Source: Dokdonia sinensis (GTDB lineage: Bacteria; Bacteroidota; Bacteroidia; Flavobacteriales; Flavobacteriaceae). From it: a DNA stretch of 64,000 bases. The stretch is from contig NZ_REFV01000001.1 in NCBI RefSeq assembly GCF_003688895.1, positions 289,503 to 353,502 of the forward strand, written 5' to 3'. The notes below the pieces were generated by a model. The model was given only the letters and a program-made list of their open reading frames with translations, ran no database searches and was not told the origin of the DNA. The position numbers were made by a program, and so were the translations under genes. Position 1 is the first letter of the stretch. The number at the start of each line of letters is the position of its first letter. Positions 1 to 64,000 of this stretch are shown here, piece by piece.

Positions 1-650
1 AGTAAGGCTGTTTTTCCCATAATGGAACCTGGATACGACTGTCGTGAGGTTACACTTTTATCAAATGAAAAGTGATTTCCTGAACTTGCGTCTAGAATTC
101 GAGAAGCATCATCGCCTTCTGTATTCAAAGCAACAAGCATACCCGTACCTCTGGCGATGCCGTCGTGCAAGTGTGTATTTACAACCGCAAAACCAGCTGC
201 AACATATTCCTTAGCCTTTTTTGAATCATATTTAAAAGACCCCAAAGCTTCCTGCTCTGCTCTTATATGGTCATTCCAATAATAGCCCTCTCGAGAACCT
301 TCGTATTGAGCCGTACGACCACCACCAGATGGACGTTTAGGCTTTTCAATTCCAAAGTCAGAATAGATATCAATAAAAGAAGGGTAAATAGATTTCCCGT
401 CCAAGTCTATCACAATAGCATTAGCCGGTGCATTTACATTTTTACCTACACTCACGACCTTACCGTCGCGCACGACAAGCGTGCCCTTTTTAATTGTTTC
501 TGTGGGCGAGGTGTGAATGGTGGCGTTTTTAAAAACAGTATAATTATTGTTTTTAGATTGTACCCCATCGTTTTTAGGGAAGTAATCCTGTGCGTAAAAA
601 GTAAGCGAACACAAGAGCAACCCTATAAAGGAGAGTTGTTTAAAAAGCAT
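1..650 (-). CDS. Amidohydrolase-family exported protein, 3' end outside window
   Basis: Read leftwards from an ATG at 648-650, the frame stays open for 216 codons to the window edge, so only the N-terminal part is present. Residues 1-20 look like a signal peptide ending in FYAQ. What follows resembles the N-terminal beta-sandwich of metal-dependent amidohydrolases: NATIHTSP, then GTLVVRDGKVVSVGKNV, then GKSIYPSFIDIYSDFG. In active family members the segment after the P-x-F-I-D turn normally carries a metal-binding HxH; here it reads YSD. The protein may therefore be a divergent subfamily that binds metal differently, or an inactive one. Another amidohydrolase starts at 62440 but keeps HGH. 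Family assignment is fairly sure; substrate is unknown. Confidence 0.75.
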   Translation of the reverse strand, partial: MLFKQLSFIGLLLCSLTFYAQDYFPKNDGVQSKNNNYTVFKNATIHTSPTETIKKGTLVVRDGKVVSVGKNVNAPANAIVIDLDGKSIYPSFIDIYSDFGIEKPKRPSGGGRTAQYEGSREGYYWNDHIRAEQEALGSFKYDSKKAKEYVAAGFAVVNTHLHDGIARGTGMLVALNTEGDDASRILDASSGNHFSFDKSVTSRQSYPGSIMGKTAL

Positions 651-727
651 TGGTTTTCAGTTTTAATTAAGTTCTTAAAGATATGTTAACCCTTATAAAA
701 CCGCAGCCAATTAAGAGATTTTTAACA

Positions 728-1840
728 TCAGAAAGTCTCTGGAAACGCCTTATTATAATTCACGAGAAGGGCGACCATATAACTGTAGCTTTTTATTCCA
801 TCAGGTTGATTATTTGCCTTGAGATAATTGGAGTAGAAGAGTTTAAAAAAAGGCTCGAGTGGATTATCCATAGCATCCCAAAAATCTCTGGACTGTTGAT
901 AGTTTGCCAGAATTCCTGGGGTTACGCTTTCGCGAAAGCGTGCTGCCACCTCAGCATCTCTCCTATATAAATCATTAAGGCAGTATCGCAACGCGAAGAT
1001 ACTTCCCGAGTACTGGAAAAATTTATCCTCATTGTTAAGCGTTGCCATAACGGCTATAAAATTTGCCTCATTCTCCTTTGCAAATCCCAGCTGATGTGCC
1101 ATCTCGTGACAACTCACTACTGGAAAACGGTGGGTGGGCATCATACCGTTGATGTGCGCCTCATTTGTAATAGGGTTCAGATAACCGCTATATCCCATTA
1201 TGGAAAGTGGATAGCTGAGTAGGGAAGTCTTGACACTCTTTGGCGGATAATTGAGTTTAGGGAACTGGGGTTTAAGGGAAGCGTAGCCTTGCAGGGTGTT
1301 AGCGTAGATTGCCGATTTTACCCTTCGGCTTTGCTCAGGGTACATTTGTGGGTACACCTCTTTATAGCTTACGGGCAAGCTATCGTTTGAGGAAAGCTGA
1401 GCGTGGAGCGCATTACTTTTGGCAATCAGTTTTTCGGTGATGTTTACGAGTTCATCGGTAGTGTAGTCATTTTCTATTCCAATAGCTTCGTGCAACGGTA
1501 GGCGGTAATAGTTCATTCCCCAAAGAAGGTGAAAGGCGAAGTACACAATGGACGCTAGGGCAAGCGTTCTTAGGAGAAATAGTTTTATGGTTTTAAAACG
1601 ATTTTTGAAGAGGCCAAAAATTTCGCGCAAAGCGAGCACAATAAGCGCCACATACATCACATCCCCAAAAGAAAATGGTAACCAACCCAGCGCATACCGA
1701 AAACCTTTAGAAATTATCGGATACAGACCGTTGCTGTAATATCCTTCAATGAACACTGGAAATTGCGCCAGTATGCGTACAATTCCCATCTGCACAAATA
1801 ATAGGAGACCGATAAAAAGGAGTTTGCGCTCTTGTTTCAT
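728..1840 (-). CDS. DUF3810 membrane protein with HExxH motif
   Basis: A 370-residue protein that I recognise as the Bacteroidota DUF3810 family, whose function is not established. Three hydrophobic segments lie in the first ~110 residues, followed by a soluble domain. Within it CHEMAHQLGFAKENEAN carries a zinc-protease-like HExxH with a downstream Glu in a gluzincin-like spacing, so a membrane-anchored metalloprotease is plausible but unproven. I chose the ATG at 1838-1840 (MKQERKLL), which places the first membrane segment at the N-terminus; an upstream in-frame ATG at 1885 would add 15 poorly hydrophobic residues. The gene contains a copy of the dispersed palindrome (read as RFRES) near its C-terminus and a copy of the second short repeat (read as EQSRR). 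Confidence 0.8.
   Translation of the reverse strand: MKQERKLLFIGLLLFVQMGIVRILAQFPVFIEGYYSNGLYPIISKGFRYALGWLPFSFGDVMYVALIVLALREIFGLFKNRFKTIKLFLLRTLALASIVYFAFHLLWGMNYYRLPLHEAIGIENDYTTDELVNITEKLIAKSNALHAQLSSNDSLPVSYKEVYPQMYPEQSRRVKSAIYANTLQGYASLKPQFPKLNYPPKSVKTSLLSYPLSIMGYSGYLNPITNEAHINGMMPTHRFPVVSCHEMAHQLGFAKENEANFIAVMATLNNEDKFFQYSGSIFALRYCLNDLYRRDAEVAARFRESVTPGILANYQQSRDFWDAMDNPLEPFFKLFYSNYLKANNQPDGIKSYSYMVALLVNYNKAFPETF
924..941. repeat. Dispersed palindrome, copy 1 (in DUF3810 gene)
   Basis: A perfect 18-bp palindrome, ACGCTTTCGCGAAAGCGT. It is in frame in the DUF3810 gene and read as RFRES. Confidence 0.9.
1320..1342. repeat. Short coding repeat, GCTGAGC..CGAAG family, copy 1
   Basis: The + strand reads CCCTTCGGCTTTGCTCAGGG, a diverged copy of the short repeat found at 3565, 18184, 33099 and 61046. 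It lies in frame in the DUF3810 gene and encodes EQSRR on the minus strand. Confidence 0.55.
1621..1633. repeat. Sister motif GCTTTGCGCGAAA (reverse), copy in DUF3810 gene
   Basis: The + strand reads TTTCGCGCAAAGC; in frame as ALREI on the minus strand. Confidence 0.45.
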
Positions 1841-1934
1841 TGGTGTAAAAATAAGAAATGTCTCTCCACAAGTTGCCCGTTTCATATCCCGTTAACTGTA
1901 TTTATCTATTATATTCGTATTCAAATCCCGATAT

Positions 1935-3371
1935 ATGCAACCTATCCATATCTTATTACTTATTGCTGGTTACTTTGGCGTACTGATGCTCATAAGTTAT
2001 CTCACCGGAAAAACGGGTTCCAATGCAGATTTCTTTAAAGCTGGAAAGCAGTCGCCGTGGTATCTTGTGGCCTTTGGGATGATAGGAGCTTCGCTTTCTG
2101 GAGTCACTTTTATCTCTGTTCCTGGATGGATTGAGGCTTCGAGTTTTAGCTACTTTCAGGTAGTGCTGGGATATACCGTGGGTTATGCTGTGATAGGCTT
2201 AGTGCTTCTACCCCTTTATTATAGGTTGAATCTTACTTCTATCTACACGTACTTAGAAGGTAGATTTGGCAATTACTCCTATAAAACGGGGGCTTCTTTT
2301 TTCTTATTGAGCCGTATTGTAGGTGCGAGTTTTAGGCTGTATTTAGTGGCAAATGTGTTGCAACTGCTTGTTTTTGACGAGATGGGTGTCCCGTTCTGGG
2401 TTACTGTGACCTTAACCATTTTGCTTATCTGGTTATATACTTTTAAGGCTGGAATTAAGACTATTGTCTGGACAGACACTTTACAAACATTATTTATGCT
2501 CATAGCGGTAGGTGCCGCCATTTACTTTGTTAGTGATGAAATGGGACTGAGCGCAGGAAACTTATTTGCCTTGGTTTCAGAAAGTGATATGAGTCAAGTT
2601 TTCTTTTTTGACGATTGGAAAAGTGGCGACCACTTTGTAAAACAATTCATCTCTGGAGCTTTTATTGCCATCGTAATGACAGGACTTGACCAAGATATGA
2701 TGCAAAAAAACCTGACGTGTCGTAATCTGGAAGATGCTCAAAAAAATATGTTTTGGTTTACTATCGTACTCACGATTGTGAATATGGTATTCCTAGTTCT
2801 AGGGTTATTACTCACCGTATATGCTTCCCAAAACGGAATAGAGGCTCATAAAGACCAACTCTTCCCCACCATTGCAGTAGATAGTGGCCTGGGCATAGGA
2901 CTGGCCATCGTTTTCTTGCTGGGACTTATTGCTGCCGCCTACTCTAGTGCAGATAGTGCGCTTACTTCTCTAACTACATCGTTTAGCATAGACATTCTGG
3001 ATATTGAAAAGAAATATGACGTTGCAAAACAAATTGCGATAAGAAAGCGCATTCACATCTTAATGTCCATCATTCTCATCCTGGTTATCATCATTTTTAA
3101 ATATGTGATAGCAGATGATAGCGTGATATCGCGATTATTTGTTTTTGCGGGGTATACCTATGGGCCTTTGCTGGGTCTGTATGCTTTTGGATTATTTTCA
3201 AAATGGCAAGTAAAAGATGAGTTTGTTCCCTTTATTGCTCTTGCCTCACCTATTCTGGCATACCTCATTAGCTATTTCTCTTTGAAGCAAGGCTTTGACT
3301 TTGGTTTCTTTATTTTGATTTTGAATGGTGCGCTGACTTACCTCGGGTTAATATTGATTCGTCGCAAGTAA
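1935..3371 (+). CDS. Sodium:solute symporter (SSS family)
   Basis: A 478-residue, very hydrophobic protein with about 13 predicted membrane spans and SSS-family sequence throughout (for example SLSGVTFISVPGW in the first helices and AAYSSADSALTSLTTS in the TM8 region, where the family's Na2-site Ser residues lie). It should bring a solute into the cell with sodium across the inner membrane; the substrate cannot be told from sequence. It is read divergently from the DUF3810 gene. Its last 24 bp overlap the end of the convergent CoA-binding gene. Start ATG at 1935 fits the first helix. Confidence 0.88.
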   Translation: MQPIHILLLIAGYFGVLMLISYLTGKTGSNADFFKAGKQSPWYLVAFGMIGASLSGVTFISVPGWIEASSFSYFQVVLGYTVGYAVIGLVLLPLYYRLNLTSIYTYLEGRFGNYSYKTGASFFLLSRIVGASFRLYLVANVLQLLVFDEMGVPFWVTVTLTILLIWLYTFKAGIKTIVWTDTLQTLFMLIAVGAAIYFVSDEMGLSAGNLFALVSESDMSQVFFFDDWKSGDHFVKQFISGAFIAIVMTGLDQDMMQKNLTCRNLEDAQKNMFWFTIVLTIVNMVFLVLGLLLTVYASQNGIEAHKDQLFPTIAVDSGLGIGLAIVFLLGLIAAAYSSADSALTSLTTSFSIDILDIEKKYDVAKQIAIRKRIHILMSIILILVIIIFKYVIADDSVISRLFVFAGYTYGPLLGLYAFGLFSKWQVKDEFVPFIALASPILAYLISYFSLKQGFDFGFFILILNGALTYLGLILIRRK

Positions 3372-3755
3372 TACTAAAGTACAAGCCACCTCATAGTTGA
3401 TTGCTTTCTCCTTGAGCAATGCGTAAAACTCTGGGTTTTCTGTTCCGGGATTGAAAATGACGCGGTTTGGTTTCAGCGAGAGGATGTAGTCGTAATATTG
3501 TGACTGGCGTTTTGGGTTTAAGTATAATGTGACGGTATGAACGCTTTCTTGTGAGGTTTCTGCCCCTTCGACTTCGCTCAGGGTAAATTTCGCGAAAGCG
3601 GACTCAAAAGTTATAATATCTATATCACCCACAGTTCCTTCCATCAAACCAACTGCGGTCACGGGATGATTATAGGAACGCAATCGCTTGATTGCGATAT
3701 GGGAATATCGATTAGGTTTTAAGGAAGCACCGAGTACTAATGTGTGTTTTAACAT
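3348..3755 (-). CDS. CoA-binding domain protein (YccU-like) with repeat-derived insert
   Basis: A 135-residue Rossmann-type CoA_binding protein. TLVLGASLKPNRYSHIAIKRL is the nucleotide-binding turn, YNHPVTAVG the second strand, and VIFNPGTENPEF the C-terminal motif. The family is widespread and binds CoA or nucleotides; no specific reaction is known. Compared with the family's usual compact form, it has about 20 extra residues around 48-68 (SAFAKFTLSEVEGAETS). These are encoded by a composite of the window's two dispersed repeats (3565-3606). The insert falls between the glycine-rich G-D-I-D-I strand and the conserved HTVTLYLNP strand, so it probably forms a surface loop. The 3' end overlaps the symporter gene tail to tail. 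Confidence 0.85.
   Translation of the reverse strand: MLKHTLVLGASLKPNRYSHIAIKRLRSYNHPVTAVGLMEGTVGDIDIITFESAFAKFTLSEVEGAETSQESVHTVTLYLNPKRQSQYYDYILSLKPNRVIFNPGTENPEFYALLKEKAINYEVACTLVLLATNQY
3565..3606. repeat. Composite repeat (short coding repeat plus half palindrome), copy A
   Basis: CCTTCGACTTCGCTCAGGG is followed directly by TTTCGCGAAAGCGGACTCA. From 3570 to 3606 it matches 33103-33139 at 33 of 37 positions, although the host genes are unrelated and on opposite strands. Confidence 0.85.
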
Positions 3756-4157
3756 AAATCAAAGTTAAATAATAAATAAACTTGTAACACTATCGTTTTC
3801 TTTACGTCTATAAGATAAGTTAACTATATGTCAATTGATATAGCAAAAGGTTAGATGACTAATAATTCGTTTTGATGGTTAGTGTTAATTATGGAAGTCT
3901 AACTAAAAATCCCAGGATGTTTACATTCTGGGATTTTGTTTTTTCTATCACTTAAGTACTTGAATATTAAATAATTGTTAATTCCGAGTCTCTGATGAAA
4001 CAATCAGTAAAAAACTGCGTCTATATAAGTAACATACTCAAATCAGAAATTGAGACAACGTTATCATTATTTGAATTAGCCGTCAAAAAAAGTATAATCT
4101 AGTCTCTCACCGAGTATTAGATTCTATATACAAGCGTCTCCCTTGCGAGGCGCTTTT
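3756..4157. other. 402-bp gap with two plus-strand terminators and no gene
   Basis: No convincing open frame and no tRNA-like fold were seen. Two factor-independent terminators (3905 and 4131) both point rightwards, although the protein-coding genes on both sides are transcribed leftwards. This suggests one or two short plus-strand transcripts of about 150-200 nt. I could not identify convincing TAnnTTTG promoters for them. Confidence 0.45.
3905..3942 (+). terminator. Orphan rho-independent terminator
   Basis: An inverted repeat AATCCCAG...CTGGGATT with an interrupted inner stem (ATGT/ACAT) is followed by TTTTGTTTTTT on the + strand. No plus-strand gene precedes it. Confidence 0.75.
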
Positions 4158-4160
4158 TTA
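4131..4160 (+). terminator. Second orphan rho-independent terminator
   Basis: AAGCGTCTC (4132-4140) pairs with GAGGCGCTT (4147-4155), with one G-U pair, and a T6 run follows on the + strand. It reaches the stop codon of the minus-strand TRIC gene; on the minus strand no T-run follows the stem. Confidence 0.7.
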
Positions 4161-4781
4161 TTCAGGCATAGCCGCATCCCTATAAACCGACGGAAGACTC
4201 AACTTAAAATGAACGGCAAGTAATCTCACTGTGATCACTACAGAACCGGCTATTATCGTGGTGAGTGATGTGTCTACATCAAACCTGTAAAGAATTAGAT
4301 AAACGACACCCCCCAAAATGCACGCAGTGGCATAAATTTCTTTTCTGAAAATCACAGGAATCTCATTACATAAGATGTCACGCAGTACGCCACCAAAACA
4401 GGCAGACATTGTTCCAAGCAGGATACAAATAATAGGATGCAAGTCAGCAGCCAGTCCTATCTGAACACCAGCGGTGGTGTATAAACCAATGCCAATAGTA
4501 TCAAATAAAAATAATGACTTACGTACGTATTTGAGTTGTGGTCTAAAAACGATAGCGGCAATCGTGGCTCCCAATATCACATAGATAAATGTCATATTGA
4601 GCATCCAAGTTACAGGAGTCTTCCCTATAAGTACATCTCTAAGTGTACCGCCTCCTACTGAAGTTACCGCTGCTATAATGAGGATACCAAAGACATCCAT
4701 ACGCTTGTTCATTGCTGTAAGTACTCCAGATATGGCAAAAGAGATTGTCCCAAGTATATCAATGATTGTAAGAAAATCCAT
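4158..4781 (-). CDS. TRIC-type / UPF0126 membrane channel protein
   Basis: A 207-residue protein with seven hydrophobic segments in two related halves, the layout of prokaryotic trimeric intracellular cation channel (YadS/YicG, UPF0126) proteins. The signature GGGTLRDVLIGKTPV occurs in the first half and FGGVLRDILCNEIPVI in the second; these glycine-rich kinks line the pore in the known family structures. It should sit in the inner membrane and conduct monovalent cations, though a glycine-transport role has been proposed for some relatives. The start codon overlaps the RDD stop codon by one base (TAATG), so the two are probably translated together. Confidence 0.88.
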   Translation of the reverse strand: MDFLTIIDILGTISFAISGVLTAMNKRMDVFGILIIAAVTSVGGGTLRDVLIGKTPVTWMLNMTFIYVILGATIAAIVFRPQLKYVRKSLFLFDTIGIGLYTTAGVQIGLAADLHPIICILLGTMSACFGGVLRDILCNEIPVIFRKEIYATACILGGVVYLILYRFDVDTSLTTIIAGSVVITVRLLAVHFKLSLPSVYRDAAMPE

Positions 4782-5503
4782 TATCGCTGGGTATAGTAAT
4801 TATAATCTGCAATGACACGATTTACAAATTCAAATGGTTTTTCTGAAGGTTCAATGCTCATCATTGTCTTGAGCTTATCAGAAAGCTTTACGATTACATT
4901 GTGGTTACCATTACTCCTGGCATTAGAATACAAGGTTTTTATGGTCTGCATATCTTTATCTGAAAACACGGTCACTTGAGGATAAGTAGGCACATATCCT
5001 TCTGGAATGTCTACAAGTAAGGTCTCACTAAGATTTGCTTGTTTTTTCTCAGAAATTACGGTGGTCCCCGCAGCTATGTCTCCTAAACGCTGTCCTCTGT
5101 CATTAAGGAGTATCGTCACTACTGCAACTCCTCCCGTACTGAGTGAAATATCAATAATTCGCATTATCCAGCGCACAAAGAAACTTCCGAACCCCGGTTT
5201 TGAACCATCCAACTTTACAACTTTAAGTTTCATCGCACTCTTTCCAGGTGTCTTTCCATCCCAAAATGTTTCAAAAAGCAAGTAATACAGAAAAACAGGA
5301 AGACCTATGACCATAAAAAAGGCGATGATTTCCCATTGGTCTGCTCTATCCAGTCCAAAAGCCCCTAAAAGAAAGAAGGAAAAGAACGTATATGCGCCTA
5401 TAATTAGAAAATCTATCAGAAAAGCGAGCAAGCGATCTCCTATGCCTGCAACATTCTGATAAATGCTCACATTTTGGGCGGTTTCTATTTGAAAGTTATC
5501 CAT
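4781..5503 (-). CDS. RDD family membrane protein
   Basis: A 240-residue protein with the RDD domain at residues ~17-155: GIGDRLLAFLIDFLIIG holds the Arg and first Asp, and helices follow with the GKTPGKSAMKLKVV signature. The last ~70 residues are soluble. RDD proteins are widespread, and sodium-proton exchange has been reported for some, but no general function is settled. The gene is read away from the SpoIIM-MoxR-DUF58 operon, with only 35 bp between the start codons, so promoters must overlap. RDD genes are commonly neighbours of SpoIIM and DUF4129 genes, so it probably belongs to the same functional group. Confidence 0.85.
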   Translation of the reverse strand: MDNFQIETAQNVSIYQNVAGIGDRLLAFLIDFLIIGAYTFFSFFLLGAFGLDRADQWEIIAFFMVIGLPVFLYYLLFETFWDGKTPGKSAMKLKVVKLDGSKPGFGSFFVRWIMRIIDISLSTGGVAVVTILLNDRGQRLGDIAAGTTVISEKKQANLSETLLVDIPEGYVPTYPQVTVFSDKDMQTIKTLYSNARSNGNHNVIVKLSDKLKTMMSIEPSEKPFEFVNRVIADYNYYTQR

Positions 5504-5538
5504 ATATTCTTTTTCTTTACTTCCTAATTCTACAATGA

Positions 5539-6546
5539 ATGCGCGAAGCTGCTTTTGTGAAGCAAAATAAAGCTAAATGGTTAAGATTTGAAAATGTTCT
5601 GGTCAACAAAACACAAATCACTCCTGACGAATTGTCAAGTTTGTACATAGAAGTTACAGACCACCTCAGTTACGCACAAACATTTTATCCCGGAAGCAAG
5701 ACTCTAGTTTACCTTAATCATCTGGCTTCTAAGTCACACCAAATTATTTACAAAACAAAACGCGAGTCTAGCAAACGTTTCATTACGTTTTTTACAAAGG
5801 AATTTCCATTACTGATGTTTCAGTACCAGCGACAATTGCTCATTGCATTTTTGACTTTTGCGCTTTTCGTAATCATAGGCTGGTGGAGTGCATCAACAGA
5901 TGGGGATTTTGTGCGGTCTATTTTAGGTGACGGTTATGTGAATATGACTCTGGACAACATAGAAAAAGGAGACCCGATGGCGGTTTACAAAGAACATAAC
6001 GAGATCGGGATGTTCATAGGAATTACCATAAATAATATTAAGGTAGCCTTATATGCTTTCATATTTGGAATGTTGCTATCTATAGGCTCAATTTATATAA
6101 TGATGCGCAACGGCATTATGCTGGGCGTTTTCCAGCAGATGTTCTATGAGAATGATTTGCTTTGGGAATCTATGCGCACCATTTGGATACACGGGACTAT
6201 TGAAATTTCAGTCATTATTATTGCAGGGTGTGCAGGGCTTGTGCTAGGAAACAGCATTCTATTTCCCGGTACTTACACAAGGCTGGACTCCTTTAAACGA
6301 GGAATGAAAAACGGACTTAAAATTATGGTCAGTACCATTCCCCTATTTGTAGTTGCGGGATTTCTGGAAGGATTCGTCACGAGACATACAGAAATGCCGG
6401 ATTGGTTGGCTATTTTCATTATAGGCTCATCCTTGTTTATTATTATCTTTTACTATATCATTTACCCGAGAAGGGTTCACAAGAAAGAGGCTCAGGATAT
6501 AGAAGCACAGCTTGAAACTCCCCAAATACCAGATTTTATCCAATGA
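5539..6546 (+). CDS. Stage II sporulation protein M (SpoIIM) family membrane protein
   Basis: A 335-residue protein: a soluble N-terminal ~95 residues (MREAAFVKQNKAKWLRFE is the typical start of the bacteroidal form), then membrane helices. The segment NNIKVALYAFIFGMLLSIGS fits the SpoIIM domain. SpoIIM helps peptidoglycan remodelling during engulfment in Bacillus, but this organism is not expected to sporulate. In Bacteroidota the family occurs next to RDD, DUF4129, DUF58 and MoxR genes, as here, so an envelope-maintenance role is more likely. First gene of a six-gene plus-strand run; its stop overlaps the next start by 4 bp (ATGA). Confidence 0.85.
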   Translation: MREAAFVKQNKAKWLRFENVLVNKTQITPDELSSLYIEVTDHLSYAQTFYPGSKTLVYLNHLASKSHQIIYKTKRESSKRFITFFTKEFPLLMFQYQRQLLIAFLTFALFVIIGWWSASTDGDFVRSILGDGYVNMTLDNIEKGDPMAVYKEHNEIGMFIGITINNIKVALYAFIFGMLLSIGSIYIMMRNGIMLGVFQQMFYENDLLWESMRTIWIHGTIEISVIIIAGCAGLVLGNSILFPGTYTRLDSFKRGMKNGLKIMVSTIPLFVVAGFLEGFVTRHTEMPDWLAIFIIGSSLFIIIFYYIIYPRRVHKKEAQDIEAQLETPQIPDFIQ

Positions 6547-7475
6547 AAACCACAGATTTTATAACATTCAGAAAACAACGGGAGCTAGGTCAAATTATAG
6601 GAGACACCTTCAAGTTTGTTCGTAAGAACACTAAAGGTATTTTTCAAGTCTTTGTACGCGTAGCCTTGTTGCCATTTATTCTTCTAATAGGCGCAGTAGC
6701 CTATTACACTTACAGCGTTTCGGGTTCAAACCCACTTCTAGATTTTGGAGAAGGTAACTTTGATCTTGGAGGCGTTATAATTAGCGTGATTATTCTCTTT
6801 ATTACGGTTGTCGCCTATACTGGTGTTTTATATGGATTAGTTTCAGAATACATAAAATCATACATAGACACAAATGGTAAACCAGATGTAGAGGCAGTTG
6901 TGCAAGCGATGAAAGCCAGGTTTACCAATTATATCCTGCTTAGTTTTGCTCAGACATTAGGAATTGCAGGAATTGCTATCCTCTGCGTATTACCTGGTGC
7001 TTTTGTTATGAGTTCTGTTCCTGTAATGGGAGTTTTACTTATGCTGGCCGCCTTTGCTCCCATCATCTATTTTGCGGTACAATGGACATTAGTATTTCCA
7101 GCTATGAGCCATAGTGGTACTGGCGTTATGGAATCGTTTTCAGAAAGTATTCGGTTAATTAAAGAGCATTGGTGGATGACCCTATTTACCATAATTATAC
7201 AGGCTATTTTGATTTACGTCATCAGTTTTGTTTTTCAACTACCATTAGTCTTTTACACCATATTTAAAATGTTTACGATGATGTCGGAGAGCTCGTTAAG
7301 CGATCCGTCGATGATGTTTGATGGGGTCTACGTGGCCCTCCAGACACTTGCGAGCACCGTGAGCTACTTGCTCTACATCATTATGGCAATCACGCTCAAC
7401 TTCATTTACTTTAACCTGCACGAGCGCAAGACCCAGCGCGGTTCTCTCGATGCTATAGACAGCATAGGACAATAG
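6543..7475 (+). CDS. Multi-spanning membrane protein of the SpoIIM-MoxR operon
   Basis: A 310-residue protein with about six hydrophobic segments and a short cytoplasmic N-terminus (FITFRKQRELGQIIGDTFKF) typical of the proteins that follow SpoIIM in Flavobacteriia. I cannot name a function. The helix pattern resembles integral-membrane domains of the glycerophosphodiester phosphodiesterase type, but there is no catalytic domain. It begins inside the SpoIIM stop (4-bp overlap) and is followed 4 bp later by the DUF4129 gene, so it is surely co-translated. The last ~150 bp are visibly more GC-rich than its start. Confidence 0.75.
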   Translation: MKTTDFITFRKQRELGQIIGDTFKFVRKNTKGIFQVFVRVALLPFILLIGAVAYYTYSVSGSNPLLDFGEGNFDLGGVIISVIILFITVVAYTGVLYGLVSEYIKSYIDTNGKPDVEAVVQAMKARFTNYILLSFAQTLGIAGIAILCVLPGAFVMSSVPVMGVLLMLAAFAPIIYFAVQWTLVFPAMSHSGTGVMESFSESIRLIKEHWWMTLFTIIIQAILIYVISFVFQLPLVFYTIFKMFTMMSESSLSDPSMMFDGVYVALQTLASTVSYLLYIIMAITLNFIYFNLHERKTQRGSLDAIDSIGQ

Positions 7476-7479
7476 GTAC

Positions 7480-8229
7480 ATGAGAAAATCGCTTGTAGTA
7501 TTCTTGATTTTTATTTCGCTTTGCGCGAAAGGCTACGCCGTTTCACTACAAGAGGAGCCACAAACTGTCGCCAAAGAAGTGCGCTACGACCAGCAGTCAC
7601 TTCCTGAAATTGAACTGGACGAAAATCAAATAAAAGAATACCAAGCAGACGAGGATTTTAACTACAAACAGACTATCGAAGAGGACAACTGGTGGACGCG
7701 CTTTAAAAAGTGGCTCTACGATGTTTATTACTCCTTTATGCGCTGGCTTATAGGCGATAACGCGGCCACAGGATTTTGGGGCGGTTTTGTACAAGCCCTA
7801 CCTTACATCCTGCTCGCTTTATTTTTGGGCGCGCTCGTTTGGCTCTTCCTGCGCATAGACAGCAACAGACTCGTTTTTGAAAGTGCGCGCGCACCCCAGG
7901 CATTTATGGGCGATGATGAGGATATTATCCAGAATCAGGACATTCAGGCGCTTATAGATAGTGCTCTCGCGAGTGGCAATTACCGCCTTGCGGTGAGATA
8001 TTACTATTTACTAGCCCTTCAAAAACTTTCTGCAAAAGATTACATAGACTGGCAGGTTCAGAAGACGAACCACGAGTATATTTTTGAAATTGAAGACTCT
8101 TACCGACGATCGTACTTTCGGCGTGTGACGGATATTTATGACTATATCTGGTACGGAAATTTTGAGGTAGATGAGTCCGCTTTCGCGAAAGCGCAATCCG
8201 CATTCAACCAACTAAACAGCACCTTATGA
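7480..8229 (+). CDS. DUF4129 domain membrane protein
   Basis: A 249-residue protein: signal peptide or first helix (residues 1-20), a long extracytoplasmic segment, one membrane helix near 105-125 (ILLALFLGALVWLFLRI) and a C-terminal DUF4129 domain with the conserved RLAVRYYYLLALQKLS helix and DIYDYIWYGNF. DUF4129 has no known reaction but is strongly linked to MoxR, DUF58 and transglutaminase-like membrane complexes. Near its C-terminus the dispersed palindrome is in frame (SAFAKAQSAF). Its signal region contains the one-base-longer variant GCTTTGCGCGAAA. It overlaps the next gene by 4 bp. Confidence 0.85.
   Translation: MRKSLVVFLIFISLCAKGYAVSLQEEPQTVAKEVRYDQQSLPEIELDENQIKEYQADEDFNYKQTIEEDNWWTRFKKWLYDVYYSFMRWLIGDNAATGFWGGFVQALPYILLALFLGALVWLFLRIDSNRLVFESARAPQAFMGDDEDIIQNQDIQALIDSALASGNYRLAVRYYYLLALQKLSAKDYIDWQVQKTNHEYIFEIEDSYRRSYFRRVTDIYDYIWYGNFEVDESAFAKAQSAFNQLNSTL
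7518..7530. repeat. Sister motif GCTTTGCGCGAAA, copy in DUF4129 signal region
   Basis: One of four copies in the window (others at 1621-1633 reversed, 12145-12157, 58906-58918). It equals the main palindrome's core with one extra G. Confidence 0.5.
8178..8193. repeat. Dispersed palindrome, copy 2 (in DUF4129 gene)
   Basis: CGCTTTCGCGAAAGCG in frame as AFAKA. It is preceded by TGAGTC, as in the two composite repeats at 3565 and 33099 (read on the appropriate strand). Confidence 0.9.
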
Positions 8230-9437
8230 CCACAAAATTCAAAGTTTTGGTAGGGTGTCTGGTCCTACTGTTTGCAATGCTCATTTACCTAGAAACCACC
8301 GAAAAGGAGGACATAAACTGGTTTCCCACCTACAGTAAAAAAGATAAAATCCCATACGGAACATTTGTGCTGTATAATACCCTTAAAGAAAGCCGAGGCG
8401 CCGAAAATATAGTCGATGTAAACCGACCGCCTTTTGAGGTATTGCAGGATTCCTCCTTTGAAGGAACCTACTTTTTTATTAATACTCAAGTCCCCTTTGA
8501 CGAAGCAGAAGCTAACCGACTTTTAAAATGGGTAACTGCTGGAAATACACTTTTTGTGGCAAGCAACAGTATGCCAGAAGCATTACTCGACACCCTCAAT
8601 CTCGAAACGCAGGCCTATTACGACTTAGACAATCTGGAAAACAAGCCTGTCCTACAGCTCAGTAATCCTGCGCTACAAAGAAAAAACGCCTATTACATCG
8701 ACCTAGAAATAGGTGCAACGGAGTTTAACGAGATTGACACTCTGGAAACTGTGGTCGTGGGAGAGTTTGACCTCAACAAAGGCGATACAACAACTTTAGA
8801 AGAACCGAAGACCCATTTTATTGAACAGGCTTTTGGCGAAGGAAAAATCTATTTACACTTAATGCCTACCGCATTCACAAACTATAATATGTTGTACGAG
8901 TACAACTACAGGTATGTAGAAAATGCGTTGCGGTATCTTCCGGAAAACGAAACGATTTATTGGGACGACCACTACAAGAATGGTAAAACGGTACAGCAAT
9001 CGCCACTCTATATTTTCCTAAATAACCGCTATTTAAAGTGGGCATATTACCTGCTAATTATCGGTGTGCTTTTATGGGTTATTTTTGAAGGTAAAAGAAA
9101 ACAACGTGCCATCCCAATTGTGAAACCTTTGTCTAATAAGACACTAGATTTTACGGAGACGATTGCAGGAATGTACCTGGACAAAATGGACCACCGCAGT
9201 ATTGCTTTTCACCAGATCAATCACTTTTTTGAATTCTTGCGTAGTGAATACCTCGTGAATACTGGAAATCGTGATAAACAGTTTCTAGAAAAAGTGAGCC
9301 TTAAGTCTGGAAATAGCGAAGAAGAAACAAAAAATTTATTTCAGTTTATAGATGATATTTTAAGTACTGGTAATGTCTCTCAGGAAATATTACTTGACTT
9401 AAACAAGCGCATAGAACAATACAAAAGCACCACATAA
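8226..9437 (+). CDS. DUF4350 domain membrane protein
   Basis: A 403-residue protein: N-terminal membrane helix (residues 5-22), an extracytoplasmic DUF4350 domain (residues ~40-240) with the glutamine-amidotransferase-like fold pattern YFFINTQVPFDEAEANRLLKWV and GNTLFVAS, then a second helix near 275-290 and a cytoplasmic C-terminal tail. No enzyme activity is known for the family. In MoxR/DUF58 operons it lies, as here, between DUF4129 and MoxR. Stop and start codons overlap the preceding gene by 4 bp; the MoxR gene starts 10 bp downstream. Confidence 0.82.
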   Translation: MTTKFKVLVGCLVLLFAMLIYLETTEKEDINWFPTYSKKDKIPYGTFVLYNTLKESRGAENIVDVNRPPFEVLQDSSFEGTYFFINTQVPFDEAEANRLLKWVTAGNTLFVASNSMPEALLDTLNLETQAYYDLDNLENKPVLQLSNPALQRKNAYYIDLEIGATEFNEIDTLETVVVGEFDLNKGDTTTLEEPKTHFIEQAFGEGKIYLHLMPTAFTNYNMLYEYNYRYVENALRYLPENETIYWDDHYKNGKTVQQSPLYIFLNNRYLKWAYYLLIIGVLLWVIFEGKRKQRAIPIVKPLSNKTLDFTETIAGMYLDKMDHRSIAFHQINHFFEFLRSEYLVNTGNRDKQFLEKVSLKSGNSEEETKNLFQFIDDILSTGNVSQEILLDLNKRIEQYKSTT

Positions 9438-9447
9438 ATAAAAAGTT

Positions 9448-10530
9448 ATGGAAGCCGAAGAACACAAAAACAGCAACCCTGAAGAGAGTCAAAATGCATC
9501 ACAACAGCCTTCAAGCACTCCCGAAGAACTAATAGACGGCAATGCTCTGGATGAGAACAAGCTGGATTTTGAAAACCGCATCCCCTTAGAAGAATTGCGC
9601 AATGCGGCCGAAGCCATACGTGCAGAACTAGGTAAAATTATCATAGGGCAACACGAATTTATAGAGTTGCTCATCGTGGCGCTACTTTCAGACGGACACG
9701 TACTGATAGAAGGAGTTCCTGGAATTGCAAAAACAGTTACCGCAAAGCTTTTTGCAAAAACACTCTCAACAGAATTTAGTCGTTTGCAATTCACTCCAGA
9801 CTTAATGCCATCTGACGTTCTGGGAACTTCGGTGCTCAATATGAAGAATAGCGAATTTGAATTTCGTAAAGGGCCTATTTTTTCAAATATCGTGCTCATA
9901 GATGAGATCAATCGTGCCCCTGCAAAAACACAAGCGGCACTTTTTGAGGTTATGGAAGAGCGCCAAATCACTATAGACGGAGAGCGTTATAAAATGGAAC
10001 CTCCATTTATGGTTCTCGCCACCCAAAACCCTATTGAACAGGAAGGTACCTACGCCTTGCCAGAAGCACAGCTAGACCGTTTTCTCTTTAAAATTAAGGT
10101 AGACTATCCTTCTATGGAACAAGAAGTAGCCATCCTTGCTAGTCATCACGACAGAAAAGGAGCAGCGCCTCAAAAGGATATCCTTGCGGTTTTATCTCCC
10201 GAAAAACTAGCAACATTTAGACTACAAACACAGGAAGTTCTTATAGAGGAAAAAATCTTAAACTATATCGCTTCTATCGTTGTAAAAACGAGAACGCATC
10301 CTCATTTATATTTGGGAGGATCACCACGTGCGTCGCTTTCTATTATGAATGCAGCCAAAGCTTTTGCAGCCATCGCAGGGCGCGACTTTGTCATTCCAGA
10401 AGACGTGAAACGTGCTGTAATTCCTGTGATGCGTCACCGTCTTATCCTTTCGCCAGAGCGTGAGATGGAAGGGATGACCACAGAGCAGGTGATAGATATG
10501 ATTGTACAATCGGTTGAAATCCCACGATAG
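9448..10530 (+). CDS. MoxR-family AAA+ ATPase
   Basis: A 360-residue cytoplasmic ATPase. Walker A is EGVPGIAKT (about residue 91), Walker B VLIDEINRAPAKTQAALFE (about 150), followed by the sensor region LATQNPIEQEGTYALPEAQ and an arginine-finger segment LDRFLFKI. The first ~45 residues are polar, low-complexity and rich in Glu and Ser, longer than in many homologues. MoxR proteins act as chaperones that assemble or activate VWA/DUF58-type partner complexes; the partner here is the adjacent DUF58 gene. Near-immediate spacing to both neighbours supports one operon. Confidence 0.92.
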   Translation: MEAEEHKNSNPEESQNASQQPSSTPEELIDGNALDENKLDFENRIPLEELRNAAEAIRAELGKIIIGQHEFIELLIVALLSDGHVLIEGVPGIAKTVTAKLFAKTLSTEFSRLQFTPDLMPSDVLGTSVLNMKNSEFEFRKGPIFSNIVLIDEINRAPAKTQAALFEVMEERQITIDGERYKMEPPFMVLATQNPIEQEGTYALPEAQLDRFLFKIKVDYPSMEQEVAILASHHDRKGAAPQKDILAVLSPEKLATFRLQTQEVLIEEKILNYIASIVVKTRTHPHLYLGGSPRASLSIMNAAKAFAAIAGRDFVIPEDVKRAVIPVMRHRLILSPEREMEGMTTEQVIDMIVQSVEIPR

Positions 10531-11872
10531 TTTGGCAATCATTCGGTTTATAAAAGCATTGTATCTGCACAATCGTCTCTTTTATGCGCTTGCGCTTGTC
10601 GCTGTCGCGTTTTTGGTGTCGTATTGGGTCAACTTCATCTACCCTTTGGTCTGGTGGGCGTTATGGGGACTGATATTATTGTTTTTTATAGACTGCGTAG
10701 TCCTTTTTCGCGGAAGCGGAAATATTACCGCACAACGTTTACTACCAGAAAAATTTTCAAATAGCGATGAGAACGAGTTGCCTGTCAAAATTCAGAACAA
10801 CTATCCGTTTAAAGTTAGCCTCGATATTATAGACGAAATTCCGGTGCAATTCCAAAAACGGGATTTTAAAAAGGAACTTATCATTCCTGCAAAAGAATCT
10901 AGTCTTTTTACCTACGATTTGCGACCCGTGGAGCGTGGGGAATACTATTTTGGGAATTTGAATATCTATGCGAGCACCCGTTTTGGCATCGCAAAACGGC
11001 GCTTTACGTTTGAGAAAGACCAACTTGTAAAGGTATATCCTTCCTTTATTCAAATGAAAAAGTATGCCTTCCTAGCGCTGGATAACAGGCTTACCCTTCT
11101 AGGGATGAAAAAGATGCGACGCATAGGCCATACAATGGAGTTTGAGCAAATTAAGGATTATGTGCTGGGAGACGATGTGCGCACCATAAACTGGAAAGCC
11201 ACGGCAAAGCGTCACCAGCTGATGATCAATCAGTTTCAGGATGAAAAATCGCAACCAGTGTACTGTCTTATAGATGCCAGTCGCGCGATGAAAATGCCTT
11301 TTGAAGGATTGACTTTACTGGATTATGCGATTAATAGTACGCTCGCTTTTTCAAACATTGCGCTTAAGAAAAAGGACAAAGTGGGCTTAATCACCTTCGC
11401 CGAAGGTATAAAAAACCACCTTCCCGCCAGCAGTCGCAAGGTACACCTCAATACCATTCTGGAAGTGTTGTACAATGTAAACACGAAGTTTTTGGATAGT
11501 GATTTTGGCAGTTTATATAATCAAGTAAAACGCAAGGTTAGCCAGCGCAGTCTGCTGATAATGTACACTAATTTTGAGCACATCTCTTCTCTAGAAAGAC
11601 AGTTGGGGTATTTAAAGGCGCTTTCGCGAAAGCATATCCTCGTCGTAATCTTTTTTATAAACACAGAGCTGGACGAACTGCTCAACACTCCTGCCGAAGA
11701 CTTACCGACAGTTTACCACAAAACCATCGCTCAAAAAGCCGACTATGATAAGAAAGTGATGGCCGCAACGCTCGAAAAGTACGGGATACAGACCATCCTC
11801 ACTAAGCCAGAAGACCTTACTGTGAATACAATTAACAAGTATCTGGAAATTAAAGCGCGGGGAATTTTGTAA
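10502..11872 (+). CDS. DUF58 domain protein (MoxR partner)
   Basis: A protein of about 456 residues: two helices near the N-terminus (LFYALALVAVAFLVSYWV and a second), a beta-rich middle, and a DUF58/VWA-like C-terminal half with the signature LGDDVRTINWKATAKRHQLMI and a degenerate metal-site strand CLIDASRAMKM. Such proteins are MoxR clients. The start is uncertain: the ATG at 10502 overlaps the MoxR gene by 29 bp, whereas a TTG at 10532 would start just after the MoxR stop. A palindrome copy at 11620 is in frame as LSRK. This is the last gene of the run begun by SpoIIM. Confidence 0.87.
   Translation: MYNRLKSHDSLAIIRFIKALYLHNRLFYALALVAVAFLVSYWVNFIYPLVWWALWGLILLFFIDCVVLFRGSGNITAQRLLPEKFSNSDENELPVKIQNNYPFKVSLDIIDEIPVQFQKRDFKKELIIPAKESSLFTYDLRPVERGEYYFGNLNIYASTRFGIAKRRFTFEKDQLVKVYPSFIQMKKYAFLALDNRLTLLGMKKMRRIGHTMEFEQIKDYVLGDDVRTINWKATAKRHQLMINQFQDEKSQPVYCLIDASRAMKMPFEGLTLLDYAINSTLAFSNIALKKKDKVGLITFAEGIKNHLPASSRKVHLNTILEVLYNVNTKFLDSDFGSLYNQVKRKVSQRSLLIMYTNFEHISSLERQLGYLKALSRKHILVVIFFINTELDELLNTPAEDLPTVYHKTIAQKADYDKKVMAATLEKYGIQTILTKPEDLTVNTINKYLEIKARGIL
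11620..11633. repeat. Dispersed palindrome, copy 3 (in DUF58 gene)
   Basis: GCTTTCGCGAAAGC, in frame as LSRK (third possible reading frame). Confidence 0.9.
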
Positions 11873-11952
11873 CACTTGCAATAATTGGCGCTTTATTATG
11901 CCAACCCTCTCTTAATATTTATCTTTGCACCCTTAATAAACAAACGCAAACT

Positions 11953-13296
11953 ATGTCGTTGTCATCTTTACAAGCCATCTCTCCTATAGATGGTCGTTAT
12001 GCCTCAAAAACTGAATCTCTTGTCGCTTTCTTTTCTGAAGAAGCACTCATAAAATACAGAGTAAAAGTCGAAATAGAATATTTTATCGCGCTTTGTGAGT
12101 TGCCATTACCGCAGTTGCAGGATGTAGATAAGCATTCTTTTATCGCTTTGCGCGAAATATACTCTGAGTTCACAACCGAAGATGCACAGTCCATTAAGGA
12201 CATTGAGAAAGTAACAAACCACGACGTGAAAGCGGTGGAATATTTCATCAAAGAAAAATTTGACGGTCTTGGGCTAGAAAAATATAAGGAGTTCATCCAC
12301 TTTGGACTCACTTCGCAGGATATCAATAACACCGCAATACCATTGAGTCTCAAGGATGCGATGAATCAAGTGTATATCCCACAGCTTCTGGAAGTGGTAG
12401 ATCACTTAAAACAACTTGTAGATGAATGGGCAAATATTCCTTTACTCGCACGCACGCACGGACAACCAGCATCTCCTACACGTTTGGGAAAAGAGATTGA
12501 AGTTTTTGTAGTGCGTCTGGAAGAGCAATTGAATTTGCTTAATGATATTCCTAGTGCGGCAAAATTTGGTGGAGCGACAGGAAACTTTAATGCTCACAAA
12601 GTAGCATATCCAAGTATCGACTGGAGAGCTTTCGGTAAGAGTTTCGTACACGACACGCTCAGAATGCAACACTCCTTCCCTACTACACAAATTGAGCATT
12701 ACGATCATATGGCAGCTCTTTTTGACGGATTAAAACGCATCAACACCATTCTCATAGATCTAGACCGTGATTTCTGGACGTACGTCTCAATGGATTACTT
12801 TAAGCAAAAAATCAAAAAAGGAGAAGTAGGCTCAAGTGCGATGCCACATAAGGTAAATCCTATTGACTTCGAAAATAGTGAAGGAAACTTAGGGATAGCA
12901 AATGCCATTTTCGAACACCTTTCGGCAAAGTTGCCTATTTCAAGACTGCAACGTGATCTTACGGACAGTACAGTCCTAAGAAACATAGGAGTACCCATCG
13001 GTCATACATTAATTGGTTTACAATCCACACAAAAGGGACTCAACAAACTTCTCATAAACGAAGAAAAAATTGCGGCGGATCTAGAAAATAACTGGGCCGT
13101 TGTAGCCGAAGCGATTCAAACCATTTTACGCCGTGAGGGATATCCCAATCCTTACGAAGCGCTAAAAGCGCTTACTCGAGTAAACAGTAAAATCACACAA
13201 CAGTCCCTCGCCGAATTTATTGATACGTTAGAAGTAAGTGATGCTGTAAAAAATGAACTGAAGGTAATTACGCCTAGTAATTATACGGGAATTTAA
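11953..13296 (+). CDS. purB: Adenylosuccinate lyase
   Basis: A 447-residue homotetrameric cytosolic enzyme that removes fumarate from SAICAR and from adenylosuccinate in purine synthesis. The start SLSSLQAISPIDGRYASKT, the catalytic region HFGLTSQDINNTA, the ARTHGQPASPTRLGKE motif and the signature loop GSSAMPHKVNPIDFENSEG are all intact. Length and arrangement match the long, E. coli-type PurB. An upstream TATCTTTG (11930-11937) resembles a flavobacterial -7 element, but no TTG lies at the ideal -33 distance. It stands alone, followed by a repeat-rich spacer. Confidence 0.96.
   Translation: MSLSSLQAISPIDGRYASKTESLVAFFSEEALIKYRVKVEIEYFIALCELPLPQLQDVDKHSFIALREIYSEFTTEDAQSIKDIEKVTNHDVKAVEYFIKEKFDGLGLEKYKEFIHFGLTSQDINNTAIPLSLKDAMNQVYIPQLLEVVDHLKQLVDEWANIPLLARTHGQPASPTRLGKEIEVFVVRLEEQLNLLNDIPSAAKFGGATGNFNAHKVAYPSIDWRAFGKSFVHDTLRMQHSFPTTQIEHYDHMAALFDGLKRINTILIDLDRDFWTYVSMDYFKQKIKKGEVGSSAMPHKVNPIDFENSEGNLGIANAIFEHLSAKLPISRLQRDLTDSTVLRNIGVPIGHTLIGLQSTQKGLNKLLINEEKIAADLENNWAVVAEAIQTILRREGYPNPYEALKALTRVNSKITQQSLAEFIDTLEVSDAVKNELKVITPSNYTGI
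12145..12157. repeat. Sister motif GCTTTGCGCGAAA, copy in purB
   Basis: In frame in purB, encoding ALREI. This could be ordinary codon choice in this single case. Confidence 0.4.
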
Positions 13297-13297
13297 A

Positions 13298-13371
13298 GTT
13301 AGAGGTGCAAGGTTAGAGGTACAAAGATGCTGGATGCTGGATGCTGGATGCTGGATGCTGGATGCTGGATG
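13298..13371. repeat. Tandem repeats after purB: 14-bp duplication, then (GATGCTG)6
   Basis: GTTAGAGGTGCAAG is repeated with two changes, then six perfect copies of the 7-mer GATGCTG plus a partial copy run from 13326 to 13371. A 7-bp unit would change reading frame with each copy, and no frame uses it. The rest of the spacer to 13504 is unremarkable. Confidence 0.95.
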
Positions 13372-13504
13372 AAAATAATATTCTCACGGAGGCACAAAAC
13401 CACAAAGGTATTGTTAGATTAATTTAGCAATCTAAGGTGGTTGAGTGATTTAAAACGAAGCGGTAGCGCAGTTTTAAATCGTATCGAAACATCCGAAATT
13501 ACAC

Positions 13505-13909
13505 TTAAAACTTCATCATCCTCCGTAACAAAGGAATCTCCACCACAACAAACCCCGCCAAAATCAAGAAACTATAAACCATCACATTAGACACATCAAA
13601 CTCAAAGTCCAATCGCGGTAATTCCCAAGAGGGTGCTTGACTCGTAACCTCAGCAACCGCATTGCTGAACATTGTAGATTCCTTTCCCGTAAACATCACA
13701 TATCCCAAAACACTAACGATTACCACGGCAATTCCCCACCATACTCGTTTTGAAATGAGTGGTTCATACACAATCGTTTTTGAAGCTTCAAGTGCTTCAA
13801 CTTTCTGCATTATCTGCGCAGTAAAGTCTGTCGCAGGCTCTTCCAGTCCTGCAGACTTTATCATTTTATCGGTAAACGTATTGAGTAATTTATTTTTTTT
13901 AGTTTCCAT
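13505..13909 (-). CDS. Putative single-pass membrane anti-sigma factor
   Basis: A protein of about 134 residues, starting at METKKNKLL (an upstream ATG adds three residues). The N-terminal ~70 residues are charged and cytoplasmic in character. A helix around 72-88 (VWWGIAVVIVSVLGYVMF) and a second near the C-terminus (VYSFLILAGFVVVEIPLL) follow. It is translated from within the end of the upstream ECF sigma gene (11-bp overlap). I see no zinc-binding ZAS motif. The anti-sigma role is inferred only from position and layout. Confidence 0.6.
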   Translation of the reverse strand: METKKNKLLNTFTDKMIKSAGLEEPATDFTAQIMQKVEALEASKTIVYEPLISKRVWWGIAVVIVSVLGYVMFTGKESTMFSNAVAEVTSQAPSWELPRLDFEFDVSNVMVYSFLILAGFVVVEIPLLRRMMKF

Positions 13910-14477
13910 AATGTGCACTCAAGTTCGGTAATTTAGATGTAATAATCTCGTATAATTTCTTTCGGCTACGATACAATTTTACTTTTACGTGGTTCTCCTT
14001 TAGCCCAGTAACGCTAGCGATTTCTTTTAAGGATTGCTCTTCCAAATAAAATAAGGTCACGAGAAACGCTTCTGTTTCTGGCAGTTCTTGGATGCATTCA
14101 GAAATTTGAGCGGTGAATTCTCTTGCTTCCATTTGCTCCAGAACATTTGCAATTCCATCTGCTGTAATGTCATCGTTCAGGTCGTAGGCTTGATGTGTGG
14201 GTTGGTTACGCTTTCGCGAAAGCGTATCTAAGCATCTATTATATGTAATCCTGTACAACCACGTACTGAATTTAGACCTCCCACCAAAAGTCGACAACTT
14301 CTGAAATGACTTTACAAAAACATCCTGCGCGACCTCCTCTGCTTCCTCACGCTGTTTGAGCATCCGTAGGCAAAGTGTAAAAACCAATCCTTTGTGTCGC
14401 TCAATGAGCGTGGCAAAGGCTTGCGTGTCCCCACCCAAAGTCTGGTCTATAAAATACTGGTCGTCTTGATGGGTCAT
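13899..14477 (-). CDS. ECF-type RNA polymerase sigma factor (left module)
   Basis: A 192-residue sigma-70 family protein with only regions 2 and 4. Region 2: AFATLIERHKGLVFTLCLRML, EEAEEVAQDVFVKSF and STWLYRITYNRCLDTLSRK. Region 4: ELPETEAFLVTLFYLEEQSLKEIASV and GLKENHVKVKLYRSRKKL. The palindrome at 14207 is in frame at the end of region 2 (LSRK). The start lies beside the G-rich repeat array and faces the second ECF gene at 14808. It likely forms a two-gene unit with the membrane protein that follows and responds to an envelope signal. Confidence 0.92.
   Translation of the reverse strand: MTHQDDQYFIDQTLGGDTQAFATLIERHKGLVFTLCLRMLKQREEAEEVAQDVFVKSFQKLSTFGGRSKFSTWLYRITYNRCLDTLSRKRNQPTHQAYDLNDDITADGIANVLEQMEAREFTAQISECIQELPETEAFLVTLFYLEEQSLKEIASVTGLKENHVKVKLYRSRKKLYEIITSKLPNLSAHYGN
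14207..14226. repeat. Dispersed palindrome, copy 4 (in ECF sigma gene)
   Basis: A perfect 20-bp palindrome centred on TTTCGCGAAA and flanked by TACGC/GCGTA. In frame as LSRKR. Confidence 0.9.
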
Positions 14478-14484
14478 TATAAAG

Positions 14485-14640
14485 TAAGACGGTGGGTTTT
14501 GGGTTTTGGTTACAAGATAATGGGAAAATGTTTGGTGCTGGAAGTTGGGTGTTGGGTGTTGGGAGTTGGAAGTTGGAAGATGGGTGCCGGGTGCTGGGTG
14601 CTGGGTGTTGGGTGTTGGGTTTTGGGTTTTGGGTTTTGTT
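14485..14640. repeat. G-rich degenerate tandem array between divergent sigma genes
   Basis: A run of units such as GGGTGTTGGGAGTTGG and GGGTGCTGGGTGCTGGG. At least eleven GGG runs separated by 4 or more bases occur from 14547 to 14633 on the + strand. It directly abuts the start of the left ECF gene. The two overlapping open frames through it are Gly/Val/Trp/Leu-repetitive and look like artefacts. A G-quadruplex could form. Confidence 0.9.
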
Positions 14641-14807
14641 TAATACTATTCTTTCAGCAGATGATTGTTTTGGCAAATATTAGTGACATCTAAAACTCGC
14701 TTACATCTTTGATTATCTTTAGGATTAGAAAATTTTAGAGAAAAATTTCACGAAAGTGTAACAATCCAAAAAAGGATACATCTTTATAACAGAACCAATC
14801 AAAACGA
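14641..14807. other. Leader of the right ECF module
   Basis: About 165 bp of AT-rich sequence with no open frame. GTGTAAC at 14757-14763 and the later ATACATC could be ECF -35/-10-type elements upstream of 14808, but this is only suggestive. Confidence 0.3.
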
Positions 14808-15386
14808 GTGTCTTACACTAACCAAAATATAGACGACCTATTACCATTATGTGAACGCAACAATCAAGGTGCGCAAATGGAGGTGTACCAGCGATATTAT
14901 GGCGCGATGTATAACACCTCGCTACGAATCGTAAAGGACAGCGCTACGGCAGAAGACGTGATGCAGGATTCTTTTCTCAATGCATTTACGAAGCTGGATA
15001 GCTTTAAGGGTGATGCGACCTTTGGGAGTTGGTTAAAACGGATTGTAGTAAATAACAGTTTAAATGCGTACAACAAGTCAAAAAAGTTAAAGGAAACACC
15101 CATAGAAGATCACTTATACCGCATAGAAGATGAGGACGATGGAATGGCAGAAGCAGATTTGAGCGGTGTAAAGGCAAAAGTCGTCGTCGAGGCAATGAAC
15201 TCACTTAAAGACAATTATCGCCAGTCACTGTCGCTACACCTTATAGAGGGTTATGATTATGAGGAAATGAGCGAGATTATGAACACGAGTTATGCAAACT
15301 GTCGCACGATGGTTTCAAGAGCTAAGGACAGCCTTAGAAAAATATTAGAAGACAATGAAAAAGGATACTATAGAACAACTGTTTGA
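14808..15386 (+). CDS. ECF-type RNA polymerase sigma factor (right module)
   Basis: A 192-residue sigma factor with region 2 (MEVYQRYYGAMYNTSLRIV, TAEDVMQDSFLNAF, FGSWLKRIVVNNSLNAYNKS) and region 4 (LSLHLIEGYDYEEMSEIM, CRTMVSRAKDSLRK). The start is a GTG at 14808; no upstream ATG is available in frame. It overlaps the next gene by 32 bp, so translation is coupled. The downstream genes encode a membrane protein and two exported beta-repeat proteins, an order I recognise from many Flavobacteriia and which suggests an envelope-directed regulon. Confidence 0.92.
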   Translation: MSYTNQNIDDLLPLCERNNQGAQMEVYQRYYGAMYNTSLRIVKDSATAEDVMQDSFLNAFTKLDSFKGDATFGSWLKRIVVNNSLNAYNKSKKLKETPIEDHLYRIEDEDDGMAEADLSGVKAKVVVEAMNSLKDNYRQSLSLHLIEGYDYEEMSEIMNTSYANCRTMVSRAKDSLRKILEDNEKGYYRTTV

Positions 15387-15915
15387 TGGACTGCAAGGGC
15401 AACTGGATGTTGCACAACCTAGCGAGGATCACAAAGCAAATTTCTTTGCAAAACTGCAAGCAACTGCTGTCACGCAGGCTCCTGAGCCCGTAAAAACAAC
15501 TAGCCTTAACTGGTGGAAACCGCTAGCAATTGCAGCAAGTGTATTGCTACTTGCTGGCATCTTCTGGACGCAGACTGCTGGTATTTCAAATGAAGGGAAT
15601 CTAGCAGATGTCTCTCCAGAAATGGAACAAACACAGGACTTTTTTACGCAAACCATAGAAAAAGAATTGTCTGAGATACGCAAGAAAAGTACGCCCCAAA
15701 CACGAGAGATTGTAGAGAGTGCGATTGCAAATCTTGCAGTATTAGAAAACAATTACAAGAAACTACAGAAAGATTTAATTGAAAGTGGTGAAGACAAAAG
15801 AGTCATCTATGCAATGATTACTAATTTCCAAAACAGAATTGACCTTTTACAGCAGGTCCTCGAGCAAATGAACGCTGTAAATGAATTAACAACACTTGAA
15901 CCGGCACGTTTATAA
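15355..15915 (+). CDS. Putative membrane anti-sigma factor
   Basis: A 186-residue protein with a cytoplasmic N-terminus (KKDTIEQLFDGLQGQLDVAQPS, residues 2-23), one membrane helix around 63-78 (WKPLAIAASVLLLAGIFW), and an extracytoplasmic, helix-rich, probably coiled C-terminal part (KELSEIRKKSTPQT to QNRIDLLQQVLEQM). The position inside the 3' end of the ECF gene and the single-span layout point to a regulator of that sigma factor. No ZAS motif is visible. It is unrelated in sequence to the anti-sigma candidate of the left module. Confidence 0.65.
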   Translation: MKKDTIEQLFDGLQGQLDVAQPSEDHKANFFAKLQATAVTQAPEPVKTTSLNWWKPLAIAASVLLLAGIFWTQTAGISNEGNLADVSPEMEQTQDFFTQTIEKELSEIRKKSTPQTREIVESAIANLAVLENNYKKLQKDLIESGEDKRVIYAMITNFQNRIDLLQQVLEQMNAVNELTTLEPARL

Positions 15916-15925
15916 ATAAACAACT

Positions 15926-17011
15926 ATGAAAACTAAAATAACATCTCTCTTTTTTCTGCTACTCGCAATTCCTACCATTATATTAGGAAACACAGAGCCT
16001 AAAGGGAAATACACTAAGGAGAAAAAAATCAAAAAAGAATTTACCGTAAATGCTAATGCGCGTCTTCTTATAGACAACAGCTACGGCCACGTAAACATCG
16101 TAAGCTGGAACGAAAACCGAACAGTCATCGAGGTACACGTCAAAACTAATGGTAACAACGAGGAAAAAGTACAGGAGAAACTGGATGAAATCGATGTAAA
16201 CTTTGAAGGTAGTGCCTCTTTTGTAAGCGCTAAAACATCATTTGACAAGAATAGAAGTCGCTCGTGGTGGAACAGCTGGAAAGATAATAATGTGAATATG
16301 GAAGTGAATTACACAGTAAAAGTTCCTGTGACAAATGACATCGACATTAGCAACGATTACGGACCTATTTCCCTAAACAGGATTGAGGGCGTTGCAAAAA
16401 TACGTTGCGACTACGGCAAGATGACTCTAGGCGAATTGATGGCAGATAATAACTACCTCAACTTTGACTACACAAATAACTCTACGATTGCATATATGAA
16501 AAGTGGGCGTATCAATGCAGACTACTCAAGTTTCACACTAGACAAAGGTGGTAATATCGAGCTCAATGCAGATTACTCCAAGTCTCGTTTTGGCACCATT
16601 AAAAATCTCAACTATAACAGCGAGTATGGATCTGTGAGCACAGATTCCTCTGGAGATATCATAGGTCGCGGGGATTACTTATCGGCTAAGTTTGGGGTGG
16701 TGCACGGTACTGTAAATCTTAATACAGATTACGGGTCTATAAATATAGATGAACTTGCAAGCGATGCAGGCGATGTAACCATTCAGAGTGACTACACAGG
16801 GATTAAAATAGGCTATAACGCAAGCTATAAGTTCACTTTTAATATTACCTTAGAGTATGCAGGGCTAAGCGGAAAGGACAATCTTGAGATAAGCAAACAG
16901 CGCATAGAATCATCAGATAAATATTATGAAGGGTATTATGGTAGCGCTTCTGCAAAAAACAACATTGACATCAACTCTGAATATGGAGGAGTTACTTTAA
17001 CTAAAATCTAA
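15926..17011 (+). CDS. Exported beta-repeat protein downstream of ECF sigma
   Basis: A 361-residue protein with a signal peptide (residues 1-21, ending LGN). The mature part consists of repeating short strands with D-Y-G/S turns (SNDYGPISLN, RCDYGKMTL, NADYSSFTLD, NSEYGSVST, NTDYGSINID, NSEYGGVTL). This looks like a beta-solenoid of the DUF4097 adhesin-like type. The enzymatic or binding role is unknown. It lies 10 bp after the anti-sigma candidate and 26 bp before the GIN-domain gene. The gene set suggests a periplasmic or surface output of the sigma module. Confidence 0.7.
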   Translation: MKTKITSLFFLLLAIPTIILGNTEPKGKYTKEKKIKKEFTVNANARLLIDNSYGHVNIVSWNENRTVIEVHVKTNGNNEEKVQEKLDEIDVNFEGSASFVSAKTSFDKNRSRSWWNSWKDNNVNMEVNYTVKVPVTNDIDISNDYGPISLNRIEGVAKIRCDYGKMTLGELMADNNYLNFDYTNNSTIAYMKSGRINADYSSFTLDKGGNIELNADYSKSRFGTIKNLNYNSEYGSVSTDSSGDIIGRGDYLSAKFGVVHGTVNLNTDYGSINIDELASDAGDVTIQSDYTGIKIGYNASYKFTFNITLEYAGLSGKDNLEISKQRIESSDKYYEGYYGSASAKNNIDINSEYGGVTLTKI

Positions 17012-17037
17012 TTATCAATCAATCTAAAAGCTATATT

Positions 17038-17760
17038 ATGAAAAAGCTAATCACATTAAGTATTATTCTCCTCACAGCAACTGCAATGAATGCACAATGG
17101 TGGGGAAAGGGAATTAAAGGAGACGGAAATATCACAACAATTACCCGTGACGTAGGGGATTACGATCAGATAAACGTAGGTGGATTTTTTGATGTAGAAT
17201 TAGTCTCTGGCACCGAAGGTAAAATTACTATCGAAGCAGACAGCAATCTTCTAGAATACATCATCACAGAAGTAGATGGAAATTCCCTGAAAATCAAAAC
17301 AGAGAATAACAAAAACTTAAAACCTAGCTCTCGTAGAGGTGTGAGAATCACGGTTCCTTTTAAAGACTTAGACGAAGTAACGCTTTCTGGTTCTGGAAGT
17401 ATTACGAGTAGAGCAATTATACAGGCAAATGATTTCAAAACTTCGGTTTCTGGTTCTGGAGACGTTGTTCTTGAAGTTGAGGCTAGCGATACTGAAGCAA
17501 AAGTGACAGGTTCTGGAGACCTCACACTCACAGGTAGTACGCGCGACTTTAAGGTTACCGTTACTGGATCTGGAGATATACACGCTGGTCGTTTTCAGGC
17601 AGATGATGTAGACGCAAAGGTCACAGGTTCCGGAGATATTTCAATGGTATGTAATAAGAAACTAATTGCGCGTGTGACTGGTTCTGGGGATATTGAGTAT
17701 TCTGGAAACCCAAGCAAGCAGGATACTAAGGTTTCTGGTTCAGGAACGATTTCGAACTAA
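17038..17760 (+). CDS. Head-GIN domain (DUF2807) exported protein
   Basis: A 240-residue protein with a signal peptide (residues 1-19, ending MNAQ). The head GIN domain begins with the typical VGDYDQINVGGFFDVELVSG. A beta-helix follows with the recurring phrase SGSG or TGSGD at about 20-residue steps (nine occurrences). The corresponding DNA repeats GGTTCTGGAGA-like blocks. No catalytic function is known. It is the last gene of the right ECF module and is followed by a terminator at 17786. Confidence 0.88.
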   Translation: MKKLITLSIILLTATAMNAQWWGKGIKGDGNITTITRDVGDYDQINVGGFFDVELVSGTEGKITIEADSNLLEYIITEVDGNSLKIKTENNKNLKPSSRRGVRITVPFKDLDEVTLSGSGSITSRAIIQANDFKTSVSGSGDVVLEVEASDTEAKVTGSGDLTLTGSTRDFKVTVTGSGDIHAGRFQADDVDAKVTGSGDISMVCNKKLIARVTGSGDIEYSGNPSKQDTKVSGSGTISN

Positions 17761-17785
17761 GTAATTCCGGACTATACTATAAATG

Positions 17786-17816
17786 AAACCATTCTCGTTG
17801 AGGATGGTTTTTTTTG
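17786..17816 (+). terminator. Rho-independent terminator after GIN-domain gene
   Basis: AAACCAT-TCTC / GAGG-ATGGTTT stem followed by T8. Confidence 0.85.
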
Positions 17817-17820
17817 CGCT

Positions 17821-17848
17821 CCTGCCTGCCGACAGGCAGGTTCGCGAA
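17821..17848. repeat. Inverted repeat CCTGCCTGCCGACAGGCAGG plus TTCGCGAA
   Basis: A 20-bp near-perfect inverted repeat is followed at once by TTCGCGAA, the inner 8 bp of the dispersed palindrome. It lies between the terminator and a low-complexity array, in non-coding DNA. Confidence 0.8.
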
Positions 17849-17861
17849 AATGGAATTCGAA

Positions 17862-17950
17862 CTTAAAGTTGAAGTTGAAGTTGAATAAAACGTAAAATCT
17901 CTTCCCACTTCCAACTCCCATCTCCCATCTCCCATCTCATATCTCCCTAC
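17862..17950. repeat. Low-complexity arrays (AGTTGA)n and (CCCATCT)n
   Basis: GTTGAAGTTGAAGTTGAA at 17869-17886 and, further right, CCCACTTCCAACTCCCATCT followed by two more CCCATCT units. The second is the complement of the G-rich style of array seen at 14485, so the two belong to one family. Confidence 0.85.
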
Positions 17951-18015
17951 TTTCACCAAAATTTTAAACTCAAAAACTGTTTCTTAGTAAAATCCAAAAC
18001 CCGCATCTTTGCACA

Positions 18016-19038
18016 ATGGAAATCGCAGTCGTCATATTAAACTGGAATGGAAAGGAATTGCTGGAGCGGTTTCTTCCAGATGTTGTAGAATTTAGTTCGC
18101 CCCTTGCGCAAGTGTATGTAGCAGATAATGCTTCGACGGATGATTCTGTTGCATACGTAGAAGACCGCTTTTGCAAAACCTGTGCTGAGCGAAGTCGAAG
18201 TAGCGTAATAATCATTCAAAATACTCGTAATGGTGGTTATGCAGGTGGTTACAACGAGGCTCTTAGAAATATCAAAGCAGATGTTTTTGTGCTATTAAAT
18301 AGTGATGTGCAAGTTACTAAAGGATGGCTCCAACCTGTTATTGAACTTTTCAAATCAGATGCAAATGTCGCTGCGGCACAACCCAAAATTAAAGACCTTA
18401 AACGGCCCACGCATTTTGAATATGCGGGAGCAGCGGGTGGCTTTTTAGATAGTTTGGGTTATCCATACTGTCGCGGTCGCATTTTTGTCCATTGCGAGCA
18501 AGATAATGGGCAATACGATGATACGATTGAGGTACAATGGGCCAGCGGTGCTTGTCTTTTTGTAAGATCGGACGTGTTTTGGGAGGTTGGTGGTCTGGAT
18601 GAGGATTACTTTGCCCATCAAGAGGAAATAGACCTTTGCTGGCGTATCAAAAATGCAGGGTACTCTGTAAAAGCTTGTGGAGCTAGTGAGGTTTTTCATT
18701 TAGGCGGAGCTACTCTTGCAACAGCAGACCCAAAAAAAAGCTTTTACAATTTTAGAAACAGTCTTTACTCATTAGTAAAAAATGTAAAAGGACTACGGAT
18801 ATTATTCATTCTTTTGATTAGACTTACACTCGACGGTATTGCGGCAATAAAATTTCTTCTGGAAGGAAAACCAAAACATTTTGCGGCCATTCTTAAGGCA
18901 CATTTTAGCTTTTACGCAAACCTTCCAAAGCTCATAAAAAAACGAAAACATTTGAGTAAAAGTGCGTCGTATGTGCATACCCTGTCAATTGTTAAATCCC
19001 ACTACCTGTCTGGTGTGAAACGCTATGACCAACTCTAA
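18016..19038 (+). CDS. Family 2 glycosyltransferase
   Basis: A 340-residue GT-A fold enzyme. The start MEIAVVILNWNGKELL, VADNASTDDS and FVLLNSDVQVTKGW (the acidic donor/metal site) are followed by QEEIDLCWRIKNAGY, all typical of rhamnosyl- or galactosyl-transferase-like GT2 proteins that build surface polysaccharide. Donor and acceptor are unknown. At residues ~55-65 the repeat-derived segment CKTCAERSRSS separates the DRF and VIIIQNTRNGGYAGGYN elements, longer than usual at this point. CATCTTTG ends 4 bp before the ATG, so if it is a -7 box the transcript would be almost leaderless. Confidence 0.9.
   Translation: MEIAVVILNWNGKELLERFLPDVVEFSSPLAQVYVADNASTDDSVAYVEDRFCKTCAERSRSSVIIIQNTRNGGYAGGYNEALRNIKADVFVLLNSDVQVTKGWLQPVIELFKSDANVAAAQPKIKDLKRPTHFEYAGAAGGFLDSLGYPYCRGRIFVHCEQDNGQYDDTIEVQWASGACLFVRSDVFWEVGGLDEDYFAHQEEIDLCWRIKNAGYSVKACGASEVFHLGGATLATADPKKSFYNFRNSLYSLVKNVKGLRILFILLIRLTLDGIAAIKFLLEGKPKHFAAILKAHFSFYANLPKLIKKRKHLSKSASYVHTLSIVKSHYLSGVKRYDQL
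18182..18202. repeat. Short coding repeat GCTGAGCGAAGTCGAAG, copy in GT2 gene
   Basis: GCTGAGCGAAGTCGAAG at 18184-18200, in frame as AERSRS. Confidence 0.85.
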
Positions 19039-19125
19039 AATTAAATGATAAAGTACTGTTAATTGCCCTTTTTAACATTTCTTGATTACATACATTTACG
19101 TACTAATTTGAAAATATAATAAACC

Positions 19126-19980
19126 ATGAAAAAAATATTGATCGTAGGTGCGAGCGCCCTTTTAATGCTCACTTCTTGTGTTTCTAAAAAAGAATATGCC
19201 GCCCTAGAAGCACGCCAAAAGGAGACGCAAGATATGCTTAACTCCGCTACCGTAAAATTGAATAGCTGTCTTACAGATAAATCTGCAGCAGAGGCAAGAG
19301 TAGAATCTCTTAGAGATCAGATCGCTTCTCTTAAGGAGAACAACCAGGCCTTAATTAATACACAAGGTAACTTGACAACACTTTCAACCAAAGGGGCAGA
19401 ATCTCTTGAAAAATCCCTCGAGTCACTACGTGAGAAAGATTTGCAAATCAAGACTATGCGTGATGCAATTACTCGTAAAGATAGTGTAACGTTAGCATTA
19501 GTAACCTCCCTTAAAGGTGCGCTAGGTGACCTTAATGATCAAGATATCGAGGTTAATGTTGAAAAAGGTGTCGTTTACGTTTCTATATCTGACAAATTAC
19601 TCTTTAAGAGTGGACAGTATAACGTAACTGATCAAGCAAAAGCGGTATTAGGTAAAGTTGCTACGGTGGTAAAAGCTAAGCCAGACATCGAGTTTATGGT
19701 AGAGGGTCACACAGATGACAGATCTATAAGCAACGCTGTTTTACAAGACAACTGGGATTTAAGTGTAAAACGTGCGACATCTGTAGTGCGTATACTTCAG
19801 AATGATTTTGGTGTTCCACCAGAGCGTATGGTTGCTGCAGGACGTAGTTCTTATATTCCTCTAGCGAGTAATGAAACTTCAGAAGGTCGCGCGAGAAATA
19901 GACGTACGAGAATTGTTGTACTACCTAAGCTAGATCAATTCTACAAAATGGTAGAAGATGGCATGAAAAAAGCAGAATAG
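19126..19980 (+). CDS. OmpA/MotB C-terminal domain lipoprotein
   Basis: A 284-residue protein with a lipoprotein signal (LLMLTSC, lipid-attached Cys18). Residues ~20-130 form a long helical, probably coiled-coil stretch (EARVESLRDQIASLKENNQAL). The OmpA_C peptidoglycan-binding domain follows: DKLLFKSGQYNV, FMVEGHTDDRS, NWDLSVKRATSVVRIL, AAGRSSYIPLASN and ARNRRTRIVVLPKL. It should link the outer membrane to peptidoglycan. It is monocistronic, with a terminator 50 bp after its stop. Confidence 0.92.
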   Translation: MKKILIVGASALLMLTSCVSKKEYAALEARQKETQDMLNSATVKLNSCLTDKSAAEARVESLRDQIASLKENNQALINTQGNLTTLSTKGAESLEKSLESLREKDLQIKTMRDAITRKDSVTLALVTSLKGALGDLNDQDIEVNVEKGVVYVSISDKLLFKSGQYNVTDQAKAVLGKVATVVKAKPDIEFMVEGHTDDRSISNAVLQDNWDLSVKRATSVVRILQNDFGVPPERMVAAGRSSYIPLASNETSEGRARNRRTRIVVLPKLDQFYKMVEDGMKKAE

Positions 19981-20030
19981 TAACTACTCTGCCTCCTCTA
20001 GATGTGCTTTTGAGCATATCAAAAATTACA

Positions 20031-20058
20031 AAACGTCCAGTTTTTACTGGGCGTTTTT
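20031..20058 (+). terminator. Rho-independent terminator after OmpA-type gene
   Basis: AAACGTCCAG / CTGGGCGTT stem with a TTTTTA loop, followed by T7. Confidence 0.88.
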
Positions 20059-20305
20059 TTATGCCAGCATTTAAAGGTTATTATTATAAGTTACTCCTCA
20101 TTGGGTATAGACTTACGTACTGAAAGTAAACTTTGCCCTCCGCAACATTAGATTCATAACATCGACAAAATACACTTCTAAACTTATTAATGTTAAAAAA
20201 AAGCGTCTTACATCGAATTTTAATGCATTTTAACCGATGAGAATGTATTTCGTCTTAAATTCAACTAACCAAATCATAAGATTAACCATTCAAAAAAGTA
20301 CCATT
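20059..20305. other. Spacer upstream of the LRR gene
   Basis: About 250 bp of AT-rich sequence. I see no gene. A TAAACTTTG at 20128-20136 resembles a -7 element with one extra base and no well-spaced TTG. An upstream in-frame ATG at 20237 was not taken as start because it would bury the signal peptide. Confidence 0.4.
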
Positions 20306-21073
20306 ATGACAAAAATTACTTCTTTGCTACTTTTAATACTACTTAATACCGTAGCGATAGCGCAAGTATCTACTCAAGAGAAACAAGCGCTACTGGATCT
20401 CCACAAAGCCACTAACGGTAATTCTTGGAATACGACTTGGAACCTAGATGCAGATATAGCTACTTGGGAAGGAATTACACTTTTTAGAGATAAAGTGATT
20501 GCAATACAACTTGTAGATAATAATTTATCAGGTAATCTTCCTGAGTCATTAGGTAACCTAGTACACCTTAAGTCGCTTAACCTTTACAAGAACAATATCT
20601 CTGGTAGACTTCCTGAGACCATCACAAAAATTAAAGGATTAAAAGTACTTAATGTCTCTTTTAACCAACTCACAGGTGAGCTTCCATCAGAACTGACTTC
20701 TATGGCAAATCTTGAATACATCGATTTATTCTTTAACCAACTAGAGGGAGCATTACCTCAGAATATTGGAAATCTTAAAAAATTGAGACGACTAAGTATT
20801 TATAGCAACAATTTTAGCGGTCAACTTCCAGCGTCTATCACAACACTAGAAGATCTAAGAGACCTCCAAGTAAGCAGTAATGATCTAAATGGTGAATTGC
20901 CACAGGGTCTAGAAGCACTCACTTCTCTAAAAAGGCTCAGTATTTTTGACAATAACTTTTCAGGAATTATTCCAGAAGGAATAAACAATATGAATCAACT
21001 TGAAGAACTTACTATGGCTTCAAATAATTTTAACGGAAATGTTTCTGGTGAAGCCGTAGCTGCAAACGATTAA
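20306..21073 (+). CDS. Exported leucine-rich-repeat protein
   Basis: A 255-residue protein starting at MTKITSLLLLILLNTVAIAQ (signal peptide, cleavage after IAQ). An N-terminal cap follows (EKQALLDLHKATNGNSWNTTWNL, typical of plant-type and bacterial LRR proteins), then about seven repeats of 24 residues with LxLxxNNLSGxLP. Such domains bind proteins or glycans at the surface. There is no T9SS sorting domain at the C-terminus, unlike many flavobacterial LRR proteins, so it may stay periplasmic or be released. A terminator follows at 21122. Confidence 0.87.
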   Translation: MTKITSLLLLILLNTVAIAQVSTQEKQALLDLHKATNGNSWNTTWNLDADIATWEGITLFRDKVIAIQLVDNNLSGNLPESLGNLVHLKSLNLYKNNISGRLPETITKIKGLKVLNVSFNQLTGELPSELTSMANLEYIDLFFNQLEGALPQNIGNLKKLRRLSIYSNNFSGQLPASITTLEDLRDLQVSSNDLNGELPQGLEALTSLKRLSIFDNNFSGIIPEGINNMNQLEELTMASNNFNGNVSGEAVAAND

Positions 21074-21121
21074 ATGATTTTACACTTGTTAAACCCCAAA
21101 TCACTCTAACAGGTAATTTGT

Positions 21122-21149
21122 AAAAACCTCCTCATCGGGAGGTTTTTTT
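21122..21149 (+). terminator. Rho-independent terminator after LRR gene
   Basis: AACCTCC / GGAGGTT stem with a short loop and T7. Confidence 0.88.
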
Positions 21150-21345
21150 ATTACGTTTATACTGATATATGACCATATATTTATCAGTTTTTCAGATACT
21201 TAACCATTCACCCTAAATTTGTTCTATCAAATTAAGATAGAGCGTAAGTAACAATCTACTTGAATTTAATTTGCAACAAAAACGTCCGGCTTTCACCCCT
21301 GAAACGTATCTATAATAGATAGACTTTTTTTGCCCAACAACCTAC
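21150..21345. other. Gap between two terminators, possible short transcript
   Basis: Non-coding. TAAATTTG at 21215-21222 matches the flavobacterial -7 consensus TAnnTTTG, but no TTG is found at -33. A short RNA ending at the hairpin at 21346 is possible but weakly supported. Confidence 0.3.
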
Positions 21346-21377
21346 AATAAAGCCTCCACTAGGGAGGCTTTATTACG
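21346..21377. terminator. Bidirectional hairpin terminator
   Basis: AATAAAGCCTCC (21346-21357) is perfectly complementary to GGAGGCTTTATT (21363-21374). The arms make it usable from both strands. It most likely ends the minus-strand Sua5/YciO transcript. Confidence 0.75.
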
Positions 21378-21458
21378 TTATTTTCATTTTGAGTTTTTTT
21401 ACACCCTAAAGATTAAATAAAATCTTAGAGTAGATAGAACTTAGCTGAATGAGGGGGG

Positions 21459-22076
21459 TTATATTTCTAAACCACCCTTACCTTCTCTTATAAGTTGTGG
21501 CTCGTCCCCAGTAAGATCAATTACGGTAGACGGGACGTTGTCACCATACCCACCATCTATGACAACATCTACAAGACTTTGCCATTTTTCAAAAATAAGT
21601 TCTGGGTCAGTCATATACTCTATCACCTCATCCTCATCATAAATAGAAGTTGAGATTATAGGATTGCCCAACTCCCTCACAATAGCGCGTGTAATAGCAT
21701 TATCCGGGACGCGAATTCCTACCTCTTTTTTCTTTTTAAACACCGAAGGAAGATTGTTGTTCCCAGGAAGTATAAAGGTGTAAGGACCAGGAAGCGCCCT
21801 CTTCAGGATTTTAAAAGTCTTCGTATCTATTTGCCTCACGTAGTCTGAGAGGTTACTTAAATCCTCACAAACAAAAGAAAAATTTGCCTTCTCAAGCTTC
21901 ACTCCTTTTATTTGAGCAACACGTTCTAACGCCTTATTATTTGTGATATCACAACCTAGCGCATATACTGTATCGCTCGGATATATCACAAGGCCGCCAT
22001 CTCTAATGATTTTGACGATTTTTTGGATCTCCTTAGGATTTGGATTTTCTTCGTAAAGTTTTATCAGTGTAGCCAT
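21459..22076 (-). CDS. Sua5/YciO/YrdC family protein
   Basis: A 205-residue protein with the YrdC fold: GLVIYPSDTVYALGCDI, RVAQIKGVKLEKANFSFVCED, RALPGPYTFILPGNN, EVGIRVPDNAITRAIV and PIISTSIY. Members make threonylcarbamoyl-adenylate for t6A tRNA modification (TsaC/Sua5). The segment KGVKLEKANFSF differs from the KxRP of classical TsaC and is closer to the YciO branch, whose in vivo role is less certain. It is the usual single-domain length, without the Sua5 C-terminal domain. Confidence 0.85.
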   Translation of the reverse strand: MATLIKLYEENPNPKEIQKIVKIIRDGGLVIYPSDTVYALGCDITNNKALERVAQIKGVKLEKANFSFVCEDLSNLSDYVRQIDTKTFKILKRALPGPYTFILPGNNNLPSVFKKKKEVGIRVPDNAITRAIVRELGNPIISTSIYDEDEVIEYMTDPELIFEKWQSLVDVVIDGGYGDNVPSTVIDLTGDEPQLIREGKGGLEI

Positions 22077-22107
22077 AAAAGGATATTATAAATAATGGTT
22101 ATTCATA

Positions 22108-22123
22108 CGCTTTCGCGAAAGCG
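22108..22123. repeat. Dispersed palindrome, copy 5 (intergenic)
   Basis: CGCTTTCGCGAAAGCG, 31 bp upstream of the Sua5/YciO start codon. Confidence 0.9.
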
Positions 22124-22168
22124 CAACCATCAAAATTTCATTTATTCAACTAAAGGTAATTTGGCTCC

Positions 22169-22384
22169 TTAAAAGTCTGCACGAGATACTTCACTTTCAA
22201 GTTTAAGGACGTTACCGCCATCTTCTTGCTCTATATACAGCGCTTTGTTACCTTCTTCCCCGTTACGGGTTACCTCATTACCATCTATAGTGCGGGTTAC
22301 TTTTTTAGTAAAAGTAGATTTCACTTTTCCGGTTGCGGTACCATTTCCCCATTCCCATTGCACTTTTGTTCCTTCTTTGATCAT
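22169..22384 (-). CDS. DUF2945 (TUDOR-like) small protein
   Basis: A 71-residue protein: MIKEGTKVQWEWGNGTATGKV, KKVTRTIDGNEVTRNG and ALYIEQEDGGNVLKLESEV. This is the complete DUF2945 family, also called hypervirulence-associated TUDOR-domain protein, a small SH3-like beta-barrel of unknown binding partner. Single gene; soluble and cytoplasmic by sequence. Confidence 0.88.
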   Translation of the reverse strand: MIKEGTKVQWEWGNGTATGKVKSTFTKKVTRTIDGNEVTRNGEEGNKALYIEQEDGGNVLKLESEVSRADF

Positions 22385-22487
22385 CGTTTTTCTTTTAAAA
22401 TTAAAAAAATAAAGAACTAAAACGTTCCTGAATAACGTATCATTAACATAATACTACATTTTTTCCGTTACTATAAAAAACTTTACT

Positions 22488-23435
22488 ATGCGCTTATTTA
22501 TAATTCCTATATGCCTGCTCCTACTTTTAAATGTTTCCATTACCTCTTGCAGTTCTTCAAATGATGATGCTTCAGAAATTGAAACTACGGATGATTCGGG
22601 AGACGGTGACGACTCTGGAACAACAGATGATTCTGGAATGACAGATGAAGACCTAGCTGCTGTATTTATGGAAGATGTTTCTTACGGAGCAAATGCCCAA
22701 CAGGTATATGATCTCTATTTACCAGAAGGAAGGTCTGCTTCAAAAACAAAGGTGATACTCCTCGTGCACGGTGGTGGCTGGACAGCTGGCGACAAGGCAG
22801 ATATGGCAGGTTTTGTAAGTTTAATACAAGAAACGTTTCCAGACCACGCTATTGTAAACCTTAATTACACACTAGCGGTTATTCCTAATATTCCAGCGTT
22901 TCCTAACCAATATAATGACTTACAAAGAGCCATAAACAAACTCATCGCCGAAAAGGACGAACTGGCTATTCTCCCGGAATTTGGAATGATAGGAACGAGT
23001 GCTGGAGCGCACTTGTCTATGATGTATGATTACACGTATGACGAAAATGATCAAATAAAATTTGTGGCAAATATCGTAGGACCTTCTGACTTTACAGATC
23101 CTTTTTATGCAGAAGATCCCAATTTTGAGCTGGCTTTACAGTTCTTTGTAGATCAAAGCGCCTACCCCGACGGAACAAATTACGCGGTTGTAAATAGTCC
23201 CGCGCGAGTAGTCACAAATACGAGTAGTCCTACACTACTTTTTTACGGCAATGAAGATCCACTCGTTCCTCTGACTAATGGGCAACGACTGGACACTGCG
23301 CTTAACAATGCAGACATTGAGCATTCTTTTACAGTTTATGATGGTGGCCACGGAGACGACTGGAGTCAGGCGAGTTACGCAGACCTTACAATAAAACTAA
23401 GTCAGTACATTAGGACGTATCTTCCTATTCAATAA
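22488..23435 (+). CDS. Alpha/beta-hydrolase lipoprotein (esterase/lipase type)
   Basis: A 315-residue protein with a lipoprotein signal ending SITSC (Cys21), an acidic Ser/Asp/Gly-rich linker (residues ~22-58), then an alpha/beta hydrolase. The oxyanion motif is HGGGW, the nucleophile elbow GTSAG, the acid FYGNEDPLVP and the histidine DGGHGDD. It most resembles carboxylesterase/BD-FAE-like hydrolases of the hormone-sensitive lipase group. It should act on an ester at the outer membrane or in the periplasm. The end overlaps the helicase gene by 11 bp, tail to tail. Confidence 0.87.
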   Translation: MRLFIIPICLLLLLNVSITSCSSSNDDASEIETTDDSGDGDDSGTTDDSGMTDEDLAAVFMEDVSYGANAQQVYDLYLPEGRSASKTKVILLVHGGGWTAGDKADMAGFVSLIQETFPDHAIVNLNYTLAVIPNIPAFPNQYNDLQRAINKLIAEKDELAILPEFGMIGTSAGAHLSMMYDYTYDENDQIKFVANIVGPSDFTDPFYAEDPNFELALQFFVDQSAYPDGTNYAVVNSPARVVTNTSSPTLLFYGNEDPLVPLTNGQRLDTALNNADIEHSFTVYDGGHGDDWSQASYADLTIKLSQYIRTYLPIQ

Positions 23436-25761
23436 TTTTAAGCTTTGCAAAGCGCAGTAATAACTTCTTGAGACCCCCGTTTTCAAAATTGATTTCGGCT
23501 TTTTGGTCTTGACCTTTTCCTTCAAGGCCAGCGACTATTCCTTTTCCAAAACGGATATGCTCCACAATCGTTCCCGCTTCCAGTTGTCCGGCAAGACTTG
23601 GCATAGGGGCATCACTTGATGTGGGTCTTATCTTACGGAGCTTGCGTAGTTGATCCGGTGTGGGCGTCCCTACTTTAGGAGGTGTTCCACTTACGGGTTT
23701 TTTGAGTCTAAGTTTACTCTTATCTATATCGCCAAAGATATCTGCATCGACTAGCGGTTTATAGCGATAGCTGTTCATCGGGGTTTGGTAATCCAGATAC
23801 TTGTCATCTATTTCTTCAATAAAACGGCTAGGTTCTGCATCTACCAGTTTTCCCCAGCGATATCGGGATTCCGTGTAGGTGAGATAGGCCTGCTTTTCCG
23901 CGCGGGTGAGTGCTACGTAGAAGAGACGGCGCTCTTCCTCTAGCTCACTACGGGTATTCATACTCATTGCACTTGGGAAAAGATCTTCCTCCATTCCTAC
24001 GATGTAGACAAATGGGAATTCTAAGCCTTTGGCTAGGTGAATGGTCATAAGGGCAACCCTATCTTCATCACCTTTATCGTTATCCATATCGGTTGCTAGG
24101 GCGACATCTTCAAGAAATTCGGCGAGAGAGCCCGTGGTATCTGCAAGTTGCTTTTGCTCTTCTACAAAGTCTCGCATACCATTAAGGAGCTCTTCAATAT
24201 TCTCAATGCGGGCTACTCCTTCTGGAGTGCCGTCTTTTTTAAGTTCTTGGAGAAGTCCAGTTTTTTTGGCGACGTGCTCTGCCACCTCAAAGGCATCACT
24301 TCCCTCATTCATAATCTGGAAGCTCTGGATCATCGTGACAAAATTCTTGATACGAGTTTGCGTCCCACGATTTATGTTCATAGATGCTCCTAGCTGATCT
24401 ATCTTTTGCATCACTTCAAAAATAGAGCGGTCGTAATGCTTTGCCGCGACAATTAGTTTATCTATAGTCGTTCCTCCAATTCCACGAGCTGGGTAGTTAA
24501 TGACACGTTTTAAGGCTTCTTCATCTTTTGGATTGATGAGCAATCTCAGATACCCAAGTACATCTTTAATCTCCTTGCGTTGATAAAACGAAAGTCCTCC
24601 ATAAATACGATACGGAATATCCCGCTTGCGCAAGGCATCTTCCATCGCACGGGATTGCGCGTTTGTACGATAAAGAATGGCAAAATCTCCATTCATCATC
24701 TGGTGGTTCATTCGGTTTTCAAAAATGCTGCTCGCCACATAACGTCCTTCTTCCCCATCTGTGGGTGAACGGTGTACGATAATCTGGCCGCCTTCAGGAT
24801 TATCTGTCCAGACCGTTTTATCGAGACGTGTTTTATTCTTTTCTATTACTGAGTTTGCCGCCTCTACGATATTCTTAGAAGATCTATAATTTTGTTCTAG
24901 ACGGTACAGCGCCACATTATCATAATCCTTTTGGAAATTGAGTATGTTATTAATGTTTGCCCCTCTAAAAGCATAAATACTCTGGGAATCGTCTCCTACT
25001 ACGCATATATTCTGGAATCTGTCAGAGAGCGCTTTTACAATCAGATACTGACTGTGGTTGGTATCCTGGTACTCATCTACAAGTATATACTGGAAGCGAT
25101 TTTGATATTTAGCCAGGACCTCTGGAAAACGATTTAAGAGCTCGTTCGTGCGCAGGAGCAGATCATCAAAATCCATTGCACCTGCCTTAAAACAACGGTC
25201 TACATATTCGGCATAAATCTCGCCCACGCGAGGACGCTTTGCCATTGCATCTGCCTCCATCAACTCTGGATTATTTGCATACGCTTTTACCGTAATTAAG
25301 CTATTCTTAAAGGAAGAAATCCTATTCTGGATTTGTTTGTATTTGTATACATCTTTATCCAGCTGCATTTCTTTTATAATAGCAGAAATAAGCCGCTGCG
25401 AATCTTGTGTATCGTATATCGTAAAGTTGGAAGGAAAACCCAGCTTATCTGCTTCAAAACGTAATATTTTTGCAAAAATCGAATGAAAGGTTCCCATCCA
25501 CAGGTTTTTTGCCTCGTTACTTCCCACGATACCCGCGATACGTTTCTTCATCTCCCGCGCCGCCTTATTTGTAAAGGTTAGGGCAAGAATATTAAATGCA
25601 TCTACACCCTGACTCATCAGGTAAGCAATGCGCATTGTGAGTACCCTCGTTTTTCCAGAACCCGCGCCAGCAATGACGATAAGGGCTCCATCTTTATGTA
25701 AAGTGGGCGCTCTTTGAGCCTCGTTAAGCCCCTCAATATATACTTCTAGTTTTGAATCCAT
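23425..25761 (-). CDS. UvrD/PcrA-type superfamily 1 DNA helicase
   Basis: A 778-residue 3'-5' helicase used in excision repair and in clearing replication intermediates. Motifs in order: Q-motif LNEAQRAPT, I AGAGSGKTRV, Ia ALTFTNKAA, II YILVDEYQDTNHSQY, III GDDSQSIYAFRGA, IV LEQNYRSS, V LMTIHLAKGLEFPFVYIVG and VI FYVALTRAEKQ. The C-terminal ~60 residues form the variable tail with a Tudor-like EHIRFGKGIVAGLEG end. I place the start at 25761 (MDSKLEVYIEGLN); an earlier ATG at 25806 adds 15 residues without known homology. Confidence 0.95.
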   Translation of the reverse strand: MDSKLEVYIEGLNEAQRAPTLHKDGALIVIAGAGSGKTRVLTMRIAYLMSQGVDAFNILALTFTNKAAREMKKRIAGIVGSNEAKNLWMGTFHSIFAKILRFEADKLGFPSNFTIYDTQDSQRLISAIIKEMQLDKDVYKYKQIQNRISSFKNSLITVKAYANNPELMEADAMAKRPRVGEIYAEYVDRCFKAGAMDFDDLLLRTNELLNRFPEVLAKYQNRFQYILVDEYQDTNHSQYLIVKALSDRFQNICVVGDDSQSIYAFRGANINNILNFQKDYDNVALYRLEQNYRSSKNIVEAANSVIEKNKTRLDKTVWTDNPEGGQIIVHRSPTDGEEGRYVASSIFENRMNHQMMNGDFAILYRTNAQSRAMEDALRKRDIPYRIYGGLSFYQRKEIKDVLGYLRLLINPKDEEALKRVINYPARGIGGTTIDKLIVAAKHYDRSIFEVMQKIDQLGASMNINRGTQTRIKNFVTMIQSFQIMNEGSDAFEVAEHVAKKTGLLQELKKDGTPEGVARIENIEELLNGMRDFVEEQKQLADTTGSLAEFLEDVALATDMDNDKGDEDRVALMTIHLAKGLEFPFVYIVGMEEDLFPSAMSMNTRSELEEERRLFYVALTRAEKQAYLTYTESRYRWGKLVDAEPSRFIEEIDDKYLDYQTPMNSYRYKPLVDADIFGDIDKSKLRLKKPVSGTPPKVGTPTPDQLRKLRKIRPTSSDAPMPSLAGQLEAGTIVEHIRFGKGIVAGLEGKGQDQKAEINFENGGLKKLLLRFAKLKIIE

Positions 25762-26087
25762 ACCAGGGTGTAAATTACGGTTTTGAAGTGGTATTTTAGA
25801 AGCCAAAAACGGTATTTTTAACCGCTTTTTTCAACAGTCAGATTCAGTATTAACTGAACAAGAATATGGAATTGAGTGTTTACGCTTTCGCGAAAGCCTA
25901 CTAAGCATAGTCCAAATTGCGTACTAAACGTAGTAGAAATAGCGCACCCTCATTAGTAACCAAAATGGAAAAATTTTAGGCTTAGTCAAAGCAACACTTC
26001 ACTCACCCAAAGGTGCGTATGGCTCATTATAAGTTTAAGAACGTGGATGGAAGCCCTAAGTTTATTGTGAACTAAAACATAACTATT
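25762..26087. other. 326-bp spacer with palindrome and an 18-codon open frame
   Basis: Holds a dispersed palindrome at 25884 and, at 26019-26075, an ATG-started open frame of 18 residues (MAHYKFKNVDGSPKFIVN) ending 12 bp before the next gene. I recognise nothing else. The tiny frame could be a leader peptide, a decayed gene end, or chance. Confidence 0.4.
25884..25897. repeat. Dispersed palindrome, copy 6 (intergenic)
   Basis: GCTTTCGCGAAAGC upstream of the helicase start. Confidence 0.9.
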
Positions 26088-26498
26088 ATGAAAACACAGA
26101 TTATCACAATGCAACAAAATGTTGCAAAAACAATGTTAGCATTTTGCCTTGTACTGAGTCTAGGGCTTATTTCAAACACGGCAAGTGCCCAAACAACTGA
26201 ACGTACTGTGACGGGTGTCGTAAGTAGTGCTTATGAGAATGTCGCCTACGCAACGGTAAGTCTCAAGGGGGCTTACATCGCAACATCAACGGATGAGAAG
26301 GGTGCTTTTACCTTTCCTCAAATGCTTAAAGAAGGTGATGTCCTCACGGTAAGCTCTCTGGGTTATCAGGATCGCGAGGTGACCATAACTGGTGACACGA
26401 CGTTTATTAAACCATTTCTAGAAGAAATCCCGTTAATAATTACTGCGGCCTTACGCACAGCGCCTTCTGGCAAGGCAACGGATCTGCCAAATAACTAA
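26088..26498 (+). CDS. Small exported CarboxypepD_reg-like domain protein
   Basis: A 136-residue protein with a signal peptide (hydrophobic 15-33, cleavage after ASAQ) and one CarboxypepD_reg-like beta-sandwich: RTVTGVVSSAYENVAYATVSLKG, TSTDEKGAFTFP and LTVSSLGYQDREV. This domain is usually the N-terminal module of SusC-type TonB receptors. Here it stands alone, which also occurs in other Flavobacteriia. Function unknown; followed 10 bp later by a transglutaminase-like gene. Confidence 0.82.
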   Translation: MKTQIITMQQNVAKTMLAFCLVLSLGLISNTASAQTTERTVTGVVSSAYENVAYATVSLKGAYIATSTDEKGAFTFPQMLKEGDVLTVSSLGYQDREVTITGDTTFIKPFLEEIPLIITAALRTAPSGKATDLPNN

Positions 26499-26508
26499 TC
26501 ATCTATAA

Positions 26509-27171
26509 ATGAGAGTTATCCTTTTCGTAATGTGCTGCATCTTTATGCCCCCGCTCACGGCCCAGCAAAGTGATTTCAAAAACATCGATTTCACACAAGC
26601 TGACCAGATTGCGCAGCGGCATCAAGGTGCAGCACTTTATAATATACCGCTTCTTGCGCATAATCTTACGTTCCAACTAGATACAGAGGTAGAAAAATTT
26701 AGAGCAATTTACTACTGGGTGACCCACAATATTGAGAATGATGCAAATCTGGTTGATAAAAATGAGTACAGGCAAAAAAAATATAAAGCTACCCCTGAAC
26801 GTCTAGCCCAATGGAACAAAACCTTTAAACGCGAGGTTTTTAACAAGCTCCGCGCCGAAAAGAAAACGCTCTGTACCGGCTATGCCTTTCTCATACAAAC
26901 GCTCGCACAACAATCGGGTCTGGACTGCAACATCATAAACGGCTATGGCCTAGCCAACAAGTCTAGATTTAAAAATCTAGATGCTCCCAACCATTCTTGG
27001 AATACCGTAAAACTAAATGGAAAATGGTACGTGTGCGATGCTACCTGGTCTAGTGGGTATACGGACGAAACTGGAATTTTTGTCTACGATTATGACGATC
27101 GCTATTTTTTAATGGAGGTTGAGGAGTTTGGGAAGAGTCATCTGGTTGGGGAGATGGGGGTTGAGTGGTAG
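26509..27171 (+). CDS. Exported transglutaminase-like domain protein
   Basis: A 220-residue protein with a signal peptide (residues 1-19, ending LTAQ). The papain-like transglutaminase core shows all three catalytic positions: Cys in TLCTGYAFLIQTLAQ, His in DAPNHSWNTVKL and Asp in WYVCDATWSSG. Family members cleave or cross-link peptides in the envelope; the substrate is unknown. It is probably in an operon with the preceding CarboxypepD_reg-like gene. Confidence 0.86.
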   Translation: MRVILFVMCCIFMPPLTAQQSDFKNIDFTQADQIAQRHQGAALYNIPLLAHNLTFQLDTEVEKFRAIYYWVTHNIENDANLVDKNEYRQKKYKATPERLAQWNKTFKREVFNKLRAEKKTLCTGYAFLIQTLAQQSGLDCNIINGYGLANKSRFKNLDAPNHSWNTVKLNGKWYVCDATWSSGYTDETGIFVYDYDDRYFLMEVEEFGKSHLVGEMGVEW

Positions 27172-27206
27172 GGTGTATATGTTATGTAACGTGTTGTAGC
27201 ACGTTA

Positions 27207-27740
27207 TTATTTTTCAGATTCATATCCGTGGACATTCCAAGTTTCTAAAAAATCATAACCTTTATGTCTCAAATATGTAATTCCGTCTATTTTAAATTTC
27301 GTTTTAGATAATTTTTCTATTTCGGTCGTGTCCAAACCTACTAAACTGACGAATTCCATTTGTGTTTCTCCATTTTCTTTTATCAAACTAACGATTGTCG
27401 AGCTAGAATTCATTGTAATTGATTCATTTCGTTTAATTTCCTCATTATAAGGAATTAATTCCCAAGTTGAAGAGTTTTTTGTTTTATGAAAATCCAACCA
27501 CAAAATTTCTTTTCCATTAATGTCTTTTTCAGGAATCCAAAATCCATTTAGGTTTTCACGCACAGAATCTAAATCGGTTAAGTCAATTTCATAATCATGT
27601 AAAACCAGAATCAAATTACGATTAAAATTTTTTCCGATATCTTCTTTTACTCCTTTTGCAAGGTCAAACATTTGAAGTCCGAAATATCCAATTCCGATAA
27701 TTACAATTCCAATTATTGTTATTAAAATTCCTTTTTTCAT
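27207..27740 (-). CDS. Hypothetical membrane-anchored protein
   Basis: A protein of about 177 residues (start chosen at MKKGILI, 7 residues after an earlier ATG). One N-terminal helix (IIGIVIIGIGYFGLQMF) anchors an otherwise polar, mainly beta domain (NLILVLHDYEIDLTDL, GFWIPEKDINGKEILWLDF). I do not recognise the family. It is clearly AT-richer than the genes to its left and, with the toxin-antitoxin pair, forms a patch that may have been acquired. Confidence 0.6.
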   Translation of the reverse strand: MKKGILITIIGIVIIGIGYFGLQMFDLAKGVKEDIGKNFNRNLILVLHDYEIDLTDLDSVRENLNGFWIPEKDINGKEILWLDFHKTKNSSTWELIPYNEEIKRNESITMNSSSTIVSLIKENGETQMEFVSLVGLDTTEIEKLSKTKFKIDGITYLRHKGYDFLETWNVHGYESEK

Positions 27741-27835
27741 TGATTGGTTCAAATTAGACACAACGTTTAATATAAAAAAGTGGCTGATCAGAAGGAAAGA
27801 TATGTATTGTTAAAAAGTGTTTTGGTGTCGTTTTT

Positions 27836-28120
27836 TTAGGCTGAAATTGGTCTTACGTTTATCTGTCCGCCAATTGCTTTCAGCACTTTCATTATGGTTC
27901 CGAACTGTGGTTTTGCTCCATCCGATAATGCTTTGTAGAGGCTCGGTCTGCTCATTCCAGTTTGTTCAGCTATTTTGGTCATTCCGATAGCCTTTGCGAT
28001 GTGGCCAATTGCCACAATCAAATCAGAGCTATCTCCATCTTCAAGGACTGTATTAAGATATTCAGCAATCATTTCTTCGCTGTCAAGATAATCTGCTATA
28101 TCAAATTTAGTAGTTGCCAT
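27836..28120 (-). CDS. Antitoxin of HigA / HI1420-type addiction module
   Basis: A 94-residue protein with a Cro/C1-type helix-turn-helix: MTKIAEQTGMSRPSLYKALSDGAKPQFGTIMKVLKAIG. The N-terminal FDIADYLDSEEMIAEYLNTVLEDGD is the hallmark of the HI1420-type addiction-module antidote. It should bind and neutralise the toxin and repress their shared promoter. It lies downstream of the toxin with one base between stop and start, the toxin-first order expected for this type. Confidence 0.9.
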   Translation of the reverse strand: MATTKFDIADYLDSEEMIAEYLNTVLEDGDSSDLIVAIGHIAKAIGMTKIAEQTGMSRPSLYKALSDGAKPQFGTIMKVLKAIGGQINVRPISA

Positions 28121-28121
28121 T

Positions 28122-28424
28122 TTATTCGTTTTTTATTTTGTTCCAGATTTCTTTCGCTTTGTCGATGTCCTTTTGTTGGCTTGATTTATCTCCACCAATT
28201 AAAAGAATTACGATTTTGCTGTCTTTCTCCTTAAAATACACTCGATAACCTTTGGCATAATTAATTCGCATTTCGCTTATTCCGTCTCCAACAGGTTTAC
28301 AATCTCCAAAATGCCCGCTAGTTTCGAGTTTCTGAATTCGAAAGAGTATTTTAGATTTAGCCCGAATATCTTTGAGCTTTCTAATCCACTTATCAAATTC
28401 AGATGTTTTTTTTGTGATAACCAT
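28122..28424 (-). CDS. RelE/ParE-superfamily toxin (HigB / HI1419-type)
   Basis: A 100-residue protein: DKWIRKLKDIRAKSKILFRIQKLETSG, CKPVGDGISEMRINYAKGYRVYF and IVILLIGGDKSSQQKDIDKAKEI are the conserved blocks of the phage-derived Gp49-like/HI1419 killer proteins. Members inhibit translation by ribosome-dependent mRNA cleavage in characterised relatives; I infer the same here. It is first in its two-gene operon. Confidence 0.9.
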   Translation of the reverse strand: MVITKKTSEFDKWIRKLKDIRAKSKILFRIQKLETSGHFGDCKPVGDGISEMRINYAKGYRVYFKEKDSKIVILLIGGDKSSQQKDIDKAKEIWNKIKNE

Positions 28425-28636
28425 TTAAGATGTATCCATTTAGATACAAATATAATCAAATATTTGTGTTTGTAATAAAATTTTGGATTTTCCAGAAGGT
28501 TGGTTTGATATGCACCACAACTAGTTACATAACCACCAAATTTATAGGTCATTATACCCTAAAGGTAATTGAAAGGAATGAGAATCTACTTTCGCGATAC
28601 GCTGAAGACGTATTTATGAAAAGCGTACAAAAAACC

Positions 28637-29653
28637 CTACTGCAAGTCTATCCCAATCCCAAAGAAACTGCTGGACGCTGCACTATTGTAGCGGGCGTAG
28701 GCATAATTAAAACGCATCTTATTAATCTTTATGCCAAAACCGGCACTAAGCCCAGCAAAACTACGCTGGTTAAGTATACGGAGTTCCTCGCTACGACGGA
28801 AATTGTATCCCAGACGAAGATTAAAACCACTCTCAGGAAAGAGCTCCACACCTACAATCGTGTGGCGTATGATATTGTCAAAAATATTCACCTCATTATT
28901 AGTCACGTTACCGTCTAGGTCTGTGGTAGATTGCGCGGTGTTTTCGAAGGCGATGTTCCAGAGTTGTAAATTTTCAAACGTAAGGTGCCAGCGTATGGGA
29001 ACATTAGGAACTATCTGTGAGATTCCTGCATCTATTTCTAGCGGTAACTTTTCTATCGTATCTACATAAGGTGTAAACTGTGTTCCTATATTACGTACCA
29101 CAAGTGCCGCATTGAGATCCCATTTCTCATAATTATAAATCACGCCCAGATCTAGTGCTCCTCCAAAAGAGGAATACTGTTCTAGCTTAGAGGAAATGAG
29201 CTTTAAGTTTGCTCCTACGTGAAAATCAGAACGCCCTATGTTTACTGCATACCCAAAAGATAAAGCCGTCTCTCCTCCACTAAAGTCATTTGTAAAGTCT
29301 CCGTTTTCATCACGACCTACAAAAGTTCCGTAATTAATGTACGTTACTCCCGCGTGCAATACTTGCGTATGACGATCATATAAATAAGCATACGAGGCTG
29401 TTCCATAATTAATATCTGCAAGATAATTTACGTAGTTTACGGACAACTGGTTGTCCATTCGGTAATTAATTGTAGCCGGATTATAGAGCGCAGAGTCTGG
29501 GTCGTAATCGTAGTTTGTGAGGATTTTACCTCCCATTGCTGCCTGTCGTGGCGATGACATCAAGTTAAGAAACTGATACGTACCGCGCCCTCCTAACTGT
29601 GCCAGACAGATTGTTGAGTTTATAAATAGGAAGAAAACAAATAGTTTGCGCAT
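28637..29653 (-). CDS. porQ: Type IX secretion system protein PorQ
   Basis: A 338-residue outer-membrane beta-barrel-like protein with a signal peptide (ending CLAQ) and the PorQ hallmark start LGGRGTYQFLNLMSSPRQAAMGG. C-terminal strands end in SSFFGIGIDLQ. PorQ helps PorU, PorV and PorZ attach and process T9SS cargo. A cargo-type sorting domain is present in the protein at 54832. lon lies upstream on the same strand but a terminator separates them. A 212-bp stretch between its stop and the toxin gene has no recognisable gene. Confidence 0.92.
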   Translation of the reverse strand: MRKLFVFFLFINSTICLAQLGGRGTYQFLNLMSSPRQAAMGGKILTNYDYDPDSALYNPATINYRMDNQLSVNYVNYLADINYGTASYAYLYDRHTQVLHAGVTYINYGTFVGRDENGDFTNDFSGGETALSFGYAVNIGRSDFHVGANLKLISSKLEQYSSFGGALDLGVIYNYEKWDLNAALVVRNIGTQFTPYVDTIEKLPLEIDAGISQIVPNVPIRWHLTFENLQLWNIAFENTAQSTTDLDGNVTNNEVNIFDNIIRHTIVGVELFPESGFNLRLGYNFRRSEELRILNQRSFAGLSAGFGIKINKMRFNYAYARYNSAASSSFFGIGIDLQ

Positions 29654-29721
29654 CTAGTAGGACAAGGACTCAAGTCAAAAACGTGTACAAGTATAATATA
29701 TTTTGATGGTGGCTTAAAATA

Positions 29722-29752
29722 TAAAGGACGGGAGTTTTTTCCCGTCCTCACA
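29722..29752 (-). terminator. Rho-independent terminator after lon
   Basis: Minus strand: AGGACGGGA, a short A-rich loop, TCCCGTCCT, then a T/A-rich TTATATTTT. Confidence 0.7.
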
Positions 29753-29772
29753 ATTAACCTTTAAAGTTGGTA

Positions 29773-32223
29773 TTAAAGCTTTTTAGCATTCTTAACCTTT
29801 TGCTTAGTAAGGGCAAGTTCCAGCACTTGGCTCATATCACTCACATAATGGAACGTTAAACCTTTAAGATATTCTTGCTTGATTTCTTCTATATCTCTGC
29901 GGTTTTGCTCACACAATAATATCTCTTTAATCCGAGCACGTTTTGCCGCAAGAATTTTTTCTTTTATTCCACCCACAGGAAGCACTTTGCCTCTAAGTGT
30001 AATCTCACCTGTCATCGCAATACTCTTCTTCACTTTGCGCTGGGTAAATAGAGAAACTAGCGAAGTAAGCATTGTAATTCCTGCACTAGGACCATCCTTA
30101 GGGGTTGCCCCTTCTGGCACGTGTATGTGTACATTGTATTTCTCAAAGATCTCCGAGCTTAGACCGAGTTCTTGCGCATTTGCCTTGATATATTCCATAG
30201 CAATAGTTGCGCTCTCTTTCATCACTTTTCCTAAGTTTCCGGTGATGGAAAGTGTTCCTTTACCTTTAGACAATGCAGATTCAATAAATAAGATATCACC
30301 ACCAACACGTGTCCAAGCTAAACCTGTCACAACTCCTGCAACATCATTATTTTCATATTTATCACGTTGCATTCTAGGTACACCCAGCACTTCGATAATA
30401 TCTTCGTTTGAGACCTTGACGTTATATTCCTCTTCCATTGCAAGGTTTTTTGCACCGTAGCGCACCATCTTTGCAATTTGCTTTTCAAGACCGCGTACTC
30501 CGGATTCTCTGGTATACCCTTCGACGATTTTTTCGAGTTGAGGCTTTGCAATTTTTAATTGCTTGTCGTTCATTCCGTGCTCTTCTAGCTGCTTTGGTAA
30601 TAAATGACGTTTTCCTATCTCTACCTTTTCTTCAATGGTATAACCCGTAACGTTTATAATTTCCATACGGTCACGCAATGCCGGCTGGATGGTATTCAGA
30701 CTATTAGAAGTCGCAATAAACATTACTTTAGATAAGTCAAATCCCATCTCTAAGAAGTTATCGTGAAACTCAGAGTTCTGCTCTGGATCTAACACTTCAA
30801 GTAATGCAGATGATGGATCTCCCTGACTTCCCGTACTTAGCTTATCTATTTCATCTAGAACAAAAACTGGATTACTCGTTCCAGCCTTCCTCAAATTCTG
30901 AAGGATACGTCCTGGCATCGCTCCTATGTACGTTTTACGGTGTCCACGTATCTCTGCTTCATCGCGTAGTCCACCTAGACTCATACGAATATATTCTCTT
31001 CCCAATGCTTCGGCAACAGATTTTCCTAAAGAGGTTTTACCTACTCCTGGAGGTCCGTAAAGACATAGAATGGGAGATTTCATATCATTACGCAGCTTCA
31101 ATACTGCGAGGTATTCTATAATGCGACGCTTCACATCATCTAGACCGTAATGATCACGGTCTAAAATGCGCTTTGCTCGTTTTAGATCAAATTTATCCTT
31201 ACTGAATTTATTCCACGGAAGATCCAGAAACAAATCAAGGTAATTACGTTGTATGCTATACTCCGCCACTTGCGGATTCATACGTTGCATTTTAGAAAGT
31301 TCTTTCTTAAAATGCTTTGCAACTTTCTCGTTCCACTTCATCTTTTTGGAACGGGCACGCATCTCTTCCAACTCATCATCTGCCGAGACACCGCCCAATT
31401 CTTCTTGGATGGTCTTCATTTGCTGGTGCAAGAAATACTCACGCTGTTGCTGGCTCATATCATTCTGAACCTTGCTTTGTATATCGTTTTTAAGCTCCAA
31501 CTTCTGACGCTCCATATCCATAAACTTAAGCGTTTCCATCGCCCGTTTCTGGAGGTCTTCTATTTCTAAAAGTTCTTGTTTCTCAGTAACCGTAAGGTTC
31601 ATATTTGAACTCACAAAGTTGACTAGAAAAGAATTACTCTCAATATTTTTAATGGCAAAAGAAGCCTCAGATGGAATACTAGGAGAATCCTGAATTATAC
31701 TTAACGCAAGTTCCTTAATAGAGTCCACAACAGCCTTAAATTCTGTATTTGCCAGATCTGGCTTTGTCTCGTTGAACTCAGTAATAGTCGCCGTCATATA
31801 CGGTTTCTCAGTAAGTACTTCGCTTACGCGAAAACGTTTCTTACCCTGTATAATCACCGTTACATTGCCATCAGGCATTTTTAAAACACGTAGAATACGG
31901 GCCACAACTCCTACGCGATGAATATCATCTGCAGAAGGATTTTCTACTTCTTCATCCTTTTGAGCCACAACACCGATCACCTTTCCTCCTTTATTTGCTT
32001 CATTGATAAGCGCGATAGAAGTATCCCTTCCTGCCGAAATTGGAATCACAACTCCAGGAAATAAAACGGTGTTCCTTAAGGGAAGAATGGGTAGACTAGG
32101 AGGTAACTCTTCGCGATTAATCGCATCCTCATCTTCCGGCGTCATAAGCGGAATAAGCTCTGCCTCGCTGTCTATATCTTGCAATGACAAACTGTCAAGG
32201 GTAGTAAATTTTGGTTTAGCCAT
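29773..32223 (-). CDS. lon: ATP-dependent protease Lon
   Basis: An 816-residue protein with LonA layout. The N-terminal substrate-binding domain ([16 protein letters not shown]) is followed by a helical middle and a AAA+ module with Walker [16 protein letters not shown] and Walker [13 protein letters not shown]. The C-terminal serine-lysine protease domain has catalytic Ser in [12 protein letters not shown] and Lys in [16 protein letters not shown]. It degrades misfolded and regulatory proteins in the cytoplasm. The start MAKPKF at 32223 was chosen over an ATG 29 codons upstream, which has no family similarity. Confidence 0.97.
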
Positions 32224-32380
32224 AATATATGTATGCCACAATGTCGTACAAAAATAATGTACCTGTGTATTTTGAACTGTTAGTGTCTTATTAAAATAAC
32301 TGAAATACAATCGGTTAACTAGATTGCAAGTTATTCGCTACTCTCTTAAGACAATTCTTGTGCCAGTCGGTGAGGGGTAT

Positions 32381-32409
32381 AAAAAAACCACCTCAAAGAT
32401 GGTTTTAAG
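32381..32409 (-). terminator. Rho-independent terminator after ferredoxin gene
   Basis: Minus strand: AAAACCATC, TTTGA, GGTGGTTTTTTT. Confidence 0.8.
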
Positions 32410-32429
32410 ATGATTGGATTTTAAATTAC

Positions 32430-32783
32430 CTAAGCATCCTTATGCATAAATGCCTGCTTGCCTAGCAACTCCTCTTCAGTCTCTACGTGCTCATCATCTG
32501 GCACACAGCAATCTACTGGACATACAGCAGCACATTGTGGCTCATCGTGAAAACCTTTGCACTCCGTACATTTATCCGGAATGATATAGTAAATCTCATC
32601 ACTTATGGGTTCTTGTGCCTCATTTGCATTTACTTCCTTACCGTTGGGCAACACTACATTACCCTCTAAATCCGTACCATCTGCATAGCGCCAGTCGTCT
32701 GCACCCTCGTATATCGCCGTGTTTGGACATTCGGGCTCGCACGCGCCACAGTTAATACATTCGTCTGTTATGATAATTGCCAT
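32430..32783 (-). CDS. 4Fe-4S dicluster ferredoxin
   Basis: A 117-residue protein with two 4Fe-4S motifs: [13 protein letters not shown] and [21 protein letters not shown]. The insert between the second and third Cys of motif two is characteristic of the YfhL/Fdx-like 2[4Fe-4S] group. It carries electrons in the cytoplasm; partners are unknown. It is divergent from the acyl-CoA reductase gene with 62 bp between starts, and the reductase promoter overlaps its first codons. Confidence 0.93.
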
Positions 32784-32806
32784 AGCTTTCTTTTTGGGTA
32801 ACTTTG
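32777..32806 (+). promoter_or_regulatory. Flavobacterial-type promoter for acyl-CoA reductase
   Basis: TTG at 32777-32779, a 19-bp spacer and TAACTTTG at 32799-32806 match the -33/-7 consensus of Bacteroidota primary sigma factor (TTG-N17-20-TAnnTTTG). Predicted start of transcription is about 32812, giving a ~34-nt leader. Confidence 0.6.
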
Positions 32807-32845
32807 CGCAAAAATAATGCCTACACGGCGATTTGCCAAAATACT

Positions 32846-33964
32846 ATGAACCTTCAACAAAGAATTAACGCTTTTGACGCACTAGGAACTTTCTTGAGCC
32901 AGTTTTCCCGTAAAGAAATTGCTCAAAAAAAGAATATTCCGCACAATGACCTCTTCTTTGATGGATTTAGGCATCAGATGAAACTTGCTGGGGAGCATAA
33001 CAATTGGTTTACAGAGGAGAATATTCTATACGCCATTGAAGGTTGGTCGCAATCCCTTACTGAGGCTAAATTAAATAAATGGCTGAAAGGTTACGCTACT
33101 TTGACTACGCTCAGCACAAATTTCGCGAAAGCGGACTCAGACGCAGCAGAAAAAGCAGATTCTCAAAAAACTGTTGCCGTAATTATGGCAGGGAATATTC
33201 CGCTAGTGGGTTTTCACGATTTCCTAAGCGTTCTTATTACGGGACACAACTTCGTAGGAAAACAATCCTCAAACGATAAACACCTCCTCCCCTTTCTTGC
33301 CAAATACCTAGAATACGTCGAGCCAGCATTTAAAGGTCGCATCGCATTTACCGAAGAAAAATTACCCGAACACGATGCTGTTATCGCCACTGGAAGCGAC
33401 AATACCGCACGTTACTTTGAATACTATTTCGGTAAAAAACCGAATATCATACGCAAGAACCGCAACTCTGTCGCAGTTCTGACTGGAAAGGAAACGCAGG
33501 AAGAGCTCGAAGCTTTAGGTGAGGATGTTTTCAGATATTTTGGTCTGGGATGTCGCAATGTTTCAAAATTATATGTTCCAGAAGATTACGACTTTGACGC
33601 ATTCTTTAAAGCGATGTACCCGTGGCATACGATGATGGACAAAGCGAAGTATGCAAATAATTACGACTACAATAAGGCGGTTTATTTAATGAGCCTTTTT
33701 GACCTATTAGAAAACGGGTTCTTAATGCTTAAAGAAGATGAAAGCTACGGCTCGCCCATTGCCACTTTATTCTACGAGAAATACAGCGCCCCAGAGGCCT
33801 TGGCCGAAAAACTTAGTGCAGATAATGAGAAGATTCAATGTGTGGTGAGTTCACATTTTAGGGAAAGCGATATCACCACCATTCCCTTTGGGAAAACCCA
33901 ACAGCCAGAATTGCACGACTATGCTGATGGTGTGGATACTATTGAATTTTTGACAACAATTTGA
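32846..33964 (+). CDS. Acyl-CoA reductase (LuxC-like)
   Basis: A 372-residue protein of the LuxC/acyl-CoA reductase family (aldehyde-dehydrogenase fold), which reduces acyl-CoA or acyl thioester to aldehyde with NADPH. The conserved blocks VAVIMAGNIPLVGFHDFLSVL, ATGSDNTARYFEYYFGKKP and FRYFGLGCRNVSKLYVP (with the catalytic Cys) are intact. The start MNLQQRINAF at 32846 follows the promoter. At ~80-97 it has the composite repeat segment LSTNFAKADSDAA, in a variable surface region just before the nucleotide-binding strand. Confidence 0.88.
   Translation: MNLQQRINAFDALGTFLSQFSRKEIAQKKNIPHNDLFFDGFRHQMKLAGEHNNWFTEENILYAIEGWSQSLTEAKLNKWLKGYATLTTLSTNFAKADSDAAEKADSQKTVAVIMAGNIPLVGFHDFLSVLITGHNFVGKQSSNDKHLLPFLAKYLEYVEPAFKGRIAFTEEKLPEHDAVIATGSDNTARYFEYYFGKKPNIIRKNRNSVAVLTGKETQEELEALGEDVFRYFGLGCRNVSKLYVPEDYDFDAFFKAMYPWHTMMDKAKYANNYDYNKAVYLMSLFDLLENGFLMLKEDESYGSPIATLFYEKYSAPEALAEKLSADNEKIQCVVSSHFRESDITTIPFGKTQQPELHDYADGVDTIEFLTTI
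33099..33140. repeat. Composite repeat (short coding repeat plus half palindrome), copy B
   Basis: CTTTGACTACGCTCAGC followed by AAATTTCGCGAAAGCGGACT; 33 of 37 positions (33103-33139) match copy A at 3570-3606. In frame in the acyl-CoA reductase gene. Confidence 0.85.
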
Positions 33965-34039
33965 CCTATAAATTATCACATTCTTAACGGCTTTTTATAT
34001 GGTTTTGGGCATCTTTGCAAAAGTTTAAAAACTCACAAA

Positions 34040-35104
34040 ATGAAGAAGCACAACTTTAGCGCAGGACCCTGTATTTTACCTCAAGAAGTTTTTCAAGAGG
34101 CATCGCAGGCCATACTCGATTTTAACGATTCTGGACTTTCCATTCTTGAAATATCTCACAGAAGCAAGGATTTTGTAGATGTGATGGATGAAGCGCGCAA
34201 TCTGGCGTTGGAGCTTCTTGGTCTTGAAGGAAAAGGTTACAAAGCGCTCTTTTTACAAGGAGGCGCAAGTATGCAATTCCTAATGACCGCTTACAATTTG
34301 TTAGAAAAAAAAGCGGCCTACCTGAATACGGGAACTTGGAGTGACAAAGCGATAAAGGAGGCAAAACTCTTTGGCGATGTGACAGAAGTTGCTTCCAGCA
34401 AAGACGCAAACTATAATTACATCCCTAAAGGATATCACATTCCAGAAGGAATGGATTACTTCCACGTGACGAGCAACAACACGATTTTTGGAACGCAGAT
34501 TAAAGATTTTCCTACGGTAGATTGTCCGCTAGTGTGCGATATGAGTAGTGATATTTTTTCTCGTGAGCTTGATTTTTCAAAGTTTGACTTAATTTACGCT
34601 GGGGCACAAAAAAATATGGGACCTGCTGGGGCAACGTTAGTAGTAGTGCGTGAAGATATTTTAGGAAAAGTGACACGCAAGATTCCATCTATGCTTGATT
34701 ACCAGACACACATCGGGAAAGGAAGTATGTTCAATACCCCTCCAGTATATGCGGTGTACGTTTCTATGCTCACAATGCGCTGGTTAAAGGAAAAAGGAGG
34801 AATATCTACAATTGAAGAAATAAATGGTCGCAAGGCTACCTTATTATATAGTGAGATAGACCTCAACCCATTATTTAAAGGCTTTACGGCAACAGACGAC
34901 CGCTCGACGATGAACGCGACGTTCAATCTTACAGATGGTGACTTGAAAGAAACCTTTGACGCGATGTGGAAAGAAGCTGGAATAAACGGTCTTAACGGTC
35001 ACCGTAGTGTAGGTGGTTACAGAGCATCTATGTATAACGCAATGACGATGGACAGTGTAGGTGCGCTTGTAGATGTGATGAGTGAGTTGGAGCGCAAGGC
35101 CTAA
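34040..35104 (+). CDS. serC: Phosphoserine aminotransferase
   Basis: A 354-residue PLP enzyme: start KKHNFSAGPCILPQEV, phosphate-binding GGASMQFLM, and the PLP-binding Lys in AGAQKNMGPAGATLVVV. It makes 3-phosphoserine from 3-phosphohydroxypyruvate and glutamate in the cytosol, and also serves pyridoxal synthesis in some bacteria. It is followed 180 bp later by the serA-type gene; order serC-serA with acyl-CoA reductase and ferredoxin upstream is common in Flavobacteriia. Confidence 0.95.
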   Translation: MKKHNFSAGPCILPQEVFQEASQAILDFNDSGLSILEISHRSKDFVDVMDEARNLALELLGLEGKGYKALFLQGGASMQFLMTAYNLLEKKAAYLNTGTWSDKAIKEAKLFGDVTEVASSKDANYNYIPKGYHIPEGMDYFHVTSNNTIFGTQIKDFPTVDCPLVCDMSSDIFSRELDFSKFDLIYAGAQKNMGPAGATLVVVREDILGKVTRKIPSMLDYQTHIGKGSMFNTPPVYAVYVSMLTMRWLKEKGGISTIEEINGRKATLLYSEIDLNPLFKGFTATDDRSTMNATFNLTDGDLKETFDAMWKEAGINGLNGHRSVGGYRASMYNAMTMDSVGALVDVMSELERKA

Positions 35105-35162
35105 TAAATTAAAAAATAGAAAGTAAGAAAACAAGATTGGAAGTTTAGTTCAATAGTTTTTT

Positions 35163-35184
35163 TTACGCTTTCGCGAAAGCGTAA
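35163..35184. repeat. Dispersed palindrome, copy 7 (serC-serA spacer)
   Basis: The longest perfect copy, 22 bp, with TTACGC/GCGTAA arms around TTTCGCGAAA. Intergenic. Confidence 0.92.
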
Positions 35185-35217
35185 CCAATGAAATAAAATG
35201 TTTAATCGGTGTCAATC

Positions 35218-35256
35218 ATAGATGCCAGCTGAGATATCCGCCTTTACGGATATGAC
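35218..35256. repeat. Hairpin repeat GATATCCG...CGGATATGACA
   Basis: ATATCCG (35233-35239) and CGGATAT (35246-35252) form a 7-bp stem with the trailing ATGACA. This type of hairpin is typical of short intergenic repeats in this group. It has no T-run, so it is not a terminator. Confidence 0.6.
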
Positions 35257-35283
35257 AAAATAGCCGCAAAGCGGTCACTAAAT

Positions 35284-36237
35284 ATGAAAGTACTAGCAAA
35301 CGACGGAATATCACAAACAGGAGTTGAATCCCTTGAAGCTGCAGGCTTTGAAGTAAGCACTACAAATGTGGCTCAAGAACAACTGATAAACCACATAAAC
35401 GAACACAAAATCGATGTCATCTTGGTACGTAGCGCGACAACGGTACGCAAAGATCTTATCGACGCTTGTCCGTCTATAAAAATTATAGGTCGTGGTGGTG
35501 TAGGAATGGACAACATCGACGTGCAATATGCGCGTGATAAAGGACTGCACGTAATTAATACACCCGCCGCATCATCTGCTTCGGTGGCAGAGCTTGTGTT
35601 TGCTCACTTATTTAACGGAGTTCGTTTCTTGTATGATTCAAACCGTCAGATGCCATTAGACGGCGACACAAAGTTTAAAGACCTTAAAAAAGCGTATGCA
35701 AAGGGTACAGAACTTCGCGGCAAGACTTTAGGAATTATTGGTTTTGGACGCATAGGTCGTGAGGTAGCAAAAATTGCTCTAGGTTGCGGGATGAAAGTAA
35801 TTGCAAGTGACAAGTTTGTAGGCGAAGCAACAATTAAAGTAGATTTTTACAACGGGCAATTTATCAATGTAGATATTAAGACAGAACCTGTAAACGAAGT
35901 ACTAAAACACGCAGACTTTATCACACTACACGTTCCTGCTCAAAAGGAATATGTGATCGGAAAGAAGGAGATCGAAATGATGAAAGATGGCGCTGCGATC
36001 ATTAATGCTGCTCGCGGTGGTGTTATAGATGAAGTTGCACTCATTGATGCGCTAGACAGCAACAAACTTTCGTTTGCCGGATTAGATACTTTTGAAGACG
36101 AGCCTAAACCAGCAATTAAAGTACTCATGAATCCTAAAGTTTCCCTTACACCGCACATAGGTGCTGCAACAGGCGAAGCGCAAGATAGAATAGGAACAGA
36201 ACTTGCAGACCAAATAATAAGTTTACTTAAAAACTAG
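35284..36237 (+). CDS. serA: D-3-phosphoglycerate dehydrogenase-like D-2-hydroxyacid dehydrogenase
   Basis: A 317-residue NAD-dependent dehydrogenase. Rossmann motif LGIIGFGRIGREVAKIA; catalytic Arg in NAARGGVIDE, Glu in FAGLDTFEDEP and His in PHIGAATGEAQDR. It has no C-terminal ACT domain, so it is the short type, not serine-inhibited by that route. Position after serC supports the first step of serine synthesis; other 2-hydroxyacids cannot be excluded. A terminator follows 30 bp after the stop. Confidence 0.9.
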   Translation: MKVLANDGISQTGVESLEAAGFEVSTTNVAQEQLINHINEHKIDVILVRSATTVRKDLIDACPSIKIIGRGGVGMDNIDVQYARDKGLHVINTPAASSASVAELVFAHLFNGVRFLYDSNRQMPLDGDTKFKDLKKAYAKGTELRGKTLGIIGFGRIGREVAKIALGCGMKVIASDKFVGEATIKVDFYNGQFINVDIKTEPVNEVLKHADFITLHVPAQKEYVIGKKEIEMMKDGAAIINAARGGVIDEVALIDALDSNKLSFAGLDTFEDEPKPAIKVLMNPKVSLTPHIGAATGEAQDRIGTELADQIISLLKN

Positions 36238-36266
36238 ATAAAGACTGTTTTTAAATCGATAAAAAA

Positions 36267-36297
36267 CAAAATCCGCTCCCGCAGCGGATTTTTTTAT
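36267..36297 (+). terminator. Rho-independent terminator after serA
   Basis: AAATCCGCT / AGCGGATTT stem, loop CCCGC, T7. Confidence 0.9.
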
Positions 36298-36363
36298 ACC
36301 GGTACTGTATCACTTATTAATAATTCGTAAATTGTTAATCTTAATTAACTAAAAAACAATACG

Positions 36364-36999
36364 ATGTCAGGATTATTAGACCTTTTAAATAGCCCAATAG
36401 GGAAATCTTTAATTAGTGGAGCAAGTGCCAAGACAGGACAACCAGAGGACAAAACAGCTGGGCTCTTAAGTATGGCGCTTCCTGTTCTTATGGGGGCAAT
36501 GAAGAAAAACGTACAAACACCAGAAGGTGCTGCTGGTCTTATGGGTGCTCTTTCTGGAAAACATAATGGAGGAATTCTAGATTCTTTAGGAGATTTAATG
36601 GGTAACGGTGGTCCAGACGATGATACGATAAATGATGGTGCCGGAATCTTAGGACACCTTCTAGGAGGAAAGCAACCTCAGGTTGAAAATGCTTTGAGTA
36701 GTAAGACGGGAATAGATGCGGGTTCTGTGGCTCAGATACTTAAGATAGCAGCCCCTGTACTTATGGGTGTTTTAGGTAAACAAACCCAGCAGAATAATGT
36801 AAGTGATGGTACTGGAATGAACGCACTTTTAGGAAGTATGCTAGGGGGACAACCACAAGAAAATCAAAGCCTTATTTCATCACTTCTAGATGCAGACGGT
36901 GATGGAAGCATTCTGGATGATGTTGCGGGAATGGTGCTAGGAAGCAATAAAAAACAAGGAGGACTAGGCGGATTGCTAGGTGGACTTTTTGGAAAATAA
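36364..36999 (+). CDS. DUF937 domain protein
   Basis: A 211-residue protein: MSGLLDLLNSPIGKSLISG start and repeated LSMALPVLMGAMKKN / LKIAAPVLMGVLGKQ helices (two DUF937 units), with Gly/Leu-rich end GGLGGLLGGLFGK. Related to the YidB family of unknown function. Contains a DADGDGSILDDVAG motif near residue 178 that resembles a Ca-binding dockerin-like loop. Monocistronic, between two strong terminators. Confidence 0.86.
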   Translation: MSGLLDLLNSPIGKSLISGASAKTGQPEDKTAGLLSMALPVLMGAMKKNVQTPEGAAGLMGALSGKHNGGILDSLGDLMGNGGPDDDTINDGAGILGHLLGGKQPQVENALSSKTGIDAGSVAQILKIAAPVLMGVLGKQTQQNNVSDGTGMNALLGSMLGGQPQENQSLISSLLDADGDGSILDDVAGMVLGSNKKQGGLGGLLGGLFGK

Positions 37000-37017
37000 G
37001 ACGGATTTATTAATTGT

Positions 37018-37055
37018 AAAGCGGCTTTTCTTTATCGAAAAGCCGCTTTTTTTTA
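37018..37055 (+). terminator. Rho-independent terminator after DUF937 gene
   Basis: A 13-bp stem (AAAGCGGCTTTTC / GAAAAGCCGCTTT) with T8; the longest stem of the window. Confidence 0.92.
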
Positions 37056-37206
37056 TTTCCCTCACTCAAATAGCACAATCACTCAATGTAGGTTTTTAAA
37101 GGCGGAGACATACACTATCATTGTGTATAACAAAAAAGGGAAGTCAAATAAGCGTTAATTCTTGCTTAAATGGGTGAACTTTCATAAGAAACCTTATAAC
37201 TTTAAT

Positions 37207-37617
37207 ATGATGAAAAACTTACTCTACACTCTAATTCTAGCACTTCTTATAATAGGATGTGCTTCAACTTCTAATACGAAGGACGTTAATAATAGTAGCG
37301 CTTCTACATCAGATACTATCCGTATTGCAAACGACAGTCTGGAATATGAAATTATTATTATCGAGCCAGGTTTTAACGCCTGGCTAGCAACACAACCTCC
37401 ACGTGGATTTTATGGCCAGGATTATCTAGAAATCCGTAATAAAATAATGGTAACAACATACAATAACCGTGTACTTGAGCCATCAAGGTATAATCCAAAC
37501 ATTTACATTCAACAAATAAACTATAACAACTTTGTAGATTATGGTTATGAGGTAAATTACTTGCTTTTTAACTGGTTTGAATTTTTCCAAAAACAATACA
37601 ACCAGAAATTACGATAA
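37207..37617 (+). CDS. DUF6146-type lipoprotein
   Basis: A 136-residue protein with a lipoprotein signal (LLIIGC, Cys18 from MMKN). The core IIIEPGFNAWLATQPPRGFYG, NKIMVTTYNNRV and YEVNYLLFNWFEFFQKQY matches what I recall as the DUF6146 family. Function unknown; attached to the outer membrane by inference. First of a run of closely spaced genes leading to the TonB receptor at 38526. Confidence 0.7.
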   Translation: MMKNLLYTLILALLIIGCASTSNTKDVNNSSASTSDTIRIANDSLEYEIIIIEPGFNAWLATQPPRGFYGQDYLEIRNKIMVTTYNNRVLEPSRYNPNIYIQQINYNNFVDYGYEVNYLLFNWFEFFQKQYNQKLR

Positions 37618-37635
37618 TAGTATTTTTGCAGCGCT

Positions 37636-38160
37636 ATGAAAAACTTTAAAAGGCGCTGGGAAATAACAAGAAACTGGCAACTTATATACCCATTTTTGGG
37701 ATTCGTTGCCACTTTCTTTTGTGGTTACCTTATCTCAAAGGGAATTGTAAAAAAATGGGTTACTCCAGAAACAACGAGCCACCTTGTAGCTCTAATTATA
37801 GGAACAATCATCGTTTCGATAATGATTATTAGAATTACCCTTTGGTTATTTACAAAACTTTATAAACGATGGGGAGTGACCTACCGCTGGGAACTTATTG
37901 CAATGTTCTTAGTTTTTGCAATAACAGGGTCCACTTCTGGAAAACTTTCTGATCCGCTTATGGAATTAATAGGAATGTCCAGAGATCTCACTAGCGGATG
38001 GATATACTGGCCTGTTAGAATTCTGTTAATCTTCCCGATATACCAGGTGCTTTTAGTTATTTTCGGCTGGATTTTTGGGCAATATGATTTTTTTAAATCT
38101 TTTGCTATAAAAATGGTTTCCCGCATGGGACTTGGTTTTTTATTTTCAAAACAGTCGTGA
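37636..38160 (+). CDS. Four-helix membrane protein (DUF6787-like)
   Basis: A 174-residue protein with four hydrophobic segments and a basic, aromatic N-terminus (KNFKRRWEITRNWQLIYP). I think it belongs to DUF6787 but cannot confirm. No catalytic motif is visible. Its TGA stop overlaps the GTG start of the next gene (GTGA), so the two are translated together. Confidence 0.65.
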   Translation: MKNFKRRWEITRNWQLIYPFLGFVATFFCGYLISKGIVKKWVTPETTSHLVALIIGTIIVSIMIIRITLWLFTKLYKRWGVTYRWELIAMFLVFAITGSTSGKLSDPLMELIGMSRDLTSGWIYWPVRILLIFPIYQVLLVIFGWIFGQYDFFKSFAIKMVSRMGLGFLFSKQS

Positions 38161-38495
38161 GAAATAACACAAAACATATCCTCCAGAAATGGAAAGCAGC
38201 TATTCTTATACTGACTTTCCTTATTCCGCTTGGGGTAAGTTTTGCGCATAGCCTCGAGGGGCACGAGCATTTTGATACGTGTAAGGTCGCTTCAGACACG
38301 CACGTGCATGAGAATGATCTAGATTGTTCTATAGGAGATATACAGCTTGTAAAAATAGGGATGTACGCTTTCGCGAAAGCGGAAAAAACAATACTCACCA
38401 TTCCTTCTGAAAACGCATTTTTTTATTCCTACGCTATTGTATCGCTTGATACAAAAATCCTTGCAGACAGAGGCCCACCGCTTGTTAAGACTTGA
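38157..38495 (+). CDS. Small His-rich exported protein
   Basis: A 112-residue protein starting with GTG. A helix or signal sequence at 14-31 (AAILILTFLIPLGVSFAH) is followed by HSLEGHEHFDTC and ASDTHVHENDLDC, giving seven His and two Cys within ~26 residues. This suggests a periplasmic metal-binding segment. The dispersed palindrome at 38366 is in frame as AFAKA. I know no named family. The position directly upstream of a TonB receptor suggests a role in metal capture or sensing (inference). Confidence 0.6.
   Translation: MRNNTKHILQKWKAAILILTFLIPLGVSFAHSLEGHEHFDTCKVASDTHVHENDLDCSIGDIQLVKIGMYAFAKAEKTILTIPSENAFFYSYAIVSLDTKILADRGPPLVKT
38366..38381. repeat. Dispersed palindrome, copy 8 (in His-rich protein gene)
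   Basis: CGCTTTCGCGAAAGCG, in frame as AFAKA. Confidence 0.9.
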
Positions 38496-38525
38496 AAAAC
38501 TTCAGTTTTAACAAAAATACTTTAA

Positions 38526-40922
38526 ATGAAATTTTACTTTTTGCTCGGGGCTTTGCTCTGGAGCACATTGGGATTTACCCAAAATTGCACATACACTTTA
38601 TCTGGATATGTTATTGATCTGCACGACCAGTCTACCCTAAATCAGGCTACAATAATCGTAGCTGGATCTGAAGAGGCTGTGACTACAGATACAGATGGAA
38701 AATATATTATCACAGGCCTATGTGAAGCAACATATACATTACAAGTTTCCCATCCTGCTTGCGAAACACAGGCGGTTAGAGTTACTGTACGCGGTAATAC
38801 GACACGTAATATTAATATGGAGCACCATTTGGAATCTCTAGGAGATGTGCAAGTAACGGGACACGCTCACGAGCTCAAGAGTAAAACAGGAACAGAGACC
38901 ATAGTAGATCATCAAATTCTAGAATCGAGCAGCGCCGCCTCTTTAGGAGATGCGCTGCGCCAGCTAAGCGGTGTTTCCTCATTAAATACTGGAAATACTG
39001 TCGTAAAACCAGTAATTCAAGGGTTGCATAGTAGTCGCGTGGTACTAATTACTGATGGCACAAGATTACAAGACCAAGAATGGGGAGCAGAGCACGCTCC
39101 TAATATAGATGTAAATGCTGCTGGAGAAGTTACTGTCATTAAAGGTGCGGCGGGACTACAATACGGTGGAGACGCAATAGGTGGTACTATTGTCATTGAG
39201 CCCGAAACGATTCCTGTAAAAGATACTTTATATGGTCGGACGATTGTTACTGGCGCTTCAAATGGTCGAGGTGGCTCCATTACCTCATCGCTTACAAAAT
39301 CCTTTAACAATGGATGGTATGGTGGTGTGAATGGAACCTACAAACGTTTTGGCGATTTTGAAACTCCTGATTATATCCTTTCGAATACCGCTATGTCAGA
39401 GAAAGATGTAGCGTTGCGTGTAGGTGTAAATAGATATCGTTTTGGGATAGAAGGGAGTTATTCGATTTTTGACAAAGAATCGGGAATATTACGTTCTTCC
39501 CACCTAGGTGGTGCAGAAGATCTGGTGGTTGCTATAAATAGCGATGAGCCGTTTGTGGTAAATGATTTTACGTATGAGATCAACCAGCCGAGGCAGGATG
39601 TACGACATCAAATTGCTAAGTTAAATGGATTATATCGTTTTGAGAATTTGGGAAAACTAACCGCGCAGGTAGATTACCAGCGCAACAATAGGCTCGAATT
39701 TGACATACGTCGGGATAGTGAAGACACGCGCCCTTCTATAGACTTGCAACTGGAAACATTTACCGCAACAGCAGATTTTGATTACACGGCAGATAATACG
39801 GTTACTGCAAAATTTGGAGTTTTGGGGCGATATAGAGAACATTTTCCAGATCCTATCACTGGAGTGCGCAGGCTTATACCAGATTATGAGGCTTTTGATT
39901 TTGGTGTATATGCGCTAGGGTCTAAGCAACTAAATCAGTGGACTTTTGAAGGTGGAGCGCGATTTGACTACAATCAGATAAACGCCGAAAAGTTCTACTT
40001 AACATCTGTATGGGAAGAACGGAGTTTTGACCAGAGCTTTCCCGAATTTGAGGTTGAGGAAATAGGCAATCAAATATTTACAAGACCAGAATTCTCGTAC
40101 AGTAATTTTTCGGCGACGGCTGGTGTGGGGTATGATTTTGATGGTGATTATTCTCTTTCGGCAAATTATGCGCTAGCATCTCGGGCGCCAAATGTTTCTG
40201 AGCTTTTTTCTGACGGGTTGCACCAGAGTGCTGCGCGTATCGAGCTGGGAGATTTGAGTTTTAATCAAGAGGTGGCACATAAGTTTTCACTCAATTTTAC
40301 GAGAACTGAGGAAAATTGGCAATTTGCGATAGCACCGTTTGCAAGCTTTATTAATGATTTTATCCTGATCGAACCTACAGACCTACGACAGACCATACGT
40401 GGTAATTTCCAAGTATGGGAGTATAGACAGACTGAGGCAAGATTATTAGGGTTTGACATCGATAATGAAGTACGCTTACGCGAAAATCTAACCTTAAAAA
40501 ACCAGTTCTCATTAGTTAAGGGTCAAGATCTCACGCTAGATGATGCGCTTATCAATATGCCAGCAACAAATACGCGTAACTCGATTACTTATAGCCTGCC
40601 GGAGGTTAGCAATTTAAGGTTTATGCTAGAAAGCAATTACGTCTTTAGACAGAATGAATTTCCAGATAACAACTTTGAGATAACCCTTCCGGCAACAGAT
40701 GACCAAGTGGTAGTAGATGTAAGCACACCTCCAGATGCTTATCATTTGATAAACTTTAGGGGAGATATTGATTTTGCATTAGGGAACAAAAGCAATCTCA
40801 ATCTCGGACTTATGGTAAACAATATGTTTAATACCTCTTATCGAGAATATCTAAACCGCCAGCGCTATTTTGCCGATGATTTAGGTCGTAACGTGCTGTT
40901 GCAAATTAAAATTAATTATTAG
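38526..40922 (+). CDS. TonB-dependent outer-membrane receptor
   Basis: A 798-residue protein: signal peptide (residues 1-18, ending GFTQ), CarboxypepD_reg-like domain (residues ~20-100, YTLSGYVIDLHDQSTLNQA), plug (GDALRQLSGVSSLNTG, VVLITDGTRLQDQEWGAEHAPNID, IKGAAGLQYGGDAIGGTI) and a C-terminal beta-barrel ending NVLLQIKINY. It should import a ligand using TonB energy. Neighbours (His-rich exported protein upstream, acidic lipoprotein downstream) make a metal ion or metal complex the best guess. There is no SusD gene, so polysaccharide import is unlikely. Confidence 0.9.
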   Translation: MKFYFLLGALLWSTLGFTQNCTYTLSGYVIDLHDQSTLNQATIIVAGSEEAVTTDTDGKYIITGLCEATYTLQVSHPACETQAVRVTVRGNTTRNINMEHHLESLGDVQVTGHAHELKSKTGTETIVDHQILESSSAASLGDALRQLSGVSSLNTGNTVVKPVIQGLHSSRVVLITDGTRLQDQEWGAEHAPNIDVNAAGEVTVIKGAAGLQYGGDAIGGTIVIEPETIPVKDTLYGRTIVTGASNGRGGSITSSLTKSFNNGWYGGVNGTYKRFGDFETPDYILSNTAMSEKDVALRVGVNRYRFGIEGSYSIFDKESGILRSSHLGGAEDLVVAINSDEPFVVNDFTYEINQPRQDVRHQIAKLNGLYRFENLGKLTAQVDYQRNNRLEFDIRRDSEDTRPSIDLQLETFTATADFDYTADNTVTAKFGVLGRYREHFPDPITGVRRLIPDYEAFDFGVYALGSKQLNQWTFEGGARFDYNQINAEKFYLTSVWEERSFDQSFPEFEVEEIGNQIFTRPEFSYSNFSATAGVGYDFDGDYSLSANYALASRAPNVSELFSDGLHQSAARIELGDLSFNQEVAHKFSLNFTRTEENWQFAIAPFASFINDFILIEPTDLRQTIRGNFQVWEYRQTEARLLGFDIDNEVRLRENLTLKNQFSLVKGQDLTLDDALINMPATNTRNSITYSLPEVSNLRFMLESNYVFRQNEFPDNNFEITLPATDDQVVVDVSTPPDAYHLINFRGDIDFALGNKSNLNLGLMVNNMFNTSYREYLNRQRYFADDLGRNVLLQIKINY

Positions 40923-41077
40923 GATGTTTTGCTTTTGAAATACACTAAAAACGTATTTATAAAAAAGCGTAAGAATCAACATACAACGTACATAGGAATA
41001 AAAGAATGTACATTTTTAAAACAATACTAACACACGCGGTTAAAAACATACCGCACAAATTTTTAAAACAAACAATT

Positions 41078-41638
41078 ATGAAAAATCTAAAAAATCTTTT
41101 ACTACTAGGAACACTTGCTATTTTTACAATCTCTTGTGGGGATGATGATGACGGGACTCCAGAAGTAATTAACGAAGAAGAGGTAATCACTACGGTGCGT
41201 CTTACACTAACACCTGACAGCGGAAGCGTAGTTACATTGCTTGCTGTAGATAGCGACGGTGAAGGACCTAACCCGCCTGTACTTACAGTTTCTGGTAGCC
41301 TTGCAGCAAATACTTCATATAGCGGAGATATTGTTTTCTTAAACGAGACAGAAAGTCCTGCCGAAGATATTACTACAGAAGTAGAAGATGAGGCAGACGA
41401 GCACCAGGTGTTTTATTTAGCGTCAGATGGCTTAAATGTTACGACTACATACAATGATACCGATGAGGATGGAAATCCATTAGGACTAGATATTACTGTT
41501 GCAACTGGCGATGCTAGTACTGGAACATTTACGGTTGTATTACGTCACGAGCCTTCTAAGCCCAACGACGGTACGCTGGCAGGTGCTGGTGGAGAGACAG
41601 ATGTACAAGCTGTATTTACTGATGTAACTATTGAGTAA
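41078..41638 (+). CDS. Acidic lipoprotein downstream of TonB receptor
   Basis: A 186-residue protein starting at MKNLKNLLLLG, with lipid Cys after FTIS (Cys20) followed by GDDDDG. The mature part is acidic with beta-strand-like phrases (TTVRLTLTPDSGSVVTLLAVD, TSYSGDIVFLNE) and the His-containing turns EADEHQVFY and LRHEPSKP. I recall such proteins annotated as having a type 1 periplasmic-binding-like fold, next to TonB receptors; not certain. A terminator at 41661 closes the cluster. Confidence 0.7.
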   Translation: MKNLKNLLLLGTLAIFTISCGDDDDGTPEVINEEEVITTVRLTLTPDSGSVVTLLAVDSDGEGPNPPVLTVSGSLAANTSYSGDIVFLNETESPAEDITTEVEDEADEHQVFYLASDGLNVTTTYNDTDEDGNPLGLDITVATGDASTGTFTVVLRHEPSKPNDGTLAGAGGETDVQAVFTDVTIE

Positions 41639-41660
41639 TTATCTCCGTAAAAATTTGTAA

Positions 41661-41690
41661 AAAGAGGCTCGACAATGAGCCTCTTTTTTG
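41661..41690 (+). terminator. Rho-independent terminator after lipoprotein gene
   Basis: AAGAGGCTC / GAGCCTCTT stem with T6. Confidence 0.9.
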
Positions 41691-41798
41691 TTGCTTATTT
41701 GTCAGGGATTAAGCTAAATGCTAATCATTAATAAAAGAATTAACCTGTCAGGTTATAGTGACCCCACAGATTTTGAATGTACTATTAAATCTTTAGGG

Positions 41799-43334
41799 TT
41801 ACTGCTGTTGTTCGTGCTCTGGTTTTGCAAATAAATCCATATACGCACGGCCTAAAAAGGCTGTAACATCACTAGCTATAAGTCCCTCTACAGCATATTG
41901 ATTAATAGCTATATCTGCAGCAAGGCCGTGATGGTATACTCCCATTAACGCCGCTTCCATAGGATGATATCCTTGTGCTAACAATCCTGTAATCACGCCC
42001 GTGAGCACATCTCCTGTCCCAGCAGTAGATAACCCAGGATTTCCTGTAGTATTTATGTGTAACTTATAATCATAGACTGTGATGGTATGTGCGCCTTTTA
42101 TTACAATTATAATGTTGTGTTTTTTTGCAAACTTTGCTGTTTTCTCTAGTTTATCAAAATCGTCATCCCACTTCCCAATTAATCGTTCTAATTCTCCAGG
42201 GTGAGGAGTTAAAATAGAAAGATCAGGTACCTGCTCCATTAATGAGGGTCGCTTTGCTAGAATGTTTAAAGCATCTGCATCTATAACGATAGGTGCTTTT
42301 TGAGCCTTAAGAAATGCACTCATCGCATCTACAGTTTTTTCATCCGTTCCCATTCCTGGGCCTATGGCTATAGCATTTGCTTCGGTTTGGAAATCTATTT
42401 CTTCAAAAACCTTCCCGTTAAAGTTATCTGTCTCCACCATTACCTCGGGAATTGCCGTTTGTAGTATGGGAACGCCTATTTGAGGTACATACGCCGTAAC
42501 GAGACCACTTCCTGCACGCAAAGCAGCTTTTGCAGCAAGAATAATCGCCCCCATTTTGCCATAGCTACCACCTATAATCAAACTATGTCCGTACATACCC
42601 TTATGAGTAAATTGAGGGCGCTGGCGATATATACGCTGTATGTCTGGTTTATCTATGAGAACGGTATCTGTTTCTGTATTTGCAAGAAATTCTGGATCTA
42701 GACCTATGTCGAGCACATCCCACATCGTAATGTATTTTCCAGTTTCTGGAAGAAAAAAAGCTAGTTTGGGAGATTGAAAACTCAACACAAAAGCCGAGTG
42801 TATAATTACATCATCCTTCTGCAAGCCTCTATCTGCATACATACCAGATGGCATGTCTATAGAGAGTACGTATGCCTTAGAATCATTAATCTTTACAAAT
42901 AGCTTTTTTACCCAATCTTCTGGACATCGATTGAGCCCTATACCGAAAATAGCATCTACGACAATATCATTGGGAGTGATTGCTGGAAAGTCTTCTTCTT
43001 TTTTTATGAGTTCTGGCCATTTTTTAGAAGCACTTTTGAGCTCGTCGTAAGCTTTTAAGAAATCTGGAGAACGCTTGTCACTACAGTTAACAATATAAGC
43101 GTCTACATTATAGCCATTTTTAAGCAATAAGCGCGCCACCACGAGACCGTCGCCACCATTGTTGCCTATTCCACAAAAAACTTTTATGGGAACCTGCTGC
43201 CCCTGCAAGCGTTTGTGCATCCACTCGTATATGTATCCACCGGCGCGTTCCATGAGGTTATAGGAAGGGATACCTTCTTTTGCTATGGTTGCCTTATCTG
43301 CTTCATAGATTTGTTTTGGGCTGTATATTTTCAT
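41799..43334 (-). CDS. Bifunctional NAD(P)HX epimerase / ADP-dependent dehydratase
   Basis: A 511-residue fused enzyme that repairs hydrated NAD(P)H in the cytosol. The N-terminal half is the epimerase (YjeF_N: ESYNLMERAG-type start, VFCGIGNNGGDGLVVARLL). The C-terminal half is the ribokinase-fold dehydratase (KGMYGHSLIIGGSYGKMGA, AIGPGMGTDE, TPHPGELERLIG, NTTGNPGLSTAGTGDVLTG). The start MKIYSPKQI at 43334 is chosen; a longer frame reaches 43406 through the palindrome at 43379 and is unlike the family. The fusion is usual in bacteria. Confidence 0.95.
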   Translation of the reverse strand: MKIYSPKQIYEADKATIAKEGIPSYNLMERAGGYIYEWMHKRLQGQQVPIKVFCGIGNNGGDGLVVARLLLKNGYNVDAYIVNCSDKRSPDFLKAYDELKSASKKWPELIKKEEDFPAITPNDIVVDAIFGIGLNRCPEDWVKKLFVKINDSKAYVLSIDMPSGMYADRGLQKDDVIIHSAFVLSFQSPKLAFFLPETGKYITMWDVLDIGLDPEFLANTETDTVLIDKPDIQRIYRQRPQFTHKGMYGHSLIIGGSYGKMGAIILAAKAALRAGSGLVTAYVPQIGVPILQTAIPEVMVETDNFNGKVFEEIDFQTEANAIAIGPGMGTDEKTVDAMSAFLKAQKAPIVIDADALNILAKRPSLMEQVPDLSILTPHPGELERLIGKWDDDFDKLEKTAKFAKKHNIIIVIKGAHTITVYDYKLHINTTGNPGLSTAGTGDVLTGVITGLLAQGYHPMEAALMGVYHHGLAADIAINQYAVEGLIASDVTAFLGRAYMDLFAKPEHEQQQ

Positions 43335-43378
43335 ATTGGGTATTAAGTAATTTTCAAGTTTTGAGTAGCGGTAATTCC

Positions 43379-43392
43379 GCTTTCGCGAAAGC
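43379..43392. repeat. Dispersed palindrome, copy 9 (intergenic)
   Basis: GCTTTCGCGAAAGC, 45 bp upstream of the NAD(P)HX repair gene start. Confidence 0.9.
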
Positions 43393-43554
43393 ATACCTAT
43401 TCTCATTGTAATATATTCTCTAAAAATAACATCATTTATCGTAAAAGACGAATATCCACTCGAAAACGAGTGTGCATAAATTTTAACACCCCAAATAACA
43501 ATGGCAGGTTTCTATTTATTTTTTTACGTGTAGCTTTACTAAAATTCAAATGGA

Positions 43555-45936
43555 ATGACAAAAAACATTTTTGTAGGGCTTTTTTTTGCGCTATTCACGA
43601 TGAATGCCTTAGCTCAGGAAAAGTTCACTTTAAGCGGAACCGTTACTGATGTAGAAAGTAACGAAACGCTCATAGGGGTAAACTTACTCTTCCCTGAAAT
43701 TTCTAATGGTGTTGCAACAAACTCTTACGGCTTTTACTCTATTACATTACCTGCAGGCACGTATCAATTACGTCTGAGCTACCTCGGGTATGAGGACCGA
43801 TTAGAAACCATTGTTCTGGACTCCAGTATACGTCGTAATTTTGCAATGAAACCATCCAGCGAGTCCCTAGATGAAATTGTGCTCGAAGAAAAGGTGGAAA
43901 AAGTGAGCATACGCAAACCGCAAATGAGTGTAAATGCGCTCTCTGCAGAGTCTATAAAAAGGATTCCTGTTGTTCTGGGTGAGGCAGATGTAATTAAGGC
44001 AATTCTATTACTCCCTGGAGTCACAAGTGCTGGCGAGGGAGCTTCTGGATTTAACGTACGTGGTGGTGCTGCAGACCAGAATTTAATCTTACTAGACGAG
44101 GCTACGATATTTAATTCTTCACACCTTTTTGGGTTTTTCTCTGTTTTTAATCCTGATGCTATTAAAGACCTTAAGTTATATAAAGGTGGTATTCCGGCCC
44201 GTTATGGGGGCAGAGTTTCCTCTGTTCTGGATATTTATCAAAAAGAAGGAAATAGTAAAAAACTTAAAGTAAACGGCGGCATAGGAGCTGTTGCAAGTAG
44301 GCTGCTAGTGGAAGGTCCAATAAAGAAAGATGTAGGTGCATTCCTCATAGGTGGTCGTGCCTCTTATGCACACTTGTTTTTGCCCCTTTTTGACATAGAC
44401 AGTAAGGCGTATTTTTATGACCTGAACACAAAGCTAAACTATAAACTCAATGAAAATAACAACCTGTATCTCTCAGGGTATTTTGGTCGCGACCTATTTA
44501 GTATAGAAGATAGTTTTGAGAATATTTATGGTAATGCAGTTTTAAATCTTAGGTGGAATCATCTGTTTTCTGACAAACTATTTTCTAACGCATCCCTGAT
44601 TTATAGCGATTATTATTATGGGCTAGGCTTAGATTTTGTTGGATTTAATTGGAATAGTGGCATCTCTAATATTAACCTTAAGTATGATTTTACATATTAC
44701 CTTAATGATGCAGTAAAAGTATATACGGGAATTAATAATCTCTATTACACCTTTAATCCGGGTAAAATAGAACCAGATGGCCCTGATTCTGGAATTGTAG
44801 AAGAACAACTGACACGCAAGTATGCTAACGAGTTTGCGGCTTATGTAGATGTAGAGCATAAACTCACAGAAAACCTCAGTATGGAATACGGCCTGCGTTG
44901 GAGCAATTTTACCAGACTAGGTCAGGACGAAGTAAATGTGTATCGCAATGATCAGCCCGTGACCTTTGACCCTTTCCTACTGATTTACCAAAGCGCTGAA
45001 CCTACAAACGTAGATACTTCATTCTCCCGAAGTGATAAACTGGCAACGTTTAATAGTTTTGAGCCTAGACTTTCGGCGAGTTATGCCTTTAATGATGATA
45101 CTTCGGTGAAGGCTAGTTATACTAGGCTTGTTCAGTATTTACACTTGCTTTCAAATACGAGTTCGCCTACGCCACTAGATGTGTGGACACCTTCTGGACA
45201 ATTTGCCGCTCCTCAAGTATTAGACCAATATGCTGTAGGATTCTTTAAGAATTTCCGCTTTCGCGAAAGCGAATACACCATAGAAACCGAAGCATTTTAC
45301 AAAGATATAGATGGTCGTATAGACTACATAGACGGCGCGCAACTCATTGCAAACGATGCGATAGAGCAAGTAATCCTTCAAGGAGAAGCTCGGGCTTACG
45401 GTCTAGAATTTTTCCTGCGTAAGAATGAAGGGAAATTTACTGGATTTTTATCATACACGCTTTCTAAATCTGAGCAGCGTACTCCAGGAAGAAATGAAAA
45501 CGAGATAGGAATCAACCGTGGAGAGTGGTACAACACACCGTACGACAAGACCCACGACATCTCGATGAATCTAAATTATGAACTAAATGACCAATGGCGT
45601 TTTGGCAGCAATTTATTATTTCAAACGGGGCAACCTACAAACTTCCCGGTGGGTCAGTTTGAATTTCAGGGTATTGTTATCCCGACATACGGACCGAGAA
45701 ACAAACAACGACTTCCGGATTATCATAGGCTTGACCTAAGCGCAACGCTCACGCCTAAGGCAAACAGAGGTCGCAAATGGCAATCTGAGTGGGTATTTAG
45801 CGTATACAATGTCTATAACCGCAGAAATGCTGCTTCTATAAATTTCCGCCAGAATGATCAAACCTTCAGAAATGAGGCGGTCCGCACATCGATTTTTGGT
45901 ATCATTCCTTCTGTGACTTATAATTTTAAATTTTAA
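43555..45936 (+). CDS. TonB-dependent receptor paired with DUF4249 proteins
   Basis: A 793-residue protein: signal peptide (ending ALAQ), CarboxypepD_reg-like domain (FTLSGTVTDVESNETLIGVN), plug with LPGVTSAGEGASGFNVRGGAAD and YKGGIPARYGGRVSSVLD, and an outer-membrane barrel ending PSVTYNFKF. This plug type regularly precedes DUF4249 genes; the ligand is not known. A palindrome copy is in frame in the barrel (FRFRESEY). The stop TAA overlaps the next ATG by one base, so expression is coupled. Confidence 0.92.
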   Translation: MTKNIFVGLFFALFTMNALAQEKFTLSGTVTDVESNETLIGVNLLFPEISNGVATNSYGFYSITLPAGTYQLRLSYLGYEDRLETIVLDSSIRRNFAMKPSSESLDEIVLEEKVEKVSIRKPQMSVNALSAESIKRIPVVLGEADVIKAILLLPGVTSAGEGASGFNVRGGAADQNLILLDEATIFNSSHLFGFFSVFNPDAIKDLKLYKGGIPARYGGRVSSVLDIYQKEGNSKKLKVNGGIGAVASRLLVEGPIKKDVGAFLIGGRASYAHLFLPLFDIDSKAYFYDLNTKLNYKLNENNNLYLSGYFGRDLFSIEDSFENIYGNAVLNLRWNHLFSDKLFSNASLIYSDYYYGLGLDFVGFNWNSGISNINLKYDFTYYLNDAVKVYTGINNLYYTFNPGKIEPDGPDSGIVEEQLTRKYANEFAAYVDVEHKLTENLSMEYGLRWSNFTRLGQDEVNVYRNDQPVTFDPFLLIYQSAEPTNVDTSFSRSDKLATFNSFEPRLSASYAFNDDTSVKASYTRLVQYLHLLSNTSSPTPLDVWTPSGQFAAPQVLDQYAVGFFKNFRFRESEYTIETEAFYKDIDGRIDYIDGAQLIANDAIEQVILQGEARAYGLEFFLRKNEGKFTGFLSYTLSKSEQRTPGRNENEIGINRGEWYNTPYDKTHDISMNLNYELNDQWRFGSNLLFQTGQPTNFPVGQFEFQGIVIPTYGPRNKQRLPDYHRLDLSATLTPKANRGRKWQSEWVFSVYNVYNRRNAASINFRQNDQTFRNEAVRTSIFGIIPSVTYNFKF
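45256..45271. repeat. Dispersed palindrome, copy 10 (in TonB receptor gene)
   Basis: CGCTTTCGCGAAAGCG, in frame as RFRES. Confidence 0.9.
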
Positions 45937-46814
45937 TGCGTAGGATAACCTACATATTGATTTTTGGAGTGCTCCTTACAAGTTGTGAGGATGTGGTAGA
46001 CGTAGATTTACCTACTGAAGAATCTAAACTTATTTTTGAGGGCGTTCTTAGATATAATAATGATATACCCCGAGAAAATAGAATAAGAGTATCAACAACG
46101 GGTTCTTTTTTTGGGACTATAGAGCCAGAAACATTAGGAGATGCACAACTCTTAAACGATACTCAAGGTGGCCTACCCGGATTTTATGTACAAGATCCAG
46201 AAAGACCAGGAGACTATATACCCGGTTCAGATGGAATGCCTATAGACGATTTCCTGTTAATTACAGGGGAATTTAATCCAGATGACCTCTTGGTACTAAC
46301 TTTCTTTTATCTGGATGAACTTTATCTGGCTTTTGCTAGTTATGTTAAAGCACCTGAGATTACTTCTGTCACTCAGGGCACAGAAGTCTTATTTGACGAA
46401 GATGAAACAGAAATTATTATAAGTTTTGATGATCCTGAAGACGAGAAGAATTATTACGTAATAAGCTATGGAAATGGTGAGTTTGTGGCACTAGAAGACG
46501 AATTTTTTAATGGCCAATCCTACTCCTTTTCTTATTTCTCATCGCAGGACTTGAATACTGGAGACGAGATAGAGATAAATCTTTGGGGAGTAGATGAGGT
46601 TTTTTACAACTACTATCTAAAGCTTATAGAACAAAGTGAGATGGGAGAAAACACATTATTTCAAACCCCTGTGAGCACCGTACGCGGTAATATTCTCAAA
46701 GTAGAGGATATTGATAACATTGACCTTTTTAATAATGTGGGAAGACCTCAGGAATTTGTTTTAGGATATTTTGCCGTCGTTCAAGAACACACAAAAACAC
46801 TCATTATTCAATAA
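45936..46814 (+). CDS. DUF4249 lipoprotein, first copy
   Basis: A 292-residue lipoprotein (signal LLTSC, Cys17, then EDVVDVDLPTEESKLIFEG) of DUF4249, beta-rich, with VSTVRGNILKVEDIDN and NPLGYFA-like VLGYFAVVQEH end. DUF4249 proteins accompany the preceding type of TonB receptor and are presumed surface or periplasmic ligand-binding partners; no activity is known. A related copy follows. Confidence 0.9.
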   Translation: MRRITYILIFGVLLTSCEDVVDVDLPTEESKLIFEGVLRYNNDIPRENRIRVSTTGSFFGTIEPETLGDAQLLNDTQGGLPGFYVQDPERPGDYIPGSDGMPIDDFLLITGEFNPDDLLVLTFFYLDELYLAFASYVKAPEITSVTQGTEVLFDEDETEIIISFDDPEDEKNYYVISYGNGEFVALEDEFFNGQSYSFSYFSSQDLNTGDEIEINLWGVDEVFYNYYLKLIEQSEMGENTLFQTPVSTVRGNILKVEDIDNIDLFNNVGRPQEFVLGYFAVVQEHTKTLIIQ

Positions 46815-46834
46815 TTGAATATTAAGAAAATACT

Positions 46835-47725
46835 ATGAAAAAACTAATATATCTTTTAATCTGCATTCCTTTATTATTTTCCTGTGAGGATGTTGTAGAA
46901 GTCGATCTGGAGGCAGAGGCTCCTCGCTTAATTGTAGATGCGCTCATACGTGTAGATACTACACAATCCCTAACCCCTGCTAACATAAAAATATCGTTGA
47001 GCTCCTCATTTTTTGACGAGATACAACCTGCAGAAGTCGAGAGTCTTATTATTCTTAATGAATCCTCAGGAGCATTTGTACCTTATGAACCTGTGCCTGG
47101 AGAACCTGGAATGTATCGTCCCTTTCCCACTACTGTCTCTCCAGTTGCAGATAATATGATAGTTACAAGTTTTCTTTCTGATCCTGATGCCGAGTTTATT
47201 ATGCAAGTAGACTATGAAGGACGGTCTTATCTGGCCCGCACAAATTTTGCTCCTTCGGTAGCGATAGACGATCTAACCCAGGGTGACGGAATGCTTTTTG
47301 GCGATGACCAGACAGAAGTTGCAGTAACCTTTACCGATTTTCCCCAGCGGCAAGACTTTTATGTTTTTGATCTTGATTTTGGAGAATTTATAACCTCTGA
47401 AGATCAATTTATAGAAGGGCAAGAGTTTCAGTTCTCTTATTTTTATGACCAGAATATAGAACCAGGTGATGAGATTACCATTAGTATTCTGGGTGCCACA
47501 GAGCAGTTTTTTGACTATATGAACGGTATTATCGAGCAGAGCCAGCAAGGTGACAATGGTCCTTTCCAGACCCCTACTGCTACCGTAAGAGGCAACTTTC
47601 TTAATGTAACGGACATCGACAATATCGACCAGTTTGATAACCTAAATCGACCAGATGCATTTATTCTGGGCTATTTTTCGGTTTCACAGGTTTTTACAGA
47701 ACGTATCGTGATTGAGGATTTATAG
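46835..47725 (+). CDS. DUF4249 lipoprotein, second copy
   Basis: A 296-residue lipoprotein (signal LLFSC, Cys17, then EDVVEVDLEAEAPRLIVDA) clearly paralogous to the preceding protein; shared blocks include TPTATVRGNFLNVTDIDNID and FILGYFSVSQ. It begins 20 bp after the first copy's stop, so the TonB receptor appears to have two tandem partners. Divergence between copies is large, so the duplication is not recent. Confidence 0.9.
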   Translation: MKKLIYLLICIPLLFSCEDVVEVDLEAEAPRLIVDALIRVDTTQSLTPANIKISLSSSFFDEIQPAEVESLIILNESSGAFVPYEPVPGEPGMYRPFPTTVSPVADNMIVTSFLSDPDAEFIMQVDYEGRSYLARTNFAPSVAIDDLTQGDGMLFGDDQTEVAVTFTDFPQRQDFYVFDLDFGEFITSEDQFIEGQEFQFSYFYDQNIEPGDEITISILGATEQFFDYMNGIIEQSQQGDNGPFQTPTATVRGNFLNVTDIDNIDQFDNLNRPDAFILGYFSVSQVFTERIVIEDL

Positions 47726-47731
47726 ACTTTT

Positions 47732-47751
47732 TCCGCTTTCGCGAAAGCGGA
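47732..47751. repeat. Dispersed palindrome, copy 11 (intergenic)
   Basis: A perfect 20-bp palindrome with TCCGC/GCGGA arms, between the second DUF4249 gene and the M23 peptidase gene. Confidence 0.92.
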
Positions 47752-47811
47752 CCTCTAGACCAGCTCGGCAGACTTTTTGATTCTTACCTGCTTTACTTAT
47801 TTTAGCCTTTT

Positions 47812-49506
47812 ATGAGATTGAAACTTTTAAGCCTGATTTCTTTGCTATTATGTCTTACTGGATATAGTCAAACCAACGTTCCAGAAGACTATTTTAGAGC
47901 TCCTATGGATATTCCGATGGTGTTATCTGGAACCTTTGGTGAGTTGCGCAGTAATCATTTTCATAGTGGTCTGGATATCAAGACGCAGCAAAAAACTGGA
48001 ATACCCATATATGCTGCAGCAGACGGTGTCGTGAGCCGTATCAAAGTTTCTCACTATGGCTATGGTAAAGCGCTATACATCTCGCATCCTAACGGATATA
48101 CAAGTGTTTACGCCCACTTAAAAGAATTTTGTCCAGAAATAGAATCCTATATAAAGGAACGACAATACGAAAAAGAAGATTTTGAAATCGAAGTTTTTCC
48201 GACTGCCGAAGAACTTAAAATCTCCAAAGGAGAATTAATTGCCTACAGCGGCAATACTGGCGGAAGTGGCGGTCCACACCTACATTTTGAACTTCGAGAT
48301 AAAAACGAACGACCTATGAATCCGTTCTTATTTGGCATTGAGGTAAATGATACTAAGGAACCTCAAGTAAGACGCGTTATGGCATATCCTATCGGACCTG
48401 GATCTCACGTTAATGGTTCAGAAAATCCTATTGAATTACGTCTAACCAAAAAATCTAAAGGAAAGTACGTGACCGAAAATCTTAAGGCAAAAGGCAGTAT
48501 AGGTTTTGGTGTAACTACAAATGACCAACAAAATGGAGCTAATAATAGAAACGGAATTTACAGCATTAACACATTTATAAACGGCAATCATAATTTCGGA
48601 CTGACAATGGATAAATTTTCATTTGCCGAAACTAGATATCTCAACAGAATGATAGACTACGGCTTCTATCAGAACAAGCGAAGTCGCATTCAGAAATTAT
48701 TCGTAGAGCCTAATAATCCGCTAAGTATTTATAATAAAGTTGTAGACAGCGGAGAATTGCATATAGAAGATTCATTATCCTATGAGTATAGCATAAAGAT
48801 TAATGACTTTAAGGATAACGAAGTACAAATTCAGATTCCTATAATAGGAGCTAATGACACGATTACCAACAAAAAAGAAATTGTTGTAACAGACCATTAT
48901 GTTCAAGCAAATAATGCCTATACCTTTACGGATGGAAAGTTTGACATATATATTCCCAAAGGTGCATTATATGATGATGCGTATCTTGACATCCAAGTAA
49001 ACGGAGACTTAGTAAAACTGCATCAAGATGAAATTCCGGTTCATAAGAATATTACCATAACATATGATTTAGAAGCATACGATATTGAAGATAGAACAAA
49101 ACTTTACTTAGGAAGAGTAAACTACAAAGGCGATGTTTACTATAGTGGATCGCGTATAAATGACAACAAACTATCTGCAAGCACTAGAATTTTAGGTGAT
49201 TATACCATTGCAATGGATACTACTCCTCCTGTAATCACTCCGCTCAATGTTTCTAATAAAAAATGGATGTCAAAGCAACGTTATTTAAAATTTAAAATAA
49301 CGGACACTCAAAGCGGTATCAAAGGGTATCGCGCTACCGCAAACGGGAAATTCATTTTGATGGAATATGACTATAAAACTGAAAGTCTTGTACACGATTT
49401 AAACGATAACGTCGTTACAGATACGGAAAACAATTTTAAACTCATCGTGACAGATAATGTAGGAAATAGTGCTACTTTTGAGACTATTTTCTACAGAAAA
49501 AGATAA
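47812..49506 (+). CDS. M23-family (LytM) metallopeptidase
   Basis: A 564-residue protein with a signal peptide (ending TGYSQ). The M23 domain lies near residues 30-175: HFHSGLDIKTQQKTGIP (His and Asp zinc ligands), GDGVV-like DGVVSRIKVSHYGYGKALYI and GGSGGPHLHFELRD (HxH). The remaining ~380 residues are beta-rich extension domains, longer than minimal M23 enzymes. It probably cleaves peptidoglycan crosslinks in the periplasm or activates such cleavage. It runs straight into the TonB receptor gene (5 bp apart). Confidence 0.92.
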   Translation: MRLKLLSLISLLLCLTGYSQTNVPEDYFRAPMDIPMVLSGTFGELRSNHFHSGLDIKTQQKTGIPIYAAADGVVSRIKVSHYGYGKALYISHPNGYTSVYAHLKEFCPEIESYIKERQYEKEDFEIEVFPTAEELKISKGELIAYSGNTGGSGGPHLHFELRDKNERPMNPFLFGIEVNDTKEPQVRRVMAYPIGPGSHVNGSENPIELRLTKKSKGKYVTENLKAKGSIGFGVTTNDQQNGANNRNGIYSINTFINGNHNFGLTMDKFSFAETRYLNRMIDYGFYQNKRSRIQKLFVEPNNPLSIYNKVVDSGELHIEDSLSYEYSIKINDFKDNEVQIQIPIIGANDTITNKKEIVVTDHYVQANNAYTFTDGKFDIYIPKGALYDDAYLDIQVNGDLVKLHQDEIPVHKNITITYDLEAYDIEDRTKLYLGRVNYKGDVYYSGSRINDNKLSASTRILGDYTIAMDTTPPVITPLNVSNKKWMSKQRYLKFKITDTQSGIKGYRATANGKFILMEYDYKTESLVHDLNDNVVTDTENNFKLIVTDNVGNSATFETIFYRKR

Positions 49507-49511
49507 CGCTT

Positions 49512-51983
49512 TTGAAAAATAAATCACTCCTCGCCCTTCTTCTATTTAGCCTAATAACGTGTACTGCTTTATCCCAGACTGCCTCCATACGTGGAATTGT
49601 TCTAGATGATCAAAACATTCCTATACCAGGCGTAAATATAGCATACGGAGCAGAAGGAACGCAGACGAACTTCAATGGCTTTTATGAGCTTATCATCCCT
49701 GCAAATCAAGACATTAAAATAACCTTTTCTTACGTAGGTCTAAAGAATGTAGTAAGTACATTTAATCTTAACAATAATGAGGATTATGAGTTTAACCCTG
49801 TTCTTAAAACAGATATCGAGCAAATAAACGAGGTGGTTATTACAACAGAAACACGGAAACGTGTGGAAGGAATTGTAACGATTTCCCCAGAAGCTATTCG
49901 TAGAATTCCAGGGGCTAATGCTGGTGTTGAGAACTTACTAAAATCACTCCCTTATGTAAGTTCCAATAACGAGCTCAGCACTCAATACTCTGTGCGCGGA
50001 GGAAATTATGACGAGAATCTCGTTTATGTTAATGAAATTGAAGTATATAGACCCTTCTTAATACGCTCAGGACAACAAGAAGGATTAAGTTTTGTAAACA
50101 GCGATTTAACTAGAGACGTATCTTTTAGTGCTGGGGGGTTCCAAGCAAAATATGGAGACAAACTTTCATCAGTATTAGATATTTCTTACAGAAGACCCGT
50201 AAGTTTTGGTGCAAGTGTAGACGCTAGCCTTCTGGGCGTGAGTGCCGCAGTTGAAGCAGCATCTAAGGATAACAGACTGACCTCAATTACGGGGGTTCGT
50301 TATAGAGACAATAGTCTTTTAGTCAATGCAAAGCAAACGGAGACCAATTTTCAACCTGTATTTGCAGATATACAGACCTACCTCACCTACAAGTTTACAA
50401 ATAAATTTGAGCTTGACTTTTTGGGAAATATTGCCATAAACAAGTATGACTTTCAACCTATCACGCGTCAAACCAATTTTGGAACTATAGACGAACCTAG
50501 AGCGCTTGTTGTGTTTTATGAAGGGCAAGAGGAAGATCAGTACGAGACTTACTTTGGTGCGTTAAAGGGTATTTATCAAGCCAATGAGAATCTTACCTTA
50601 AAATTTCTTTCTTCTATCTATCATACTCAAGAGCAAGAACACTTTGACATTTTTGCTGAATATCGTATTGGAGAACCCAATACAGACATCGGAAGTGAAG
50701 ATTTAGGAGATGTAGATTTTACTACAGGGATTGGAAATCAACTCACCCACGCAAGAAATGACCTCGATGCTCTTTTTATCAATGCTGAGCATAAAGGAAC
50801 GTTTCTAAAGGATGACAATCAATTTGATTGGGGCGTAAAATATACACACGAGGATATACGCGATAGGCTTGAAGAGTATGAAGTTATTGATTCGGCGGGA
50901 TTTTCTATTCGTCCACCTATTGGGGATTTTGTAAATGACCAACCTTATACTCCGTTTGATGCTCCTTTAGAACCTTTTACAAATGTAAGGGCTCGTAATG
51001 ACGTACAGATAGATCGCATTTCGGGATATGCACAATACAGTAAGAGTTTTGACCTAGGAAATGGTGAAGCGTGGATAAATGCAGGAGTAAGAGCACACAA
51101 CTGGACAGTTTCTGGTCAAAATATTGAGAGTACCACTCAAACCGTTGTTAGTCCAAGAGGTCAATTTACATATAAACCCGAGTGGGAATCAGATATGCTT
51201 TTTCGATTATCTGGAGGGGTATATCACCAGCCCCCTATTTATAGAGAATTACGTGATTCTCTAGGTCAGGTAAGACCAGAAGTTAAGGCGCAACAATCCA
51301 TACACGTAGTGGCGGCACACGATTGGAGCTTTAAGATGTGGAACCGCCCCTTCAAATTAGTATCTGAGGCTTACTACAAAAAACTTACAGATGTAAACCC
51401 CTACACCCTTGAGAATGTAAGAATACGATATAGAGCTAGGAACAATGCCGAGGCTAGAGCTTATGGTTTTGATATGCGACTCAATGGAGAGTTTGTTCCT
51501 GGAACAGAAAGCTGGATTAGTTTAGGGTTTTTAAAAACTGAAGAGAATATAGATAATCAAGGGTACATCCCCAGACCAACAGACCAACGCTTAAAAGTGG
51601 CATTTCTTTTTCAAGACTATGCCCCTACTATTCCTAATTTGAAATTATACCTCAATATGGTTTATCAGACCGGGGTACCTGGAGGATCACCGAGTTATGC
51701 AGACCCTTATGTATTTAGTGAGTTACCTAGACTTCCTGATTATTTTAGGGCAGACGCAGGGTTTTCTTATGTCATTGTAGACAGAGAACGCACTTTTAAA
51801 GACGGTCATTTCTTAAACGTTTTTGAAGAACTTTCGGCTGGGTTTGAAATCTATAATGTTTTTGACAGACAGAATTCTATTACGAATACATTTGTGAGGG
51901 ATGCAAGTACAAGAAGACAGTTTGCCATACCTAACTTTCTTACACCGCGAGTATTTAATGTAAGGGTAAGTGCCAAGTTTTAA
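49512..51983 (+). CDS. TonB-dependent receptor downstream of M23 peptidase
   Basis: An 823-residue protein with TTG start (no nearby ATG in frame), a signal peptide ending TALSQ, CarboxypepD_reg-like domain (ASIRGIVLDDQNIPIPGVNIAYG), plug with VENLLKSLPYVSSNNELSTQYSVRGGNYDENLVYVNEIEV and barrel ending TPRVFNVRVSAKF. No SusD neighbour; ligand unknown. The stop shares TTAA with the convergent cysteine desulfurase stop. Confidence 0.9.
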   Translation: MKNKSLLALLLFSLITCTALSQTASIRGIVLDDQNIPIPGVNIAYGAEGTQTNFNGFYELIIPANQDIKITFSYVGLKNVVSTFNLNNNEDYEFNPVLKTDIEQINEVVITTETRKRVEGIVTISPEAIRRIPGANAGVENLLKSLPYVSSNNELSTQYSVRGGNYDENLVYVNEIEVYRPFLIRSGQQEGLSFVNSDLTRDVSFSAGGFQAKYGDKLSSVLDISYRRPVSFGASVDASLLGVSAAVEAASKDNRLTSITGVRYRDNSLLVNAKQTETNFQPVFADIQTYLTYKFTNKFELDFLGNIAINKYDFQPITRQTNFGTIDEPRALVVFYEGQEEDQYETYFGALKGIYQANENLTLKFLSSIYHTQEQEHFDIFAEYRIGEPNTDIGSEDLGDVDFTTGIGNQLTHARNDLDALFINAEHKGTFLKDDNQFDWGVKYTHEDIRDRLEEYEVIDSAGFSIRPPIGDFVNDQPYTPFDAPLEPFTNVRARNDVQIDRISGYAQYSKSFDLGNGEAWINAGVRAHNWTVSGQNIESTTQTVVSPRGQFTYKPEWESDMLFRLSGGVYHQPPIYRELRDSLGQVRPEVKAQQSIHVVAAHDWSFKMWNRPFKLVSEAYYKKLTDVNPYTLENVRIRYRARNNAEARAYGFDMRLNGEFVPGTESWISLGFLKTEENIDNQGYIPRPTDQRLKVAFLFQDYAPTIPNLKLYLNMVYQTGVPGGSPSYADPYVFSELPRLPDYFRADAGFSYVIVDRERTFKDGHFLNVFEELSAGFEIYNVFDRQNSITNTFVRDASTRRQFAIPNFLTPRVFNVRVSAKF

Positions 51984-53137
51984 GCAACAGGCACCTCCAG
52001 AAATTCTTTAAGCACCTCCATCACATAGTCTATTTCCTCTTTTGTATTAAAGGTAGAAAACGAAAAACGAATACTCGGTTTTAGCAAGTCTTCTTGAGAA
52101 AGCATCTCATTAAGAACGTGCGACCCCTTTTCTGAACCACTCTGACACGCACTTCCTTTAGAACAAGCAATCCCCTTCATATCTAATTGAAATAAAAGCA
52201 TCAAGGCTTTATCTGGAGATATAGGAAGCCCTACGTTTAAAAGGGTGTAGGTGCTTTTATCATTGAAGGCACAATTCCCATTGAGCTTTATTTCTGGGAT
52301 TTCATTTATTAGCCTTTCGGCGAAATAATTTTTAAGACCTTCCACATAACTGCGCTCATTTTCCAAGTTATCATACGCCATTTGCATAGCCTTCTCCATT
52401 CCTACAATGTTATGCACACCTTCTGTACCTGCCCGCAGACCGCGTTCTTGGCCTCCGCCGTGTATTAATGGTCTAAGACCGCTATTCTTTCTTATAAAAG
52501 CAAAACCAATCCCCTTAGGACCGTGAAATTTATGCGCAGCGGCTGCTACAAAATCTACCGGTATGTCCTTAAGGTCTACATTAAAATGACCGATACTCTG
52601 CACCATATCCGAGTGAAATAGGGCATCATATTTTTTACAAAGTATTGCGATTGCCTTGATATCAATCATATTTCCTACTTCATTATTTACGTGCATCAGA
52701 CTTACGAGCGTCTTTTCTGAACTAGATGCCAATAGTTTTTCTAGATGTGCATCGTCAGGAGTACCGCAGTCCTTAAGCGCAACATACTCCAAAGATGCGC
52801 CGTATTGCTCTGCTGCATATTCTGTGGCGTGCAAGACAGCGTGATGTTCTATTTTTGAAGTAATAATTCTTTTTACGCCTAAATCGCGCACAGCACAGGA
52901 TATTGCAAGATTATCTGCCTCAGTACCTCCAGATGTAAAAATGATTTCCCCGGCCGAAACATTGAGAATCGCTGCTATAGATTTACGTGCATTTTCTACT
53001 AAACTTTTTGCAGTCCTTCCATAAGCGTGTGTGGATGAAGGATTACCTGGAATATCTCGTAAGACTTCAAACATCCTTTCGGCAACTTCTGGTCTCAACT
53101 GGGTAGTAGCAGCACTATCAAAATAAACTGATCTCAT
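51980..53137 (-). CDS. Cysteine desulfurase (NifS/IscS-like)
   Basis: A 385-residue PLP enzyme that takes sulfur from cysteine for FeS clusters, thiolated tRNA or other uses. FDSAATTQLRPEVAERM start, ITSKIEHHAVLHATEY, PLP Lys in AAAAHKFHGPKGIGFAF, and catalytic Cys in CSKGSACQSGSEKGSH. The active-site loop with its short length places it in the IscS/NifS (class I-like) group. No FeS assembly genes are nearby, so its role could be in tRNA thiolation or general supply. Confidence 0.93.
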   Translation of the reverse strand: MRSVYFDSAATTQLRPEVAERMFEVLRDIPGNPSSTHAYGRTAKSLVENARKSIAAILNVSAGEIIFTSGGTEADNLAISCAVRDLGVKRIITSKIEHHAVLHATEYAAEQYGASLEYVALKDCGTPDDAHLEKLLASSSEKTLVSLMHVNNEVGNMIDIKAIAILCKKYDALFHSDMVQSIGHFNVDLKDIPVDFVAAAAHKFHGPKGIGFAFIRKNSGLRPLIHGGGQERGLRAGTEGVHNIVGMEKAMQMAYDNLENERSYVEGLKNYFAERLINEIPEIKLNGNCAFNDKSTYTLLNVGLPISPDKALMLLFQLDMKGIACSKGSACQSGSEKGSHVLNEMLSQEDLLKPSIRFSFSTFNTKEEIDYVMEVLKEFLEVPVA

Positions 53138-53199
53138 GTAGCGTTTTAATTAGGGGGAACGGTATTTAGATGACAAAAATAGGGTAAATAAAATAATAT

Positions 53200-53213
53200 T
53201 TTCGCGAAAGCGG
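53200..53213. repeat. Half copy of dispersed palindrome (intergenic)
   Basis: TTTCGCGAAAGCGG with the left arm lost; between the desulfurase and TSP3-like gene starts. Confidence 0.7.
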
Positions 53214-53256
53214 AATCGTATCCCTTTTGCCTATTTTTGTTTAAAATTGCTCTTAT

Positions 53257-54168
53257 ATGAAGAATCTAGTTTGTGCTTTTTTTGTATTATTTTTTCTTAG
53301 TTGTGATGACGGAGATATTATTGTGACCACCTTCGATTTTGAAGAACAAACATTAGAGCGCTGTACTGATTTTGACTTTGTTTTTTTTAAAATAAATGAT
53401 GATGTAAACGAGGCACTCTTACTTCAATTTGATACATCTGCGCCCTTTTTACAGGAGCCAGGGACATATACAGCCTCTATTTCGCCAGGGGGCACGGTGA
53501 CCTACAGGAGATTTGACTCGAGTATTGGGAACGATTACTTCTGCACTGTCGTCCCTCCTACTTCTCCTAGGGTTTTAGAGGAATTCATAAGTACGGTTGG
53601 TACTGTAAATATTGAGACAGAAGGTGATTTTGAAGATGGAGACGGTATCCCAAGCGATATTGAGGACACCTCTGTAGCTGGAAATCAAGATACAGATGGG
53701 GACGGTATTCTAGACATACGAGACCTAGATGATGATGGTGATAATGTTCCAACGATTAATGAAGGCGTTGTTTATGACGCGGAGACTGGAACGTTTACTT
53801 CTTTACTAGATACTGATGGAGACGGCATTCCAAATTACCTAGACACAGATGATGACGGAGATGGTATCCCCACCATAAATGAAGATGCAAATGCAGATTT
53901 AAACCCAATTAATGATATATCAGACGGTAACACCGATATGATTCCAGATTATCTCAATGAGAATGTAAGAACACAAGTAGACTCTACCTTATTGAATTAT
54001 AGAGAACACACGTATCGCCTTATCAATGTTTCAGTACGACTAGGAGTTACTAATTTAGAATTTAGGAATTCTGCTGGCGAGCAGGTCATACGTGACATCC
54101 GTAATGTTGGTTTTGGTGAATATACTGCCCCTACACGTACAATTACAGAGCAGCCAGATCTTAATTAA
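53257..54168 (+). CDS. Lipoprotein with TSP3-like calcium-binding repeats
   Basis: A 303-residue protein with lipoprotein signal (FFLSC, Cys16), a beta-rich N-terminal domain, then aspartate-rich loops DTDGDGILDIRDLDDDGDN and DTDGDGIPNYLDTDDDGDGIP (residues ~145-210) of the thrombospondin type 3 class, which bind calcium in known members. The C-terminal ~70 residues are beta-like. It likely sits at the cell surface; function unknown. The stop overlaps the Smr-gene stop (TTAA) tail to tail. Confidence 0.85.
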   Translation: MKNLVCAFFVLFFLSCDDGDIIVTTFDFEEQTLERCTDFDFVFFKINDDVNEALLLQFDTSAPFLQEPGTYTASISPGGTVTYRRFDSSIGNDYFCTVVPPTSPRVLEEFISTVGTVNIETEGDFEDGDGIPSDIEDTSVAGNQDTDGDGILDIRDLDDDGDNVPTINEGVVYDAETGTFTSLLDTDGDGIPNYLDTDDDGDGIPTINEDANADLNPINDISDGNTDMIPDYLNENVRTQVDSTLLNYREHTYRLINVSVRLGVTNLEFRNSAGEQVIRDIRNVGFGEYTAPTRTITEQPDLN

Positions 54169-54710
54169 TTCGTATTTACATTCTGGTAAATGTAAACTTC
54201 TAGTGCACCTACTCCATACTTTTGGTAGTCGGCATCATAATACTTAACATTATCATATCGCCCAAAAAGATACTCCAACTCTGCACGTAAAACACCCTTG
54301 CCTACGCCGTGTATAAACACTACTTTCTGGATACGTTTTGAAATGGCAAATTTGAGCTGTCGCTCGGCGGTTTCCGTTTGTAATGTGAGCATATCATAGT
54401 TGCTCATTCCACGTTGATTTGTAAGCTGGTGTATATGTAAATCTACCTCCATAGGAGGAAGGTTGCGCTCTTTAGGTTTTACGCGCGTAGTAGCGTTTCT
54501 TTTTGGCATTTCCTTTTGGGCGACTATAGAAGAAGGAACACTTAATACACTTTTATCTAGACGTTTAAGAGGGATAAGTTCGCTTTCGCGAAAGCGTACA
54601 ATAAACCCATCACTACTCTCCACACTCACATACTCGTCATCAATTGCGACTACTTCACCTTCCAGATCATCGTCTAGAGCCATAACCGCCTGCCCAATAG
54701 TGAATTGCAT
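54165..54710 (-). CDS. Smr-domain protein
   Basis: A 181-residue protein: a small beta-domain (residues 1-50, VMALDDDLEGEVVAIDDEYV) and a C-terminal Smr domain, MEVDLHIHQLTNQ, RQLKFAISKRIQKVVFIHGVGKGVLRAELEYLF with the HGxG motif, ending GALEVYIYQ. Smr domains are endonucleases with DNA-nicking or RNA-cleaving activity, sometimes fused to MutS2; here it is free-standing. The dispersed palindrome is in frame near residue 40 (IVRFRESEL). Confidence 0.9.
   Translation of the reverse strand: MQFTIGQAVMALDDDLEGEVVAIDDEYVSVESSDGFIVRFRESELIPLKRLDKSVLSVPSSIVAQKEMPKRNATTRVKPKERNLPPMEVDLHIHQLTNQRGMSNYDMLTLQTETAERQLKFAISKRIQKVVFIHGVGKGVLRAELEYLFGRYDNVKYYDADYQKYGVGALEVYIYQNVNTN
54581..54596. repeat. Dispersed palindrome, copy 12 (in Smr gene)
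   Basis: CGCTTTCGCGAAAGCG, in frame as RFRES. Confidence 0.9.
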
Positions 54711-54831
54711 ATAAAAAGTATTTAGAGTTCAAAATTACCTAAAAATGCTGTATTTCATCGAAAACATAAGAAAAACAAAACTTGATTTTCATTTTTTACG
54801 TAAATTTCCGCGTTAGTATAAACCCTGAATT

Positions 54832-56787
54832 ATGAAACAATTATTTACTCTTGCACTATTTGCCTTAACGGGTACTACCGTTTTTGGTCAATTATACGTA
54901 AAACCTACAACGACGAGTGCTTCTTATGTTTATGTGGAGGACACTTTTATTTACGTAAAAGAAGGTGTTGAACTGGAGACTAATGATATTGGTACGATAA
55001 CCTCAGCAGATGAGCGCAAATTTCCTTCAATCGCCTTGCGACAAGGAGCACAGCTACTTCAAGGAAATAATGCTCTTAAAAATACTGGAGATGGATTTTT
55101 GTCCGTTTTTCAAGAAGGTACGGCAGATGCTTATAATTATAACTTCTGGGCTTCGCCTGTAGGAGTAAGTACCGGATCTGACGTTAATAATTTTAGAGTA
55201 AGTAATACAGAATCGGAAACAGTACTTTTCAATCCGACAACTATTTTAAGGAGTAATCCACCAAACATTTTAGCTCCTAATGGAGGTTACAATGGAACGA
55301 ATAACTCTGGCGCATTAAGTGTGGCATCCTACTGGTTATTTAAAAAACCACACGGCGATGATTATGGGAGCTGGCAGATTGTATGGGATACAGGATCAGT
55401 AGCTCCAGGTTATGGATTTACAATGAAAGGAATAGACGGAACAGATATGACCGACCCAGGAGAGGGATCTCCTAATAACTTAAGTAATCAAGGACAGCGT
55501 TATGATTTTAAAGGGCGGGCAAATAATGGAACAATTGCCATTAATGTTCTTCCAGATGACGAGATCCTTATAGGTAATCCTTATCCTAGTGCTTTTGACT
55601 TATCCTATTTTCTTTTGAGTAATTCTGGAACAAGCACATTTAACTATACAAATACGTCCTTTACAACAAACCCACAATCAGGTATTGTACAACAAGATAT
55701 ACTGTCAGGATCAGCACATTTCTGGGAATATGACCCAACTGTTAGATCGCACTTCCTTACAGAGTACCAAGGAGGTTATGGAGTATTTACACCAGTAGAT
55801 GTTGATACTGATGGTATGTACATGCCAGCGACATTTGCGACATACAATGAGGATGGTACGGTTAATGATCCAGGTTCGGGAGATTCTATGTTAATGATAA
55901 ACAGAAGATTTTCTCCTATAGGACAAGGATTTTTTGTTTATGCTTCGCCACGTTTAGCAACAGCAACTGATGCCATAATCGACAATAGATACCGTGTATA
56001 CCGGAAGGAAGGAGACCTAAGCGACTTTAAATCGTCTGATACTGAAGAAACCTACACTATTCCTCAAGTCAGATTAAACGTAAATATAAACGACACCTAC
56101 TCAAGACAACTTGCTATGGCTTTCTGGGACACAGCCACTCTTGGTGCTGAAACAGGAATGGACGGGAAAAACGTAAGTATTATAGATACCGACGCCTTCT
56201 TCGTTATAGATGGCCAGGATAATTTTGTTCTTAATACTCACAAATTCGATAGAGACAATTTCCTCCCAATAACACTTAAAGTAGGTGCACAGTCGGAATT
56301 TAATATTAAAGTAGCGTCTCAAATTGATTTTCCTGGCAATGGTGTTTATCTCTATGATCAAGAGCGCAACGAGTTTCACGATATTTTGAATGGTGAAGTA
56401 CGCTATATGCTAGATCCAGGTATATATGAGAATCGATTCTTTGTTACGTTCAAGAAAAAAGGAGATGACGAAGAAACAGATGAAAATGATGAGGACGAGG
56501 AAGATGATGATACGTTAAGTCTGGAAGACAGTATCCTAGAATCTTTTGATATATTCCAGAACAACCCTTCTGGCCAATTAGAGATTCAAAATCCTAAAAA
56601 CGTAGTGCTCAAAAACGTGAGTCTTTACGATATTGCTGGAAAGCAAATTTTTAATAGAACAGATTTAGGAGCAGACCAGACCTACACCTTCCCTACTGGA
56701 AACTTGAGCGATGCAATTTATGTGGTGCGCATTGTTACAGAGCAAGGACTTACAAAAGCAAGAAAAATAAGCGTCTTTAATAAGTAG
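54832..56787 (+). CDS. Large secreted protein with T9SS type A sorting domain
   Basis: A 651-residue protein: signal peptide (ending VFGQ), then an all-beta region of ~500 residues with internal GNPYPSAFD and FFVYAS motifs, an Asp/Glu-rich linker (residues ~542-560), and a C-terminal sorting domain (NVVLKNVSLYDIAGKQIFN, then YVVRIVTEQGLTKARKISVFN). The domain should send it through T9SS to the cell surface; PorQ is encoded at 28637. The enzymatic role is unknown. The DUF2752 gene follows 5 bp later. Confidence 0.88.
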   Translation: MKQLFTLALFALTGTTVFGQLYVKPTTTSASYVYVEDTFIYVKEGVELETNDIGTITSADERKFPSIALRQGAQLLQGNNALKNTGDGFLSVFQEGTADAYNYNFWASPVGVSTGSDVNNFRVSNTESETVLFNPTTILRSNPPNILAPNGGYNGTNNSGALSVASYWLFKKPHGDDYGSWQIVWDTGSVAPGYGFTMKGIDGTDMTDPGEGSPNNLSNQGQRYDFKGRANNGTIAINVLPDDEILIGNPYPSAFDLSYFLLSNSGTSTFNYTNTSFTTNPQSGIVQQDILSGSAHFWEYDPTVRSHFLTEYQGGYGVFTPVDVDTDGMYMPATFATYNEDGTVNDPGSGDSMLMINRRFSPIGQGFFVYASPRLATATDAIIDNRYRVYRKEGDLSDFKSSDTEETYTIPQVRLNVNINDTYSRQLAMAFWDTATLGAETGMDGKNVSIIDTDAFFVIDGQDNFVLNTHKFDRDNFLPITLKVGAQSEFNIKVASQIDFPGNGVYLYDQERNEFHDILNGEVRYMLDPGIYENRFFVTFKKKGDDEETDENDEDEEDDDTLSLEDSILESFDIFQNNPSGQLEIQNPKNVVLKNVSLYDIAGKQIFNRTDLGADQTYTFPTGNLSDAIYVVRIVTEQGLTKARKISVFNK

Positions 56788-56792
56788 TCGTT

Positions 56793-57068
56793 ATGGATGA
56801 GTATATGCTGCCCTGTCTCAACAAGAAGTATCTTGGATTTGAATGTATGGGTTGCGGTATTCAGAGATCTGTAGCATTACTCCTTAAAGGAGAATTTGTA
56901 GAAGCATTTATAATGTACCCAGCAATCTATCCCTTGATAGGTTTGCTGGGTTTTTTAGTAGTAAACCAATTTAGAACCATAAAATATGCTAACTTTATTA
57001 TTCCAGCACTTAGTATCCTCACAGTAGGCGCTGTAATTGTAAATTATGCATTAAAATTTTTTAACTAA
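56793..57068 (+). CDS. DUF2752 small membrane protein, first copy
   Basis: A 91-residue protein with the family motif CxGCGIQRS (residues ~20-28), two membrane helices, and a second cysteine near the start (LPCLNKK). DUF2752 is common in Bacteria; no function is established. It is in operon with the T9SS cargo upstream and the CCC-motif gene downstream (19 bp). Paralogous in motif to the protein at 57855. Confidence 0.88.
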   Translation: MDEYMLPCLNKKYLGFECMGCGIQRSVALLLKGEFVEAFIMYPAIYPLIGLLGFLVVNQFRTIKYANFIIPALSILTVGAVIVNYALKFFN

Positions 57069-57087
57069 CCAACCAATATATTTTCTT

Positions 57088-57426
57088 ATGGAACAACAAA
57101 AATTACCTAACGTTACTATTGCCCTTGTCCTGGGTATCATATCATTTATAGCTTGCTGTTGTTCTATGGGAATAGGAGGGCTTGTACTATCTGGAATAGC
57201 GTTTTACCTTGTTACTAAGGATCAAAAACTATATTTGGAAAACCCTGAGCTATATGGTAATTATAGTCAATTGAAAACCGCGCGCATCATTGCAATTATT
57301 GGTCTTGCACTTGCCGCTATAGCATTTTTATTCTCTATTTACCAAATCGTTTCTGCCGGAGGGTGGGCGTCATATAACGAACAACAAATGGAGCAGTTAA
57401 GGGAATTAGGATTCCCGATGGAATAA
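57088..57426 (+). CDS. CCC-motif membrane protein
   Basis: A 112-residue protein with two helices; the first carries three successive cysteines (FIACCCSMGIGGL, residues ~20-32), and it is followed by FYLVTKDQKLYLENPELYGNYSQLKTAR. I recall this as the CCC-motif family of Bacteroidota, related in general plan to dispanin/CD225 proteins. Unknown role. A terminator at 57453 follows, but the next gene is of related kind. Confidence 0.85.
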   Translation: MEQQKLPNVTIALVLGIISFIACCCSMGIGGLVLSGIAFYLVTKDQKLYLENPELYGNYSQLKTARIIAIIGLALAAIAFLFSIYQIVSAGGWASYNEQQMEQLRELGFPME

Positions 57427-57452
57427 TCGCTTACATAACTTCATTAGAAGAG

Positions 57453-57489
57453 GCTATAATTATTAATAATTATAGCCTTATTTTTTTCT
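57453..57489 (+). terminator. Terminator between CCC-motif and CD225 genes
   Basis: GGCTATAATTATT / AATAATTATAGCC perfect stem (26 bp of palindrome without a real loop) followed by TTATTTTTTTC. Confidence 0.8.
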
Positions 57490-57547
57490 TTAAGAAGGGC
57501 ATTCCAAAATATTCTCTTATTTTAGACCCCATAACCAAATAAAAACT

Positions 57548-57865
57548 ATGGAAACTCAACCAGATTTCACAAAAGGAACTCCTCCAGGAGAACGTCCGAG
57601 TAACTACCTTATTCTAGCTATCGTCACAACCTTTCTATGCTGTAATATAACAGGTGTTGTAAGTATTATCTATGCAGCACAGGTAAATGCAAAATGGAAT
57701 GGTGGAGATTATGAAGGTGCGATACAAGATTCTAAAAACGCAAAACTTTGGGGAATGATCGGCCTAATAGGTGGTGCAGTCCTTATCGGTATTATTGCAA
57801 TTTTTTATGGAGCAATGATTGCTTCCATAATGGCAAATGGTGGTGGTAGCGGCTATGGCTACTAG
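57548..57865 (+). CDS. CD225/dispanin family membrane protein
   Basis: A 105-residue two-helix protein. It carries the CD225 signature: first helix ILAIVTTFLCCNITGVVSIIYA (split here only for length), with AAQVNAKWNGGDYEGAIQDSKNAK in the loop. Eukaryotic relatives (IFITM) alter membrane fusion; bacterial ones have no assigned function. The final residues (MANGGGSGYGY) overlap the start of the next gene by 11 bp. Confidence 0.9.
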   Translation: METQPDFTKGTPPGERPSNYLILAIVTTFLCCNITGVVSIIYAAQVNAKWNGGDYEGAIQDSKNAKLWGMIGLIGGAVLIGIIAIFYGAMIASIMANGGGSGYGY

Positions 57866-58289
57866 AAAGTGGCATCAACATAAGTATATCAAATACGGGT
57901 ATCTGCTTCTAGCGATACCTGTATTTTTTTTAGTACGCTATTATTATTTTAATGATCCAGAGGTAGCTAAGGGTGAGGGAATATTTCCTCGCTGTTTCTT
58001 TCATCTGGCGACTGGGTTACATTGTCCAGGTTGTGGAAGCCAGCGTGCAACTCACGACCTTCTACATTTAAGAATTTGGGATGCACTCAAACACAATGTA
58101 ATGATTGTCATTGTGGCTCTCGTTTTAATTGCAAAAGCATATGCAGTCCTTTCTAAAAAATACTTTCCCAAATATTATTATAATCTCGGCCACACCACTT
58201 GGTTTACCGTTGCTCTCGTTATTATCGTTTTTCTGTATTGGATTTTGAGAAATGTTCCCATATTTCCATTTACGGAGCTGGCACCTTAA
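57855..58289 (+). CDS. DUF2752 membrane protein, second copy
   Basis: A 144-residue protein with start MATRKWHQHKY inside the CD225 gene end (11-bp overlap), a helix near 20, the motif LHCPGCGSQRATHDLLH and two C-terminal helices. It has a longer N-terminal extension than the first DUF2752 copy (56793). The two flank a CCC-motif and a CD225 protein. Function unknown. Confidence 0.88.
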   Translation: MATRKWHQHKYIKYGYLLLAIPVFFLVRYYYFNDPEVAKGEGIFPRCFFHLATGLHCPGCGSQRATHDLLHLRIWDALKHNVMIVIVALVLIAKAYAVLSKKYFPKYYYNLGHTTWFTVALVIIVFLYWILRNVPIFPFTELAP

Positions 58290-58390
58290 AAAAGCTCAAG
58301 GGTTTGTGATTCAAATAAAGCTTAAGCAAGAGTAAAACTATCTGCATTATTTTCTCTTACCATTTCAAGTTTTAAGACTAGTTGGTTTTA

Positions 58391-59770
58391 TTAGTAATAC
58401 TTAGAATCTCCTAAATAAGCCTTAATAATCTCATTATACGGGGCGCCTATTTTAATCGCCGTAGTTCCTTCTAGAGCATAAAGAGATTCATAATCTTTAT
58501 ATCCCATTTTTAAAAGCTCCTCTAGGTAAAATAATGCCGCACCCTCATCCCCTTCCTGAGCGCTGTATGAAATTGCCTTTAAAAAGCCTTCGGGATTTTT
58601 CGGCGTTACAAGAGTACGCAAGACATTTACATAAAGTTTTTGAGCAAGAGGAGCCGCAACGTTCTGTTCTATTATTTGGGCGTTTGATTCGGTGAGCTCT
58701 TGGATGTAGTTTTTTAAGCGCACAGCGGCTTTTCTTTCTTGGCCGTTTGTGGCTGTACTGTCTATTTTTGCATCCAGCTCATCCATTTGGTAGCTCCACC
58801 AGCCCAGATTGTCAAAGAAGGCATTGGTCGTATCCTCATTTAAGTAATACTCAAAATCCTGAGCTAGAAAATACTCCTCTTCTTGGACTGCGTTGCGCTG
58901 ATTACGCTTTGCGCGAAAACTTCTGTTGCGACGTATTTCTTTTAATAATTCCTTTTGAGCAGAAAGATCATCGATATGAAATTTATATTTCGCCTTAAGC
59001 GATCCTACAAAATCAAAAGCCGCCAAATGTTTTTGGCGTTTTACAAGAAGGTCACCAAAAGCCAAATCATTTTCATAAAAAGCCTTTGCTTGAGGAAAGT
59101 CTTTTTCCCTCGTTAACATTAAAGCCGTAACAGCAGCCGAAAGGTACCCAGCATCTGGAATCGCAGCATCACCCTCATACCACAAGAAATCTGCAATAAA
59201 ATCTCTCTTTCCAATTAGTGACTCTAATCTATCCATTTTATAATAATTCCTACTCTCGTCACCCGCTAGAATCACAAACTTCAACTTGGGCAAAGAGCGC
59301 AGTAAATTTATATCAATATATGCATCATCTACCGCAATAACTCCCGCAATGGTTTTATTTAAAATAGCACTACTGCAGGCTACTAGCGCACCCTTTCCAT
59401 TACCAGCAAGTATAATGCGAGATGTATCAATAGCGTAATTAGGGTATAAATCATTTATAAATTCCGAGCTTTCACTAAGGGCAACTTGGAGACTATCGTT
59501 CACAGGTGCGTTTGGAGCTATAATAATACTATTAGTAAGCTCTGCAGCAATTGTAAATTGTTGGACTGCTGCTGCCCCTTTGCCACTTTCTTCAAAAAAG
59601 AAGACAGTCTGATAAGACTTTTGCTCATCGTAATCCCTAGGAAGATATACTGCGTGCGTCATACCACTACCCTTCTCCATTTGGACTGAGGGAATGACGA
59701 CACCCCTATTTAAAGTGTTTTGAGCAGTTGCTACAATAGAAATTAAAAAGAAAAACAAACTGTATCTCAT
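58391..59770 (-). CDS. Exported degenerate alpha/beta-hydrolase-like protein
   Basis: A 459-residue protein with signal peptide (MRYSLFFFLISIVATAQ, start at 59770). Residues ~25-220 have the strand/helix order of an alpha/beta hydrolase (MTHAVYLPRDYDEQKSYQTVFFF, SIIIAPNAP), but the nucleophile elbow reads LAGNGKGAL where GxSxG is expected, so the catalytic Ser is missing. The C-terminal half is helical (TPR-like in rhythm, LKAISYSAQEGDEGAALFYLEE). Probably a non-catalytic surface or periplasmic binding protein. I cannot name the family. Confidence 0.65.
   Translation of the reverse strand: MRYSLFFFLISIVATAQNTLNRGVVIPSVQMEKGSGMTHAVYLPRDYDEQKSYQTVFFFEESGKGAAAVQQFTIAAELTNSIIIAPNAPVNDSLQVALSESSEFINDLYPNYAIDTSRIILAGNGKGALVACSSAILNKTIAGVIAVDDAYIDINLLRSLPKLKFVILAGDESRNYYKMDRLESLIGKRDFIADFLWYEGDAAIPDAGYLSAAVTALMLTREKDFPQAKAFYENDLAFGDLLVKRQKHLAAFDFVGSLKAKYKFHIDDLSAQKELLKEIRRNRSFRAKRNQRNAVQEEEYFLAQDFEYYLNEDTTNAFFDNLGWWSYQMDELDAKIDSTATNGQERKAAVRLKNYIQELTESNAQIIEQNVAAPLAQKLYVNVLRTLVTPKNPEGFLKAISYSAQEGDEGAALFYLEELLKMGYKDYESLYALEGTTAIKIGAPYNEIIKAYLGDSKYY
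58906..58918. repeat. Sister motif GCTTTGCGCGAAA, copy in degenerate hydrolase gene
   Basis: In frame on the minus strand within FRAKR. See the copies at 1621, 7518 and 12145. Confidence 0.45.
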
Positions 59771-59899
59771 AGTGTTCATTTAGATAGGTAATCGTTTATC
59801 AAATACCGTGCACAAATTAAAGGTAGGAAAAAGGAAAGACCATATAATCGCTGTCGAGTATTTTTTTCTTTACTTTTAGAAAAGCACAATCTGCACATT

Positions 59900-62437
59900 A
59901 TGAAATATAAATTACTGCTTGTTATTTGTTTAGTTTCCGCTTTCGCGAAAGCGCAAGACTATTTCTTCTCAAAATACGCACCCTTTGACCAAGAAATCCC
60001 AACTCCAGAAGCATTCCTGGGATACCCCATAGGGGAACAACATACACGCCACGACCTTATCGTTGCATACCTAGAAAAACTCGCCCAAGTTTCTCCCAGG
60101 GCCACTATCGCGTCCTACGGTAAAACGCACGAAAACCGAAAACTCGTAATGCTCACCATCTCAACAGAGGGAAATCTTTCTAATCTACCTTCCATAAAAA
60201 AACAGCACCTCGCGTTTGTGGACACCGCCGAGAAAGAAACTAACTACGACGAAGTACCCATTTTTATCCAGCTAGGATACAACGTACACGGCAATGAACC
60301 CTCCAGTTCTGAAGCCGCCCTACTTACTGCATACACGCTCGTTGCATCACAGCATCCCGAAATCAAAAAATATCGTGAGAACAGTATCATTTTTCTAGAC
60401 CCTACTATAAACCCAGATGGTCGTGACCGCCATACACAATGGGCAAATAGCTTTAAAGGGAGTCCGCTGGTGTCAGATAATATAGATGCAGAACATACAG
60501 AAATGTGGCCTCGCGGACGGACAAATCACTACTGGTTTGACCTGAATCGCGATTGGTTGCTGGCCATAAATCCAGAAAGTCGCGGGAAGTTGGATTGGTA
60601 TCACGAGTGGTATCCTAACGTTGTCACAGATTTTCACGAGATGGGAACTAATAGCACTCACTTTTTTGAGCCTATGTTACCCATAGGAAGTGAGAACCCA
60701 ATTATGCCCAAGGAAAATTATGAAGACCTCAACAATCTTTTTGCACCATATTTTTCGAGTGCGCTAGATGAGATTGGGTCGTTCTATTTTACAAAAGAAG
60801 CCTTTGACGGGACGTATCCCGGCTACGGTTCCTCCTACCCAGACCTTCAGGGTGCACTTGCCCTACTTTTTGAGCAGGCCAGTAGTCGCGGGCATTTACA
60901 GGACACAGATTATGGTACGATAAGCTTTCCGTTTACCATTCGTAATCAGTATACCTCAGGGATGGCAACTGTTAAAGCTTCGGTGGAAAATAAGGGGGCG
61001 TTGAGGAAATACCAGCAAGACTTTTTTAATTCCGCTGTAGGCTCTGCTGAGCGTAGTCGAAGTGCGAAAGCAAAATTTGACCAAGCCACCGCATACGAAT
61101 TTGGCGATCCCAAAGATAAAAACCGAACCAAAGCCTTTATAGACAAACTCCTAAAACACCGCATCAAAAGCTACAAAAAAGGCGATGGAAGATATGTCGT
61201 TCCCGTACTCCAACCCCAAAAGCGAATGGTACAATCCTTTTTTGAAACCTATAAGAAGTACCGTGATAGTGTGTATTACGATGCAAGCGCGTGGTCTGTT
61301 TCAAATTTTTATAATATGAAACATAAAGCGTTGAGCGCTACATCTAGCTTGGGTCAGGAGGTATTATCTACAGACGATATTGCAACGGTCACTCCTGTAT
61401 CAAAAACAAACTACGCTTACCTTGTAGATTATAACGACTATAACGCCCCAGCCCTACTTCATCATTTACAAAGCAACGGTATAAAAGTAGCTACGGCCTT
61501 TAAACCATTTACCGCCAAAACTACTGCTGGCAATATCGATTTTAACTACGGAACGCTTATGATTCCTGTGAGCCGTCAGGATGAAAATTCCCAAGAGGTA
61601 TTTGACATTTTGAGAGAAGCACAAGAAAAATTTCAAGTACCCGTATATGCCACAAATACGGGTTTCAGTCTCAAAGGCGTAGATCTAGGAAGCCGAAATT
61701 TACAGGCTATCGAAACCCCAAAACCTTTAATGATTATAGGAGACGGCACAAGCTCCTATGAAGCTGGCGAAGTGTGGCACCTACTAGACACCCGTGTTGG
61801 TATGCCTCTCACAAAAGTGCTGATGAGTAATTTTAATCGCGTTGCTTTAGGAGATTACAATACGCTCATTATGGTTTCAGGCAACTACAGTAGTTTAAGC
61901 AAAGGAGATAAAGAACGACTTAGGAATTGGCTTGAAGAAGGAAACACCCTTATTACAATTGCAAATGCAACTTCCTGGGCCGTGAATGCCGAAATCGTAA
62001 AAGAAAAACTCATTAAAAAAGAAAAAGATTCTACAGAACTAAAGTCTCGGGAGCCTTATGTAGATGCTGGTCCTAATCGCGGAAAACAGCGTGTAGGCGG
62101 TGCAATATTTGAGGTTGACCTAGACTTGACACATCCCTTGGGCTTTGGTTATACCACAGATAAATTACCCGTTTATAAGAATAACAATGTATGGCTTCAA
62201 CCTAGCAATAATGAGTACAATACCGTTGCCCAATACACAGAAAATCCACACATTGATGGATTTATTTCTGATGAAAACCTTAATGACTATATGAAAAAAA
62301 GCGCCTCCTTAGTCGTGAGCCGTGTAGGAAGAGGGCGCGTGATTCTATTTGCAGATAATCCCAACTTTAGGGGAAGCTGGTACGGAACCAACAAGTTGTT
62401 TCTCAATGCTATCTTCTTCGGCAGTTTAATTGATTAA
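59900..62437 (+). CDS. M14-family zinc carboxypeptidase
   Basis: An 845-residue protein with signal peptide MKYKLLLVICLVSAFAKA (palindrome-encoded AFAKA at residues 14-18). Zinc ligands: His130 and Glu133 in YNVHGNEPSS, and a His in TDFHEMGTNSTHF; catalytic Glu probably in LALLFEQASS. The C-terminal part (from ~residue 590) looks like a class I amidotransferase-like domain (PLMIIGDGTSSYEAGEVWHLL). It should remove C-terminal residues from peptides outside the cytoplasm. It has an AERSRS repeat insert (61046). Two bases separate its stop from the next gene. Confidence 0.9.
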   Translation: MKYKLLLVICLVSAFAKAQDYFFSKYAPFDQEIPTPEAFLGYPIGEQHTRHDLIVAYLEKLAQVSPRATIASYGKTHENRKLVMLTISTEGNLSNLPSIKKQHLAFVDTAEKETNYDEVPIFIQLGYNVHGNEPSSSEAALLTAYTLVASQHPEIKKYRENSIIFLDPTINPDGRDRHTQWANSFKGSPLVSDNIDAEHTEMWPRGRTNHYWFDLNRDWLLAINPESRGKLDWYHEWYPNVVTDFHEMGTNSTHFFEPMLPIGSENPIMPKENYEDLNNLFAPYFSSALDEIGSFYFTKEAFDGTYPGYGSSYPDLQGALALLFEQASSRGHLQDTDYGTISFPFTIRNQYTSGMATVKASVENKGALRKYQQDFFNSAVGSAERSRSAKAKFDQATAYEFGDPKDKNRTKAFIDKLLKHRIKSYKKGDGRYVVPVLQPQKRMVQSFFETYKKYRDSVYYDASAWSVSNFYNMKHKALSATSSLGQEVLSTDDIATVTPVSKTNYAYLVDYNDYNAPALLHHLQSNGIKVATAFKPFTAKTTAGNIDFNYGTLMIPVSRQDENSQEVFDILREAQEKFQVPVYATNTGFSLKGVDLGSRNLQAIETPKPLMIIGDGTSSYEAGEVWHLLDTRVGMPLTKVLMSNFNRVALGDYNTLIMVSGNYSSLSKGDKERLRNWLEEGNTLITIANATSWAVNAEIVKEKLIKKEKDSTELKSREPYVDAGPNRGKQRVGGAIFEVDLDLTHPLGFGYTTDKLPVYKNNNVWLQPSNNEYNTVAQYTENPHIDGFISDENLNDYMKKSASLVVSRVGRGRVILFADNPNFRGSWYGTNKLFLNAIFFGSLID
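59938..59953. repeat. Dispersed palindrome, copy 13 (M14 signal peptide)
   Basis: CGCTTTCGCGAAAGCG, in frame as AFAKA within the signal peptide. Confidence 0.9.
61041..61066. repeat. Short coding repeat GCTGAGCGTAGTCGAAG, copy in M14 gene
   Basis: GCTGAGCGTAGTCGAAG at 61046-61062, in frame as AERSRS. It is followed by GTGCGAAAGC, which may be a decayed half of the palindrome. Confidence 0.8.
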
Positions 62438-62439
62438 AT

Positions 62440-64000
62440 ATGAAAAAACTTTATGTACTAGCAATAGCCTTTTTGGTTTTCGCTTTCGCGAAAGCGTACT
62501 CACAAACACAACAAGGCCCGTTTAACCAACTCATCATACGTGGTGCAACGCTCATAAACGGCGATGGGGCACCACCTATAGGTCCTGTAGATATTATTGT
62601 AGAAAATAATATTATCAAAAATGTGCAAGTCGTAGGCTATCCAGGGGTTGCGATAGATGAAAGCAAACGCCCTAAATTGAAGGCTGGTGGTAAGGAACTA
62701 GATGCAACCGGAATGTATGTCCTTCCCGGTTTTGTAGATATGCACGGTCACATAGGTGGCACGGCTCAGGGTGCAGACTGGGATTATGTCTTTAAACTCT
62801 GGATGGCGCACGGGATTACAACCGTAAGAGAGCCTTCTGGCCGAAGCATAGACTGGACACTTGACTTAAAAAAGAAATCGGCCAAAAATGAGATAATTGC
62901 ACCTCGTATTGTGGCACACACGGGATTTGGCGCAGGAAGCAAAGAACCCATCATTACTGCCGAACAAGCTAGAGAGTGGGTGCGCAGTAATGCAAAAAAA
63001 GGTGCCGATGGTATCAAATTTTTTGGCGCAGAGCCTCACATCATGCAGGCCGCCCTTGAGGAAAATAAAAAACTGGGACTTACCTCATCAATGCACCATG
63101 CACAAATGAGCGTAGCACGATGGAATGTTCTTAATAGTGCCAGAGCAGGTCTAACCACAATGGAACATTGGTATGGATTGCCAGAAGCGCTATTTGAAGA
63201 TCGTACCGTACAGAACTATCCGCTAGATTATAATTATAACAATGAGCAACACCGTTTTGGAGAAGCTGGAAGACTTTGGGAACAAGCTGCAAAACCTTAC
63301 TCTGATCATTGGAATGCTGTGATGGATGAATTACTCGCATTAGACTTTACCCTTGACCCCACTTTTAATATTTATGAAGCCAGCAGAGACCTAATGCGGG
63401 CACGCCGCGCCGAGTGGCACGAGGATTACACGTTGCCTTCATTATGGCGTTTCTATCAACCGAGTAAGGTTTCTCACGGAAGCTATTGGCACTTTTGGGG
63501 AACCGAGGAGGAAGTTCATTGGAAAAACAACTACCGTCTATGGATGACTTTTATCAATGAGTATAAAAACCGAGGTGGACGAGTGACTGCAGGCTCGGAC
63601 TCTGGATTTATATTTCAGCTATACGGATTTGCTTATATCCGAGAGCTCGAACTCTTGCGTGAGGCTGGGTTCCATCCGCTAGAGGTTATCAGGTCTGCGA
63701 CGCTCAATGGGGCTGAGGCACTGCGTATGGACGATAAAATAGGCTCCATACAACCGGGAAAACTAGCAGATATGGTTATCGTAAATGAAAATCCATTGCA
63801 GAATTTGAAGGTACTTTACGGAACCGGCGCGATTAAACTTACGGATGATAATGAAGTTATACGCACGGGTGGAGTTTCTTATACAATTAAAGATGGAATC
63901 ATTTATAACGCTAAGCAACTGCTTAAAGAAGTAAAAGAAATGGTGGATAAAGCTAAGGCAGAAGAGAATTTTAAGATTTTACAGCCTGGGGTAAAAAACT
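62440..64000 (+). CDS. Amidohydrolase-family exported enzyme, 3' end outside window
   Basis: From ATG at 62440 the frame is open for 520 codons to the window edge. Signal peptide MKKLYVLAIAFLVFAFAKA with the palindrome-encoded AFAKA at residues 15-19. Amidohydrolase features: NQLIIRGATLINGDGAPP, metal motif LPGFVDMHGHIGG (HxH), SMHHAQMS, AGSDSGF (metal Asp). Such imidazolonepropionase-like enzymes cleave cyclic amides or dipeptides. It follows the M14 peptidase with two bases between, and both are exported, so joint breakdown of extracellular peptides is likely. Substrate not known. Confidence 0.9.
   Translation, partial: MKKLYVLAIAFLVFAFAKAYSQTQQGPFNQLIIRGATLINGDGAPPIGPVDIIVENNIIKNVQVVGYPGVAIDESKRPKLKAGGKELDATGMYVLPGFVDMHGHIGGTAQGADWDYVFKLWMAHGITTVREPSGRSIDWTLDLKKKSAKNEIIAPRIVAHTGFGAGSKEPIITAEQAREWVRSNAKKGADGIKFFGAEPHIMQAALEENKKLGLTSSMHHAQMSVARWNVLNSARAGLTTMEHWYGLPEALFEDRTVQNYPLDYNYNNEQHRFGEAGRLWEQAAKPYSDHWNAVMDELLALDFTLDPTFNIYEASRDLMRARRAEWHEDYTLPSLWRFYQPSKVSHGSYWHFWGTEEEVHWKNNYRLWMTFINEYKNRGGRVTAGSDSGFIFQLYGFAYIRELELLREAGFHPLEVIRSATLNGAEALRMDDKIGSIQPGKLADMVIVNENPLQNLKVLYGTGAIKLTDDNEVIRTGGVSYTIKDGIIYNAKQLLKEVKEMVDKAKAEENFKILQPGVKN
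62481..62496. repeat. Dispersed palindrome, copy 14 (amidohydrolase signal peptide)
   Basis: CGCTTTCGCGAAAGCG, in frame as AFAKA within the signal peptide. Confidence 0.9.

Follow-up and report, generated by a model that had tools for sequence, protein, structure and literature searches.

A perfect 14-bp palindrome occurs 857 times in the genome of Dokdonia sinensis from which the DNA analysed here was taken, against 0 occurrences of its reversed control, and is best read as a dispersed, clade-wide DNA signal. We lean slightly towards regarding it as a genome ruler, that is, a palindromic signal placed at near-regular intervals of 4-7 kb in three genera of a marine flavobacterial clade; a symmetric DNA-binding system not described so far would read it and would be obeyed by the phages too. 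If this is true, the palindrome would be the first uptake signal of palindromic form or else a novel mode of chromosome organisation in bacteria, and an uptake signal would in addition be a pointer to a DNA receptor in Bacteroidota. To our knowledge, no outer-membrane DNA receptor of Bacteroidota has been described, and we know of strongly iterated genomic signals from few groups. The case is a clean one: one palindrome in one clade, cultured strains with complete genomes, a sharply bounded core, flanks that can be measured and an even spacing. The Dokdonia palindrome makes the reason for iterated palindromes in genomes a testable question.

Copies in the window and in other genomes

The window, i.e., the whole stretch of 64,000 nucleotides analysed, contains all of the 14 perfect copies counted in an earlier note on this DNA, whose sites are real, although the starts it gave are 0-4 bp lower than the true ones. 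When up to 2 mismatches are allowed, 18 matches are obtained, against a mean of 0.16 in 100 shuffles of the window; three of the four 2-mismatch copies are the one-armed copies also reported in that note. The copies are listed below, with ORFs called mechanically in the analysis and strand signs referring to the ORFs.

926..939: perfect copy within ORF 728-1885 (-), reading RFRES; kept in 0 of 3 aligned Dokdonia species
8179..8192: perfect copy within ORF 7480-8229 (+), reading AFAKA; kept in 5 of 5 aligned Dokdonia species
11620..11633: perfect copy within ORF 10502-11872 (+), reading ALSRKH; intact in 2 of the 5 species aligned and with one mismatch in the other 3
14210..14223: perfect copy within ORF 13899-14477 (-), reading TLSRKR
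22109..22122: perfect copy in a spacer of divergent ORFs; not kept in the one species aligned (G155, 3 mismatches)
25884..25897: perfect copy in a spacer of divergent ORFs, adjoining helicase ORF 23425-25806
35167..35180: perfect copy in a spacer of tandem ORFs
38367..38380: perfect copy in the spacer of ORFs 37636-38160 and 38526-40922; kept in all 3 species aligned
43379..43392: perfect copy in ORF 41799-43406 (-), residues 5-10
45257..45270: perfect copy within ORF 43555-45936 (+), reading RFRES
47735..47748: perfect copy in a spacer of tandem ORFs
54582..54595: perfect copy within ORF 54165-54710 (-), reading RFRES
59939..59952: perfect copy in ORF 59900-62437 (+), residues 14-18 (AFAKA)
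62482..62495: perfect copy close to the start of an ORF continuing beyond position 64000
3586..3599: one-armed near-miss AATTTCGCGAAAGC, 2 mismatches
33119..33132: one-armed near-miss AATTTCGCGAAAGC, 2 mismatches; in G151, G152 and G154 a perfect copy is aligned, with a gap, at about this place
53198..53211: one-armed near-miss ATTTTCGCGAAAGC, 2 mismatches

ORF 23425-25806 encodes a PcrA/UvrD-like helicase, with NCBIfam scores below the curated cut-offs, and the copy at 59939..59952 probably comes after a signal-peptide-like hydrophobic stretch, judging from the sequence. The copy at 38367..38380 also falls inside a 113-codon frame that is perhaps no gene.

The palindrome is genome-wide rather than confined to the window, and its excess over the Markov expectation, the comparison proposed in the earlier note, is very large. 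Thus, 433.5 kb of the window contig contain 101 copies, whereas Markov models built after masking the copies predict 0.0005-0.006 (orders 1-5) or 0.28 (order 6). The assembly comprises 3,647,482 bp in 43 contigs, with a GC content of 39.3% in those 433.5 kb. All 18 Dokdonia genomes searched, the window genome included, have 369-905 copies, and copy density drops as genome size rises (Spearman -0.68, P 0.01, n=13, with five of the 18 genomes excluded as less than 93% complete and several sizes rounded).

In a survey of the Flavobacteriaceae, more than 500 copies of TTTCGCGAAA were present in 6 of 397 genomes, belonging to 3 of 237 genera (Dokdonia and two more), the remaining 391 genomes having 34 or fewer. 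These three genera form one group (99/99, 98% of bootstraps) in an AddB plus ComEC tree with nine control genera. In this tree one branch is long and the composition of five rows deviates, two of these rows being motif-rich; AddB alone does not resolve the group. No copies were found at 80 named Bacteroidota loci around purB, where de novo counts of iterated palindromes flagged four cases, namely a tandem-repeat gene of Flavobacterium selenitireducens and three words consisting of A and T. Neither the 14-mer nor a 16-mer is mentioned in PubMed Central open text, and the same text, judged by titles or abstract openings, yielded no account of this palindrome, whether as TTTCGCGAAA or in connection with Dokdonia or flavobacteria, and none of highly iterated palindromes in Bacteroidetes.

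Conservation, flanks and spacing

In the 433.5 kb, 62 of the 101 copies lie inside ORFs and 39 in the 9% of the DNA between ORFs (P ~1e-15), only 4 of these 39 being placed between convergent ORFs. As had been claimed, coding copies use all three frames (37, 9 and 16 in frames 0, 1 and 2), the commonest reading being AFAKA. Since all frames are used and copies lie in genes and spacers alike, the constraint acts on the DNA rather than on one peptide, which agrees with the earlier note; identity between species reaches 96.2% within the 14-mer but 75.4% in the flanks 21-60 bp to each side of it. Few motif-free orthologues of coding copies could be aligned, and in those seen the residues at the motif are mostly different.

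Taking into account all 24 ordered species pairs outside a close trio, 85 of 110 aligned copy-pairs (53 distinct sites; the pairs share species and are not independent) are intact between Dokdonia species, against 312 of 8654 (3.6%) control random 14-mers. An 11-pair subset gives 49 of 58 against 162 of 4101, and in this subset the edge of conservation is sharp at the limits of the 14-mer. The copies of the window itself are intact in 10 of 17 aligned copy-pairs, corresponding to five distinct sites, three of which are kept in at least one species. They are no less frequent in DNA that does not align, since against each of G151, G152 and G154 10 of the 14 are unaligned, a result that in part reflects weak alignment and broken synteny. 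The sites mostly differ from genus to genus: of seven coding sites with a match in Dokdonia, one is common to genera.

The core is flanked symmetrically by zones of about 20 bp, C-poor on the 5' side and G-poor on the 3' side, in genes as well as in spacers. G and T are favoured 5' of the core and A and C 3' of it; in 558 half-sites, the frequency of C in the 5' flank, otherwise about 0.17, drops to 0.02-0.10 at positions -19 to -4 (0.136 at -8). In the same half-sites C occupies position -1 in 87%, and position -2 carries A in 58% and C in 21%. The division into ACGC-armed and CCGC-armed groups made earlier is thus right in part, as it mirrors a graded preference for certain bases. The footprint is weaker at near-miss copies, G207 displays a weak flank bias, and the strengths of the left and right flanks are uncorrelated. 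A hairpin or terminator was considered and rejected, opposite flank positions pairing no more than base composition predicts. With copies of up to 2 mismatches masked, the 8-base half GCGAAAGC occurs 17 times against 14.4 expected, and nine half-words tested reach 0.7-2.2 times the expectation (e.g., CGAAAGCG, 23 against 10.3).

The spacing of the copies is more even than random, with coefficients of variation of 0.65, 0.70 and 0.44 in the three genera, against 0.98-0.99 for random placement, and with 2, 0 and 0 gaps shorter than 1 kb, where 20.7, 8.8 and 19.4 would be expected. There is one copy per 4-7 kb across the three genera, and in G258 all 97 gaps lie within 1.27-10.4 kb. Along the complete chromosome of G149, 20 sampled 20-kb pieces contain 113 copies (variance/mean 0.88), and these pieces, together with 80 kb of the same genome, display no obvious trend between origin and terminus, as judged by inspection; copy density in these pieces, a check advised in the earlier note, lends no support to an origin or terminus mark. 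Four motif-free gaps longer than 10 kb in G000, whose genes are unannotated, have ordinary GC and ORF density, and Rfam gave no match at four loci around them.

Copies are also present in phage records. Among the IMG/VR matches listed, all of them virus records chosen because they contain copies, one example has 7 copies in 37.4 kb; there are also copies in each of two Mu-like phages that are about 70% similar to each other. Two Nonlabens phages, whose hosts are not known to be motif-rich, have 0 copies, one of them being covered over 35,000 of its 35,652 bases.

A proposed symmetric reader and its possible functions

Copy number, clade, conservation, footprint, spacing, the differing sites of the genera and the copies in phage records are observations; from these we infer a dimeric reader and selection or drive acting on coverage, the role in DNA uptake being the most inferential part. 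In this explanation, which we prefer but hold tentatively, at somewhat less than an even chance, the most probable use of the palindrome would be the recognition of self-DNA in natural transformation. A two-fold symmetric protein would read the full 14-mer as duplex DNA, sensing about 20 bp on each side of it, and new copies would arise by point mutation in place and not by duplication of a larger unit. Copies would be retained if DNA stretches bearing one fare better while a nearby second copy adds little, and it is proposed that one copy per 4-7 kb and few short gaps result from this. In transformation, copy-bearing fragments would be preferred, and for this reason copies would spread and persist through drive, as in uptake sequences. 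ComEC was detected in all 16 motif-rich genomes tested, but its presence does not follow the motif, 11 of 12 motif-poor controls having it too. We know of no competence in Dokdonia. Counted against uptake were the copies in phage records, the palindromic nature of the motif, the fact that no receptor emerged, the 10 of 17 intact copy-pairs among the window's own copies, and the finding that these copies are no scarcer in unaligned DNA. Riemerella columbina, another flavobacterium, is described as preferring its own DNA in an excerpt of PMC7965970.

The chief rival of the uptake reading, though in our estimation rather unlikely, is a chromosome-organising site, at which an abundant intracellular dimer, a nucleoid or segregation protein, would bind once per 4-7 kb and so anchor or bridge the chromosome. 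A palindromic, symmetric site with long flanks, even spacing with an upper limit on gaps in g11, one of the other two motif-rich genera, and the lack of an obvious trend among the sampled pieces of G149 would all suit such a protein. The copies in phage records would fit as well, since resident phages would, in this view, retain them to make their own DNA conform to the order of the chromosome. However, density falls with genome size, when an organiser should scale with the DNA, and a candidate protein was not found.

It is improbable that the palindrome is a Chi-like site, at which an AddAB-type helicase-nuclease would be switched from degradation to recombination from either side. AddAB-type PDDEXK_1 genes are present in 28 of 28 genomes, but equally in motif-poor genera. 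A density of one copy per 4.3 kb is near that of E. coli Chi, copies occur in phage records, and the G/T-rich 5' flank on both strands would suit the loading of RecA, which prefers G/T-rich DNA; nevertheless, G207 has this bias in a weak form, and outside copies and near-copies all half-words tested stay within about 2.2 times their expectation. Moreover, known Chi sites are short (5-8 nt), polar, read as a single strand and not palindromic.

It is very improbable that a DNA methyltransferase, together with mismatch repair, generates the palindrome as a by-product, after Elhai's proposal for cyanobacterial HIP1, even though the palindrome is highly iterated and HIPs are, in the excerpted text of PMC4390886, usually accompanied by site-specific methyltransferases. 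In a comparison comprising three families, PF00145 was detected in 5 of 12 Dokdonia genomes tested, PF01555 above the cut-off in 0 of 12, and PF02086 in 9 of 12 (weakly in G155), the last being missing in G151, G152, G154, G010, G258 and G207. None of the three families tracks the motif, and G151, G154 and G258 have none of them above the cut-off, yet are motif-rich; a methylation site, one of the roles suggested in the earlier note, is thus not supported in a HIP1-like form by these three families. Finally, a mobile REP/BIME-like repeat spread by a transposase, or a terminator, can practically be dismissed: 39 of 101 copies do lie between ORFs, but the remaining 62 are inside them, only 4 spacer copies separate convergent ORFs, the flanks share a composition bias and not homology (against the short proliferating element once suggested), their opposite positions do not pair beyond chance, and A and C, rather than a T run, characterise the 3' side.

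Comparison with known systems

The sites of parS/Noc, matS and SlmA are likewise palindromes read by a dimer, the reader being putative in Dokdonia. They number tens per genome and are biased to or away from the terminus, whereas the Dokdonia copies number hundreds and are evenly spread, without origin or terminus bias in the sampled pieces. Chi of RecBCD/AddAB has a similar density and a G/T-rich side, but the Dokdonia site is palindromic, spans 14 bp and has halves without notable enrichment by themselves. With HIP1 (GCGATCGC) and the alternate cyanobacterial HIPs it shares being a highly iterated palindrome, clade-wide and present in genes and spacers, and we agree with the earlier note that the likeness is in abundance and not in sequence; its core is longer, it has flanks of about 20 bp, and no methyltransferase of the three families tested tracks it. 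Unlike REP/BIME elements, it has no copied unit of homologous extent and is not limited to spacers.

The closest parallels concern the USS of Pasteurellaceae and the DUS of Neisseriaceae, which also have hundreds to thousands of near-identical copies, far above chance, with even spacing, strict conservation, helper flanks and no locus specificity, many of them inside ORFs and yet enriched outside. According to excerpts of PMC1939737, 65% of H. influenzae uptake sequences are within ORFs, although they exceed expectation outside genes, and known uptake sequences are evenly spaced, without orientation bias, and non-palindromic. Excerpts of PMC2397512 describe a spacing that fits the size of recombined fragments, strict conservation and, as reported there, the absence of DUS from recently acquired genes, and those of PMC7811141 describe AT-rich flanks and drive. 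By contrast, the Dokdonia motif is a perfect 14-bp palindrome with symmetric flanks, placed once per 4-7 kb and present in phage records. As to scarcity in acquired DNA, the observations point both ways, copy density dropping as genomes grow and phage records containing copies. In function the motif would resemble the uptake sequences of Haemophilus and Neisseria; its palindromic form and its occurrence in phages keep it from being classed with them.

Abundance and distribution of the palindrome

The 14 perfect copies of GCTTTCGCGAAAGC that an earlier note had counted in the window are all present, and the palindrome occurs 857 times in the 3.65-Mb genome of Dokdonia sinensis, against 0 for a reversed control. 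The excess, for which a Markov comparison had been proposed, holds up: 101 copies are seen in 433.5 kb, and with copies masked 0.0005-0.006 are expected under models of order 1-5 and 0.28 under order 6. Within ORFs, which cover 91% of this DNA, lie 62 copies, with 39 between them. The coding copies use all three frames, as the same note had claimed (37/9/16 in frames 0/1/2), and 14 of the 62 fall within the first 90 nt (30 codons) of the ORF, where 8% would be expected (P 4e-4). The window copy at 59939-59952 encodes AFAKA 3' of a hydrophobic N-terminus; this peptide is able to form the end of a signal peptide, and the palindrome and an export signal may be mutually compatible. Early-codon copies were also observed at several places in contig C1.

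The palindrome is real, genome-wide and clade-specific, and no prior description of it was found in the open literature searched. Each of the 18 Dokdonia genomes searched, D. sinensis included, carries 369-905 copies. In a family sample of one genome per genus (n=149), at least one copy was detected in 31, and more than 17 only in D. sinensis and in G010, a genome outside Dokdonia. Counts of the inner 10-mer in 397 family genomes (237 genera) exceeded 500 in six genomes of three genera and reached at most 34 in each of the remaining 391. A phylum-wide draw of 395 genomes gave copies in 22, with a maximum of six apart from D. sinensis. The three motif-rich genera (Dokdonia, g11 and g191) are grouped against nine motif-poor genera in an AddB+ComEC tree (99/99, midpoint root), a grouping that AddB alone leaves unsettled.

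Few copies were read in motif-poor genera, and many of these sit in clusters common to genera (20 stretches, pairwise matches). These clusters (L089-L108, outside the three rich genera) are ~72-100% identical between genera and include an AcrB-family pump (RND efflux), an outer-membrane efflux protein and a copper-resistance-like multicopper oxidase; a pair of copies 933 bp apart recurs in several of these genera, and the clusters appear to have been moved horizontally. In a Flavobacterium selenitireducens gene (L180:4348-5965), tandem repeats lie mostly 201 bp apart, seven with TCGAATTCGA; its reading as an iterated palindrome was rejected in favour of a tandem-repeat gene.

Eighteen virus records, chosen for carrying copies among the matches listed, have between 1 and 7 copies: one has 7 in 37.4 kb, another 5 in 27.0 kb, and four more, 23.9-39.8 kb long, have 4 apiece. 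The seven-copy record (L263, IMG/VR 3300040781_000495) is Mu-like by its PHROGs transposase and partly similar to Winogradskyella phage Peternella_1 (10% of query). A Mu-like relative ~70% identical to it (L401, IMG/VR 3300035698_008001), reached by transposase yet already among the motif-scan matches, has two copies in 13.8 kb. No copy occurs in the fragments read from 14 tape-measure relatives that are more distant.

Spacing and turnover of sites

Copies are more evenly spaced than random placement, for which the gap CV is 0.98-0.99: it is 0.65 in D. sinensis (100 gaps), 0.70 in G207 of g191 (67) and 0.44 in G258 of g11 (97), and gaps below 1 kb number 2, 0 and 0 against 20.7, 8.8 and 19.4 expected. 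The first 100 copies of Dokdonia donghaensis DSW-1 behave alike (CV 0.74, P 0.001), with no obvious density trend in the pieces sampled along that genome. The g11 stretch (G258 C1:1-440000) is far more regular than Dokdonia, short and long gaps both being missing; its counts per 20 kb have a variance/mean of 0.21, and its longest gap is 10.4 kb, compared with a random mean of 22.8 kb (0/3000 trials as low). The longest gap is also short in G207 (P 0.025) and not unusual in D. sinensis (P 0.17).

Across all 24 ordered Dokdonia species pairs outside the close trio (Dokdonia sp. 4H-3-7-5, PRO95 and Dokd-P16), intact copies make up 85 of the 110 aligned, versus 312 of 8654 control 14-mers, a strong sample, not an independent one, with 53 distinct sites and overlapping pairs. 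Identity in these pairs is 96.2% inside the 14-mer and 75.4% at 21-60 bp either side, and in an 11-pair subset it falls sharply at the 14-mer edges. Within the trio, 82/95 copies are intact versus 2531/8289 controls. The window's own copies are weaker (10/17 intact; three of five alignable sites kept somewhere). Between genera, 46 coding sites were considered and one of the seven with a Dokdonia match is shared, in a comparison that covers part of the Dokdonia DNA and includes matches as low as 24% identity. Since sites mostly differ between genera, individual sites would turn over while the system persists.

Flank footprint

Across 558 half-sites, the frequency of C drops from a background of ~0.17 to 0.02-0.10 between -19 and -4 (0.136 at -8), and T and G become more frequent; -20 lacks the depletion and -21 has it partly. 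Every C-containing dinucleotide is down, and GG, GT, TG and TT are up. The bias is alike in coding and spacer copies, graded and weaker at near-misses, present over the same zone in g11, and weak in g191, chiefly out to about -8. No correlation in strength between left and right flanks was found, nor any pairing of opposite flank bases beyond expectation.

Perfect copies outnumber one-mismatch copies by 281 to 41 in 1.09 Mb of pooled Dokdonia DNA. After masking copies with up to two mismatches, the half GCGAAAGC is seen 17 times (14.4 expected), CGAAAGCG (23/10.3), CGCGAAAG (16/9.6) and CGCGAAA (71/48.4) are mildly in excess, and GCGAAAG is in deficit (49/67.2). The simplest reader of the palindrome would be a putative two-fold symmetric protein acting on duplex DNA. 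Outside the palindrome, the same pooled DNA strongly avoids GTCGAC (20 versus 79 expected, both strands) and holds twice the expected TCCGGA (98 versus 47).

Candidate roles

A tentative reading, which we favour, is that the palindrome could serve uptake-type self-recognition. A site for chromosome organisation would fit the palindromic form and the phage copies, but copy density declines with genome size (Spearman -0.68, P 0.01; 13 genomes at least 93% complete), which does not fit, and this role seems rather unlikely; copy number itself barely follows genome size in those genomes (Pearson 0.34, P 0.25). A Chi-like site is improbable; AddAB-type genes occur in 16/16 rich genomes tested, yet in 12/12 controls too. 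Still less can be said for a HIP or methylation role: the presence of three methyltransferase families does not track the palindrome, and none exceeds the cut-off in 4H-3-7-5, Dokd-P16 or G258. A mobile repeat is hardly credible. Some likelihood is left for roles outside these readings.

As for uptake-type self-recognition, ComEC is present in 16/16 rich genomes tested, yet in 11/12 controls too, and no reader was identified among the machinery examined (the three methyltransferase families, ComEC and AddAB-type genes). According to passages of published work, uptake sequences are marked by even spacing, tolerance of any locus, a strictly kept core, flanks that assist it and a surplus outside genes (PMC1939737, PMC2397512, PMC7811141); one of these works attributes their build-up to drive, with no need for a gain in fitness (PMC7811141). 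The Dokdonia motif resembles them in being evenly spaced, tolerated at any locus, strict in its core, accompanied by helper flanks and enriched outside genes; unlike them, it is a palindrome and is also present in phages. It may be said to behave like an uptake sequence, but it is not classed as one, because the defining non-palindromic feature fails and uptake itself is putative.
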